Shown here: one piece after another, positions 1 to 64,000 of the stretch
Position numbering within the stretch: the first letter of the stretch is position 1
Layout: every line of letters starts with the position of its first letter
Notes under the pieces: model-generated
What the model was told of the DNA's origin: nothing
The model's database searches: none
What the model saw: the letters and a program-made list of their open reading frames with translations, nothing else
Program-made: the position numbers and the translations under genes
Source of the DNA: Arbacia lixula
Lineage: Eukaryota; Echinodermata; Echinoidea; Arbacioida; Arbaciidae
Direction: 5' to 3'
DNA: 64,000 nucleotides
NCBI GenBank assembly: GCA_963669155.1
Contig: CAVLGW020000021.1
Coordinates: forward strand, 61,001-125,000

Positions 1-187
1 GTGTGTAAGCTTCCCATTTAAAGAGCAGACGAGTAGTCAATGTCTCTCTTCTCCATAGTGCATTTGAAGCAACGCTTTAAGATCTAACTAGATAGAAGCC
101 ACAATATGAATGAACAAATCTGAAAGGAGCACTCAACATTCTAACAATTTGTGTTTGGTAGATGCAAACAAGTCGAAAAATGCATTA

Positions 188-421
188 GGGCAATTCCACA
201 TGTTTGGTTAAAGTCGTGTAACATAAATAAAATAAAGCTTCTTTATTTTATATTCTGTTATAGTTCTGCAGAAATCATGTAAATAATTATTTAGGAAGCA
301 AACAGTCCACCTTTCCATGACACGCAATCATATCCTCAGCACAGAAACTTCTTTTTCAATCATATAAAGAAGCTTTAGTTACTCATGTTACACAACTTTA
401 ACCAAACCTGTGGAATTGCCC
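188..421. repeat. MITE-like foldback element with ~37-bp terminal inverted repeats
   Basis: The two ends are near-perfect reverse complements: GGGCAATTCCACATGTTTGG reads in from 188, and its complement reads out to 421 with one or two mismatches over about 37 bases. The 235-bp body is AT-rich and has no credible coding frame. It lies in the last visible intron (or 3' flank) of the B3GNTL1-like gene. I could not define a target-site duplication, so the superfamily is unknown. Apart from this element, nothing is visible in 1-488. Confidence 0.75.
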
Positions 422-488
422 ATGATCAGACTTTGCAGTAAAATTGGACAAGAGATAGCAAACTTACGGCCATATGTAAGTTACTTAC

Positions 489-3400
489 CTTGGCCTGGTT
501 TTCTGGCTTGAGTGAGCGGTAGAACCTCCTGCCTTGCTTGCCAGCATTCCAGATGGTAAACCGGTTCCATCTGGTTAGAACCCGTTCCTCCAGGGAGCAC
601 ACCTGCAGCTGCCAGATGGTATCCCTGCAACCAACAAAACCACAACTCATTATAGAGGGAAAAAATTCAAGAAATGCAAATCTGACGTCATAAAACAAAC
701 ATTAAACCAACATTTCTTTTCCGTGCTATCAAACCTCTCTGAAAGAATACACTTACTCTCACTCTCTCCACTATATCTCCTTCCTCTCTCTTCTCATTTG
801 CTATCTGAGGAGCTCTTCATAGAGACATTCCAAAATAATGACACAACAGTCCTTTTCAGGTCTATCAAATGTTGCACCGTGTAATTCACTGTATATTTTT
901 TATCATGCAAGAACCTTTCTTTCAAGGAACCCATCATGAATCAAATGCATATAATCACCACACGAGACGAATCAAGTTTCCTTGTAATTTTTCTTTGCAA
1001 TTCGTGGGCTAAAATTACTCTGTATTAACTGACCAACTGAGAAGCTATTTTCCTTGACCTTTGACCTGACCTGTGTACTGAGTGTGTGGTAGCTGAAGCA
1101 TGGTGTCTGTAGGTCAGCAGGCAGTGGTCCAGTCTGTGGAGCGCCCCGCCCCTCTTCAGGTGAGCCAGGAAGAAGATCAGATCCTCAGGGGTACCCTGAG
1201 AGAGACCAGGGGGAGGGTGGAAACTAGCTATGGGACCAACATCTACATCCTTACAGGTAAGGGGTAGGAGTGGCTAGGGGAGAACACTCTAACAACATCT
1301 TTAAACGAGAATAATACCCTTTAATAAGAATGGTCCTTGTTAAAATTTAGACTTATTACATCTAATTTTTGAAAATGGCCTGATCACTTTCCTGGGTCCA
1401 AAATTTTATTTAGAGAGTAAACTTAGAGGGCTAGAAGTTGAGGTTTTTAAACAGTTGCTGTACTTTTTCTGCTTTTACCCATTACGGGGGTTAATTCCCA
1501 TTTAAAACCAGAACTGGAGTGAACATCCTCTGTATCCTAGAAGGAGAGGTCATGGGTACAGGTTGTAGTCATTGCAGATCTGTTTAACCAACATCACTGG
1601 GTTTGGACTTTGTTTAATTTAAAAACTGGAGATGAGTCCTTCCTGGTAACCTTGGTAACATTGGGGCGGAGGCACAACAATGCATATCTGTTGACTTCAT
1701 CCTCGTTTTATAGCAGTAGTCATAGCGATAGTCACATGGTGGGAATCATCCAGTAGTGATGCCTCAAACAGCTGAGAAATACTCACCTTCCCACTCTCGT
1801 CAAAATGGCCGACTCGCTTGAAGACCTGTCTGGAGCAGAACCATGTTGGCATGGCAACAGTAGGACCATGTGACGTATAGATCTAGGAGGAATGAACAAA
1901 AATCGGTCAATAGAGCATCCTGAAAATACTCACACACCTATCTCTCTCAAGAAATGCACATGTGATATCAAGAATTACTAGTACCTGGTTATTCAGAGAG
2001 CGACTCCTTCAAATGTTTGATCACTTTATTATTTCCAAATGTGAGCATTTGTTACACTTTAACATCACAATGTAAATTTTCTATTGCTTTTTTTTGTGTG
2101 TGTGTTGAGTTTTTGGAATTTATCACTTTAAGGTACGATAAAAACTAATAATTCTTCATAACAAACAAGAAGTTTGTTTTGTTGAACCCTTTAGGATGCA
2201 CTTCGGAACTTATCCTGATCCTTGTTGCCTACCTGTGTGTAGAGCTGGTCTGGACTGAGTCTGTTGCACCAATCAGTGAACCTAGGAGTCGATCCCTCAG
2301 GGAGCCGTCGGAACTGACAACCAACAATCTACAACGTGCACAGAAATAAATGCTGCAAATATCAACAGGAGGAACGAGAGTAATAGACCAGTTCGCAATT
2401 ACACCATGGTTGCACAATCCACTGAATAAAGACTCCTAGACTGCTAACTGGGATTTTTTCATGAAGCATGATGGGTGTAAAGATGTGTGACAGTGTGCCT
2501 AGAACAACAATAGAAGCAGATGCACATGGTGGAATGTTCTTTCACTACCTTCTCAGAGCTGAATAGCTGTTGACATAATCATTTGCATGATAATATATTG
2601 AAATGTGGTCGACTATCTAATGAATTCCCATTTCACTCTGTGAGTTGTGAAATTGACCAGAGGTTATTTTCTACCAGCAATAATCTGCTCATGTGCCAAT
2701 TGGCTTATAGGGGACTGGGTGGGTATGTGTTACTCCTCACTCATCCAGACTGACAAGAAGGCACCATCTTCAAGAAACAAACAGCATGGCTTTGACTTAT
2801 TCAAACAAGGAAAGAGCCAAGCCCAGAGTGCCCTTTGTCCGCTCAGCATATGTATGAAAGAGGTGGGGAATGATCAAAGAACAAGATGGTAAAGCCACCA
2901 AAGGCGACACGATCCAATCAGTCGTAAAACACTGCGACTGGCTGAATCACAGGAGCCAGCCATGGGATTTTCACAAGCAGGTGAAGACACACACCCAAGA
3001 GTAGGCCTTAAATCATCTCATCTGCGGTAGTCTTGATACACAGTACAACAGAGTGAAATAAAAAGAACTGGTTCTAAAGACAACAAAAAAAGCCCCCCCC
3101 CCCCCCCCCCCCCCTAAGCAAATTAGCATAACTTTTTATTGAAGAGGTTTGTGGCAGAATAATTTGGCAGGATTGTTCCTTATCTTATTGACTACCTTAC
3201 GTGTGAAAATCACACTTTTTTGGTTGTGTTTACATTACATGTGGACATGCAGAGCAAGCAGTGGTCATCATTGCGCGATTCTCGATGAGACTGCCTGCCT
3301 AACGCTAGCCTGTTAGGCAATGTTATATCAGTGAGTGATGATGTGTAAAACCAGAAACCTGCGTGATGATTGATTTGAAGAAAGCACTTTGGTACTTTGT

Positions 3401-6400
3401 AGATGGACTATGAGAGAGCAACCTCTAGGAGCTGGGGAAAAAATACACAGGGACTCGGGCGATTTTGCCCTGGAAAATGTTAAAAGAGCCCAAAAACTTC
3501 CCGTAGACACAATATAAAATTGTAGCCAAATCAGCCCATGTGCTCAAAAAGTAGCCCCAGAAAATTTTGAATTTAATTTTCTACCTGTCCTGGGCCCCGT
3601 AACATAAAGTTTTGCAATTAATCGCAAATTTGAAAGACAAATTCTGATTGGTTACTGGTCAGTCTTGTGAACAAAAAGTGCATGCAACAATGATGTTGAT
3701 TGGCCATTGCCATTTTGCGATTGAACGGAAAAGCTTTATGTTACGGGGCCCAGGAGTGTGTACTTACAGCGTTGGGTCTTGTTACGGTGGCTGCATACTG
3801 CATCTCCACTCTCCTGCTGTCCATGATATCATCCTATGTGTAAACAAAGACGGTGCAAATTTCTTAGAAACACCACCTTAACAGAAATACCCCCTGTCTA
3901 CATTGACAACATTTGTTTTTTCCCTTAAACAATGTTTTTCATTGAGACACAAGTATCAAAATAACCTGTAAAAAGCAACTACACACAACAAGAAATATCT
4001 CCCCCCCCCCCCCCTCCCCCGCCTTTTTCAGAACAGCATAACTAGTCAACCATGAAGTTTTGGACAAAATAATTTGGCAGGGGTGTTTGTAATTTTATTG
4101 GCTAACTTGTGTGTGTGAAAATGGGATTGAATGGCATGAGTGGGCAATTTTTTTTAATGCAAAATGCTACTTCAAAAGTCACAAGGGTAATTTTGGGATC
4201 CTGTCATGAATTTTTAATGAATTACAATTCTGGTACACAATTTATTTAATTTAATTATTAAATTCAATTCATTTAATTTAATTTGTTTATCATCCATCTC
4301 TCGATGCACTTGCACCTATTTCGACACTTAACTCATTGTTCTGGTTGAGTGAACACCGTTTCAAAAATACTCATCCCTCTTGAGTTTGAAACATTTATAA
4401 ACCCTTTATTTTTGTGAGAAAATAGAACTGGATATTTTGACAAAGATGTAACATGACCTGTTATGTAAGACATAAGAAGTCATTTTTGTGTCATGGTTGA
4501 GTAAAAACACTTTCAAATGTGCACAAGGAATGCAAAAATGTACTATTAAGATGGCATAAACAATCACAATTGTGACTTTTGGAAAGTCACATTTTTACCT
4601 TTAATGTTTCCAACTCATGCATGACTCAACAGATCTATATTATTTTCACATAAAAGTTAGCCAATATATGTAGCAACACCCCTGCCAAATCATTTTGTCC
4701 ATAAAGTTATGCGGTTGAGAAAAAAGGGGGAGTTACTTTTTTTGTTGTGTTTAATACCTGCTCATGCAGAGTCTGTTTGACTATTCAGTGAAACCTGTTC
4801 AGATAAACCACCGTTCTATGTAACAACTGATTCAATGTTTCCCTAAAACAATATTTTTCTCTGTAACCTGTAATGAGATGACCTACATTTTGAGGACAAT
4901 TTAAGCAAGAAGGTGACATCACATTTCCAGGCAGAGACCTTTATGACAACAGAATCAAAGCAAAATTGTGTCATCTCTGGTAACCTCAATACTAATGGTT
5001 GAAATACTCACTGCATCCAAGAAACACAAGAACTGGCCGCAGCTTGCATTGATGGCTCGATTCCTGGCTGCACCGACTGCCAAAAAATATCATTCAAACA
5101 CATACATATCAGAACAAACACTGAAAAACAAAACAAATCAAAACCACTCTAGGCAGTATGATTACACAAGTTATTGAAAGATAAAAGCTTATAAAAATAT
5201 TTTTAATCACAAAAAGGGATTTATATAATATCAAGAAATCTGCATCTTTCATTATTGACATTACAATTATACTTGTTTTGTATTCATCAGCACAAAGAAC
5301 TTGAAACTAGTCACTTTTTGTAAAACTGTCATGGTGCTTGCTGTCTTGTGATTGGGATACAATCCATGCTTACCTCCAACTGGGCTGCCATGATGTCCAT
5401 TGATTACCATGGAGATACTGGTCTTTGCCATCTTGGATTTGAATTCTTCAAGAATAACAGCTGTCCCATCCTGAATTATAAGAACAATGTGAAGAAGCAA
5501 AACATGATAACTGTCCTGTGAGACATCCAGGAGAAGTTATCTTGTAATTGGATTTTTTTTCCAAAAGCTACAGTAGTCTCTATAATTGGGATTGGTCTGA
5601 CATAAGAGCTTTTTGAAGAGGCAAAACATAAATAATTCATAACTGTTTCCTGAGACATCTGCTAGAACTTGCACTGGTAGTGTTTGAAACTGGAACTGAT
5701 TAAATATATTCACAAGCTTCCTGTACAGTAGTCTATGATACTCACGTCTTGAGGTGTACACTGATTTATTTTTGGGGCTCCTTGCCCACAGCAAGCTTTT
5801 CCAACATGAACATGATTAACATAATTAACATAAAGTTCATTTGCATTTTCAGAATAATTATAGAAGAACCAATAGAAGCAAAAGGAATAGAGCGGGCCAA
5901 CTAAAATGTAGGATCCCTGTTCACTAAGTCAACCAATAAAAGCAAGAAGGATGAAGATGGCAGACTAGCTGGGGTGATTAAGTAATAAAGAATGTTCAAC
6001 AAAAGAGCCAGATGTGAGGATGGAATGAATGGGCACATCTGAATAGGAAAGGAATGAAGGTGATCAGAGAAGTAGGGTAATGACTGATGAGGTGAACACG
6101 AACATAAGAACCTATTGAACTTGGACTGAATGCAACTAAGCTGGACTAAATACTGAACTAAAAGGAATCAAACAAAAGGGGGATTAAAATCTTAACTTAA
6201 CTGTCTTACATTATGATTGTGTTTGGTGTGACATTAGAACACTGGTTCACACAATGATTACCTTTAGCCAGGGTAAAGAGGAAGAACTTTGCATAATTTG
6301 AATCAAGATGGAAGAGATATTTCAACTCAGAGCAGCATTCACCAAGGGATGTTACAGCAGTATCATTTACCTTAAAGATGGCAAACTCAAAGAGAAGAAA

Positions 6401-7034
6401 ATTGTAGGGATGACTCTCTGTTTGCAAGCAGTGTGTAATACTGTGTATACAATGTCAGTTTTGAAAATTATAGGCTAGCTCTTTCTAGGTTTCCCAATAT
6501 TTTAAATTAAACAATTAATTTTATTTTCAAAACTTGTGCCAACCTTTTGAATCTCTTATTGTTCTGCCTTTATTGGCAAGAATTGTTTATTGGAATGAAA
6601 TACACTTTTTTTCAAGGAGTGTGGTGTCACACTCCTAGCTTAAACAGGAATAACCTCATTCGGGATATTGATTCTTTTATCAAAAGGGCATTCAGAGGAG
6701 CCAGATGCAATCTCAATGGATCCAAAAGTGTGACATGAGAGATACTGATTTGTGAGCCTACTTCTTACATAGACCCCCAAATCAGTATCTGCATGTCTTG
6801 GATTCACTGGCTGAGATTGCATCTGGCTCATGTCAAAAAATGTTTTTTTTTGTTTTAAACTTTTAAAGAGGGGCCCAAATAAGACAATTATTCCTGTCTA
6901 CTTCTTACGCTGCTGCCATCATTGTAGACGGAGAGTTCCATGCTGCCCCTGAAGGTCTGTCCCAGGATCGACTCCAAGCACTCCTGCAGCCATGCCTCAC
7001 CGTTATGCACAGGCATGATGATGGACTGGGGCAT
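489..7034 (-). CDS. B3GNTL1: B3GNTL1-like family 2 glycosyltransferase, 8 exons, 3' end missing
   Basis: This is a predicted glycosyltransferase of the GT-A fold, GT2 family (UDP-GlcNAc:betaGal beta-1,3-N-acetylglucosaminyltransferase-like 1). Coding exons in transcript order are 7034-6909, 5470-5374, 5076-5012, 3833-3768, 2328-2233, 1882-1787, 1195-1071 and 624-489. All have GT/AG borders and the frame stays open across every junction, giving 269 residues. Visible marks are the N-terminal IIMPVHN nucleotide-binding strand (residues 5-11), ELSVYNDGS (33-41), the DADD metal-binding DXD-type motif spanning the exon 3/4 junction (95-98), and [10 protein letters not shown] (248-257), which I recognise from vertebrate B3GNTL1. 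The human protein is about 361 residues, so roughly the last 90 lie beyond the left edge. The start is the first ATG ahead of the conserved strand. No signal peptide is evident. The acceptor substrate is not established by the sequence. The gene is head to head with the FTCDNL1-like gene. Confidence 0.92.
3082..3231. repeat. Short deleted copy of the 3983-4750 inverted-repeat element
   Basis: The ends ACAACAAAAAAAG and TTTTTTGGTTGTGTT, a poly-C tract of about 25 bases, and an AATTTGGCAGG-type core match the element at 3983-4750, with most of the interior missing. It lies in the intron between exons 4 and 5 of the glycosyltransferase gene. The poly-C run may be misassembled in length. Confidence 0.55.
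3591..3752. repeat. MITE with perfect 19-bp terminal inverted repeats
   Basis: TGGGCCCCGTAACATAAAG starts the element and its exact reverse complement ends it. The complementarity continues imperfectly inward (TTTGCAATTAATCGC against GCGATTGAACGGAAAA). The 162-bp unit would fold into a long hairpin. Its right edge lies about 16 bp from the exon 4 splice donor of the glycosyltransferase gene. No coding capacity is seen. Confidence 0.8.
3983..4750. repeat. Inverted-repeat non-autonomous element
   Basis: About 110 bases at each end are inverted copies. Each starts with ACACAACAA, runs into a C-rich stretch, then reads GCATAACT, a TGGACAAAATnATTTGGCAG core and ATTGGCTAACTT. The centre is AT-rich without a usable frame. 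A deleted relative is at 3082-3231. It lies in the intron between exons 3 and 4 of the glycosyltransferase gene. Confidence 0.65.
6696..6831. repeat. Foldback repeat next to glycosyltransferase exon 1
   Basis: GAGCCAGATGCAATCTCA near 6698 is answered by its reverse complement near 6812-6829, and the inner segments (GATACTGATTT and AAATCAGTATC) also pair, so the unit is a hairpin. A third copy of the end, extended by CCTCTGAATGCCC, occurs at 7336-7363, placing coding exon 1 (6909-7034) between related repeats. Confidence 0.6.
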
Positions 7035-8772
7035 TGTTTGAAAACGAGACAAAAATGGAGTGGAAGGCTTTATCAGTCAAGAAATAGAGTATCAGCAAGA
7101 GCATGTTCAAACAGCAAAAACAAGAAAACAGTTATACGTTCAAGTACAATGTTAGAAAAAAACACAAGTTAACATACAGCAACCCCAGATAAGAAAAACA
7201 ACTTTTGATATGAACCCGACACATTAGGCAGTGTGGTTCCTCATATACTTCATACGATTTCTAGACGTCTACAAAAATTCAAGGAATTAAGTTATAAGTA
7301 GACCGAAAAATCAATGTAGAACGTTGGATCCGCCGAGATTGCATCTGGCTCCTCTGAATGCCCCTACCTTGTCCAGACAGGAATAACCGTCTCGTTTGGG
7401 GCAATCTTTAATCATAACCATTAGGGGGTATGCCCAAAGATGTAATTTTATTTTTGATTAAAATTTAAAGAATGCCCCGAATCAAGAATTTAAATAAACA
7501 ACAATTGAACTTACAACATCACATGATGCTGATGATGTCATGTTGGCCATACTATGTGAACTTGGACGGTAATTAGTTGAAATGTCAATTTGTTAATTTG
7601 TCACTGTTTGTTATGATTGATGATTGATAATCAAGTGCTAGGGAGTCGTGCTGGCTGCGGTCATGGCGGTAGCTGATTTCGAATTTCTGTACAGCTGGAG
7701 TGAGGCTGCACATGAGCTTGAAATCCACAGTCAAGTTATAGTCAAATTAAAAGTTTTCGAGCATCATGCATGCACTTATATTCGCGGCGCGGTCAGCTAG
7801 CGAGGTCTGTGCCCGCGGAGATCCCTAGCCCTGCGCTGAATGCATGGAAGCGCAGCGTGCACACACGTCAATGCATGTGCCACATCCAGGCCAGGTGGTA
7901 CTTGCTATTCTTATCCTCAGCTTAAGAAATAATTATTATAAATAGAGAAAATGTTTCCCCATAAATTTTGTCCAAACAATGGATTAATATTTATATGATT
8001 GTTACAACATATAAATGTTGAATAAATAAAATAAAATTCATACCTAATCTACTTCAAATCTTTTTAATGCTAAAACATTAAATATAGCTAACGTCTGGTA
8101 CATGACTACTAACAATAATAAATCTTGGCGCTGACCGAAGGCTGCGGAACGAGAAGTGATCTATCATCTAGCATAGAACGACCCGAGAACGACTAGGTGA
8201 GACTGGAAGGAAAATTCCTTAACATACGATATATTTCTGCAATGACAGGTGAAGAAACCAATTTAGAATAAATATATGATGACGATGGAGGTCTGTGTGC
8301 AATATTACGAGCAACTTTGATTGTATACCCAATTACCCATGTACCTCGAGTGTTTTGTGTGGCTGAGACTGAGATCGAGTGAACGTGGTCTGGGATGGGG
8401 TGCTGGTGCCAGTGGTGGTGATTGGGCGATGGGCATCGCAGCAGCAGTACCACAGCCCAGGCACGTGCTTGTGCATTTATTGTAACGCGTGCAAAATCCA
8501 GCTGACGCTGCGCTTTTCGGATTTCAGAACACTTTCATTCATTTCTGAAGACAACAATATCAAAGGTAAACTGTATCTTAATTTGATCTTGAGAATGATC
8601 TTGAGAATGACCCTGGCAATCTTCTGCACGAGGTCTACATATGAACATGTGTGTGATTGAGATGGATGGTCAGATTGTGTTGAACTGAGTGATGGAGGTG
8701 TAGCTCGAAACGGTATTCTTCTGTAATAATCTTCAAAGGGCTCTTGAAGATGAAGTTAAACTTGGATGCATG
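7035..8772. other. Intergenic region between head-to-head genes
   Basis: This segment, upstream of the minus-strand glycosyltransferase start, probably includes its 5' UTR and promoter. A locally GC-richer patch lies near 7640-7900. I see no TATA box I trust, and no open frame with family resemblance. The 7336-7363 repeat end described above is the only recognisable repeat. Confidence 0.4.
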
Positions 8773-9193
8773 TTATGAGGAGGAGTGAGTGGTATTTTCT
8801 AAATGGTTCCGCCAGAGAATTTGAAAGCTGGCAAGCGAAACTGCATCAACTGTTTGGTTTAAGAATTTATTCCATTCAGGGACAGATCGTTGGGCAAAGG
8901 CAAATTTGTTGATATTTCCTCTTGGAGGGAAGGTCTGAAAGCACTCGTGATTTTTCTGGTGACAGAGGTGCTTAAGTAAAGAATTTGTCTTGGGGTATTG
9001 CGATGAGGTTGTTGTTTCACAGAAGTGTTGAAGTCCATCCGGAGAATAGGATCTGATCACTGATCCCGGAATCGGCTTGACAGAGTCAATCAGTGTAGGG
9101 TTACTTGTAAATAAAAGATCTAGCATATTCTGTTGTCTCGTTGGGAAGTTCACAACCTGATGGAGATTTATGGCTATTAGCGATATCAAAAAG
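8773..9193 (-). pseudogene. Internally deleted non-LTR retrotransposon ORF2 fragment
   Basis: The minus strand reads an apurinic-endonuclease-like segment with QVVNFPTRQ, NMLDLLFTSNP and PIPG. The expected ISDH follows only after a frame change. The frame then jumps to a segment with RSVPEWNKF, VDAVSLASFQ and LLRNHL-like residues, typical of the C-terminal end of reverse-transcriptase ORFs in Jockey/CR1-type elements. The whole reverse transcriptase core is absent, so this is a dead copy with an internal deletion and a frameshift. The MITE at 9194 abuts its 5' side. Confidence 0.7.
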
Positions 9194-9417
9194 TACACTA
9201 CAGCTCAAAGGAATTGGCATAGGGAAAGGGAAGGAGCTGCAGTTTTAAACCGTGATATATTTTGTCCAGTTCAGCATGAAACATGCTGTTTAGGCTAAAA
9301 GCATCGTGTTTCATGCTGAACTGGACAAAATATACCGCGGCTTAAAACTGCGGCTCTTTCCCTTTCTTCCCTTTCCCTTTCCCTTTCCCTATGCCAGTTC
9401 CTTTGAGCTATAGTGTA
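9194..9417. mobile_element. TA-flanked MITE with long terminal inverted repeats
   Basis: The ends are TACACTACAGCTCAAAGG inward from 9194 and its near-complement ending at 9417, followed by GGAATTGGCATAGGGAAAGG. A second inverted pair (ATATTTTGTCCAGTTCAGCA) lies nearer the centre, so most of the 224 bp forms one hairpin. The TA at both borders suggests a Tc1/mariner-type non-autonomous element. The right half recurs at 22937-23026. Confidence 0.75.
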
Positions 9418-9858
9418 TGTTGCATGATAGGGCACTTCTTTAGTAGATTCTTGCAGGGCAGGGCTTGACCGAGTTGGAGACCCAATCGATGACTGGCATG
9501 TTGAAACTTCAATGAGTTGTCATTGTTTTGAGCAACAGCCAACACGTACCATCACTCCGTTGTGTCAGTTCAACACCATCGGTTTGAATCAAAGTCTAAC
9601 TTACTCGAACCTCAGTTCACCTTTAAAAGTCATTGTGTACTAGATTGTTCATTCATTGTAATTCCAAACTGCAAAAACTTGTGTTTGTGTTAACCGTTGA
9701 TGAATTCACAACAACATAGCTGAGTGTTATGTATGTTACAGCAAATCAAAATGATATTAGATGAATATATTTTTACATTTTTCTGATTCCAGTAGATGCT
9801 CTGCAGCTCTGAGATCCTCTCAACTCTGAACAGTGCATTTGACAAGGACCGAATCACC

Positions 9859-12800
9859 ATGGCAGCTGCACGACGGCTCGGCATTTGTCTCTTGAATATA
9901 TCAGAGGCCCAGAATCGTGCAATAGTTGAGCAGGTGGCGCAGGCAGCGACAAGAAAAACTGGTACGTAGATTTTCAGAAAAAGAGTACCGAAGTGGTATT
10001 ATTTTGTATCCATTGTTATTGCTGGTTTCTGGTTCTAAGCAATGTCACTCCAGTGAAACTTTCCCTGGTCCAACATTGTCTATATGCTTTTCACTTGGCA
10101 AAAATTTCCGTAGCCACGTACTATAGGTGAGGCTAAGGGGGGGCCTTAGCCCCACCTATAGTACGGGGTAAGCTTAGACCACTTTCTGTTCACATTGGTT
10201 TTTACCAAAGTAGGTTAGCCCCAACAATAATCCGGGATTATTTGGCCCTGTAAAAAAGCATGGCTAACACCACAATTGCAGGGCCAAGCCAAATAGTCCG
10301 GGGCAAAGAGCACCAGTGAGAACAGAAACGAAAAATAGTACGGGGCTAAGGAAATGCGATGTCAGCTCTCAAGGCCGAAACGTAGGGTTTAAGAAATAGT
10401 ACGGGGCTAAGAAAAGCCAATGAAAAAAACTTCAAAAAATAGTACAAGGCTAGGGATAGTACGGGGCTAAGAAAACCCAATGAGAAAAGGGTATTAGTGT
10501 ACTTGGGCATGCCCATTTTTGCAGTGAGATTTCCTGCTGTGATCACCACTGTAAGACCTGGTCAGTTGTCTTGAGAAAATGCTGAAATGACATCACACTG
10601 CAGTACTTAATCTATTATAGAGAAAAAATTTGATGCAAGTTTATATCTCTGACATACATTGAGTTGAAGGAATTACAGCCATGTAGCCAATACATGTAGG
10701 TAGTTATAAATGCTTTTAGTTTGTATCATATGGGTGTTTCCAAATGAATTTATGATTGATTTCTTTGTCTGATACTAGTACTAGTACTAGTACTTCTGTA
10801 GTGATTATCTTAATGATTTGTTCACATTTTGAAGAAAACTTCCTTGCATTGTAGATCTTTTCCTTCTTATTGTCCCACTTTTCTTTCTTTACATGATGCG
10901 TAATGTAGCTATACACAGCCAAACGGCAGGCACCGGAAAATACGCTCATTTTATTTTCAGCGAGGTAGTCGTGACCTTCACTTGACCTCTCGAACCGCGG
11001 AAAACGTCTCCTTTTCAAACTGCGATATCTTCATGAATATATCATATTTTCGTGCGCTTTCTTTTGTAACTGTATGTTGGAGGTCGACATTTACCACGGG
11101 TGAAAAAACATTTCATTGAAACAGGCAGACAAATATAGCAAATTCGAGATAAATATGTGGTTCTAATACAAATTAAAAAAATTAAAATAAACTCTATATT
11201 CCAATGTCAATCGCTTTTGAGCCCCTAATATTTAGAGATCATCTGAAACGGAATTTATTGCACTTTATGGAGATACCATTATTTTTCAACCTCCCCCCAT
11301 AGAAGGATCAGCATCCAGCAAAACATCAACCATGTTCAAATCCAAAATGAGCGAGATATGACGAAGTTGTGAACGATCCTAACCAGCCAATCATAGTCCA
11401 CGATAATAACGAAATTCTAGCGGCGATTCAAGGCGATCCAATCATAGTCCGCGGACTATGATTGACTGGGTGGGATCGCTCACAACTTCGTCATATCTCG
11501 CTCATTCTGGATTTGAACATGGTTGATATTTTGCTGGATCCTGACCCTTCTATGGGGGGAGGTTGAAAAATAATGGTATCTCCATAAAGTACAATAAATT
11601 CCGCTTCAGATGATCTCTAAATATTAGGGGCTTAAAAGCGATTGACATTGAAATATAGAGTTTATTTTCATTTTTTAAATTTTTATTAGAACCACATTAT
11701 TTATCTCGAATTTTCAATATTTTTCTGCCTGTTTCATTGAAATATTTTTTCACCCTTAGTAAATGTCGACCTCCAACATACAGTTACAAAAGAAAGTGTA
11801 CAAAAATATGATATATTCATGGAGATATCGCAGTTTGAAAAAGAGACCCTTTTCGCGGTTCGAGAAGTAAAGCGAAGGTCACGACTACCGAGCTGAAAAT
11901 AAAATCGTGTGTTTTCTGCTGCCTGCGGACGAATATCGGTTGCGAAGTCCGTATGATTTCTGAAAATTCGCGTCACTTTGAAGACGAATAGCTCAAATGT
12001 TTTATTTTTGAGCCCAAACAAAACTGGAATCAAATTCTCCGCTGGAGTACCGGCTTTCCAAAGCTGTAACTGGTATTGCCGTTCAATTTGTAGAAGGGTC
12101 AGGATCCAGCAAAGTCTGGGAGCTTACGTATATATCGCTTGCGAAGTCCGTACGATTTCTAAAATCTCGCGTCACTTTGGAGACGAATAGCTCAAATGTT
12201 TTATTTTTGAGCCCAAACAATATTGGAATCAGAATCTCCGCTGAAGTATTGGCTTTTTAGAGCCGTAACTGTCGTTGCCGTACAATCCATAGAAGGGTCA
12301 GCATCCAGCAAGGTCTGAGAGCTTACATATTTCAAAAAAAAATTGAGGCCTGTTTTTGAAGGCAAATAACATAAAAACTCCTTTGCGGATTTCGATAAAA
12401 ACTAAAAATATTTATTAAGAAACATATAATCTCAATCCCTGTCTAAAAAAATCCTGATCAGTATGCTTACAGAAGACCTCAGCAAAAGATCTCGCGAGCA
12501 TGTCAAATTCCTTCATGATCTACGTGCAGCAAAATCTGCGCGTGAGATTTCGCGAGACGAAAAATAAAACGCTCACGATTTCTATAGAACGAGCGAGCGC
12601 TGCCGATTGACTGTACAATGAGGCATCAAATCTTGTTTGTTCTGTAATGTCATTGTGTATTGATGCTAGTGCATCAATGATTTTGTAGATAATAATTGTA
12701 TCGTCATGAATGATGTGATTATGTACTGCAGTACTGTATTACTTTGCAGATTAACATGTTTTGTAGTGTCATGTTGTGTTGTTCATGTTTTTCTTTGCAG

Positions 12801-15800
12801 ATAATACAGGTTCATGTGGGATCTTGGCTTCTGTGCTCAATATCTTCCAGGACATTGACTACAATCGGTCCGTGCTGACCATTGCAGCCCCTATCGGTCA
12901 GCTGAAGACCGCAGTGTGCAATGCATGTGAGGAGGCATACAGGTACATATCAAAATACAGTTTAAGGGTACAGGGCTCTACAAAAAAAAATTTTATCACT
13001 TGCCCTGTTGGGCAAGTGATAAAAATATTTGCTTGCCCTGGAAGAAAAACTGCTTGCCCTGTTTTGTTTTTATTATATTTGTTTTTCACTAATTTTTCTG
13101 CAGAAGCGGCGGCATACCTTATCCTGCTAAATTATACATACTTTACAGGACAACTGAACATAACAATAGGTATTTGACAAGTTACTAGTTTTTGCAAAAA
13201 AATTTTAGGCAAACACCCATGAGGATAGCGAGCTCCATTCTGTAAATGAACGAAAAACAAGTCAGACAAAAATCTTGGAACCAGACAGGATTTGAACCTG
13301 CAGTCTACTGCTTACCGGGCAGCTACTTAATTAACCACACAAGCTATTTGTAGTTCACGGGTCAAGACACGACAACATGGAAACAAATACCCGAAAGAGT
13401 CTCATTTCATCTGACTCATTCAATATTATTAGTGTTTGTTTTTAATCATATGAGTCCATCATGTTTAGCACTGACTCTCCGAACTATAGTACTCTTCTCT
13501 TGCTTTCACTCGATATGAAGTACAGATGCCTGACCTCCCTTAATAATTGGGCATGTTGGGAGCAGACTCTGCTCACTACATGTAGGTAGGTCTAGAGGCA
13601 TTCATGATAACACTGACTACACCACGTAATTTGTAGGGAGCAAAGCTTGTCAAAATGCATGTTACTCGTAAACATGCTGACAGGATTATAAACAGTCACA
13701 TTTCAAAATTAAAATGTCTAACCCTAGACAACTTCTTTGCCGTTGAATTCGTCCAAAAAAGTGATTTCTAGGTCTGTATTAGCGTCCGCTTAGACCCTAT
13801 AGCCCCGGGACGGCTGGGCGGCTAGCTACCCGTTACTGGCCGCCTAGCCGTAGGCTGTAGCTGCTGTGGATAAACTAGTCTAGGCCCATGATCTCCCAGT
13901 TTGGAGCTTGTCAATACAGGAAACCTTAGAGTAATCAGCCCGATATTTCTGGGTAGACTTCTTGGTAGATGTGCTAATTTTACCGTTTCAAGTATACTGG
14001 TAGCGATCAAAATCATGGGCAAATCAATTAAAACATTGCTGCTCCACGGCAGGTATATGTGCTGAACTCATACAACTATCACTTACATACGTTTTCACAT
14101 TACAGTCCCATATGTTGTAATCCACGTAAATACAGTTTATGGGCGCCAGACACACGAATAAACACAGCTGTTCTGAAAAATTTCACATCGCGCATGCGCA
14201 CATTCGTGATCGCAAGCGATCACTCGTATCTGGTTAAAATATCGGTAATGCGGATATCGCGCATGCGCAGAACTTATTTTTCAGTTCAAGATGGCAGCGT
14301 CCACGGAACGGAGTTTCAGACGAATTTTCATGACAAAATCTCAGTGATCTCACTCCAATTTCGGCTGTGTTTGCCTGGTTTGACATGATACGAGACACAT
14401 TCACATTAATTTTCTCGCATATGCGTAAGAACAATGTTATTTTCATATTTTTTGGTGAAAAATAACCACTTGCCCGGACGGGCAATTGTCTTTGAGAAAT
14501 GCTTGCCCGGGCATCATTTTCACTTGCCCCGGGCAATCGGGCAAGCGGGTTTGTCGAGCCCTGGGGTATAGAAGTGGTAATGAATGGCAGAATTTACCAC
14601 TAAATGATTCAGAAAATATAGAGGTTTTGTGCTGCATACATAAAATGGGCTGGAAATACCATGAAATTGGTTAACACTAATTGTGCTATTGGTATTTAGA
14701 ATTGGGCCGTCCACAAGAAGAAAGAGCAAGAGCTCTACTCACTAAGAACATGTTCTTTTGTTCCGCAGACATTTCAAAGGGTCCCTTTAAAATTTTGACT
14801 GTGTAACAACAGACCATGTTGTCATAGTGACCAGGATATGCCCTTTCAGTACACAATGGGCTTGCATTGTATAGAGGCCCATGCTCTAGGTATTAAATGT
14901 GTACATTATGGTGCTAATGCAGGCTTTTCATCTTCTGGAAAGGGTGATCGTCCCAGGTGACCAGCGGCTCAATTTATACCTTTTTCAATAAGAAAACATG
15001 CATTTTAGCATTTTGTGTCCTTTCAAGCAATATCTTTGTTACTGGAACCCAAAAGCTGGTCTGAGGTTATCCAACTAGCAACAAGCCAACAACTAATGTA
15101 GTCAAAATGCATTCCACTCATTGAAATATGATCACTGGAACCTGATACAGATTCTATGCAGAGTTTGCATTCATTTGACTATAATATTACCATGAACGTG
15201 GGCTTTTGTTAGGCAAAATTTAAAAGCACCCTCTGAAATGTTGTCCGCATGACAAAAGACCATGTACATAGTGACAGATTCTATGCAGATGTTTCATTTA
15301 TTTGTCTGTATTACAGACAGCTTATTGGATATGGGCCCCCACACAAACCAGTTTTGTGTCACTAGACATATTGTATCTTGGTATTTGCTGCACCAAAGCT
15401 GGATGCGTAACAACTCAGTCCAGGTTCAGGTCTGCATAAAGACCATTTTGTGTTGTATGTAAATGTTTATTCATGTTGTTCAAACAATATGTTGCCAATA
15501 ATAACCAAAGGTTTGTCGGGTAGCAACAGTGAATAGATTCAGAGTGCATTCCACCTTTTGAAACTGAAATTTTATGAAAAACAGGTGAATGAAATAACAC
15601 TTCACTTTGCAGTTAGAGGGAAAAGTTGTGAATGCATTCCGAAATTGGCTTATTGCTGACCTTTAAGTGGGCATGTTCATGCATAGTTTGCATTGTTCTT
15701 TTTCATTGGCATGATTTGTGTTGAGTCTCAAACCAATCAAGCAACCACACCTTACTATCTAAGGCTCCATTTTGTGGAGTCTTTTTAATTTTAAGTGCCT

Positions 15801-18286
15801 TCTGCACATCACGTGTCCCTTCTTTTCATTGGTGATCCTCTCTGCTCCTCAAGTGGGATGTTTCAAAGAGCTCCTGTGTATTGGAGAGTTGCACCCTACC
15901 CAGGTGAATAAATACACTTCACTTCTTGGAAGGATCATGGTACCCATGTGATGTCTATTGCCTCATCCAGATTACTGGTGCATCAGTCTGAAACTGAATG
16001 GTTAAGGGATGTTGCAATGGTCACTTCAGGCTTCAGTCCAAGATGATTGTTACATCTTGACGTGTTTTTATGCTTCTTCTGAGATGGGAGGCAGTGATAG
16101 GTAATAGAAGTGGCTGGACATAGACGCAGAACTTATGGAAAGAACCAGTGGAGTGGACCAACCAACAGATATGTATCAATGCAGACCCCTCCTGGTACTC
16201 TCATTCGTATCCTAGAAGATGGTTCAGACTACAGACAAATTAACCAGGCACTGAGGTCATTGGAAACAAAGAATGGTGCAACAATGATTCATTTCCTTTC
16301 ACAGTGCATACCCGACTGTTTGGTACATCTGTTTGACTTATGCTGTAATCCCTGGTTTGACCAATTTCACCCTAGCGTTAGGTTTAAGGTTAAGGTTAAG
16401 ATGTTGAACCCTAATCCAAACCCTACTCATAATGCTGAAAACATACAAAATCTAAAATAATTTCGCCACCTTAAACCAAGAATTTACACAAATTTCAAAA
16501 TGGCATCTCTTTGTTTGGTATGATCATTATATCTATCACCATGACGTGTCTGTCTGTTTGTTCCACAGGTACATAGATCTATCCAGCCAGATGGGTGTGC
16601 ATCCGAGACTTGGCTCAGTGGATCTGATCCCCATTTATCCCCTGACTGCCTCCGTGTCTCTCCAGGAGTGTGGGAACATTGCTCGCTGTAAGTATGGTGC
16701 ATCAACATCCTATGAAGAATCAAGATAGAGAACATGAGTTCCCTTAAATGTGTGCAGACTTGTTTGTACTGTTGTGGATAGACTAAATAGAGTGCTGAGC
16801 TTCATACAACCCACCCAGCACTCAACTAGAACATGAAATCAATGAAATATCACTGAAAGGTAGTTTCCAGTTCATTGTGAAGTAAGTTCTTATACAGGTC
16901 AGGGCTCTCGCTATATGGAAAATAACCCGTGGCGCAACCCAATGACATTTATTTTAAAAAGTTATTTTAGCCTTAACTTGAAGCACATAATTATGAATGT
17001 GCTGTGAACGCGCGAACCGCGCGCTTTACGCATACAATGCGCGCGCTAATAGCTAAGGGACAGTGCTTGCATTTACTCCTCGAATGCGATGTCATCGGCC
17101 GCGAATATAGGCGCTCGATTGCCGATCCATGTCCATGTAGAATAGCGTGATTCCATGTCCAACTCTTGTTTCTAACCTGTGTGTGATACACACATCACTG
17201 TTGGCGCTGTGTGTGTGTGTGTTGATAATTCACGCATAACTGCACTCTGTGCCTGTGCGGTTTCTGAAGTGAAATCGGCAAATGGATCACGACTCTTGAT
17301 GGCCTGATTGGCGCAGTTTAGCTTCCTAAAACAAAATAATATTAATATTATTATTAAATATTAAACTATATTTCATCATGAGTTTTGTGTCAAAAATGTG
17401 AAGTGTTCCTCTCTACCAAAAGAAGTGTAATTTCAACATGTGTTTGTCATGATATAGCTTCTTTGTGTTTCTTCCTGTTCATATATTATATTTCTTTATT
17501 ATTTGTTTGTATTTTGCAACACAATATGTTGTTCGACGCTACTACTGGTAGTTATGTCTTGCTTGCGTCGTTGCATGTTTTGAGGGTAATGTCCTTTACA
17601 AAGTCAAGACAATCAAAATGTGTCTGCTGATCAGAGAAAACTGCCTTTTGTTCACAAATGTAAATGACATTTACATGTAACATGGTGTGTTGGTGACTCA
17701 TTGCTGGAACTGATGTCATACCCGTTCAAGAGAACGAGTAAGAGAGATGTTTTATTTAGTGGTGCGATGGTGATGAGTGATGTTGGTAAAGAGGGGAAAT
17801 TTTTTTTGTTTTTTCATGGTCCCTCATTATGAGTAGGCTCATGTTCAACTTATCACCCTTCCATTTCACCCCATCGTGTTTCTGTCAGCAGAGTCATTAT
17901 CCACAACTCCACATGTAACCAGATCTGTTCTTCAATGCTATTCGTAACAACAATCCCCCCTTAAAAATCATAAATGCACAGCGCCGCCTAGCCTAGCCAG
18001 CCCCCAAAACATAAAGGAATGCTAATAGCCTTGCACGCGCACGAGGCATCAGCACGATGCCAGGACACGTGGTCTGCCGACACAAGTATGCAAGCTCCGG
18101 CAAAAAATTCCATGCTTTATCATGATTGGTCACTATTGCGCATATCCGAAAACTCATTAACCAATGACACTCTGTATAGTGTTTTCCTTGGAAAGCACGC
18201 TTATTGGCAAGCATAAACATCACACGCCCTGAGAGACTACCGTGAGAACCGTTCTCTTTCCCTGCCTCGATCTTCTCTTTACCTAG

Positions 18287-18321
<35 letters not shown>

Positions 18322-21111
18322 ATTCCCTCTCCTTTTCTGTCTCTGCCTAGCCCATGAATGCAGTGCGCCCAAGAACTTAGGAATTTGAGATGGTGTAAGA
18401 TTACAAGTTGCCGGCGCGCACGAGGTATGCGCACGCTCGTAAATCTGACATGCCATTGTGACAGCCATAATAAACAAAGGCGAAGCTTTTGGTTACCATT
18501 GGTTACTGTTCCTCATTCTGTGACTGAAGTATGTTAGATATCAGGCTTAACTTTCGCATGATCTTAATAGTGTACATTATCATTTGCTGCAGGTCTCGAC
18601 CTCAAATTCTCTCAGCCTCTAATCTTCTTTTAACTTTCTTGATCTCTCGCAAACTTCTCTTTTTCTTTCCCTGCATCTGTCTTCTTTCTACCTCTCAATC
18701 ACTCTGCTCTTTTTCTTTCTGTCTTTCTCTATCTTCTTTTTACTCTCGTTCCCTCTCTCTCCATCTTCCTATCTCTATCAACTCCTCTCTCGTTTTCTTT
18801 CCCTGCCTCTCCCGCTATCTTCTTTCTACCGCTCTCCTTTCCTCTCTTGTTATTTCTCTGCCTCTGCCTTGATCTTCTCTTTATCTTTCTCTCCTTTTCT
18901 ATTATTCTTTCTCTGCCTCTGCCTCTATCTTCTCTCCACCACCCCCCTCTCTCCTTTCCCCCTTTTCTTTCTCTGCCTATTCCTCTACTTTCTTTCTAGC
19001 TCTCCCCTTTCCTCCCTCTTTCTTTCTCTTTCTTTGCTTGTCTTCTTTCTACCACTCACTCACTCCCTTTCCTCATTTTCTTTCTCTGCTGTTCTCTATC
19101 TTCTTTTTACTCTCGTTCCCTCTCTCTCCATCTTCCTATCTCTATCAACTCCTCTCTCGTTTTCTTTCCCTGCCTCTCCCGCTATCTTCTTTCTACCGCT
19201 ATCCTTTCCTATCTTGTTCTTTCTCTGCCTCAGCCTTGATCTTCTCTTTACCTTTCTCTCCTTTCCTATTCTTTCTCTGCCTCTGCCTCTGTCTCTCTCT
19301 ACCACCCACTCTCTCTCTCTCTCCTTTCCCCTTTTTCTTTCTCTGCCTATTCGTCTAATTTCTTTCTAGCTCTCCCCTTTCCTCCCTCTTTCTCTCTCTT
19401 TCTTTGCTTGTCTTCTTTCTACCGCTCACTCACTCCCTTTCCTCGTTTTCTTTCTCTGCTTTTCTCTATCTTCTGTTTACTCTCGTTCCCCCTCTCTCTC
19501 TCCCCATCTTCCTATCTCTTATTGTAAGATGTCTGCACTGTGGTGATGTTGATTGTTTATTAAAGATGGGTAGCGTGGTCTTTCAGTGAGACTCTTAACT
19601 AATAGTACAAATGTAGAAGACGACGATAAAGATGTAGACGGATAGAGACGATGAATTAGAGTTGACGATCCTTTATTGAATGTATCTCGTGGATGTACAT
19701 TTCATGATCTGGAACAGTCATATATCAATGGTACACGATGGTTGAGTAATACAGCTGTTGAATATATATAAAGAAGTAGGTATGTTGTAATAGCTAAAAT
19801 GATGCTGTGGTCCCTCTGTGACATGGCACTTTAAACCTACACGAGGCGGCTAAAGAGAGATGCGACTATCCCTGATGGTGGTATAGAAGCAGAGTCCTTT
19901 ATTCTGGACTGGGTGTGGAGTTTATACCAGGGAGTAATATATATGGGAGGAATTTAGTAGGAAGGGAGTACAGATAACCACTAGGGAGGAGAGAGCGGGA
20001 GAGAGGATGAGAGTAAAACCGAGAGAGAAAGAGTGAATATATGGTCCCTGTGTCCTTGGCTTTATTGCCTGACAACAGAGAGAGAGAAAGGGAGAGAAGG
20101 TGTGTGTGGGGGACATTAAAGGGAGGGGTATGGTGAGATCTTACATTATCAACTTCACTCTCTCTTCCCTCCTTTATCTCTCCATCACTCCTTGTTTTGC
20201 CTTTTCATCTCTCTTCCTCCAGTTTTCTCCATTCCCCCCCCCCCCCTCCTTCTGTACATCATGCTAAAATGCCGAGGTCTATGGTCGCAAGAGGGATTTA
20301 TCATGGTCTATATCTGTGCACTGCGCTTAATTGCGACCAATAAACAGCTGGCCAATTATGTAAGCTGGCCAACTTGATGGACTGAAAATATTTCAATATA
20401 AGGTGAATCATAAAGACGTAATCTTTGCTTTGAGTCACATTTTTTTTTATGAATGAAACATAACATTAATTCATCAACTCACTAGTAGGCCTAAGTCTTA
20501 CCAGACAGCTGCGTATACCTCCAAGTCTACGTCGGTGTCATAATACCCAGAGGTTATCACGATGGCTTTACTATAGTTACTATGAGTCAAAGATGCATTG
20601 TAAACTACATGTACGCACAGAGTCAAGTCATTTACCAACAGATTTGTAAACAAAATAACTCAAAGCCTGCATAAATTTGCAATCAAAATCCCCAATACTT
20701 CACTTGTGCTTCATGACCTCATGAGGTCAGATTCAGTGTTAGGTCAGATGGGGACACCTCTGGGGTGAGGATGGTGATAAATCTGTAATTAATCTGTTGT
20801 CTTGCCAATGGCTTGGAGCCCAGGACCCAGGGGACTGATAAGAAACTGAGTCGCTTGTCTGTCTTCACCTCCGAATGGACCACTAAGCTTGTGGAATGCC
20901 ACGAGTTGAGCAAACTCCGATCGGTAGCGTGGATTGCGCAACACGTGGTTATGCAAGTTAAGACATGTGGTTTCGATTTGTCTCAACTCCGACCTCCCTT
21001 CTCTCTCTCCCTCTCTCTTTCTAAATATATCGTCTCGTCCATCCACTCTCTCTTTCCCTCTCTCTCCCCGATGTTCGAAGTGGAAGTGTGTGCCGGGGTA
21101 GAGTGGCCATG

Positions 21112-21142
<31 letters not shown>

Positions 21143-23571
21143 TCGTGGTCATATTCTGTGTGTGGGTGTGTGTGTGTGTACCTTGGGAGTATTGACGGGG
21201 TATCATGCGGCTCGAGTTGTTCCAGTTCTACCACTGGGTTCTTGTGTGCGCTGAACATGTGCAGCAATGACCGATGGATGGCTCTGCTTGCATTGCATGT
21301 ATGTACGGTAATCGGGCGATTCGCACAGGCACATTCAGTGGTTTAGATATTCCCTGCTCTGCCGGTGCGCGCTAAAGCTGGAATCGTACTTTGAACAACA
21401 AACTATAAGACACGCGGCGCTATGTTTTTAAATTGAAATAGGCGTGGCGGTATTTGTTTAATATTAATAACTCGTGGCGCTGGTTTGGGTCAACCACAGA
21501 ACCCGTGGCGGCACCGCCACTGGTTCTCAACGGTGGCGAGAGGCTTGATACAGGTTTCTGTATGGTGTTAATACATTTTGTTGATGAACTGCAAAAGGGG
21601 TACATTACCTTAACTACCTTCAATTAGAAATTGACCTCTTATACAAGAAAGAGAGGTCATAATCATGACACATTAGCCCCGTTCATATTCATATACATAA
21701 GCAAGCTCCCAACGAGCCACAAACGCACCGTTCATATACACCTCTAAAAGCTGTAATGTTGCGGTGTTTTGGACAGCTGCACTCTCTCCAAACCGATGGT
21801 GACATGTTCCACTCAGCCATACGAGCGGTGGGTTAGCAACACACAAGCCAGAGTGCGATGCACAAGGCGCAACATTTACGCCTATTTTGCGGACGCAGTT
21901 TATAAGATTCACTTACCGCAGTATTGCCGTTTTACTAGGTTTCGATCCACAAAAAAGCCGCAAAATAAGCGCAAGAAAGGAGGAAGCAAATACCGCATTA
22001 TTTGAGAGATTCCCGTACGTATACGCAGCTATCGGTAATTCATCAGCAAAATTGCCGCAAATGTTGCGCCTTTTTCGCAGATAGGCAGTGTATATGAACA
22101 GGGTTTTTGATGTGCTAACCAGGAATGTACTAGGTGTTGAGCATCATGTCTTCCCTTCATACATCAGAAAGAGTCAAACTATTATTCATGCCTGTGTGTT
22201 TCTTGCTGCAGCCATTGCCGATGACCTTGTGAAGAGGGTGCCCGGTACGTCCTTCTTCCTGTTTGGGCCCGCTGACCAGCCTGACCATCGGGCCCTGGTG
22301 CCCAGACGCAAGGCCGTGGGCTGGTTCAGGGGCAGACACGGTATTGACTGGTCTGCATTCAGCCATGATGTGGGCTTGCCTCCATCGTCTAGGTACGGGC
22401 TCACAGGTATGTCTTACACAGTGCCCTCACCACGATTGGTTATGCGTCTGGTGAGAGATTTAGCACGGCTTGTAAGCTGTTGGGCAATTCTAAACCAACT
22501 TATTAAATAAGTGGGTCTGTCTGCAGTAGACTACTGTATACGCCATATTTTTTGTGAATCAGGACTTCTCAACAATTTCATGAGTGGTTAAATTTGCGAT
22601 CGTCGAGTACTTGTATTAATAGTACCTGCGTTGGAGCATGTCGTATTCATAATTTTGAGTGTTGTTAAATTGGGGAATAGTCCAGACTTGCAAAATTCGC
22701 AAAAAAAAAATAAAAATATATGGCACATATATGTGATACAGTAATCCAAATTATTCAATAAAGAGGTCTGTCTGTAGTAGACTAATCATTCTCAATTTCT
22801 TTCTGGCTGAAACGGAATGAGAACAGAGGAGAACGAGAAATTGACTAGAATGTGTGCTTATTTTTCAGTTAGGATCAGAATTGTCCCAATAGCCTAAGAG
22901 AGACTCTGCAAAGAAGTGTTCAAATTGTTTGACAAAATATTCAGTGGTTTAAAACTGAGGCTCCTTCCCTTTCTTCCCTTTCCCTTTCCCGATGCCAATT
23001 CCTTTGAGCTGTAGTGTAGATGCAATTTATCTACAGCTGCCAACTAGTGATGTAAATTAACCTTTATCGAATCAAAATTGAATGGATGTTGTACCCTATC
23101 CACCTTCCTATGGCTGTCTTCACAGGAGTGGGAGCCTCTCACTATGTGACCAACTGCAACGTGACCATCGCTACCCAGGACCTGTCTCTCGGCCGCTCCA
23201 TCGCTGCAGCCATCAGAGCCACGACTCCTGGAGGCCTGCCTGGCGTGCAAGCCATGGCTTTCCCCCACGAGGGCAACGTCGAGATCGCCTGCAACGTCGA
23301 CAGCATCGCTTTGTCCAGTACCCGTGGCAACGGCCAGTGTGGATCGTCAGAGGGAGAGACGGTGGAGATGGATAGTCCAATCGTGCTTGACTACACCGCT
23401 CCAGATGTCATCGAGGGACGCGTGAGAGAGCTGGCTGCAGAGAACCGGATTGAACTGGTTGGGACTGCCCTGATTGGGTTCAGGCCAGAGGAGGCCTGCA
23501 GGCTGGCTGTGCAAGCATTACAAACCGGTCAGGACCAGTTATGGAGAACACGCGGTGTGAGATTGATGTGA
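9859..23571 (+). CDS. FTCDNL1: Formiminotransferase-domain protein (FTCDNL1-like), complete, 5 exons
   Basis: The protein is homologous to the formiminotransferase part of formimidoyltransferase-cyclodeaminase, which moves the formimino group from formiminoglutamate to tetrahydrofolate in histidine breakdown. The role of the stand-alone FTCDNL1 protein is less settled. Coding exons are 9859-9961, 12801-12942, 16569-16687, 22212-22406 and 23126-23571. All have GT/AG borders and together give 334 residues. Visible marks are ICLLNISEA (about 8-16), VLNIFQDIDYNRSVLTI (N-terminal subdomain), MGVHPRLG (90-97, the family's HPRxG motif) followed by VDLIPIYPL, and a C-terminal subdomain from about residue 187 ending near the stop. 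The cyclodeaminase half is absent. An in-frame ATG at 9796, just after a stop, would add 21 residues. I prefer 9859 because relatives begin close to the LLN strand. The introns are packed with repeats. No AATAAA or ATTAAA lies between the stop and 24207. Confidence 0.92.
10118..10470. repeat. Hairpin plus dispersed AATAGTACGGGGCTAAG repeats
   Basis: A palindrome at about 10118-10164 (GTACTATAGGTGAGGCTAAG facing CTTAGCCCCACCTATAGTAC) is followed by at least four further copies of a GTACGGGGCTAAG-type motif or its variants up to about 10465. The cluster sits in intron 1 of the formiminotransferase gene. It may be a degraded foldback element. Confidence 0.6.
10928..11930. repeat. ~1-kb palindromic foldback repeat
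   Basis: The left arm (about 10928-11400) and right arm (about 11440-11930) are reverse complements with scattered mismatches. Paired landmarks include GTCGACATTTACC and GGTGAATGTCGAC-type blocks, CTCCCCCCATAGAAGG and CCTTCTATGGGGGGAG, and GAGCGAGATATGACGAAGTT with its complement. The centre contains the perfect palindrome ATCATAGTCCGCGGACTATG (from 11441). Short frames on the minus strand in both arms are by-products of the symmetry. It lies in intron 1 of the formiminotransferase gene. Confidence 0.8.
11933..12335. repeat. Two ~200-bp direct tandem repeats
   Basis: Two copies (about 11933-12130 and 12131-12335) both run through TGCGAAGTCCGTA, GATTTCT, CGTCACTTTG and GACGAATAGCTCAAATGTTT, and end in AGCTTACnTAT. 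They abut the right arm of the palindrome and also share the GAAGGGTCAG(C/G)ATCCAGCAA phrase found inside it, so they probably belong to the same element family. Confidence 0.7.
12971..14563. mobile_element. Non-autonomous hAT-like element, 1.6 kb, with 5-bp flanking duplication
   Basis: The element begins CAGGGCTCTACAAA and ends TTTGTCGAGCCCTG, as in hAT-type CAGGG termini. GGGTA occurs immediately outside both ends (12966-12970 and 14564-14568), consistent with a 5-bp target-site duplication. Both subterminal regions carry repeated CTTGCCCGGGC-type motifs on opposite strands. No transposase-like frame is present. It starts 28 bp after the exon 2 splice donor of the formiminotransferase gene and contains the tRNA-like sequence at 13275-13350. 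Confidence 0.75.
13275..13350 (-). other. tRNA-like sequence or tRNA-derived SINE piece
   Basis: On the minus strand there is a perfect RNA polymerase III B box (GGTTCAAATCC). A five-pair anticodon-type stem GCTGC/GCAGT lies around the seven-base loop CCGGTAA, with GGT at the anticodon position. A T-arm follows. The expected acceptor stem does not form and base 33 is C instead of T. I therefore call it a tRNA-like pseudogene or SINE head, not a working tRNA. Confidence 0.5.
14569..16568. other. Intron 2 remainder, no gene recognised
   Basis: This is single-copy-looking intron sequence. Two diverged related patches (about 14760-14840 and 15215-15290) share TTTAAAA, TGAAATGTTGTC-like and ACAAnAGACCATGT stretches. 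A frame at 16110-16460 has no family resemblance I can name. A short TTAAGG/AACCCTAA-like run near 16380-16430 is too degenerate to call telomeric. Confidence 0.4.
18287..18320. repeat. (CT)n microsatellite
   Basis: A run of CT dinucleotides of about 34 bases in intron 3 of the formiminotransferase gene. The sequence from 16688 to here holds no recognised gene; a locally CpG-rich patch lies near 17000-17200. Confidence 0.9.
18600..19530. repeat. Polypyrimidine tract with ~368-bp higher-order repeat
   Basis: About 930 bases of nearly pure C/T on the plus strand. It is not random: the phrase TACTCTCGTTCCC followed by CATCTTCCTATCTCT recurs at 18741, 19108 and 19478, a period of 367-370, with matching text around it. 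Long open frames here, rich in Leu/Ser/Phe on plus and Arg/Glu on minus, are composition artefacts. Such purine/pyrimidine strand bias can form triplex DNA. Confidence 0.85.
19531..21000. other. Intron 3 segment, no gene recognised
   Basis: No coding frame with family resemblance. A poly-C run lies near 20236. Purine-rich and pyrimidine-rich patches lie near 19980-20130 and 20160-20250. Confidence 0.4.
21113..21180. repeat. (TG)n microsatellite
   Basis: Two TG runs of roughly 26 and 20 bases separated by a short spacer, in intron 3. A CT-rich stretch precedes them at about 21000-21065. Confidence 0.85.
21675..22104. mobile_element. MITE-like element with inverted ends, ~430 bp
   Basis: The ends are CCCCGTTCATATnCATATACA on the left and GTGTATATGAACAGGG on the right, so they are inverted with a small gap. 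The interior has several GCGGCAA/TTGCCGC-type inverted motifs and no transposase frame. The flanks TTA and TTT would weakly suit a 3-bp target duplication. It is in intron 3, 107 bp before exon 4. Confidence 0.6.
22937..23026. repeat. Half copy of the 9194-9417 MITE
   Basis: TCAGTGGTTTAAAACTGAGG, the CCCTTTCTTCCCTTTCCC stretch and CCAATTCCTTTGAGCTGTAG match the right end of the element at 9194-9417. The left half is missing. It sits about 100 bp before the last exon of the formiminotransferase gene. Confidence 0.7.
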
Positions 23572-23940
23572 TGACCGCTTTGTTACAATGTGTGGTTGAT
23601 GATACCTTGTGAGAACTCTCAAAGCTTCTTTGTCGACATGTGAACAATGGGAAAGAACTCAAATGACTGTCGTTCTTTATTTTCACTTTGTTGTTGACCA
23701 CTATTGTAATGAAGAACATTAACGTCAGCTCTTGCACTAGAACGTGTTTAACTTGGACTATTCTTTGTTAATCCTGTGACATACTTTCATCAAAAGATGA
23801 TTGCAACTGACTATTATATATTGGACAAACATTAACATTATATACAACAAAATATAGCCTCTGTGGGACTAAGGGACAATGAAACTGCACATGAGCACAT
23901 TGTATTCATGGACGGACAAGATCGTAGGATGTGAACAAGG

Positions 23941-24027
23941 TTTGATCCAGTCTGATCTGGTCTGATCCAGTCTGCTCCAGTCTGATCCGGTCTGATCCGG
24001 TCTGCTCCAGTCTGATCTGGTCTGCTG
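23941..24027. repeat. 10-bp minisatellite in the 3' flank of the formiminotransferase gene
   Basis: About eight to nine head-to-tail copies of a TCTGATCCGG/TCTGCTCCAG decamer lie 370 bp after the stop codon, probably inside the 3' UTR. Confidence 0.8.
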
Positions 24028-24207
24028 AGAGTGTTCAAGTCTTCCAGAAGTCTTCCCAGAATCCAAGCCCTTGTGGGAGTCGGCAGTAAGAAGCAAGCGA
24101 CGGAAGGTGTGGATCAGTCCAGGTTTGTGGTATGAATGGCATCATGCAAAGTGATGCGCCCAGAATGAAGGAATTAATTACTTAGTTTTGCACAGTTTGT
24201 GATAAAG

Positions 24208-24250
24208 TACAGTACCGCTCGGCCCTGAGTGTTTACACGTTTACCTGTTT
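24208..24250. repeat. Left terminal inverted repeat of the giant element
   Basis: Matches the reverse complement of 59798-59840 at 41 of 43 positions. The differences are CGG/CAG and CCCTG/CCCCG near the outer end. It lies 637 bases after the formiminotransferase stop codon. Confidence 0.85.
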
Positions 24251-24953
24251 CATTGTTTCATTGAATGGTCGGAGCGAAACGTGTAATTCTCTCAGTTCCC
24301 TTATTCAGCCGGCGCTCAGACTCTGTGCGCTCAAGGAGAACCGCGTTTTCTTCCTCTTACACGTTTCGAGTGTCCCCGAAGGGAAGCGGAGTTGTCGGCA
24401 CTACTGCGTGTAAACGTGTAAACGTGTACACAAATCACACGCGCCGTAATGTGCGACGCGCGCGTCGAACGAGCACTCACATCTCTTTTTTGCATGTTTG
24501 TAGTGCAAAGTCACTCAAGCGCGAGCGAGCGAGCGGAGATCTAGATAATCACCACCACACACGTAACTGCGGGTACCGTACCGTGGCGGCAGTAAACGAG
24601 TAAACGTGTATACAAATCACACGCGCCGTAAATGCGGCGATACAGCACGAAGTGGTGCATTCGTAGTGGAGGTTCAAACGAGTAAACGTGTACACAAAAC
24701 ACACGCACCGTAATGCAGCGGTTGATATACAGGGAAGTGAAGCCCGATGTTTCTGTTTGTAGCTCCGAAACGTTAGTACATGTACTGAGTACTCCCTTGT
24801 ACATGTACGCCTACTGTCAGCACTGTCTCATGTGCTACTACATGTACTACTAGTCTGGGCCCTACTAATGTTAGATATCGTTACATACATGCATCGGTAT
24901 TAATATTGTTATGACAATTTATAACGGTCCTCACGAGGCTTGTACACTGTACA
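24251..24953. promoter_or_regulatory. Left subterminal region with ACACGTTTAC-type motifs
   Basis: Repeated AAACGTGTAAAC, AAACGTGTA(C/T)AC or their complements occur near 24275, 24358, 24410-24428, 24592-24610 and 24677-24694, several followed by ACAnATCACACGC. The right end carries the same motif. By analogy with Tc1-family subterminal direct repeats, these could be transposase binding sites. No gene is seen. Confidence 0.55.
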
Positions 24954-25326
24954 GTACCTTCTTCCCCTGTATACCGTACCCCGTAGCCTCTTAGGCGCTA
25001 ACGTTAGTTAGTGTACAGTTGTACTTTCGCACCTGTTTGTCCAACGACCTCCAAACAAGCACAAACTCACCCTGTTTATTTAGTAACCAAAAATACTTCC
25101 ATCTGAGTCTCCAAAGTCGAATATAAGTGAAATTTTGGCCGAAATTTTTACACTTTTTTTGCGTTAACAAGTGTCTGAAAATCGTTGGAAAATCTTGATC
25201 GCTATTCGCTGGTATTGCTGCTCTGAGAGCAAGCACAGTTACAAATTGGTCTGAATAAATGTAGCAAGTAGCGATACAGCGGCTTTTTCTATGGTGTCGT
25301 TGAAAGGCTAAAAATTGTTTTTTCCT
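24954..25326. repeat. 373-bp perfect direct repeat, left copy
   Basis: By eye identical to 40823-41195, in the same orientation. It begins GTACCTTCTTCCCCTG and ends AAATTGTTTTTTCCT. The two copies bracket the 15.5-kb inner block. The preceding bases ACAGTACC echo the outer terminal repeat. A minus-strand frame of 81 codons inside it has no recognised family. Confidence 0.9.
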
Positions 25327-27780
25327 AGAACAAACTTATGTTCTATCGTTGATTGTATTAATCAAACTGTTTATTTTTAACACAGTAATTTTCCCCCATT
25401 CGATTTTCTAGACGCCGTTCTTTGGTTTGAACCGACGTGTGTTCTTCTATTTGATAAAATAAACCCCGCTATTTCGGCTTGGCCGTCTTTACGTGTAAGG
25501 GTCTTAACTACACGACTCCGAGAGGGGTCGGACACAATGGGATGAGGAACAATGGGATGGTCAGTGGGCCCAATCCAAATCGGAATCGTCGGATCGTGTA
25601 CATGTAGGAGCTACACGACAATGTTTCGCTGATTTCAGTCGAGCCATTAACGCTCATGCGCGCTCATGCGAGAACAATTTTCTTTGGCCCGAGTCGGGGC
25701 GTTCGGTCGGTGAACAGGAATGATGCGAAAACAATCCATTATCAGTCGAGACGAAACGTGTATAAACACTCTTCCGTCGTTACAAATGTTTTCTCGTTTG
25801 ACTGAATTAACCTCGTTCTTGCGTTTTAACTAACTTATGTTCTCCTGTTTGATTAAATAAAACATGCTCTTTGAACAAACTTATGTTCTATCGTTGATTA
25901 TATTTACTCCGCTATTTTCCTTATAACAAAGTCATTTTCCCCCATTTGATTGTCTAGACTAAAGAAACCCTGCTTTTTTGGTTGAACAAACTTATATTTT
26001 CTCCTTTTGATTTTTAGCCTCGGCCGTGCTTTCGTTTTTATTTAAATATTGTAACTTACCATCAGTGGTAACTACCATTCAAACGGCTAATGAGCCCTCA
26101 TGTTTGCAGCTGTAGTTAGCATCGATGGTTAAAATGATTGGAAACCTACATGTATATGGAACAAGGCCTCAATCAAAGAATAGATCGCTACATGTATTTC
26201 GCTTTTTGTTTTGCCAATTTTATTCATGGTACATGTATGATCTTGTTGTGTTTCTTTCCGAACCTGACACTTTTCTCGTTTTTTTTTTCTCTGCAGAAAG
26301 GTTAAGGTACATGTACATGTATATAGGTACATGCACAGCGGGTACTTCCAACCAGCTCAGGGCAGATCTTGGCGGCCCTCGGCCATGGATGGACAGCAGT
26401 GGCTAGATCGGCCCATTGCGCCAGGCATCCTTACAGTATATCGATGTCGCCGCCTAGCTCTCGACAAGTTGTACTTCCGCGCGCATGCTTGCATGACTCA
26501 TACATGAGTATCATATTGCACTTCATTGCTTGATGATATATAACACGTAACACGACGAAATACATACACTAACACGCTTACTGCATGCTCACAATCTCTG
26601 AATTAAATATTCTGCTGTGCCGACTTGAATACTAAATGAATGGAATGTGTGTTTGTCCGATGCTGCTATGTTTAGTCATTATTTATGGACATTGCCATAT
26701 TACATGTAGCAAATTTGTCTCTTCCATCCCCTTTCCCGATCCCTTCTCTGGTCTCATAAAAACAGATTACTTAATTTCAATTCTTTCCATATGAACATGA
26801 TTCATCGCGGCAGCTTGGTACAATGTGTAGAGCAGCCTACTCCTTAAGTTGAATTCACAATTGTATTGCGCTTCCATTTCCCACATCCCCTCTCTATCTC
26901 TATTCTTCCATCTCAAGCCCCCTTTCCCTTCCTCCAAACTGAAATCTGTTCTTTTCGATTGTTGAAATAAAAGTTCAACAACAATGCATGCGTCAAAATA
27001 AGGGATTGATTTTTACTTTTCTTTTTCTGCTCATATATTTATCAACCCATGCACGAATAACAGGCGTGAATGTTTTTCAATGTTGGCACATTTGTAAAGT
27101 CACACAAAGGAGCTTTTTTGCAAAGGTAAGCTGCTCAACATAATCATCGAGAACAGCGAGTACCAAACAACGACTGCACGGATTCATTTAAGGTAAGTTC
27201 ATTGTATTGTCTTTAAAAGAATGAAAACTGTTGTTTGTATTTTCAAAGAGATATAAATACGCGAATCATTACACCGTACTTGGCGGGTACGATTACTTTC
27301 TTTTCATACCGAAGTACGGTAGTCCGACATGGAGCATTACGACGACTTGAATGGAGACAATATAGTATATTAACATGCACTGTTACCTTATACATGTACA
27401 GTATGAGTTGTATGTATACATGTACGTGCTCCTCTCACGTCATAATGAGTTAGAGGTGCGTCTTCATTAGCCTGAACAGACGAAATAGCGACAAGTAGAT
27501 AATCGTCTTTGCAGTGTACAGTTTAAAGATGACAGCCTGATCGAGCATAGAATTTATTTTACCGATATTAATACATAGTACAATCCTGTCATGTTTCCCC
27601 TCATCAAGGCAAGTGCCAGGCTGCGCATTTGATCAAAGAGATTAACAAAGGAGGCCATCAGGCCACTAATCGCCACGCTGGCAGCGGCGCTATTATGAAA
27701 GGATTAATAAATCTCGGCGGGGAACACCACTTGGGGAGATTAGTAGCTTAGCACAAAGGGGGCTTTGCAAACAAAGGCCT
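25327..27780. repeat. Left inverted arm of the inner block
   Basis: In order: one to two ~155-bp array monomers (25327-25480), one ~280-bp spacer block (about 25485-25765), two to three more monomers to about 26040, then about 1.7 kb of single-copy arm. The whole is the inverted counterpart of 33980-40770. The paired single-copy parts include the TACCATCAGTGGTAACTACC phrase at about 26057 against its complement near 35761, and CGGCGCTATTATGAAAGGAT at about 27686 against 34073. Short frames here do not look like genes. Confidence 0.8.
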
Positions 27781-28365
27781 ATAGGACTAAAAGGAGATGT
27801 AGCACACAATTATAATCATAGTTACACTTCCTCTCTGGTGTTTTTTTTTTCTTCTCTCATTCATTCGCTTTTGCGAACTAGTGAAGGTAACCAGAATGAA
27901 ATCGGTTATATGTACAGGTGAAGCAAATGTCCACGTAATATCACTTATCGAGGCATATACATGTATTATGTCAAATTGTGTTCGATTTTGTCCTTTTTTC
28001 TTAATTTCGAGGTGTACCTTTGTGGAAGTAATAATGAACTCTGCCAAGTTGTTTCTCTCACACCCGACGGAACGCGCTCAATTTGCATATAATATACATT
28101 CGTGTTACACTATCTATACCAACTTATTCAGCCTCTCTTCATTTTACCTCACACTCGTCTCAATTCTCTCATTATCTGGTAAAATTTTCCAGCAAAAAAT
28201 GCAATAAAGTACAGACATGAAACAAAATTGTATATTAGTTCTCCGTTTATCAATGAACTAAACATCAGTTCATAAACAAGTAAATAATCGTTTTTAAAGA
28301 ACATCAAGAACTTGGATCGCCTTTTATTATTCATGGGCCTGGATAAGAGAATCGAGAACTTGGGC

Positions 28366-28521
28366 CTAGTATCCAGTGGCCTGCCCATCACACTCGATGA
28401 CCTTCGGGATGGCCTTTGCGAGAATCCCGATGTACTTGTTGCACTTCGCCTGCGTCATCTTCGTGCCCCAGAAGAGTTGAATCGACTCGATCAGCTGGGC
28501 CTTAGTCCGGGGCTTGCATTC
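28366..28521 (-). pseudogene. Duplicate copy of the terminal exon of transposase 1
   Basis: The 156 bases are identical to the terminal exon at 29041-29196 and carry the same AG acceptor and stop codon. The copy lies 675 bp further downstream, in a locally tandemised stretch (repeat units at about 28228, 28712 and 28904). It could serve as an alternative last exon encoding the same peptide. The perfect identity implies a recent duplication or gene conversion. Confidence 0.8.
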
Positions 28522-29040
28522 CTGAAAAAAAAAAAGAAACAAAATGCAGAAAGAAAAACATAGCGTCAATTCGTCCTTATTTCAACTGATTCAACTATGA
28601 ACAAGGTATATCTTTGAAAAAAAAAATTTATGAAGAACCATAAGTTTTTTATCAAGAAAATATTACAAGTATTTTTACCCAAATATGTTTTGGAAATTGC
28701 AAGAGGCCAATTGTATATAAGTTCTCCGTTTATTAATGAACTAAACATCAGTTCATAAACAAGTAAATAATCGTTTTGAAAGAACATCAAGAACTTGGAT
28801 CGCCTTTTATTATTCATTTTTATGAAGAACCATAAGTTTTTTATCAAGAAAATATTACAAGTATTTTTACCCAAATATGTTTTGGAAATTGCAAGAGGCC
28901 AATTGTATATAAGTTCTCCGTTTATTAATGAACTAAACATCAGTTCATAAACAAGTAAATTATCGTTTTTAAAGAACATCAAGAACTTGGATCGCCTTTT
29001 ATTATTCATGGGCCTGGATAAGAGAATCGAGAACTTGGGC

Positions 29041-30464
29041 CTAGTATCCAGTGGCCTGCCCATCACACTCGATGACCTTCGGGATGGCCTTTGCGAGAAT
29101 CCCGATGTACTTGTTGCACTTCGCCTGCGTCATCTTCGTGCCCCAGAAGAGTTGAATCGACTCGATCAGCTGGGCCTTAGTCCGGGGCTTGCATTCCTGA
29201 AAAAAAAAAGAAACAAAATGCAGAAAGAAAAACATAGCGTCAATTCGTCCTTATTTCAACTGATTCAACTATGAACAAGGTATATCTTTGAAAAAAAATT
29301 TTTATGAAGAACCATAAGTTTTTTATCAAGAAAATATTACAAGTATTTTTACCCAAATATGTTTTGGAAATTGCAAGAGGCCAATTGGAATATTACCATG
29401 TTACATGCAATTGCATGGAATTATGCACAATAATGAACTCACCTTTCTAAGAAAATGCTTCATCTCGTGCCACACGAGCTCGATAGGGTTCAGGTCGGGG
29501 GACTCTGGAGGAGTAGGCCACCAATTGATTCCGTGCTGAACCATGAACTCTTTCGTCCGTCGGCTTGTATGCTGCAATGGGAAGGAAATATAAAAAAAAA
29601 AACATTCGTAATTGCATGGCACTAGGTAATTTTGAGCAACATTATTTACACTGACATTTTAATACTGTTTCGTGAATATTGTATATCAAGTAGGAGTCAT
29701 GAATATGAACATGCATTTACCTTTGGATCGTTATCCTGCATGAAGCGATGTCCCTCTGGATACTTGGCCGCGATGAAGGGGATCAGCGCCTCCTGCAGGA
29801 TGGTCTGGTAGAAGTCCTGGTCCATGATGCCGTCGAAGATCTTGATCTCCGTGGCGCCCCGCTTGGAGATACCAGCCCAGACATGAACCTTGGTGGGGTG
29901 CTTTGGGCGGGGCTTTAGAGTCCTTGCTCGGGCCTGTCCTGTGACGGGGTCGACGTGGCGGAAGCAGAGCTTAGAATGTTGTTCTAGTTGTATGCTTGAC
30001 TCGTCAGTGAAGATGACGTCGTCGAACTGCTCCCACGTCGTTAGACAGGCCATGGCATACTCTAGTCGTTTCCTCCGGTTCACGTGTCGGATGAGTTGAC
30101 AATACTGAACGCCGGTCGCTATCCATCCAAGCTTCCTCTTCGCCCTCCGAAGCGTAGATAGCGAAAACGTCCGGCCGCTGCTTGCTTCAAACATCTTCTT
30201 TAGGTCTTGAGCTGTAGTCTCGTCGTTGGCGAGCATCTGCCCGTGGATGAATTGCAGATCTTCATCCGTCAGCAACGATGGCTTGTGACGAGGGGCGTCG
30301 GAGAGGGATTCTGTCCGGAGAAAACGTTGAATAACGCCCTTGATCCCGTTGATGGAGTGGACGTTGCCCCGCTCCGACAGTGCTGCCTGTATCTGCTTAG
30401 CTGAGTACCCGTCTTTGTGCAGCTGCACAATACGAGGACGCACGTGGTCTAGAATTCGTGGCAT
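29041..30464 (-). CDS. Tc1-type DD34E transposase 1, three exons, apparently intact
   Basis: A cut-and-paste transposase acting on element ends in the nucleus. Exons are 30464-29721, 29571-29443 and 29196-29041, giving 342 residues, close to the usual 340 of Tc1 transposases. The N-terminal part (about 1-110) is a paired-type helix-turn-helix DNA-binding region. WIATG (about 114-118) leads into the catalytic core. The acidic triad is D154 in FTDESS, D244 in QDNDPK and E279 in PDLNPIE, with 34 residues between the last two (DD34E). Intron 1 splits the QDNDPK/HTS motif and intron 2 follows FLRK. No stop or frameshift is seen. It lies in the centre of the inner inverted block, and its terminal exon is duplicated downstream. 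It shares about 60% of residues by eye with transposase 2. Its 5' flank carries repeated ATTGGTCAG motifs. Confidence 0.9.
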
Positions 30465-31100
30465 GGTAGAAAGTGTGGTTCGCTGTCGTCAGATGATAGT
30501 ACATGTACTACCTACACTACGAATACGGTCCGTTTTTATACAAATATCCTGGTTATTCCTCATAACCGTCAGAACACGCTAGAGGTAATTAGTAACAAAC
30601 AGCGGGGCGCGATTGGTCAGCACCTCGGACAATAGAACTTGAGTCCACAAAAGCGGGGCTTATGATTCGTCAGCATCAAGTGTACAGTCGGACAAAGAAA
30701 CTTTTTCATACAAATAGTGTGACCTGTGATTGGTCAGCGGCATACTTTTTTGGTCAGTCTGCCAATAAGACTTTCGGTCAACTCTAACTTGCGGGTTTTA
30801 TAGAATAAGGGGGGAGCCTCTTGATGAGGTGGCGAATCGCGAGTTTAATGATCGACATAAAAACGTAAAAATGACGTTACAATACTGTTAGGTAATACAC
30901 CGTTTTAATGGCACAGATCTGATTATTAGAGGCGTTTGGATTTTCATGTTGACGAAATTAAAAGACGTGACATATATATCCTACATATTTTGATTCCACC
31001 CATATTACCTTCTATTGATTTTGTGCATAACGTATTTACCCTTATTAATAATGTCCTGCTTTTCCGCTGCCTCATACACTAAAAGACCCGTGCTCGTAGT
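30465..31100 (-). promoter_or_regulatory. Upstream region of transposase 1 with repeated inverted CCAAT-like motifs
   Basis: GATTGGTCAG occurs at 30611 and 30728, with GATTCGTCAG at 30664 and further TTGGTCAG copies nearby. Read on the gene's strand these are CTGACCAATC, that is CCAAT boxes, spaced about 55-65 bp apart in 5' flanking sequence. Function is inferred from motif and position only. No TATA box was identified with confidence. Confidence 0.4.
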
Positions 31101-31101
31101 A

Positions 31102-31851
31102 GCACTACTTCTCTCTGCTTTGGGCGTAAGTCTTATGGCATTGTGGACTGGAAATCCCATGCATTGCAATATAATTGGTGCAGGGTGCATATAAACCCGA
31201 CTAAAGTTATGAAATCAATATCAAACAAGTATTCTAAGAAACGTCATAAACATGGCGCATTCACAAAGTTTCCAACATTATCTATGAAAGAGAAGGATGC
31301 ATTGGATCTGAAGGAGTGTGCTGCACACGTGTCTCGTCATTTCAGACGAATGTGACATTTTATCGTCATTTTCATTATTATCATAAATTCGCGCTGAAAG
31401 CAACATCTACAAACCGCTCATTACTGCGGTTCTGTCCTTATCATTTTGGTCATTTTAATAACACGTGGAAATATTATGTGGCAAGGTACAGTGTATGTAT
31501 GCTGAGTTTCCAAAAAGAATGGTGATTTGGGTCTTATAACTGGTGCTTGAAAACAATATCCGGCTCATGATAATCGCGCTTCGGCAGCTTGGCGGCGTGG
31601 TTGCAAGCCATTGTTTAGACAGTTAGCGCGATTAAAGTTACAATAAATTCTCAATACAAAAGGGCGTGGCCAGCCATTGGTCAGCGGCATGTCTAAAAGT
31701 AAAACAATCAAAAACTTTGCTCCTAGCTAAGGGGGGGAAGGGGGTGGGGGGGGGGGGCGTGATTGATAGACAGCATTGCTGCAATGTCGGACAATTGTCT
31801 TCGGTCAACAATATTTGGCTCGTATTCCAATTACTGATACGATAGCCTGCA
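31102..31851. repeat. ~750-bp direct duplication, first copy
   Basis: Nearly identical to 32243-32989 (offset 1141). It starts GCACTACTTCTCTCTGC and ends GATACGATAGCCTGCA. The main differences are the length of a poly-G run and a few bases. It retains a 70-codon frame shared with the second copy. Confidence 0.85.
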
Positions 31852-32191
31852 TGTCGTGATTCGAATCATTGACAGGTATACTGGGTAACAAAGCTATAAT
31901 TCAATAAAGCACATTAATGTGGGAAATGTCCTTATCTCGAAGCACGAAGAAATTTCCATTAACGAAATCACAGTACATTTTGACAATGCTATGGATATAA
32001 ACACATTTCATTCTCGTGACAAATTCTTTAAGAGTACAAAATGTCTTCCTGATGTGACCCGTTTTGACGACGATGTGCACAGTTTGGTATCACGCAAAAC
32101 TGGCCCAACTTTATACATGAAATCTATATCATCTGTCGAAATGACACCCTCACATTGCACATTACACTGGCATTAAAGTGTTACAAAGTAC

Positions 32192-32497
32192 ATGTCAATT
32201 AATGCGGATACCCCTTTGCTTGATCTCGTTTCCCCTCAACGCGGCACTACTTCTCTCTGCTTTGGGTGTAAGTCTTATGGCATTGTGGACTGGAAATCCC
32301 ATGCATTGCAATATAATTGGTGCAGGGTGCATATAAACCCGACTAAAGTTATGAAATCAATATCAAACAAGTATTCTAAGAAACGTCATAAACATGGCGC
32401 ATTCACAAAGTTTCCAACATTATCTATGAAAGAGAAGGATGCATTGGATCTGAAGGAGTGTGCTGCACACGTGTCTCGTCATTTCAGACGAATGTGA
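32192..32497 (+). CDS. Hypothetical small basic protein, 101 residues
   Basis: I do not recognise this frame. It begins MSINADTPLLDLV, has one CxxC pair (CFGC, about residues 23-26), a lysine-rich stretch around KYSKKRHKHG and a basic end RHFRRM. Two thirds of it lies in the duplicated 750-bp segment, where the first copy keeps the last 70 residues unchanged. That may reflect recent duplication rather than selection. A second frame just upstream (31919-32176, MGNVLISKHEE) could be a neighbouring exon but is equally unsupported. Treat it as a possible cargo gene or as chance. Confidence 0.25.
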   Translation: MSINADTPLLDLVSPQRGTTSLCFGCKSYGIVDWKSHALQYNWCRVHINPTKVMKSISNKYSKKRHKHGAFTKFPTLSMKEKDALDLKECAAHVSRHFRRM

Positions 32498-32989
32498 CAT
32501 TTTATCGTCATTTTCATTATTATCATAAATTCGCGCTGAAAGCAACATCTACAAACCGCTCATTACTGCGGTTCTGTCCTTATCATTTTGGTCATTTTAA
32601 TAACACGTGGAAATATTATGTGGCAAGGTACAGTGTATGTATATGCTGAGTTTCCAAAAAGAATGGTGATTTGGGTCTTATAACTGGTGCTTGAAAACAA
32701 TATCCGGCTCATGATAATCGCGCTTCGGCAGCTTGGCGGCGTGGTTGCAAGCCATTGTTTAGACAGTTAGCGCGATTAAAGTTACAATAAATTCTCAATA
32801 CAAAAGGGCGTGGCCAGCCATTGGTCAGCGGCATGTCTAAAAGTAAAACAATCAAAAACTTTGCTCCCAGCTAAGGGGGGAAGGGGGTGGGGGGGCGTGA
32901 TTGATAGACAGCATTGCTGCAATGTCGGACAATTGTCTTCGGTCAACAATATTTGGCTCGTATTCCAATTACTGATACGATAGCCTGCA
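32243..32989. repeat. ~750-bp direct duplication, second copy
   Basis: Second copy of 31102-31851. The sequence between the copies (31852-32242) is unique. Confidence 0.85.
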
Positions 32990-33979
32990 CTAATCAACAA
33001 AAGACAATACATTCGGACTTTATAAACCTGACAGAAAGAGAAAGGAAGGAGGTACCTGCCAGAAAAAGCTTTGCAGAGAGGGGAGTGTGATTGAAAGAGA
33101 AGATTATGGGAAAACAGTGAAAGTCTTATACTCTCAAGAGTGTAAGGATTTTAAAAAAAAAATAGGGACTAAAATGTAGAAAAAAGATGAAAGGAGCGAA
33201 GATGTGAAAGGGGGAAGATATTAAAGTGATAGGGAGGGTGAGAAAAAAAATAAAGGGAGACACTGGGATGAGAAAAGGGGCCGAGAGAGAGAGAGAGAGA
33301 GGATTAATTGGGAAGGGAGAGAGAGGAATTAAGATATACATGTAGTGAGAAGCAGTCAGGAAGTCCATTGCAGTCTCAGCGTACACGTAGCACAATAATT
33401 AGCGGACGAAAGCATCGCATCATGTTTTCCGAGAAACCGCCGGGGAAGCGTCTTAGCAGAACTGCGCACCTCGCTCAAAATAACTCCAAATAACAGAATG
33501 TAATTTATAATTACATTTTGGGGAGTTTCATGTCAGAAAACATTATGAAATTAAGGATGAACCATTGTGGTATTGTGTCCCCCGTCCCCCCCCCCCCCCC
33601 CCGGGATTTCCGCCCATGCCGGATAGCGTGTTGTTAACGAGACAGATCGGCTTTTCTTAACCATTACGGCGACTTGAAAAGAACCAAAGACCTTTTAACG
33701 CATTAACTATATATATTCTGTCTCATGTATACTATACTTTGTGCATGTAAGTGTGTGTGAAGATACCATACCGAAAGATTGATGTAGTATGCGTTTTTCA
33801 ATCCAGCCATAAATTCGGCATTCAACCGCAGAAATCGCGCTTGAAGTGAAATGCATAACAATTGGGGGAAAATATAATTAGCTCTTATTCTACTCAGATA
33901 TGTCTTCTACATAATGGCAAATTTTTGTTAAGAAATATTTGGTAGGATTATGAACATTTTATGACAGTTTTGAAGCATG
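32990..33979. other. Spacer between duplication and right arm
   Basis: No gene recognised. It includes a purine-rich, GA-repeat stretch (about 33020-33330), a (GA)n run near 33285-33302, a poly-C run at about 33585-33602, and the small inverted pair ATGTAATTTATAATTACATT near 33500. Confidence 0.4.
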
Positions 33980-36900
33980 TTTTCGTTAATACAGCCCCGC
34001 CTCTTACTGGCCCCCTTTGTGCTAAGCTACTAATCTCCCCAAGTGGTGTTCCCCCACCGAGATTTATTAATCCTTTCATAATAGCGCCGCTGCCAGGGTG
34101 GCGATTAGTGACTCTGATGGCCTCCTTTTTAATCTCTTTGATCAAATGCGCAGCCTGGCACTTGCCTTGATGAGGGGAAACAGGACAGGATTTCAGTTGA
34201 TATCGGCAAAATAAATTCTATGCTCGATCAGGCTATCACCTTTAAACTGTACATTACCTTACTGTAAAGACGATTATCTACTTGTCGCTATTTCGTCTGA
34301 TCGGGCTAATGAAGACACTCCTCTTACTCATTATGACGTGAGAGGAGCACGTACATGTATACATACAACTCATACTGTACATGTATAAGGTAACAGTGCA
34401 TGTTAATATATTATGTTGTCTCCATTCAAGACGTCGCAATGCTCTATACATAAAGACCGTACTTCGGTATGAAACGAAAGTAATCGTACCCGGCATGTAC
34501 GGTGTAATGATTCGTGTATTTATTTCTGTTTTAAAATGCAAATGAGCAGTTTTCATTCTTTTAAAGACAATACCATGTACGTACCTGAAATGAATCAGTG
34601 CAGTCGTTGTTTGGCTTGTTTGGTACTCTGGACAAAATTGGGTCCCACGCTGTTCTCGATGATTACGTTGAGTGGCTTACCTTGCACAAAAGCTCCTTTG
34701 TGTGACTTTACAAATGTGCCAACATTGAAAAAACATTCATGCCTGTTATATTCATGCATGGGTTGATAAATATATGAGCAGAAAAAGAAAAGTAAAAAAA
34801 TAAATCCCTTATTTTGACGCATGCATGTCCAGCTATGTTATTCGAAGCTTAATTGTGATGAAGTGCAAATAAAAGATTGCTGTTGAACCTTTATTTCAAC
34901 AATCGACAAAATCAGATTTCAGTTTTGAGGAAGGGAAATGGGGCTTGAGATGGAAGGATAGAGATAGAGAGGGGATGTCGGAAATGGAAGCGCAATACAA
35001 TTGTGAATTCAACTAAAGGAGTAGGCTGCTGCACACATTGTACCAAGCTGCCGCGATGAATCATGTTCATATGGAAGGAATTGAAATTAAGTAAACTGTT
35101 TTTATGAGACCAGAGCAGGGATCGGGAAAGGGGATGGAAGAGACAAGTTTGCTACATGTAATATGGCAATGTCCATAAATAATGACCAAACATAGCAGTA
35201 TCAGACACATTCCATTCATTCAGTTTTCAAGTCGGCACAGCAGAATATTTAATTCAGAGATTGTGAGCATGCTGTAAGCGTGTTATTGTATATATTTCGT
35301 TGTGTTACGTGTTATATATCATCAAACAATGAAGTGCAATATGATACTGATGTATGAGTCATGCAAGCATGCACGCGGAAGTACAACTTGTCGAGAGCTA
35401 GGCGGCGACATCGATATACATGTAAGGATGCCTGGCGCATTGGCCCGATCTAGCCACTGCGGTCCATCCAAGGCAGAGGGCCGCCAAGATCTGCCCTGAA
35501 CTGCTGTACATGTACCTTTAGACATGTTCATGTACCTTAACCTTTCTGCAGAGAAAAAAAAAACGAGAAAAGTGTTAGGTTCGGAAAGAAACAAGATTAT
35601 ACATGTACCATGAATACAATTGCCCCCAAAAAGGCGAAATAGCGAGCTATTCCGTGATCGAGGCCTTGTTCCATATACATGTACATGTAGGTTTCCAATA
35701 ATTTTAAACATCGATGCTAACTACAGCTGCAAACATGATGGCTCATTAGCTGTTGTAATGGTAGTTACCACTGATGGTAAGTTACAATATTGAAAAAAGT
35801 TAAGTTTGATTTAAAAAAAAAACCGAAGCACGGCCCTAACAATCAACAGGAGAACATTAGTTGGTTAATGCGACAGAAAGGGGTCTAGACAATCAAATGT
35901 GAAAATGACTTTGTTAAAGGAAAAAAACATGGTTTATATAACGAGATATCAACGAGATAGCATAAAGGTGTTCAACCGAAAGCCTTGTGATTTATTATTT
36001 TATTTAATTAGGAGTTTAACGCATGTTTGTTAAAACCAAGGAACGGCGTCTATAGTCGTGTTAAAGGAAAATAGCGGGGTTAATATTATCAACGATAGAA
36101 CATAAGTTTGCTCAACAGAAAGAGCGGGGTTTATTTTATCAAATAGGAGAACACATGTTGGTTAATGCCAAAGAACGGCGTCTAGACAATCGAATGGGGG
36201 AAAATGACTTTGTTAACGGAAATAAGCGGGCTCTATATAGTCAACGATATCAAAAAAAATTTTTCAACCGAAATAGCGGGGTTTATTTTATCAAATGGGA
36301 GAACATACATATATATTGGTTAGAACCAAAGAACGGCGTTTAGACAATCTAATGGGGCTAAATAACTTTGTTAAATGAAGACGGTTTGATTAAAACAATC
36401 AACAAATAGAACATAAGTTTGTTCAACCGATACAGCGGGGTTTATTTTATCAATTAGGAGAACACATGTCGGTTCAAACCAAAGAACGGCGTCTAGAAAA
36501 TCGAATGGGGGAAAATTACTTTGTTAACGGAAAAGAGTTTGATTAATATACAATCAACGATAGAACACAAGTTTGTTGAACCGAAAGAGCGGGGTTTATT
36601 TTATCAAACAGATAAACAGACGTAGGTTAAAATCAAAGAACGTCGTCTAGACAGTCGAAAGGGGGAAAGTCACTTGGTTAAAGGAAAATAGCGGGGTTAG
36701 CATAATCAGCGATAGAACTTAAGTTTGTTCAACCGAAAGAGCAGGGTTTATTTCATCAAATAGATAACGGACGTTGGTTGAAACCAAAGAACGGCGTCTA
36801 GAAAAACGAATGGGGGGAAATGACTTTGAGGAAAATAGTGGGTTAAATATAACCAATGATATAAACATAAGTTTGTTCAAAGAGCATGTTTTATTTAATC

Positions 36901-39900
36901 AAACAGGGGACATAAGTTAGTTAAAACGCAAGAACGAGGTTAATTCAGTAAAACGAGAGAACATTTGTTACGACGGTTTTCGCATCATTCCTGTTCACCG
37001 ACCGAACGTCCCGACTCGGGCCCAAGAAAATTGTTCTCGCATGAGCGCGCATGAGCGTTAATGGCTCGACTGATATGAGCGAAAAACATGTACACGATCC
37101 GACGATTCCGATTTGGATTGGGCCCACTGACCATCCCATTGTTCCTCATCCCATTGTGTCCGACCCCTCTCGGAGTCGTGTAGTTAAGACCCTTACACGT
37201 AAAGACGGCCAAGCCGAAATAGCGGGGTTTAATTTATCAAATAGAAGAACACACGTCGGTTCAAACCAAAGAACGGCGTCTAGAAAATCGAATGGGGGAA
37301 AATTACTTTGTTAAAGGAAAACAGTTTGATTAATACAATCAACGATAGAACATAAGTTTGTTCTACCGAAAGAGCGGGGTTTATTTTATCAAACAGATAA
37401 CGGAGCCGGGTTGGTTGAAACCAAAGAACAGATAACGGAGGTTGGTTGAAACCAAAGAACGGCGTATAGACAGTCGAATGGGGGAAATGACTTTGTTAAA
37501 GTAAAAACAGTTTGATTAATACAATCAACGATAGAACATAACTTTGTTGTACCGAAAGAGCGGGGTTTATTTTATCAAACAGATAGATAAACGTTGGTTA
37601 AAACCAAAGAACGGCGTCTAGAGAGTCGAATGGGGGAAGGACTCTTGGTTCGAGGAAAATAGCGGGGTTAGTATAATCAACGATAGAACATAAGTTTTTT
37701 CAACCGAAAGAGCGGGGTTTATTTTATCAAATAGATAACAGACGTTGGTTGAAACCAAAGAACGTCGTCTAGACAGTCGAATGGGGGAAAGTCACTTGGT
37801 TGAAGGAAAATAGCGGGATTAGTATAATCAATGATAGAACATAATTTTTTTCAACCGAAAGAGCGGGGTTTATTTTATCAAACAGGTAAATAGACGTTGG
37901 TTAAAACCAAAGAACGGCGTCTAGACAGTCGAATGGGGGAAAGTCCCTTGGTTCAAGGAAAATAACGGGGTTAGTATAATCAGCGATAGAAAATTAGTTT
38001 GTTCAACCGAAAGAGAGGGGTTTATTTCATCAAATAGATAACGGACGTTGGTTTGAAACCAAAGCACGGCGTCTAGACAATCGAATGGGGGAAATGACTT
38101 TGAGGAAAATAGTGGGGTAACTATAACTAACGATAGAAACATAAGTTTGTTCAAAGATCATGGTTTATTTAATCAAACAGGAGGACATAAGTTAGTTAAA
38201 ACGCGGTTAATTCAGTCAAACGAGAGAACATTTGTAACGACGGAAGAATGTTTATACACGTTTCGTCTCGACTGATAATGGATTGTTTTCGCATCATTCC
38301 TGTTCACCGACCGAACGCCCCGACTCGGGCCAAAGAAAATTGTTCTCGCATGAGCGCGCATGAGCGTTAATGGCTCGACTGAAATCAGCGAAACATTGTC
38401 GTGTAGCTCCTACATGTACACGATCCGACGATTCCGATTTGGATTGGGCCCACTGACCATCCCATTGTTCCTCATCCCATTGTGTCCGACCCCTCTCGGA
38501 GTCGTGTAGTTAAGACCCTTACACGTAAAGACGGCCAAGCCGAAATAGCGGGGTTTAATTTATCAAATAGGAGAACACACGTCGGTTCAAACCAAAGAAC
38601 GGCGTCTAGAAAATCGAATGGGGGAAATTACTTTGTTAAAGGAAAACAGTTTGATTAATACAATCAACGATAGAACATAAGTTTGTTCTACCGAAAGAGC
38701 GGGGTTTATTTTATCAAACAGATAACGGAGCCGGGTTGGTTGAAACCAAAGAACAGATAACGGAGGTTGGTTGAAACCAAAGAACGGCGTATAGACAGTC
38801 GAATGGGGGAAATGACTTTGTTAAAGTAAAAACAGTTTGATTAATACAATCAACGATAGAACATAAGTTTGTTCAACCGAAAGAGCGGGGTTTATTTTAT
38901 CAAACAGATAGATAGACGTTGGTTAAAACGAAAGAACGGCGTCTAGAGAGTCGAATGGGGGAAGGACACTTGGTTCAAGGAAATTAGCGGGGTTAGTATA
39001 ATGAACGATAGAACATCAGTTTGTTCAACTGAAAGAGCGGGGTTTATTTTATCAAATAGATAACGGACGTTGGTTGAAACCAAAGAACGGCATCTAGACA
39101 ATCGAATGGGAAATTACTTTGAGGAAAGTAGCGGGGTAAATTTAACCAACGATATGAACATAAGTTTGAGGAAAATAGTGGGGTAAATATAGCCAACGAT
39201 ATAAACATAAGTTTGTTCAAAGAGCATGGTTTATTTAATCAAACAGGAGGACATAAGTTAGTTAAAACGCAAGAACGAGGTTAATTCAGTCAAACGAGAG
39301 AACATTTGTTACGACAGAAGAATGTTTATACACGTTTCGTCTCGACTGATAATGGATTGTTTTCGCATCATTCCTGTTCACCGACCGAACGCCCCGACTC
39401 GGGCCCAAGAAAATTGTTCTCGCATGAGCGCGCATGAGCGTTAATGGCTCGACTGATATGAGCGAAACATTGTCGTGTAGCTCCTACATGTACATGTACA
39501 TGTACACGATCCGACGATTCCGATTCGGATTGGGCCCACTGACCATCCCATTGTTCCTCATCCCATTGTGTCCGTCCCCTCTCTCGGAGTCGTGTAGTTA
39601 AGACCCTTACACGTAAAGACGGCCAAGCCGAAATAGCGGGGTTTATTTTATCAAATAGGAGAACACATGTCGGTTCAAACCAAAGAACGGTGTCTAGAAA
39701 ATCGAATGGGGGAAATTACTTTGTTAAAGGAAAACAGTTTGATTAATACAATCAACGATAGAACATAAGTTTGTTCTACCGAAAGAGCGGGGTTTATTTT
39801 ATCAAACAGATAACGGAGGTTGGTTGAAACCAAAGAACAGATAACGGAGGTTGGTTGAAACCAAAGAACGGCGTATAGACAGTCGAATGGGGGAAATGAC

Positions 39901-40770
39901 TTTGTTAAAGTAAAAACAGTTTGATTAATACAATCAACGATAGATCATAAGTTTGTTCAACCGAAAGAGCGGGGTTTATTTTATCAAACAGATAGATAGA
40001 CGTTGGTTAAAACGAAAGAACGGCGTCTAGAGAGTCAAATGGGGGAAGGACACTTGGTTCAAGGAAATTAGCGGGGTTAGTATAATGAACGATAGAACAT
40101 TAGTTTGTTCAACCGAAAGAGCGGGGTTTATTTTATCAAACAGATAGATAGACGTTGGTTAAAACGAAAGAACGGCGTCTAGAGAGTCGAATGGGGGAAG
40201 GACACTTGGTTCAAGGAAATTAGCGGGGTTAGTATAATGAACGATAGAACATCAGTTTGTTCAACTGAAAGAGCGGGGTTTATTTTATCAAACAGATGGA
40301 TAGATTTTGGTTAAAACCAAAGAACGGCGTCTAGACAGTCGAATGGGGGAAAGTCACTTGGTTGAAGGAAAATAGCGGGGTTAGTATAATCAACGATAGA
40401 ACATCATTTTTTTTCAACCGAAAGAGCGGGGTTTATTTTATCAAACAGGAGAACATAAGTTAGTTAAAACGCAAGAACGAGGTTAATTCAGTCAAACGAG
40501 AGAACATGTTTTCGCATCATTCCTGTTCACAGACCGAATGCCCGGACTCGGGCCAAAGAAAATTGTTCTCGCATGAGCGCGCATGAGCGTTAATGGCTCG
40601 ACTGATATCGGCGAAACATTGTCGTGTAGCTTCTACACGATCCGACGATTCCGATTTGGATTGGGCCCACTGACCATGTTCTAATCCCATTGTTCCTCAT
40701 GCCATTGTGTCCGACCGCTCGCGGAGTCGTGTAATTAAGACCCTTACACGTAAAGACGGCCAAGCCGGAC
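33980..40770. repeat. Right inverted arm of the inner block, array-expanded
   Basis: Inverted counterpart of 25327-27780 but almost three times longer. The single-copy part is about 33980-35790. The remainder is array: monomers of ~155 bp plus four spacer blocks near 36950-37215, 38225-38540, 39300-39620 and 40490-40760, giving a higher-order period of about 1.1-1.3 kb. Outermost bases CACGTAAAGACGGCCAAGCC match the complement near 25480-25500. Confidence 0.8.
35800..40480. repeat. Satellite-like array, ~155-bp monomer
   Basis: Roughly 25 monomers, each carrying GAGCGGGGTTTATTTTATC, CCAAAGAACGGCGTCTAGA, CGAATGGGGGAAA and CAACGATAGAACATAAGTTT in that order. The copies diverge and several are shortened (for example a doubled AACGGAGGTTGGTTGAAACC unit near 37430, 38755 and 39840). 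Spacer blocks contain GACCATCCCATTGTTCCTCA, CATGAGCGCGCATGAGCG and a TATACACGTTTCG motif. No gene. Confidence 0.85.
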
Positions 40771-40822
40771 ATGATTATAGGAATCGTGTAACCGTGTTCG
40801 TCAATCTTATGTGAATGCAACT

Positions 40823-41195
40823 GTACCTTCTTCCCCTGTATACCGTACCCCGTAGCCTCTTAGGCGCTAACGTTAGTTAGTGTACAGTTGTACTTTCGCA
40901 CCTGTTTGTCCAACGACCTCCAAACAAGCACAAACTCACCCTGTTTATTTAGTAACCAAAAATACTTCCATCTGAGTCTCCAAAGTCGAATATAAGTGAA
41001 ATTTTGGCCGAAATTTTTACACTTTTTTTGCGTTAACAAGTGTCTGAAAATCGTTGGAAAATCTTGATCGCTATTCGCTGGTATTGCTGCTCTGAGAGCA
41101 AGCACAGTTACAAATTGGTCTGAATAAATGTAGCAAGTAGCGATACAGCGGCTTTTTCTATGGTGTCGTTGAAAGGCTAAAAATTGTTTTTTCCT
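40823..41195. repeat. 373-bp perfect direct repeat, right copy
   Basis: Same orientation and, by eye, the same sequence as 24954-25326. It is followed by non-repeated sequence TGCCCTCGGCC. The 52 bases between the arm end and this copy are not found at the left side. Confidence 0.9.
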
Positions 41196-42524
41196 TGCCC
41201 TCGGCCAAGTTTTCCGTTAGCGGTTGTAGCTTCATGGCAGCGGTTTAACGTGTGAGCGAGTGTATGCTGGCTGCCACTTATATCTTTCTCTTTCTTTTCT
41301 TTCTTCTTTTATTTTCAGGTAGAATCTATTCCCCTTCCTTCCTAGCAATCATTTCTTTGTGATTTTCCTACTCCTAGACTTCTCTCTTTCTCGAAGGTGT
41401 TCCTTTTTAACCGTAGATCTACTTTCTGCCTACTTTTTGTTTCAGCCATGGGTTGTTTTTCCCTCCAATCACAAGGGTTTTTTCTATCCTCTCCAATATA
41501 GTTTTCTTACATGTCATTCTAATGATTTTTCCACCCTATTTTCCCTTTATTTCTCATTCAATCTGTATTTAATTCTTTCTTACCTTCACATTCATCTTTG
41601 CTTTCATCCAGGTTTGATTCATCTTTTTTTGTTCATAAATTCTTTGCATTCCTCTTTTCTTTCAAACTTATCCATCTCTCCCTTGCTTTCCTTTATGATG
41701 CAAGTTTCTCTTCTTTCTTTCTTTCCATCATTTTTTAGTGAACTCTCTATTTCATTAACCTTTTGTTTACTTTTTTTGAGGGTTTAATTTTTTTGATACA
41801 GTGTACCTTTTATTTCCTTTCCCCCTTTTCCTAGCCCTTTCCTTATATTCTTCACCCTTGTCTTATCACCACGTTTGCACAATCCTCTTTCATTCACACC
41901 AATGAACACACACACACACACACTTTTTTGTCTTTGTCAATCTTTTATTTTTCTTTCTTCTTCATAGAAACAAACGAATTAATTCATTGCAAAATAACAC
42001 AATTTTTTAATTATAGCAACATATTCTACATTTGTCAATATCAAGTACACAATTCTTGACTTACCTGGATTCAACATTACGGTAAACTAACGTAAATCAA
42101 GAATTTTGTATAGGCCCTATAAAACAAAACACACAAACAAACACACACAAAATACACTGTATGACCAACCCCAATACTGAAATCGCCACAATAGGTTGTA
42201 TACCGCGACTCGGTAGAAAACAAGAGAAAGGTGGAAAAAGTATTTTCTTTTTAAGGACACCATAGAAGAACTGTCCGTTCATCCTACACGTACGTACAGA
42301 CTAGACAGCTAGCTGTGCAAATGCATTAGCGCCGAGGGCGCGAGTAACATTGTTAGCTGTGAGCGAGATTATATTATAACGAGTAACATAAGTGACAAAA
42401 TGGTGAAAAATCCATTTCTGCTGGACTTGAATCTCACTCAGATGCAAGTATTTGACAATCCTGATACTAATGATAGGGGGTGTCACACGGTGGAACTTCG
42501 GGCTCATTGCACTAATACAGTGTT
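41196..42524. other. T-rich spacer, no gene recognised
   Basis: The plus strand is strongly pyrimidine-rich from about 41280 to 41860 and encodes only Phe/Ser/Leu-rich low-complexity frames. A (CA)n run lies near 41908-41922. The BEN gene ends at 42525 on the other strand, so its 3' UTR probably runs into this area. Confidence 0.4.
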
Positions 42525-45500
42525 TTACTTGCGTCTCAGGTTGCGATTCTGAGTGTCGATAGCCTTCACGCATCTTTTCCACACGTCCTCCTCTGTTTCG
42601 CCGGCTGTCGGACAGATGGCGAAGACGGCTGCCCTGATCGCGTTGATGCGCTCCCTGTCCATAGCGGGGTTCTTTCTCCCAGAGACGTTACTCCCCACAC
42701 GCTCCTCGTCGAGAAACAGCATGTTCGTTAGTCGTCTGGCCACATCTCTGTGGCAGGGAGCGAATGGCAGCATGCTGTCCACGACGTGCTGTTGAACTTT
42801 CAACACTCGCTCTCCTGCCACAGTGACGTGCTCCAGACGACTTCCGATCTCTGCTCTCGACTTCACTCTCTTCATCTTGTTCTCCCTCCTCTTCAGTTCC
42901 GTCTCTTTCCATGCACGAAGCTCTCTCACTTCTCGCTCGAGCGCATCGAGTCGCGCAAGAACTGTTACCATGTCAGGGGTCGGTGGAGTCGGCGGGGCTG
43001 GTGGGGTCGGTGGGGCTGGTGGGGTCGGTGGGGCTGGTGGTGTCGGCGGGGCTGGTGGGGTCGGTGGTGCTGGAGTGGCAGGCGCTAGTTGAGGAGGGAG
43101 TGGGGCCAGACGAGGAGGAGTCGATGGGGCTGGTGGGGTCGGTGGGGCTGGTGGTGTCGGCGGGGCTGGTGGGGTCGATGGAGCTGGAGTGGCGGACGCT
43201 AGTTGAGGAGGGAGTGGGGCCAGAGGAGGAGTCGATGGGGCTGGTGGGGTCGGTGGGGCTGGTGGTGTCGGCGGGGCTGGTGGGGTCGATGGGGCTGGAG
43301 TGGCGGACGCTAGTTGAGGAGGGAGTGGGGCCAGAGGAGGAGGAGTCGCGGTAGCTGGTGGCAGAGCGGATGCCGCTGGTGGAGGGAGAGAAGACCGAAG
43401 GTCCCGAAGACTTTGCCTTGCCTTCTCCATCACATCGTCTAGAGATGATGGGAGTGCGTACGTGATTGGGCCTTCAGCGGTTCCTTGAAGAAGCGGCCGC
43501 TCCGCGCCGATCATTGATGCTTTCTGTTGATGATACATAGGAGAAAACAAACAAACAAGCATAAGCGGTTAGTTAATAACTTATACTCAGTGCGTCAATC
43601 CCCAATTTCAAAATTCTGTGTGGAACTTTGGAAGTACTAACCAGGCCCTTACAGATAAAACAAACAAAATCTAAAATCTGCCAAATACAGGTACGGTAGC
43701 ATTATCACTGATTTGGGATAAATTTGCATAGTTTATAATATGACAGATAAAATTCAGAATTCTGTGTGGAACATTGAAGCCCCAACCCATCCCTATATAC
43801 AATGTACATGTTCATATATCAGATAAAACAATTAAGAACCGAACTCCGTTGTAAAATACCTGAAACGTCATTTTGTTTTACACATGTTTTGTATAGAAAT
43901 TACGCAGCTTTCACCTAACCCATCCCTATATACAATGTACATGTTCATATATCAGATAAAACAATTAAGAACCGAACTCCGTTGTAAAATACCTGAAACG
44001 TCATTTTGTTTTACACATGTTTTGTATAGAAATTACGCAGCTTTCACCTAACTTCAGAAGTTTGAGTAATCAGAATAAAAAATTCGCCACGGTAATTGAC
44101 AGAGAAGAAGCAAACTACATGATATAACCATGAGCACACATGGACGGAGGAATAAAGATTCAAATTGAAAGGGATTTTTTTTACATCTTTCTTCTGACCT
44201 AACACTCTCATTTCTGTCTCTACCACTATATTATAAGTTATGACAGAATAGGTCGCGATTTCCCACAAAACATGAGATCGGGAAATAGAGGGTTAACAGT
44301 GAATCTGGTTACAAAAAAAAAAAAGAGGTCATGACGTCATTTGTTATAGGGCTACTACATGTAGTAGTTTACAGAGTTTGTTGCATCCTCAATTTCAACG
44401 CACGTCACTATACATTTGTATACTGGAAACTGTTATACTCGTGTGCTTGAGTCCTTCAATGTACGTATGGTACAGGCACATGAAGGCAAAATGATATATA
44501 GTTATCGTTGAAAAAAAATGATATTTGATTTGAAGATTAAATTCCTTCACAAGTTCATATAATCACTGTTTGTTAATTATGTTGATCGCATGTAGGACCA
44601 TTCATGCAAACGTGTTCTCTTTTCAAACTGAGAATAATGTTGATTTTGTCTTGTACATAAATTGAAAAACGTCACGAAGATAATAGGATTTTCATCTCAC
44701 CTTTTTTGAGACCTTTGTTGTTCGCACATTCTTCCGAGGTGACGCTGTCAAAACTGGCGAAGACCTCTTCTTCGATCTGGACTGAGGAGCTTGTGTAGGA
44801 GGGCCTGGAGCTGGTGCTGGTGCTGGTTCCGGTTCTGTGAACTCTGCAATGTGTTCATAGCGGAACACTCGCCCCTGGTGTTCAGTAGAGGTCACCTGAA
44901 AATAATAAATAAGCAAAGAATAGATGCGAGCTGGTCCTCAAGATGCTTCAGGATTACAGAAATACATTATGAAGGATTTTTCATACTTTAGACTGCATTT
45001 GCACTTGTATTCTGTGTGGTTACCTTTTCTTGTCGATCTAATTATGAATACACCATCATTTTTAAAGCAAATTGGCATCGTTAGAATATGAATTTACGTA
45101 AAATTGCTAGTATTTTTATAAGCAATACGTGTCATGTGTGTCATTCTAAAAAAATTGTGATATACTAAAAATAGTACCTATGTGAGTACTAGTAAAGCTA
45201 GTTGTGTGCGAAAGATCGCATTATGTGATAGCAATCGCGTCCCAGTCATGATTCATATTCCTTATAATAAGATAAAAAGGACGAAACAGCAATTTGTAAA
45301 TCTATCCTACTGCAGAAAATCAATCTAATACACCCATATGGACAATAAGATAATCACATGAATAATTGACATCATAATGTAATCAGGAAACAAAGTTGAC
45401 GTTACTCACCGTTCCACCAAATGGATCATTTGTGTGTATGGTGATAGCCTCGCGTGACCCATCTACAGCAACAATGTGACACACATCCCCAGTCTGCAGC

Positions 45501-46599
45501 GTGAACGGCGTTTTTGTCGGCCACATGTCCTTGCTGATCTGCCTCGGAAGCAGCCTTTTCAAGACGGCTTCCCTCACATCTCCAACCGGAACGTCCGAAA
45601 ACGCATACCTGTAGTTTGTCCATCTATACATACAAAGAAAAGAGATAGGAAAAAATCATTTAAAAAATGACATGGAATGCAGGGAGTTAAAAAATATTGA
45701 CAAAACTGAAACATTTTGAAAAAGCGAAAATCATTGAGCGACCAGACTTTGCAATGCATGTTTAATATCCCCAATGAACTATCGGAATTTACTTTTCATG
45801 CGATGCCTACATGTACGATGAACATATGACTAATCAGATCTCTGTTCGCAAACTATGCATACTCCATACCCATATCCCATCTTGACTGTCATTATCTTAA
45901 AGGCATATTTTACCATTTGCAGAAGAAAAAAAAACCGGCATTGGGGCTTTAGCATAATTTTAATATATGTGTTAGGTATAGAAACGACCACTGTAACGTC
46001 AATGTTAAGTGTTGCTAAATATACAAATGTGAACAATAGTTATAAAAAAAAAATATCCAAGACTAAACCGTCTACATACAATTACGGTTTATTGGGAAAA
46101 ACACATACTGTATCTCCTTACATTATATAATCAAGGCTTGATTGCAAAAAAAAAAACAACAACAACAACAACAACAGACCAACACATAATTATTATGCAT
46201 TTGATATATCTTTATTTTTTTTTCTTCTTAAATCATTTTTCCTAAAAGTTAACAGGGCCTTTAAATCAAGTGCTGACAATGCCTATATTGTTTTAAAGTT
46301 ACACATGTGTTTACTAATGGAAAATGTATACGACATAATATTATTCCAAACACTTACTTGACTTTCGCAGTAGTGTTGTTCCTTGAAATGACTGTAACAG
46401 CCAACCAAACTCCGGTGTCCGGATCCCTCGCTTGGAACATTACCATGTCGACGACGATGAGCAAACTATATGGAAGAAGTAGGCTTACGGAAGACGGTAG
46501 CATGTGACGATCAAACGTGTGTTGGTAGAGTGAACGAATCGAAAAGGATTGAGCTCCACCCGTGTTTGAGACGTGATTTATAGGAGATAGCTTCCCCAT
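42525..46599 (-). CDS. Proline-rich BEN-like domain protein, four exons, transposon cargo
   Basis: A probable nuclear DNA- or chromatin-binding protein. Exons are 46599-46358, 45623-45410, 44895-44701 and 43523-42525, with GT/AG borders and continuous frame, giving 549 residues. Residues about 50-85 (RDPDTGVWLAVTV, TTAKVKW) vaguely recall a Tudor/chromo-barrel strand pattern. Residues about 180-215 are Pro/Ala then Ser/Lys/Arg-rich, like a nuclear localisation signal. About 260-400 is a degenerate PPAPPTPPAP repeat. About 405-445 is a charged coiled coil (LARLDALEREVRELRAW). About 455-545 reads like a BEN domain (RRLTNMLFLDEERVGSNVSG, then INAIRAAVF and WKRCVKAID). An AG acceptor (TTTTGTTTCAG) before 46599, with the frame open, suggests an earlier coding exon, perhaps starting at 47092. 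BEN proteins bind DNA and recruit repressors; a role in the transposon is inferred only. Confidence 0.75.
42980..43330 (-). repeat. Coding minisatellite in BEN gene exon 4
   Basis: GGGGCTGGTGGGGTCGGT-type units, plus three ~95-bp higher-order copies around GTGGGGCCAGA (near 43102, 43214 and 43328). On the gene strand they encode PPAPPTPPAP repeats. Reading frame is preserved throughout. Confidence 0.85.
43784..44049. repeat. 133-bp tandem duplication in a BEN gene intron
   Basis: Two consecutive copies starting AACCCATCCCTATATAC at 43784 and 43917, by eye identical, in the intron between exons 3 and 4. Confidence 0.85.
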
Positions 46600-46669
46600 G
46601 AGAGGAATGGCGAAAGATGAGACTCCACTGAAACAAAAGCGGTAACATTAAGCCAATGAACGCTTGAGG

Positions 46670-47005
46670 TTCTAACAATGCAACCAATCACAGCGTACCT
46701 GCGCGGCGACTCGGACGTAATACGATGTAACAATGGCAACCAATCACGGCGTACCTGCGCGCCGACCCGGACGGAATACAATGTAACAATGGCAACCAAT
46801 CACGGCGTACCTGCGCGCCGACCCGGACGGAATACAATGTAACAATGGCAACCAATCACGGCGTACCTGCGCGGCGACTCGGACGGAAAACAATGTAACA
46901 ATGGCAACCAATCACATCGTACCTGCACGGCGACTCGGACGGAATACAATGTACAATGTAACAATGGCAACCAATCACATCGTACCTGCACGGCGACTTT
47001 GACGG
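46670..47005 (-). promoter_or_regulatory. Six ~58-bp repeats with CCAAT boxes and splice-donor-like sites, upstream of the BEN gene
   Basis: Six units each contain CAACCAATCAC on the plus strand and, on the gene strand, CGCGCAGGTACG or CGTGCAGGTACG. The first is a CCAAT box; the second is a good CAG/GTACG splice donor. A frame from ATG at 47092 on the minus strand reaches the first such donor in the phase needed to join the acceptor ahead of 46599. The array may therefore hold multiplied first-exon donors, promoter boxes, or both. Confidence 0.5.
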
Positions 47006-47092
47006 GACTAAAGAACAAAGCAACAAAAGGATTCCAATAATTCGGACTCTTTTTTTTTTTTTGCTTGTGCGTTTATTAAACGTCTCTTCCAC

Positions 47093-50000
47093 TGAATGGC
47101 GAACGTTCGATCATATTATTATGTACAACCGATTAACAGAGTCCCATGCAATACTGTGTTCAAAGGACAGTTTAAAAACGAAATGGTACAGACCAACAGA
47201 TATCTATAAAAAAACAACAACAAACAAACATATTTACAGTGTTTGTTATAATACCGAATAAGATACTGGAAAATGTGACGCGTAAATCGGCATTAGATGT
47301 AAAGTTTCGTAATATGAGGCGTTTCAGTCGAGTTTGTGGACAAAAAATGTGGAAATCATCTCTATGCTTAGTGAAAGTGGTTTTATTGGGAATATGGAAA
47401 AATGGTTGTAGAAACAAACACACACAGAGACAAGACTTCGAGGTAGATTATACGAGAGTGGGCGGGATTCATTTAGGCTACGAGACGAAAGGGGGATACG
47501 CTTAATGGAGCACTTCGTGATCAATTCCTTATAAAATTGTTATATTCACAGTGCTTTTATGTTGTAGCTTCTCTAAAGGGAGCAATATTCTGGTGTATTA
47601 TATAGAAAGCTACCTGTAAATCCCTGCGGAATCTGCATGTCAGCATCCATCTTTAAAATCTGAGTTTAATGACGATGATTGTACAGTATAGAAATTTCAA
47701 GTTTCGTTTTCCACAAATCAACCCCTATTATTTACATAGAAGAACTGAATGATTAAAGAAACTAAATCCTAAGCGGAATAGAGGAGTACATGTTTGGCAT
47801 TTGCATTCATGAATATTCCCTGAAACAAACCAAGCAGATAGGTGAAATTGGTATCTGAAATCAATGAAAGGTTTTTTGAAACACCTCAGGATGAAATATA
47901 AGCAGATTCAATATAGAAGTTTGCGTAACTATTTATGCATGTTTTGTGTAAAATTTATGAAACCCTCATCTATATTCAGTAGAACAATCACAATCGGCCT
48001 GGGATTGAAAGGGAAGCACATACACATTTTGAGCACGCGTAGACATGTAAAGGCACAGACGCAGAGAGAGAGAGAGAGAAAAAAACACACACATTACGTA
48101 GTTGTACCCTGCAAGTTTCATAATCTTCCCTTCGCGAGCTTCGTTTGGCGGGGATTTAAAAAATGTAGCCTTTCACAAAGATCTAGTTTTCATGCAAATG
48201 TCGAACTGACAATATTGTGATTCATAAGTGACAATATTTTGATTCATAAAGTAGATTATGCATGCTCCCTTTCAGACCTTTATTGGTGAGGAAATATCAT
48301 GTTTTTAACCTGCACTAAGATAAAATTCAGTTGTTCAATTCATTCTTTGTAATGTCTTGTGCTTCTTAACTACTTTTACTCAAACTTAAGAAAAATAAAA
48401 AATTGATGTCGCTAATCACTTATCTTTTCATTTGAAATATATAATATATAAGAATATATTGGACATCCTCCAACCCAGTACTTAACTTCCCTTTTACTCG
48501 CTTTAATAACTTTTGAAAATGAGAATGCACTAATACTGCCTATAAAGCTTTTCGACGAACGATGCATGCCAATTCTTACAAAATATTGACAAGGATGATT
48601 GAAAACGTGACCAATTCTTTCTTAAGGAACTCACATTAACGTCAATGTTTAATTCTGGGTTCTTGAATAATGAGTCTCTGATTAACAGAAAATTAAAGAG
48701 ACTATGGAAAGAACGAAAGATAGCAATAGACAGAATTATAGAATTTGTGTGTGCCTTTAGCATTTTATGAAGCTCATCCGACAAAAAATGATTCATTAAT
48801 AATGCATAGATCGTTGCACAGATAATGAGTACTATATGACGGTACCGACAAAGCTATGAGTTAAAGATGTGTTTTAATATTCAACTGATGATTTTGTTCT
48901 GTGTATATATACACTAGCTTTAACCATATATATTTGTAATTCTATTATTCTTATAATAAACATGCATGTTAAAGCATCGGCTCTAGAATCAAAAGGGGAG
49001 TGCCCGTGATTAGGCCAGTCTACCACCTGCTTCCAGGCAGGCAAGGGGAAAGTGTCTCCGATCCGAAGTGCGAGGCCATTGTCATGTAATGGCGTGCATT
49101 GTTACGTCACAATTACTAGCCATCAAAGGCGCGCTCTTTCTTCTTTGTCGCGCGCACGCGCACCAAAGTGTGACCGCACGACAACCGCGCCTTCGATGAC
49201 TTTTCTTTCTTTCTTTTTTATCCACAGCTCTTTTATTGTCCACACTGAGATCTAAAGCGAACCTCATTGGCATGCGCCTTTATTGTAATCTATACGCAGG
49301 CGGAACCCATTCTCCCCCGGAACGCGTTGGTCAATACAAAGAGTTATTGTTAAACGGTTCTCGTTGATGCCTAAAAAGAAAGTGTACAGGTGACTTTGTC
49401 ACTATATTGAAAGTACAACCGTCTGTTATACCACCCACCTAAAAACTTTACAGAATGAATTTGATATGATTATTTTGTAGCATCATGTTTTTACTATGAA
49501 TACTCCACTATACAACTTTTCAAGGATCATAATTATACAACATACAAGTGGAGAAACACGCAAACACACGCAGACATACATACACACACAAATTACTTAT
49601 TCTTTTCTAAGTCTAAGACACTAATGCGTATCCATATCAACAACTTGAAATGGATTCTTCTATTCTTTTTTACATAACGTCATGAAGTATATTCGTATGC
49701 AATATCAATGGTATGCAGAATTCATTTTTTGTCTCATCTTCTCATTCTTTTCCTTCTTCTATTTCTTCTCCATCATCATCTTCTTCTTCTTAAAATCTTC
49801 TTCGTTTTCCTCTTCTCCTCCTTTTGCTCGTTGATTAGACTTTTGATATTAAACAATGGAATCAATGGAAGCTGCTGAGGTCCTTGCATCTCATTGGCTG
49901 TGAGGAAATTTGTCATAGCAATGTGGCAGTTGTCACTGATAACAAGTTTTATGAAACAGGCCCCTGGATAAACAGATAAATATATGAATAGCATATTACA

Positions 50001-51878
50001 GAATGACTACAGAAAAAGATTGCAAAAACTGTGCGTACCTTTAAAGTTTATGGAGCATTCCCGTGGGAAAACAAAAATCAAGTATATATTGCAGAGCTGC
50101 ATAAATCATTCGAATGTCAAACCGAATTCCTACATGAGTAGTGACGATAACTTAAATCATGATGTACCGACACAGTACTGGGTCGGAGTGTTGGCTTATG
50201 CAAAACTACAAAGAAAATGAATGGATCGTATAATCAGTTTACTTGTTTATGTATGTATGGAAAATCAACTGGGGAAATTGCAACCCACTCCCACTCTCAT
50301 GAGCTCAGATATGAATGAAAATACAAACAAACAAAAAAGTAAAAGAAACGATACAGTAACTATTTCACCCAAACTTTTGCAATATTAAGGTTTCTGTGAT
50401 ACTTTCTGACATGTTTTTGTCCACTTCACCTCATCTTGGCGATTTGTGCATTCCCTCTCTCCTAAACTCGTATGAAATACCCGGCACCTTTTAAAGGGTG
50501 TGTACAGTTCTGGTCGAGGTGAAGATTTAGCTTTTAACGTTTCGTGAGATACATGATGTATTCAGAAACCACTCTATGAGATGTCAAAGGGCATGCAGTT
50601 CTAAGGGGTATCAAAAGTTTATTCGATGAAAATCGGTTTTGAAGTGGCTGAGATATCCAAAAATAATGTGAAACAAAGATATACTAATAAAGTTGGGGCA
50701 TGTCGCCTTTTATCATTAGCACTTTTTTGGATATCTCAGCCATTTGAAAACCATTTTCATCAAATAAACGTTGAATCCTTCTTAAAATTACATGCTCTTT
50801 CATATTTCATAAGAGGTCTTTCATCATCTCACTTAGGAATATTGAAAACATGAATCCCTACCTCAACCAGTACTGTACAGTCCCTTTAAGTGCATATAGT
50901 TGTTTTAATACTCGGCATTATTTTGAGATATTTCTTTAGGATGTATGATTATGATAATATATTATATACACTGTAGGCACTATTGATCGTAGATTCGTTT
51001 ATTTGTGATACGGGGAGGGGAAAGGCATATGACGTAAAAACACGTGTGCTGTGTTTCTCATTATAATAGGCCTATTTGGTGTGTCAACAGAAGCGTTGAA
51101 TGTGGGTGCAGATGTGGGATTTTGTTTTAAATCTAACGCAGGTCTATAGAGCACTGGACTTTGAATCATCAAGGCTTGTTATCTTTATTAGCGCTTTCTT
51201 TATTGTCCATTTGTTTCTGATCGCACACATCGTAGTAGATTACCATGATCACCGGGGAAGGTTCCTTAATTAACACTCACGGGTACTCTTTCTTTTATTA
51301 TCCGCTATTCTGTCCACACTTTTGTCCCGCTGCGAGTGCTTTCCTTACCGGCATGCGCCTTTATAATCTTAACATATAGGCGGAGTCCCCCCCCCCCCCC
51401 CCTCCCGAACACGTTGGTCATAACAAAGAAGAATTACTGGGTGTGTATATAGTTCAACGGTTAATTCTCTTTGATGCCCAAATTGTACAGGACTGGTGAC
51501 TTCGTCACTATTATATATTGAAAGTACTGCCGTCCATTATACCACCGACCAGTTCACAGAATGGACTTAAGATGATTATTTTGAGCATCATTGTGAATAC
51601 TCTACAAGAAAACAACCTTTAAATAAAAAAGAATGTACAGCATACAGTACAAGTGGACATACACACACACGCACATTAAACAGACACACAAATAACTAAT
51701 TCTTGTTGCGACAGAAGTTGTGTAACTCATGTAATAACATTTCCGGCCAAAAAGTAACTGATTCTTGTTTGTTTTTTGTTTCACTTCCCACCAAGACAGG
51801 AAATGACTCTATGATTAATAGTACATGTTTTTACAGCAGTTGCATCAAGAAAATATGACTTCTTAATTCTTTTAAGTC
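47093..51878. other. Cargo region without recognised genes
   Basis: No frame shows family resemblance. A diverged direct duplication is present: about 49200-49560 resembles 51290-51660 (shared GGCATGCGCCTTTAT, ACGTTGGTCA, TTGAAAGTAC and TTATACCACC). About 50340-50490 resembles 53600-53750 (GTAAAAGAAACG, ACAGTAACTATT). (GA)n/(CA)n runs lie near 48065-48090, and a poly-C run lies at about 51388. Confidence 0.4.
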
Positions 51879-53174
51879 CAAGGCTGCACACTGGCGCCGG
51901 TCCGACGGTCCGAAACCGGCAAAAGTCACTGTTAACTTGGGCCAGTAACTTTTCAGGAATTGCCAAAGTTTACTGGTCCGACATGACCAGTAAAAATAAC
52001 ACTGTTGGGTCAGTCGAGAAAAAGAGCAGCCCTGATCAGGGAAAATAGAATGCAATCGCATCGTTCAACAAGACGCAAAACTCGAGTAATGATGTACAGA
52101 GTGCTTTTTGTTTTTAAAACGATCCCCGTTCGTGCTACAACTTGCGACGATCGGCTGTCATGGCTAAAAGAGTATACAGAATCGCACATTTTGTTTTGAG
52201 ATGCACTTGAGAGCTCCTTGTATACAGTGTATTTGCTACAATGTAAATCCAGTCGCAACGAGAAAAAAAAAAAACGCATTCATAACTCTGAATGTAATTA
52301 ACAAAGCAACTATTTGCAGAGAAACGAAGAATATGTTTTGGAAATGAATGACATCCTTTCCATTTTTGTACCGTCTTCCAGTTCTTTTTCTGTCTTTCTT
52401 TCTTTCTGATTGTATTTTGCTGGTTAGTAAACATTAGCATGTACGTATACGTCTTAAACAAGCGAAATAAAAAACCGAAATAATTCATAAGATAAGATAA
52501 TTAAAGATAGGGCAAAACGATAATGAATTCGGCCCTGTTGTGTATCTCTCAAGAACGAATATACAAAATGCGAAGAGATGGAGAGAAAAATGAAGAGCGC
52601 ATTTTCTACCCCTTTTGGCCCGTGCATCAAAAAAAGATTAAGCCCTTCCGTAAATACAGCGGGAATAAGTCATGAAACCATAGCAGTCCCGCTGGTATTT
52701 GAGGTAGAGATAGGCCTAAATATGGATCACAAAGTCGTGTACCTTTCATGAATGCACGCACAAAATGCGAGGAGATTATCGAGAGAAAAATAAAAAAAAA
52801 CTGCATTTTTAACTTCTCCTGGTGGGTATAACATCATCAAATATTACAGCCGAAATACTTCACGAGATACTGCAATCCCGCCGAGAAACAAAGAGCGTGA
52901 AATTACGCAGCGAGTTTAATAACACAGATTTCTCTATGTGTACTTGTGTCGATGTCTAAAAAGTTTACATAAACGCATTTGATACAATCTGATATGTTCT
53001 TTATCATTTTACACGGTAATTCACAAACAATTTAATGTTAATCTGTAAATTAATAAAATGTGAATTTGTTGACCAGCAAATTTTCTGAGCGGACCAGTAA
53101 AAAAAAATAATGATAAATAAGAAATCTTTACTGGTCTGAAAGAGACAGGTCGGACCTAATAGTGTGCAGCCCTA
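51879..53174. mobile_element. Degenerate hAT-like non-autonomous element
   Basis: The left end CAAGGCTGCACACT and right end AGTGTGCAGCCCTA are inverted and close to the CAGGGCTGCACA-type ends of hAT elements. Both subterminal zones also contain CTGGTCCGAC/GGTCGGAC and TTTACTGGTC motifs in opposite orientation. The 1.3-kb interior has no transposase-like frame. No clear target duplication was seen. Confidence 0.6.
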
Positions 53175-54780
53175 ATATAAACGATACACTGCACCTGTAC
53201 ATACATGTAGGCCTATACTTATAATGCGAATTCATATGAACAATGTTGAACGGATACAAATTTGCATAATACATGTGTCATAAGCATTGCAACATGAATG
53301 TTTTGAAAAATTAAGTTTTCCCATTTTCGTCTGCTCTTTCTTTCCCTCTTATTTCTTAGCCTTTCTGTCGATGTTTATCTACCCATCTATTTGTCATTAT
53401 AGCGCTTATCAAAATTATGCTCAAAGCGCTTCACAACGACAATTGGAATACATAAAATGCATTTCTCTGCTCTCAAAGTTTACTAAGAACACAATATAGG
53501 CGGAAAACAATACGTCTATAGATTTCATTTGCATGATTCAACTCGGGAGCATGAACGACCATCAAAAGGGAGATTATGAAAATATAACCAAAGATAAAAA
53601 GTAAAAGAAACGTTACAGTAACTATTACACCAAAGCGTTTACATTAGGCTTCTGTTATTCCTTCTGACACCTTTTTGTCAATTTCACCTCACATCTCTGT
53701 GCTTTTGCGTTCCCTCCTTCGTACAGTATACACTCCTACCCGGTACCTTGATTATGGAGCATGATTTGAAATGTGTATTATTATGAATTGTGACGTGGAT
53801 TGATAATTATGAAGTGTGCAAAATGGATCCAGCCATGATAGACTAATAGTTTGACATGAAATATATTGATGTACAGTCTGGAACCTATAACTCAACTCAC
53901 GTTAATGTATTATGTATAATGATTAATGATTTAAGTTCATGATAGTGTCCAATAATAATAATAACAGTCCATAAATTGCTTATACATGTACTATACATAA
54001 ATGATAATAATCAGACTATGTCAGTCACATCTCCAGGTCCTCACAGCACCCCGGAACGTGTGTGTTTATAGCAAAAGTAAAACAGTGATGAAAATGAAGA
54101 GTGTGAGTTTATCATACATGTATACTGTACTATATATATAGCTAAGGATGATGGACTGGCCAGAGAGAGAGAGAGGGAGAGAGAGAGAGAGTATGTGCGT
54201 GTGGATATAATGATATACGGGTACGTCATGTATAAATCATTTTTCAGTTAGCCAAAAACAATGCGTAGTATATAGTCTAATAATGTTAAACACATATCCA
54301 TGCCAGTTTATGGACGAAACCTCTTTAGGCGAAGGCGAGAGGGAATTAATGGGACCTGAGAAAATAACAAAAGGGTTTAAATCAATAGTTCTGTAATAAG
54401 CGCTTGCGAGTGTGTACATTATGCTTACGCAGTGTACCTAATGAACGGCTATTGTTCGATGTAATCCCCAGTCGCAGCTTGATGGTTGGTTAGAAATCGG
54501 CAACAGTTTTCTCATCTTTCCACGTCGTCTTATTGTGTTACTTCTCCCGGATGTAAAGAAGATCAAAGCGGTCCGGGTGTCGTTAGTGAAACGCATTAGC
54601 GCTTGTACCGAATTCTATTCAAATCAATGAAGCCAATGAGAGACCAGACCCTGGGATGTACACTATAGAAACAGCTTATATAGAAGGTAACCACCAAATA
54701 CGAGTTCATTAGTCATTCTGATTCCTACCCCTCAACGTTCTGCGATTTCATTCTTCAATTTCCAAGTGTTTTATACGGTC
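53175..54780. other. Region upstream of transposase 2
   Basis: No gene recognised. It contains the 53600-53750 duplication partner, a (GA)n microsatellite at about 54161-54191 and, near 54484 and 54632, GGTTGG and CCAATGAGAG stretches that could be CCAAT-type promoter elements. A candidate TATA-like TTATATAGAAGG lies near 54677, about 100 bp before the transposase start. Confidence 0.35.
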
Positions 54781-56916
54781 ATGCCGCGTATCCTCGATCA
54801 CGTTCGCGTTCGCATCGTGCAGCTTCATAGAGACGGGCGTTCGGTTCCAGAAATTCGTTCTCTGCTCGAAGACGCTGGAAACGTTCATTCCGTCGCAGGG
54901 ATAAGGAGGGTGGTTCGGCACTACCAATCCACCGGGAGCTTGACCGACCAACCACGAGCAGCGCCACCCTCTGTTTTGAGCCAGGAAGACTTGGACTTAA
55001 TCCACGAGCGCATGCTCTTGGACGACGAGACGACGTCTCCAGACCTGCAGAAGGTCCTTCTGAGCGAAACCGGGCGGACTATTTCGTTACCAACTATTCG
55101 CAGGGCAAGGAGGAAGCTAGGCTGGATCGCTACCGGGGCCAGGTATTGCCAGCTGATACGGACTGTGAACCGGGTCAAGCGTCTCGACTACGCACTCGAC
55201 TGCCTGAGCAGAAACGAACAGTTTGAGAACGTCATCTTCTCGGACGAGTCGAGCGTTCAGCTGGATAACCACGCGACGGTGTGCTTCAGGCATGTACACC
55301 CGGACACTGGAGAGAGCGCTCCCAGGCAGCTGAAGCCAAGACCTAAGCACCCTGTGAAGGTCCACGTTTGGGCGGGGATCTCCAAGCGGGGATGCACGGA
55401 GATCCGCATTTTCGACGGCATCATGGACCAGGACTTCTACCAGGGACTGCTTCGAGACGCCTTGCTCCCCTTCATAGCGACACACTATCCGGACGGCCAT
55501 CGTTTCATGCAAGATAACGATCCAAAGGTAGGCATTTTTATGTTCTGTTTGTTAAAATAAAACGAAAAATAGAATGCATATTTTATATGAATATTCATAC
55601 ACGTGTAAAGCTTGTTCAATCGACCTCATGCTTTTCGAGAAATACAGTTGTATGTCCAAAAGATATATTTGTAAAAAGTTGAAATATATCACGGCAATAA
55701 TCATTCTAACATCATTGAATAAACCTGAGCATGCTGTGTTTTTCTAAGTAACACTTACGTATATAACGAGTAAATATGAACTGTAAATAATAAACATGCA
55801 ATTTTATTGTAACGGCACAGCAGAGATGTACAAAGCATGTACTCACCCACTTTCTTTTCACTCTTTTTACAGCATACCAGTCGACAAACGAAGGCATTCA
55901 TGGAAGAGCAAGGGATCAACTGGTGGCCGACTCCCCCGGAATCTCCCGACCTCAATCCAATTGAGCACGTGTGGCACGAGATGAAGCATTTTCTCAGGAA
56001 GGTGAGGCTCATGTGCATAAAGCTGTAGTTTATTATAATTGCTGTACTCCGCATGTTTGTATATGTATTTTTTTCTTGTTCTTCTTTTTTTCTATGAAGC
56101 GTAGATATTCGTTAAATTAATTGACTTGGTTTATTTTCATCATAGTAATAGTGTTCACACAACAGATACTCATACAACATTGTATGTATTTTTATTTTTC
56201 TTGTTCTGCTTTTTATCTATGAAGCGTAGATATTCGTTAAATTCGTTGACTTGGTTTATTTTCATCATAGTAATAGTGTTCACACAACAGATACTTATAT
56301 GTATGTATTTTTTCTTGTTCTTCTTTTAAGCGTAGATATTCGTTAAATTCATTGACTTGGTTTATTTTCATCATAGTAATAGTGTTCGCACAACAGATAC
56401 TTATAGCAGTGGATATTATTCTCGTGGAGTGTAGTCTTTGTTGATACACGTTTGTATGTTTATTTCAGATATCATCCAGCCGCAGTTTTATGTACTTTTG
56501 TGATAATTTCTTTGTACTATTTGATAAGAAGTGATTTCCATAATTTAATTTGCGGGAATAAAGTCAATCAATCAATCGACCACAAACTGTAGTCAGCGAT
56601 TTGCATAAACGGAAACGGCTAAGAGATGTAAAGGCAAGCTTAACCGGCCGCCATGCCCTATACTGTATATGCTTTTGAAATTCTTGTAGCTATTTGGATG
56701 AAACTTACATGACCAACTAATGTCAATTTTTTTTTTTCATTCATTCATTTTTTCTTGCAGGTACACAAGCCCAGGACGAAAGCAGAACTTGTTGCAGGGA
56801 TTAAGCTGTTCTGGAGCGAGCGAATGACGCCGGAGAAGTGCTGCACATACATCAGGAACCTCGGCAAAGCTTTGCCCAAGGTCATCGAGTGCGAGGGGAG
56901 AGCAACAGGATTCTAG
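54781..56916 (+). CDS. Tc1-type DD34E transposase 2, three exons, apparently intact
   Basis: Exons are 54781-55527, 55873-56001 and 56761-56916, giving 343 residues. An ATG 15 bases upstream is in frame, but I chose 54781 because transposase 1 also starts MPRILDHV. The layout matches transposase 1: N-terminal helix-turn-helix DNA-binding part, GWIATGARYCQLIR, then the catalytic triad D155 in FSDESS, D245 in QDNDPK and E280 in PDLNPIE (34 residues between the last two). Introns fall at the same two codon boundaries, after QDNDPK and after FLRK, so the two genes are true paralogues that share an intron-bearing ancestor. No inactivating change is visible. It lies 2.9 kb from the right end of the giant element and is the more natural candidate for its own transposase. 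Confidence 0.92.
56040..56420. repeat. Three ~105-125-bp tandem repeats in intron 2 of transposase 2
   Basis: GAAGCGTAGATATTCGTTAA (or AAGCGTAG...) followed by TTGACTTGGTTTATTTTCAT occurs near 56096, 56221 and 56328, each with CATAGTAATAGTGTTC and ACACAACAGATACT downstream. Confidence 0.8.
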
Positions 56917-59229
56917 ACGACGGAACGAGACTGAAGATTGTTACATGCACATTTACTGTCTTCCAACGCTATTCTGTAATCGAAATGCGAATGTATTTTC
57001 TAATCTTCATGATCAAGTTTACTATTCATTATTCCTCTTCATTTCACGAACTGCAAAGTTCATAGCGTTCAACAGCACTTCACGTACAATAGTCCAATTA
57101 CTTTATTTGTATTCTTCTTATGTTACTTGTAAATATGTATATTCATATTACATTGTTGTCGATCTTATACTTGCAAAATTTACTTTATGTTACAAAAATT
57201 AAATGAGAATGATATTCGACAACTTAGCAAAAGCGTATTTCTTTCGCCTCAACTTTTCTTTTTCCTTCAGTTAAACGCAAACTTATTGTGAGTGTGAGTA
57301 CTATGATAAATCAATGTGTAATTGTGTATGCCATTGTGTGTGTGATTGTGTGTGTGTTTGTGTGTTTGCGTGCATTGTGGATGGAGGTAGACGGGAGCAG
57401 ACATCTACAAATGTATTCGATGCAAACAATGACCGATAATTAAAATCATATTAAAACACTTACAGTGACCAAAAAAATAATAATAATAATAATAAAAAGA
57501 CAATACATGAAGATAATCAAAAGCACATTAAAAAATGAAACAGAAAAATATTATAACAGTGACAAGCAACATACTGAAGAGAATAAAGTATTAACTACAG
57601 GCATGCAAGGTGGATGGAGTTACACGGACCAGGCATATTTTAGTATTGTTTTCGATAAACAAAACATTTAATCATAATCAACACAAATGATTAGAAAACG
57701 AAAACGTTTACAGTGAAAAAAAAAAATCCAAATTGAGATACTAAAAAAGCGAAAGCATTGATTACAGTGGCAAGAAACATACTGAAGAGAAAGATAGAAT
57801 GACAATTAGCATTATATGACATTCTATTATGGGTTGGAACAAAAGGGTTTACGACTTAAAAATCTTAATCTGTGCAAAGTTGTGAATGGGAGTTAAGAGA
57901 TTAATATTAGCGATGTTTACACATAAAACTGGAGGACGCGGCGAACTCATTGTATATAGACGTATGCTTCTTTGTTATTGTTTTCTTTGGGGAGGGGAGG
58001 TTATGAAAATATTAATGTGTTACCGCTTGTTTGGTGTTTGACAAAAGTAATTACGTCAGCTCGACAGTAAAAAATGGAAGAAAGAAACTGATCTTGATGC
58101 GTCTGTTTTTTATCATTTTACTTATTTTCTTTTACGTGTGACTGTATATCTGTCAACACATTTTTTTTTGCTGACTATTAAAAATGATGGAAGGATAATA
58201 GGCCTATGTGTAGAAAACAGTAAAAGTTGTTTACGAAAAAAAATAAGAAGTATCCATCATTAATCCTGCACAAAAATGGACCTTTACTACAAAACAGAAG
58301 CAAATATTGGGGTTGCAGTTCTTTTATGTGTATACACAATGAAAAAAAAAATGAAATGAAATATAAATACTACAATGTAGTACTAGTACAAATTATTTGT
58401 ACACGTACTATGAAATCAAACATGTTTCCACAGTGCCATGAGTATCTTTTTAGGTAGAATGAACACTTTCTATAAAGAAGTCCATTATATTAATACATGA
58501 TTGTACACTTTTTCTAACGCTATTATCATTCAGTTATCATTATTAGAACTATATGTATTATATTACAAGAAACAAATCTACGTAGACTTCAACTTCCTTC
58601 TCATTTTCTTTTCTTCCTCTTTCTCTCTCCCTCCTTCTAATAGCCTTACCTTTTTCTTCCACTTTTCCTTCAACCTCATTATATTCCCTTCAAAACTATT
58701 CAAATTAAATTATCAAATCATGATAAATTAAATACTTGCCACAATTTTAAAGACAGGATGTCTAAATCCTGGAATGAACAATTTGTATCAATATTTTAAA
58801 TAGTGATAATCATGGTAGTGTCAATGAAAACGGAAAAAATACGAAAAAGAAAGTAGGGGCTACACGCATTGCACGAGTTGTGTTCAATATTGTTAGTACC
58901 GGTGAGCGGCTAATTAGCGACTATCAGAATCGATTAAATCGTCGACATCGTTCTCTGCCATTTCAATGCACGACAGTATTTATGAATGAGTATAGAAGCT
59001 ACACTATAGTGATAGTATTTTAGTATTTACTACACATGTAATGTAGTACGTGTATGTTCACGACCGACGTACTTCTCATTAAAACTCCGATTTCACATTT
59101 TCTTCCCTTTTGGGCTTTCTAATTCCATGAAAACTCTCTGATATGGTTCAATTTAGCATCTTCAACAGCTGCACAGACAAACGGCGAAGCGAACGGTAAG
59201 TGTGCATTACTACATGAAGTCAGCTGTGC
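56917..59229. other. 3' flank of transposase 2, no gene recognised
   Basis: AT-rich sequence without credible coding frames. It holds an (TG)n stretch near 57335-57370 and a diverged ~200-bp pair near 57465-57600 and 57690-57810 (shared GACAAGCAACATACTGAAGA-like text). A possible polyadenylation signal AAATTAAATG lies near 57196. Confidence 0.4.
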
Positions 59230-59797
59230 TTTGAATGAAAACGATAGTGCAATTTCGATCAGCGCATTTTCTTGCCCATGGTGGCAGCCGGGGCCAATGC
59301 GAACGGAACATACAAGTACATGGACCGTATTTGCATTACGAACTTGTCCTGAACAAGTTGGTGTGGTACTCGGCACAGCGTGGAGCGAGCGTGTTTTACG
59401 GTGAACCGTTCACTTCGTGTTCCATGATATACGCGGTGCACACAGTCGTGCATGCTGCTGCATGCTGCATGACAAATGTGTGCGTTGTGTGTGTTGACGG
59501 CACTTGCACGGAAGTCGTGACAATCACGGCCCCAACCAAGCAAGGGAGGTGGGCATGGGGGAACTATGTGCGCGTGCACGCTGCATGCGTGAGTGCTCCC
59601 GTCGCTCGCGCGCGCACAGACATTGGCATACTGTCCATTTACACGTTTACACGTTTCAATACTTCGGAGACTTCGATTGTTTCCGAAGAGTGGCATCTCC
59701 GATTTACACGTTTCATTGGGTCATGGCCGGGTAACCGCGCTTGCGTGTAGATTCTATTCTACACGTTTCAGAAGCCGGATATGCGTGAATACAACCC
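59230..59797. promoter_or_regulatory. Right subterminal region with ACACGTTTAC-type motifs
   Basis: TTTACACGTTTACACGTTTC near 59638-59657, TTTACACGTTTC near 59702, and TACACGTTTC near 59760 mirror the left subterminal motifs. The zone is GC-rich, with CGCGCGC and GCATGC runs. Long frames on both strands here follow from composition and are not called as genes. Confidence 0.5.
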
Positions 59798-59840
59798 AAA
59801 CAGGTAAACGTGTAAACACTCGGGGCTGAGCGGTACTGTA
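59798..59840. repeat. Right terminal inverted repeat of the giant element
   Basis: Reverse complement of 24208-24250 with two mismatches. Ends GAGCGGTACTGTA. Host sequence resumes at 59841, with AATAAA at about 59859. Confidence 0.85.
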
Positions 59841-60857
59841 GTGGAGGGTCAGCATACAAATAAAGGTGCTGGTATCTGAAAACTTCTATGATAACAGTTT
59901 GTGTTAATTGTAGATTTATCAAGTTGTCTTATTTTTGCAATGAGTGTGATCTATGTCGATGGCCCTTTTTGCTAGTGGTTATTAAGAACTGAGCTATCAT
60001 GTATTACATACACTGTACCCTGGTATGTTTATGTTAGTGTGTATATTCAGACATTAATGAATTTATGACTTAAAATGAAGAGGAGTCTTGCCAATTTATT
60101 CAAATCTTTATTCTAAAGTAAGAAATGTTAATAAAAAAAAAACATGAGAAATGGTTCTTAAGCTTTTAAATGGAACTTTTTTTATATAGGATATATGAAA
60201 ATTAGCAATATTCAATAATGATGATTTCTCAGGTGACTTGCAAAACTTAATTAATGTATGTATACTGTGTGTTAGTGCGGATATGGGATTGAAGCCTGCA
60301 CTTAGATTTTTCACATCTTTGGAGGAACATAAGTGTATGTTATAGAGTGTAAGCTTATCTTCAATAGAAAGATCTGGAGATAGGATATATGTTAAGTTGC
60401 AATATTCGTAGTCTGTGTGTAGCCTGGTTTCCATGTTTGCTAAGTGTGTGTTTATGTTCAAAGTTGATGAATGATTGATGTGGTGATGAATATGATTCTG
60501 CATTGAGTGACAGTTCCATGTAATAAGTAGCATACATTTATGCTAAGTGTGTGTTTATGTTCAATGTTGATGTACAATGTATGAAGCTGTTATGTTTTTA
60601 TCATGTATGAGAGCCAACTCTGATATTCTGACATTTCTCATACCAGCAAGTTTTATTGAATATTTATTATTACTTGTGAGAAAATTGGTCATGACTGTGT
60701 ATGTTCATTGAACCCATTGAAACATACAACGGGTGAACATGTATGTTAAATCCAAGACTGTACCTGTGAAACAGGTTCATGTAGGTCTTTAGTTGCCTTC
60801 TAAAGAGCTCTACGTTAAGTTTAGACTACCGCCATCTTTTGCCGAAGAGTATTAGCC
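59841..60857. other. Right genomic flank of the giant element
   Basis: AT-rich, unique-looking sequence with no recognised gene. An AATAAA motif 19 bp in could be the displaced polyadenylation signal of the formiminotransferase gene. A frame on the minus strand (60533-60108) has no family resemblance, and a ~30-base phrase (TGTGTGTTTATGTTCAA) recurs at about 60446 and 60548. Confidence 0.4.
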
Positions 60858-61004
60858 ATGACTTGTACGAGTTGTGAAAGCGACGGGCAAGGGGACGATG
60901 CGGCAGAGCCCGGCACGGAAAACTGGAGATGGCTGGCACTGCCAGAAAGGTCTAAATCACTCTCAGACTTACACATGTTGCTTAGAACCATTTGGTTGTT
61001 GTGA
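60858..61004 (+). CDS. Small hypothetical reading frame, 48 residues
   Basis: It starts MTCTSCESDGQGDDAAEPG and continues ENWRWLALPERSKSLSDLH, then stops. The acidic, non-repetitive composition and CxxC are unlike the AT-rich surroundings, so it may be a real first exon or a relic of one. No family is recognised and no splice partner was found. Confidence 0.2.
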   Translation: MTCTSCESDGQGDDAAEPGTENWRWLALPERSKSLSDLHMLLRTIWLL

Positions 61005-61240
61005 TGTTTTCATGGTGTATTGGTTATTGTTAGTAGTTTTAGTTTTAGTTCGTAGTTTTAGCCCATCATCTCGCAGAACTACTCGCAAGAAGTTTAATAA
61101 CCTGCATTTATTTCATACATCCAGCATACATACTACACAGTTCAACTCAATGTAATTGACAAACTTCCAGCACAAAAGTTACAAACTTTTGCTTCAACAA
61201 AATGCTGTTCTACAGATTTCATAGAAGTTCAGGTTTTAAT

Positions 61241-61480
61241 TTATTTGGGGTCATCCCAACACTCCGGGCATGCCCCAACATCGCATCGGGAACATCTTCT
61301 GTTCGTGCGTTTACGCTTGACAGATCTATTGGAACGTACTCTACAGTCTTTCTTTCCTTTAGAAGAGCCTTCATTGAACAGCCACTCAGACGCCATTTGC
61401 TGTGATGGGCCAGGTCGATCTGGTTTTCCTTTACGTTGAAGACGGGCCAACCTCTCCGGGCCACACATCGCGTCTATTAC
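61241..61480 (-). pseudogene. Transposase C-terminal cysteine-rich fragment (piggyBac-like, tentative)
   Basis: The minus strand reads RLARLQRKGKPDRPG, then a basic stretch KRKRTNRRCSRC and CPECWDD, a CxxC...CxxC ribbon like the zinc-finger tail of piggyBac-type transposases. It lies just downstream (in minus sense) of the 61865-61623 fragment, which carries a piggyBac-like catalytic region, so the two may be parts of one broken gene. Confidence 0.4.
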
Positions 61481-61622
61481 CCTGTAATAGATTTTTTTAC
61501 ATGGCATGGGGTCAAGTGGATTATGTACAGTTTACACGTTCTTTTACAAAGTTTCCAAAGTTTACAAAGTTCTTTTTAAATAAGTCTCATAGCAACTTTC
61601 AGACCTCATATCCGTACATTTT

Positions 61623-61865
61623 TTAATCTTCCAAATCAACAGCCATTTTGGTTTGATTGTAGAAATGTAATATTTGAGGCTTATATTCCTCGTCCTTTTG
61701 TGCTGCAGCAACACAATTACCGTCTTTGTTCACCCAAGCAGCAGTCTCCGACATCAAAATCAAAATGACTCCAGGCTGCTTCTGTGAGTTTTTCTGGCCA
61801 AACGATACATTCTTGGTACATTTTAGAGTGGAAAAGGGGGAGGACGATAAACAAAAATTACTCAC
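61623..61865 (-). pseudogene. piggyBac-like transposase fragment A
   Basis: The minus-strand frame contains YKPQILHFYNQTKMAVDLED, which fits the P-x-I-x3-YN-x-TK-x-x-VD-x2-D region around the last catalytic aspartate of the piggyBac (DDE_Tnp_1_7) family. The rest of the transposase is missing or out of frame. A second copy of the same region is at 62850-62655. Confidence 0.5.
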
Positions 61866-62654
61866 CTAATCGAAAAAATGGTGTCTCCTCACTTACTTGT
61901 CTACACCACAAGTACCACTGTACTTGTGCGGCCTGATGAACATGTGGGAAAAAAAGCAAAAAAATCATCTTCAAATAAAAAGACTTTGTGGTTGATATGA
62001 TGGAATAAACAATAAGCCAATAAATTTTTTAAAAAGACTCTTCATTGATAAAAACAGATAGCAGGCATGGTGGTCTGATTAACGGTACATGCACGTGTGC
62101 ATTGCGTTGTACATAAAGACATAGAGTGCACTTAATCATAATTCATACAGTGTTCGCGTACATGTCACGTGATGATCGTCACGTTTGTCCACAACAAAAA
62201 CTCTGATTGGTAAATTGTAATTTGTGATAAATTTTGCCAAAATCAATATGCGAAGAAAATCAGCAATTTTATACTAGTAAAATGTTTCAGAAGGATTACC
62301 ATGATCTCAGGATTTCATACAAACGTTAAAAAGTTTGAATTTTTATTTGTATTCTTCCGGGATGAAGTAGCGGTGGCAACTGGATTCCGGGCTTTCTTTT
62401 CTTTATGTTTGGCCACGATTGTGGCCCGGCACGGTTTATGGGTTAATGAAACTTGAGACAATATCTGTTTCTTTTGATCATAAAGGGGAAACAATTAGAG
62501 AAGACTAACATATGGCTTGTACCCTCCGTCTTGAAGCAAATGGTTGCGAGCTTCCCTAGATAGAGGCATATGACTATGATTCACCCACTGCACTGCTCAA
62601 GCCTTTGGAAAGCTCCATTATACGTGTATAAAAGTGGGGCTTCTTGTAGCCCGC

Positions 62655-62940
62655 TCAACTTCGTACTCTTAAACCTTTTGGTCGGTCGGCCAAGTCGACC
62701 CCAAGCTTTGTGTGGTTGTAGAGGTGAATTATCTGTGGGATGCACTGATCTGTTTCCTCCGCTGCGGCAACAGGATCCCCGCTCGTCTCCTTCACCCAGT
62801 GTGCTGTTCCCTCTATAGACAGACACCAGGCTGCTTCTGGGAGTTCTTCTGGTGAAAAGTGATCGCTACAAGAGAACCCTTTCTTGATGCAGACATGGTT
62901 TCTACCATATTTCTTGCGTCTTTTGCCGATGATAGAATTT
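62655..62940 (-). pseudogene. piggyBac-like transposase fragment B, fused behind gag
   Basis: The minus-strand frame runs KKYGRNHVCIKKGFSCSDHF and later CIPQIIHLYNHTKLGVDLAD, the same segment as fragment A but diverged. It continues the open frame of the retrotransposon gag piece at 63389 without a stop, making a chimera of two unrelated mobile elements. Confidence 0.5.
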
Positions 62941-63389
62941 ACATGATGCCTGTCCTGTCGCATCTTCTGCAGCTGGACCCGCGCGACCATGATGTTCTCC
63001 TGGCGAACTGCGAGTGTTTTCATGCGGAAAAGGACCGTGGACTCGTCTTGAGATGCGAGGGCCCCAAATGTCCTTGTGAGGTTTTTCCTGAGATTATCGT
63101 CGCAGCACTCAAGTAGCTGGTAGATGACATCTGGTCCTGTGAGATGTGTAGCGGCCTTGTAATCAGACCAGCGGAGCAGAAAATAGGCCCATTCTTCGCT
63201 GGATCCTGCAGCTGTGACTGTAGGCCTCTTCACCTTTTCGGCCTTGACTGTGACAGCTGGTGCCCCGGCGGAAGGGGCGGGGTGGGCTGTCCGGGCGTGA
63301 AGGTCGATCAAGCGGGTGAGGACCTCAGCTGGCGTTGTTGCCGGCCAAGTGGTCGTGCAGTCAGGTGCTGGGCAAGGGATGGCAGTCAT
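62941..63389 (-). pseudogene. LTR retrotransposon gag N-terminal fragment
   Basis: Begins MTAIPCPAPDC with a cysteine pair, then VKRPTVTAAGSSEEWAYFLL, DVIYQLLECCDDNLRKNLTR and TLAVRQENIMVARVQL. I recognise this as the gag architecture common in Ty3/gypsy-type elements of marine invertebrates. The usual continuation with the capsid C-terminus, zinc knuckle, protease and reverse transcriptase is absent. Instead the frame passes into a piggyBac-like segment. No LTRs are visible. Confidence 0.65.
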
Positions 63390-63635
63390 GACTGGAATTG
63401 GGGTTTGCCGTCCAAGGAAAGTTGCAAAGCCAAGATGATTGTCAATATAAATGAGTCTGTAACTCTTTGCTTCGAGCTACTGAATGTTCAAGTTCAATGT
63501 CAAGCAGATTGCGTCGCTCAGGCTAGCAATGTTGACAATCTGCATTGCAGGAGGTGAAAAGAAACAGGAATCATGATAACAGTAATATATAACATTAAAC
63601 ATATTTACAAGTTCCTCTAGTGACAACAAAGTAGA

Positions 63636-64000
63636 CTATCCCAAGGGCCCTGTTGTGGTATTCACCTCAACACTTTCATTGTCATGAAGTACACTTTGCA
63701 ACTTTAGGTTCAAGTCCTCCTTAAATTCTGTGAAGAACTTCTTAATGTGATCATGGTGATAGAAGAGGCCTGCTGCTCCCTGAAAAAAATTATTAAACCT
63801 ATTCATTCGAAAGCTTGTAACATTTGATTTCACTTTCAGATGCTCTTGACAGAAAGCATCCCATTGCTGTTTGCAGCCGTTTTTCTGATCTCCCCTCAGC
63901 CCCAACACATCACATCCTGTCCGAACATACCTAGCTGCTACTGACTCGCCACTTGCATTGAACCGGGCAAATTTCGAGAAAGCATCCCTACCTAAACCAC
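63636..64000 (-). CDS. Unrecognised reading frame, open at the window edge
   Basis: On the minus strand the frame is open from the last base of the window. It reads FSKFARFNASGESVAARYV, DVLGLRGDQKNGCKQQW, TSFRMNRFNNFFQGAAGLFY, and stops after NTTTGPLG at 63636. The sequence looks like real protein and resembles frames I associate with multicopy, transposon-derived proteins of invertebrates, but I cannot name the family. An internal ATG at 63908 exists; the true start is outside the window. Confidence 0.4.
   Translation of the reverse strand, partial: GLGRDAFSKFARFNASGESVAARYVRTGCDVLGLRGDQKNGCKQQWDAFCQEHLKVKSNVTSFRMNRFNNFFQGAAGLFYHHDHIKKFFTEFKEDLNLKLQSVLHDNESVEVNTTTGPLG

Follow-up and report, generated by a model that had tools for sequence, protein, structure and literature searches.

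A candidate 35.6-kb Tc1/mariner transposon with a BEN-domain gene as cargo in the sea urchin Arbacia lixula

Introduction

Few DNA transposons are as widespread as Tc1/mariner elements, which also serve as standard gene-transfer vectors. Members of this superfamily usually measure 1-3 kb, and their smallness is put down to the poor jumping of longer elements. The typical size is given as 1.3-2.5 kb, and in the related Sailor group an element of 6,979 bp was termed colossal (PMC8533490). A stretch of the genome of Arbacia lixula raises the question of whether a member of this superfamily can be far larger and carry cargo. In a window of 64,000 nucleotides, which is the final 64 kb of a contig of 125,000 bases (C43), the initial annotation had delimited a single transposon of about 35.6 kb. 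Here, we report on its ends, genes, and interior, and on its relatives in the same genome. From the sequence, we read this interval, with a rough probability of 0.88, as a giant element of Tc1/mariner type, longer than the six others found; it probably moves by cut-and-paste.

Results

Ends and Genomic Copies

The features that delimit the element are as follows.

24208..59840, no strand: entire element with both flanking TA dinucleotides, 35,633 bp (24210-59838 without them)
24208..24250, plus strand: left terminal inverted repeat (TIR) with flanking TA (TA-CAGTACCGCTCGGCCC...); the seven genomic left ends are identical over 72 bp
59798..59840, minus strand: right TIR with flanking TA, 41/43 identical to the left one
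24234..24691, no strand: left subterminal cluster of 7 ACACGTTT motifs in both orientations, at the same positions in 7/7 copies
59641..59813, no strand: right subterminal cluster of 5 ACACGTTT motifs, at the same positions in 7/7 copies

The 43-bp TIR with two mismatches and a TA at both borders, on which the initial annotation had built its case, is confirmed by the comparison of 24208-24250 with the reverse complement of 59798-59840 (41/43), and a 30-base TIR pattern matches the window twice at up to 3 mismatches and none of 100 shuffles. The shared subterminal motifs described there also stand far above expectation, with 7 occurrences of ACACGTTT in the first 500 bp (about 0.03 expected), 5 in the last 300 bp (about 0.02 expected), and 18 across the entire element (about 2 expected); the left cluster is probably a region where the transposase binds.

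When the species' own 607-Mb genome was searched, 14 ends of this family were recovered, forming 7 left-right pairs that lie 8.3 to 35.6 kb apart, with both TIR ends found in every copy. At 35.6 kb, the window copy exceeds twice the length of the second longest (16.2 kb), the six others, of 8.3 to 16.2 kb, being placed on contigs of 22-56 Mb. All seven copies are flanked by TA in seven different places, and the parts that their flanks have in common are short repeats only, of at most 112 bp. A search allowing up to 8 mismatches in 30 bases revealed no further TIR inside the seven copies, and no short copy is formed by the 14 end matches. The pairing of all ends and the absence of an inner TIR rule out two separate short elements, each with its own partner end, and agree with the single giant element first proposed.

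Over the seven copies, the left 744 bp contain 3 variable sites, and pairwise mismatch in aligned blocks is 0.06-0.38%; with ends so nearly identical, the amplification looks recent. We consider it likely that the Tc1/mariner superfamily has here produced a giant, cargo-carrying transposon that has recently been mobile.

Two Transposases

Three transposase features were mapped, with exons spliced by eye and gene models predicted from sequence alone.

29041..30464, minus strand: transposase A, DD34E, 342 aa in 3 predicted exons (30464-29721, 29571-29443, 29196-29041), whose exons occur in 6/7 copies
28366..28521, minus strand: duplicate of the final exon of transposase A, seen in 5/6 A copies
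54781..56916, plus strand: transposase B, DD34E, 343 aa in 3 predicted exons (54781-55527, 55873-56001, 56761-56916), found in 2/7 copies

The two DD34E transposase genes announced by the initial annotation are borne out by these exons, by the DDE triads (D154/D244/E279 in A, D155/D245/E280 in B, with 34 residues from the second D to E), and by scores of 54.3 bits (A) and 53.8 bits (B) against Pfam DDE_3 (PF13358; cut-off 28.6). Matches to HTH_Tnp_Tc3_2 (A and B) and HTH_SB (A) have E values of 5e-5 to 9e-4 and fall under the curated Pfam cut-offs, and the best PDB match of B is Sleeping Beauty SB100X (E 9e-20). The small size and single intronless reading frame that are typical for Tc1/mariner, albeit not defining, are absent here, the copies being 8.3-35.6 kb long and each transposase model having two introns, at positions common to both.

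A and B are 67% identical, with a dN of 0.24 and a dS of about 2 (saturated); as judged from their sequences, they have diverged under constraint. A is the sole transposase in five copies and B in one; only the window copy has both. Between copies, the transposase exons are identical save for 2 mismatches in exon 1 of copies C8 and C3, and exon 1 of A or B is open in all seven. In a 65-row tree, A, B, and an exon from a locus on contig C17 form one clade with a support of 100/100. The homologues in this tree, 62 of the 120 listed from a total of 2414, were selected on rank and length, and three close partial sequences were retained.

Interior and BEN-Domain Gene

Between the ends lie the following blocks.

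26037..35798, no strand: block with transposase A between two long inverted arms, one at about 26037-27763 and one at about 34010-35798, for which alignments to copy C8 give an identity of 89-93%
36088..40479, plus strand: satellite-like arrays of a ~152-bp unit, with breaks; inverted counterpart at about 25326-25887
40820..42311, plus strand: segment matching positions 744-2235 of copy C8 at 99.9% identity; 24951-25326 recurs in its first 376 bp (375/376)
42312..53085, no strand: region without counterpart in the six other copies (90% identity, 100-bp threshold), holding the BEN gene
42525..46446, minus strand: BEN-domain gene, 498 aa in predicted exons 46446-46358, 45623-45410, 44895-44701, and 43523-42525
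53810..59840, plus strand: block with transposase B and the right end, 99.8% identical to positions 2321-8348 of copy C15b

The multi-exon BEN-like gene and the satellite-like arrays of the initial annotation are both recovered: the BEN domain is confirmed, in a predicted four-exon model, and so are the arrays of the ~152-bp unit. The word "cargo" suits the BEN gene, whose region the other six copies lack. No other long genomic match to this region was found in a search that also missed the region's own place, and its absence from the six copies comes from a separate comparison, independent of that search. None of 4281 candidates matched BEN residues 1-215 at E 0.001 or better, and residues 1-125 had no match in the PDB at E 1. 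Six-frame Pfam scans, which covered nearly all of the element but could miss short or strongly diverged exons, gave BEN and DDE_3 as the only domains above cut-off; sub-threshold matches to Por_Secre_tail and Homez were set aside.

Copy C5 corresponds to the window copy apart from lacking element positions 13,647-32,989 and one 0.7-kb repeat at the last exon of A, and copy C15b retains element positions 29,603-35,633. The segment at 40820..42311 would be the trace left by template switching or by copies recombining with each other. Such mosaicism means that an A-type and a B-type element may have fused to give the 35.6-kb copy, which would then not be the original form.

Insertion Locus and Related Loci

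An empty site reading from ...TGATAAAG through a single TA into GTGGAGGG had been named as the support to look for, and an empty site was found in paralogous form. On the same contig, at C43:56919-58820, the insertion locus is duplicated without the element, its left flank (90% over 916 bp) joined to its right flank (82-86% over about 800 bp). This paralogue lacks a stretch of 254 bp around the TA itself, holds about 0.2 kb of its own sequence in the right part, and shows short matches out of order. Given this element-free form, a single insertion into a single locus is the best reading of the window copy. The exact single-TA junction was not found among the 40 of 3016 candidates scored, which were filled by a repeat in one flank.

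Elsewhere in the genome, relatives of BEN lie on C17, 11.6 kb from a tandem array of A-type transposases. The 40 kb read around this array contain no end or terminus of the family, and inverted ends around it amount to short, weak pairs, so that A need not belong solely to the element. For the BEN loci on C19 and C15, the 150 candidates scored, out of 458, include no close transposase relative in the neighbourhood. Of the clusters at 5.94 Mb and 2.63 Mb on C12 and at 25.15 Mb on C5, the first was read; it is degraded, with breaks near the same intron positions, and the 20 kb read contain no ACACGTTT motif.

Discussion

From a mechanistic perspective, we propose that a transposase, with A or B as the enzyme in use, would bind the 43-bp inverted repeats and the adjoining ACACGTTT clusters, excise the element, and insert it at a TA. 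The traces that would fit such movement are the copies at seven places and the element-free paralogue. The gap left by excision may often be repaired from another copy, and the copying may slip in the satellite and inverted arrays, which would give rise to mosaic interiors through internal losses, moved segments, and the loss of one transposase, while both ends stay fixed. Selection that acts on the ends but spares the interior would leave the element free to reach 8-36 kb and to hold the BEN gene. The BEN protein might act as a DNA-binding companion that binds the arrays or counters silencing, and it is seemingly dispensable for movement, because six of the seven copies lack it. On a broader scale, we give even odds to a giant, cargo-bearing Tc1/mariner lineage, an animal counterpart of Starships, in which two anciently diverged and constrained transposases would travel together with a BEN companion, the C17 locus being a decayed earlier member, and in which copies of 8-36 kb would still move and reshuffle.

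The history of the window copy may have been a different one. It has somewhat less than an even chance of being a recent fusion between an A-type element on the left and a B-type element on the right, through recombination in shared subterminal or satellite sequences, in which case the usual size of the family would be 8-20 kb. The 376-bp left-subterminal piece, which has a second occurrence at 40820 directly ahead of the B-side, speaks for such an event, as do the separate occurrence of A in five copies and of B in one and the near identity of the B-side to C15b. However, no second TIR is left inside, the BEN region occurs in no other copy, and C5 has A connected to element position 32,989, well inside the B-side, as expected of descent from a copy with both. 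A fusion would in any event concern history only, and is compatible with a giant Tc1/mariner family.

We regard it as improbable that another transposase moves the ends, with A, B, and BEN as passengers of a giant non-autonomous element. The A-type tandem array on C17, with no family ends in the 40 kb read, would fit such passengers, but all seven copies retain A or B with exon 1 open, and, whereas non-autonomous families usually include short copies, none is found among the 14 end matches.

Still less probable is an assembly artefact in which the ends of different elements were wrongly joined across satellite arrays. The contig is small (125 kb) and the arrays in this copy are hard to assemble; yet all 14 ends pair so that no orphan half remains, inner TIRs are absent, both flanks are contiguous in the element-free paralogue, and the six other copies sit on contigs of 22-56 Mb, and a chimera was rejected. 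The least credible origin is a virus or virus-like element with a borrowed Tc1 transposase, in the manner of Teratorn with piggyBac, to which the giant size and the BEN domain, also known from some viruses, might point, but which was discarded as the six-frame Pfam scans, which short or strongly diverged exons could escape, show no polymerase, capsid, packaging, or protease gene. The TIR pattern has 0 matches in viral contigs.

A giant Tc1/mariner element is our preferred reading, and it can be set beside other giant mobile elements. The Starships of fungi carry variable cargo between fixed features and use a tyrosine recombinase, whereas the element described here has a DDE transposase, TIRs, a TA target, and an animal host, and no captain tyrosine recombinase was found in its six-frame Pfam scans. 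Polintons/Mavericks, which are self-synthesising elements of about 15-20 kb with a DNA polymerase B and a retroviral-type integrase, are alike in giant size, but no gene for either enzyme was found here, nor did the scans of the element reveal viral-type polymerase, capsid, or packaging genes as in Polintons/Mavericks or Teratorn. Teratorn, too, is described as a giant transposon of animals whose short TIRs and inverted repeats are accompanied by extra genes, but its enzyme is of piggyBac type, and about 90 further genes are predicted in it, some of them of herpesvirus type (PMC6431247); none of these is seen here.

Within its own superfamily, the element resembles Tc1 and Sleeping Beauty in its TA target, its TIRs, and its DD34E transposase with DDE_3; the family differs from them in its size of 8.3-35.6 kb, and the window copy in its two transposases, BEN gene, and arrays. 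Spliceosomal introns in a Tc1-type transposase are shared with the mollusc TLEWI, for which 3-5 are described (PMC10379824) against two here, size and cargo being different. Sardine and Thon of Paramecium are also Tc1/mariner elements with complex ends, but they are DD35E elements of a ciliate germline, and their TIRs are given as 500-700 bp (PMC3408717) against 43 bp here. KolobokP is assigned to a different superfamily (PMC9587614). Among the open-licence PMC papers, a scope outside which preprints fall, no title found names a giant Tc1/mariner element.

With 8.3 kb for the shortest copy found and 35.6 kb for the longest, this family points to natural Tc1 enzymes being able to handle very large loads; it also supplies the ends, subterminal sites, and enzymes for a direct test of load capacity. 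The presence of two constrained, paralogous transposases in one element turns their cooperation or competition into a testable question. If the link to BEN holds, an animal DDE superfamily would join the giant cargo transposons.

Terminal structure and copies of a probable giant Tc1/mariner element

The initial annotation had placed one giant, cargo-bearing Tc1/mariner transposon at 24208-59840; our analysis confirms the observation and supports this reading, to which we give a probability of nearly 0.9, for an element whose activity we infer. Its main features are as follows.

24208-59840: element, 35,633 bp with its TAs counted
24208-24250 and 59798-59840: left and right copies of the 43-bp terminal inverted repeat (TIR)
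29041-30464, minus strand: transposase A
42525-46446, minus strand: predicted BEN-domain gene
54781-56916, plus strand: transposase B

Once the right end is reverse-complemented, its 43 terminal bases match those of the left end at 41 positions, and TA stands at both borders; a 30-base TIR pattern with up to 3 mismatches is found in the window only at the two element ends, and not once in 100 shuffles of the window. The ACACGTTT motif occurs seven times within 500 bp inside the left end (~0.03 expected) and five times within 300 bp inside the right end (~0.02 expected), so that the TIR with two mismatches, the TA borders, and the shared subterminal motifs previously described all stand.

When the left 72 bp were searched against the 607-Mb, 590-contig assembly, in which the window forms the terminal part of the 125,000-base contig C43, 14 matches were obtained (14/14 candidates scored), namely seven left ends (100%) and seven right ends (95% over 42 bp), each left end facing one right end to form seven elements. 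The end search proposed in the initial annotation thus yields six further elements (15,463, 8,348, 15,552, 15,636, 15,259, and 16,150 bp, both TAs included), with TA at both borders in 7/7 copies. Subterminal motif positions are identical in all seven, the left 744 bp contain three variable sites, and pairwise mismatch ranges from 0.06 to 0.38% within alignment blocks no shorter than 500 bp and at least 97% identical, a filter biased towards similar blocks. Flanks of different copies (up to 1.5 kb compared) have only short repeats in common, of at most 112 bp. That the two ends might come from separate short elements is contradicted by the seven facing pairs and by the lack of an inner TIR within any copy (up to 8 mismatches of 30); none of the 14 end matches forms a short copy. 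The left flank of the copy on contig C8 (C8:7010451-7010591) belongs to an interspersed repeat of high copy number; since matches to this repeat end at, or a few bases off, the same TA, the C8 copy may have landed at the edge of another element.

Transposases and their relatives

Transposases A and B each comprise three exons, with intron positions common to both, and read without stops over 342 and 343 residues, respectively. DDE_3 exceeds the Pfam cut-off in both, their HTH matches fall under it, and the second D and the E are 34 residues apart in both, which bears out the two annotated DD34E genes; in the PDB, B matches Sleeping Beauty SB100X (E 9e-20). By the features tested, the element is a Tc1/mariner member. 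A and B have 229/342 residues in common, and we read their dN of 0.24 against a saturated dS of ~2 as suggestive of long constraint on both genes. Exons of A are present in 6/7 copies and those of B in 2/7, so each copy has A or B, and both occur only in the window copy. Exon 1 is open in every copy, transposase exons are 100% identical between copies save for two mismatches in exon 1 of the C8 and C3 copies, and the last exon of A is doubled in five of the six A-bearing copies.

Elsewhere in the genome, C17:4394036-4425734 harbors a tandem array of four intron-bearing A-type units (~5 kb spacing, one 10-kb gap), whose main pieces match the A region of the element at 92-95% identity; exon 1 is full-length and open in one unit, and exon 1 of one unit has 96% protein identity to A. 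In a 65-row tree built from A, B, and the C17 exon together with 62 of 120 listed homologues (2414 in all), the first three form one clade with 100/100 support. Ends of the window element's family were absent from the 40 kb examined at this array. Degraded tandem clusters of more distant transposase relatives are seen at C12:5936001-5956000, C12:2.63 Mb, and C5:25.15 Mb, the C12:5.94 Mb cluster breaking near the same intron positions as A and B.

BEN-domain cargo

Element positions 18,105-28,878 are absent from all six other copies and have only short genome matches (at most ~0.3 kb, its own place not being among the matches listed), the best lying in a repetitive coding stretch. Within this segment lies the BEN-domain gene (main exon Pfam E 4.7e-07), for which a model of four exons, 498 residues, and GT-AG splice sites is predicted, in agreement with the multi-exon BEN-like gene annotated. 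A homologue search found none for residues 1-215 (4281 candidates, E 0.001), and six-frame Pfam scans, which covered practically the whole element (all but ~0.2 kb on the minus strand around 54.9 kb), returned nothing above cut-off besides BEN and DDE_3. Sequences related to the C-terminal BEN exon occur at three further loci (29/29 candidates scored).

Relatives of the C-terminal BEN exon
C17:4,383,596-4,388,313: 42-45% identity
C19:1.25 Mb: 52-53% identity
C15:16.9 Mb: mostly 47-72% identity

C15:16897304-16901123 consists of tandem BEN-like exons, some of them open. Among the matches listed (150 of 458 candidates), no transposase lies near the C19 and C15 loci. On C17, the BEN relatives and the tandem A-type array (C17:4,399,962-4,420,599) are 11.6 kb apart, a distance below 15 kb having a chance of ~6 in 10,000 (post hoc, three BEN loci and four other close transposase clusters); on the strength of this one extra locus, BEN may be an old companion.

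Insertion locus

A left-flank search (best 40 of 4976 candidates) identified a second site on the same contig (C43:57926-58820, 90%), which is without the element and runs directly into right-flank-like sequence (82-86%) in two main pieces, separated by ~0.2 kb of its own. This site also lacks 254 bp at the insertion point (9 bp left, TA, 243 bp right), flanked by a short imperfect direct repeat, and contains three short matches (36-59 bp) in the wrong order. The empty site sought is present as a paralogous and not an exact one, and the exact single-TA junction was not found. As the paralogue joins flank to flank without the element, the sequences suggest, most simply, that the left and right flanks were adjacent before its arrival. 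With the joined flanks of all seven copies as query, no spanning match appeared among 40 of 3016 candidates; every half-flank matched its own place, the matches listed were filled by the C8 left-flank repeat, and the C43 paralogue was not among them.

Window positions 23285-24198 are part of a duplicated contig segment whose other copy is without the element, and shortly before the element a host gene (22088-23571) has a weak, below-cut-off match to a formiminotransferase N-terminal domain. The window also contains a hairpin (10948-11905; ~0.46-kb arms, 90-94% complementary, 47-bp loop), an adjoining 199-bp tandem pair (11933-12330), and a minus-strand ORF of 244 aa (62655-63389), gag-like by eye and without a Pfam match.

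Mosaic interiors

The C5 copy corresponds to the window copy minus element positions 13,647-32,989, further differences being ~20 bp at this joint and the loss of a single 0.7-kb repeat located at the last exon of A. The C15b copy retains the left 750 bp, some of the array, and the window copy's 29,603-35,633. In the C8 copy and the matching C3 copy, the segment adjoining the left end is the window copy's 16,613-18,104, 376 bp of which are present twice in the window copy. The A-block is an inverted structure with ~1.7-kb arms (89-93% identical) around transposase A, and 152-bp satellite units lie outside these arms, which confirms the satellite-like arrays noted earlier. We infer that gap repair slipping within such arrays produced the mosaic interiors. 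The C1 copy has 3.4 kb exclusive to it (element positions 10138-13514).

The 35.6-kb form may be the original long form, or it may have arisen when an A-type copy fused with a B-type copy; the doubled 376 bp speak for a fusion, and the C5 joint deep in the B side speaks for the original long form.

Relation to known elements

PMC8533490 gives a typical length of 1.3-2.5 kb for Tc1/mariner elements and describes 6,979 bp as colossal in a sister group, and PMC10379824 indicates that Tc1-like elements with introns are already known. By term search, the word mariner is absent from the text of a giant-transposon review (PMC6431247), and none of the titles listed in searches of open-licence PMC papers concerns a giant element of this superfamily. 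By its size, its two transposases, and its cargo, the window copy is a new form of Tc1/mariner element.
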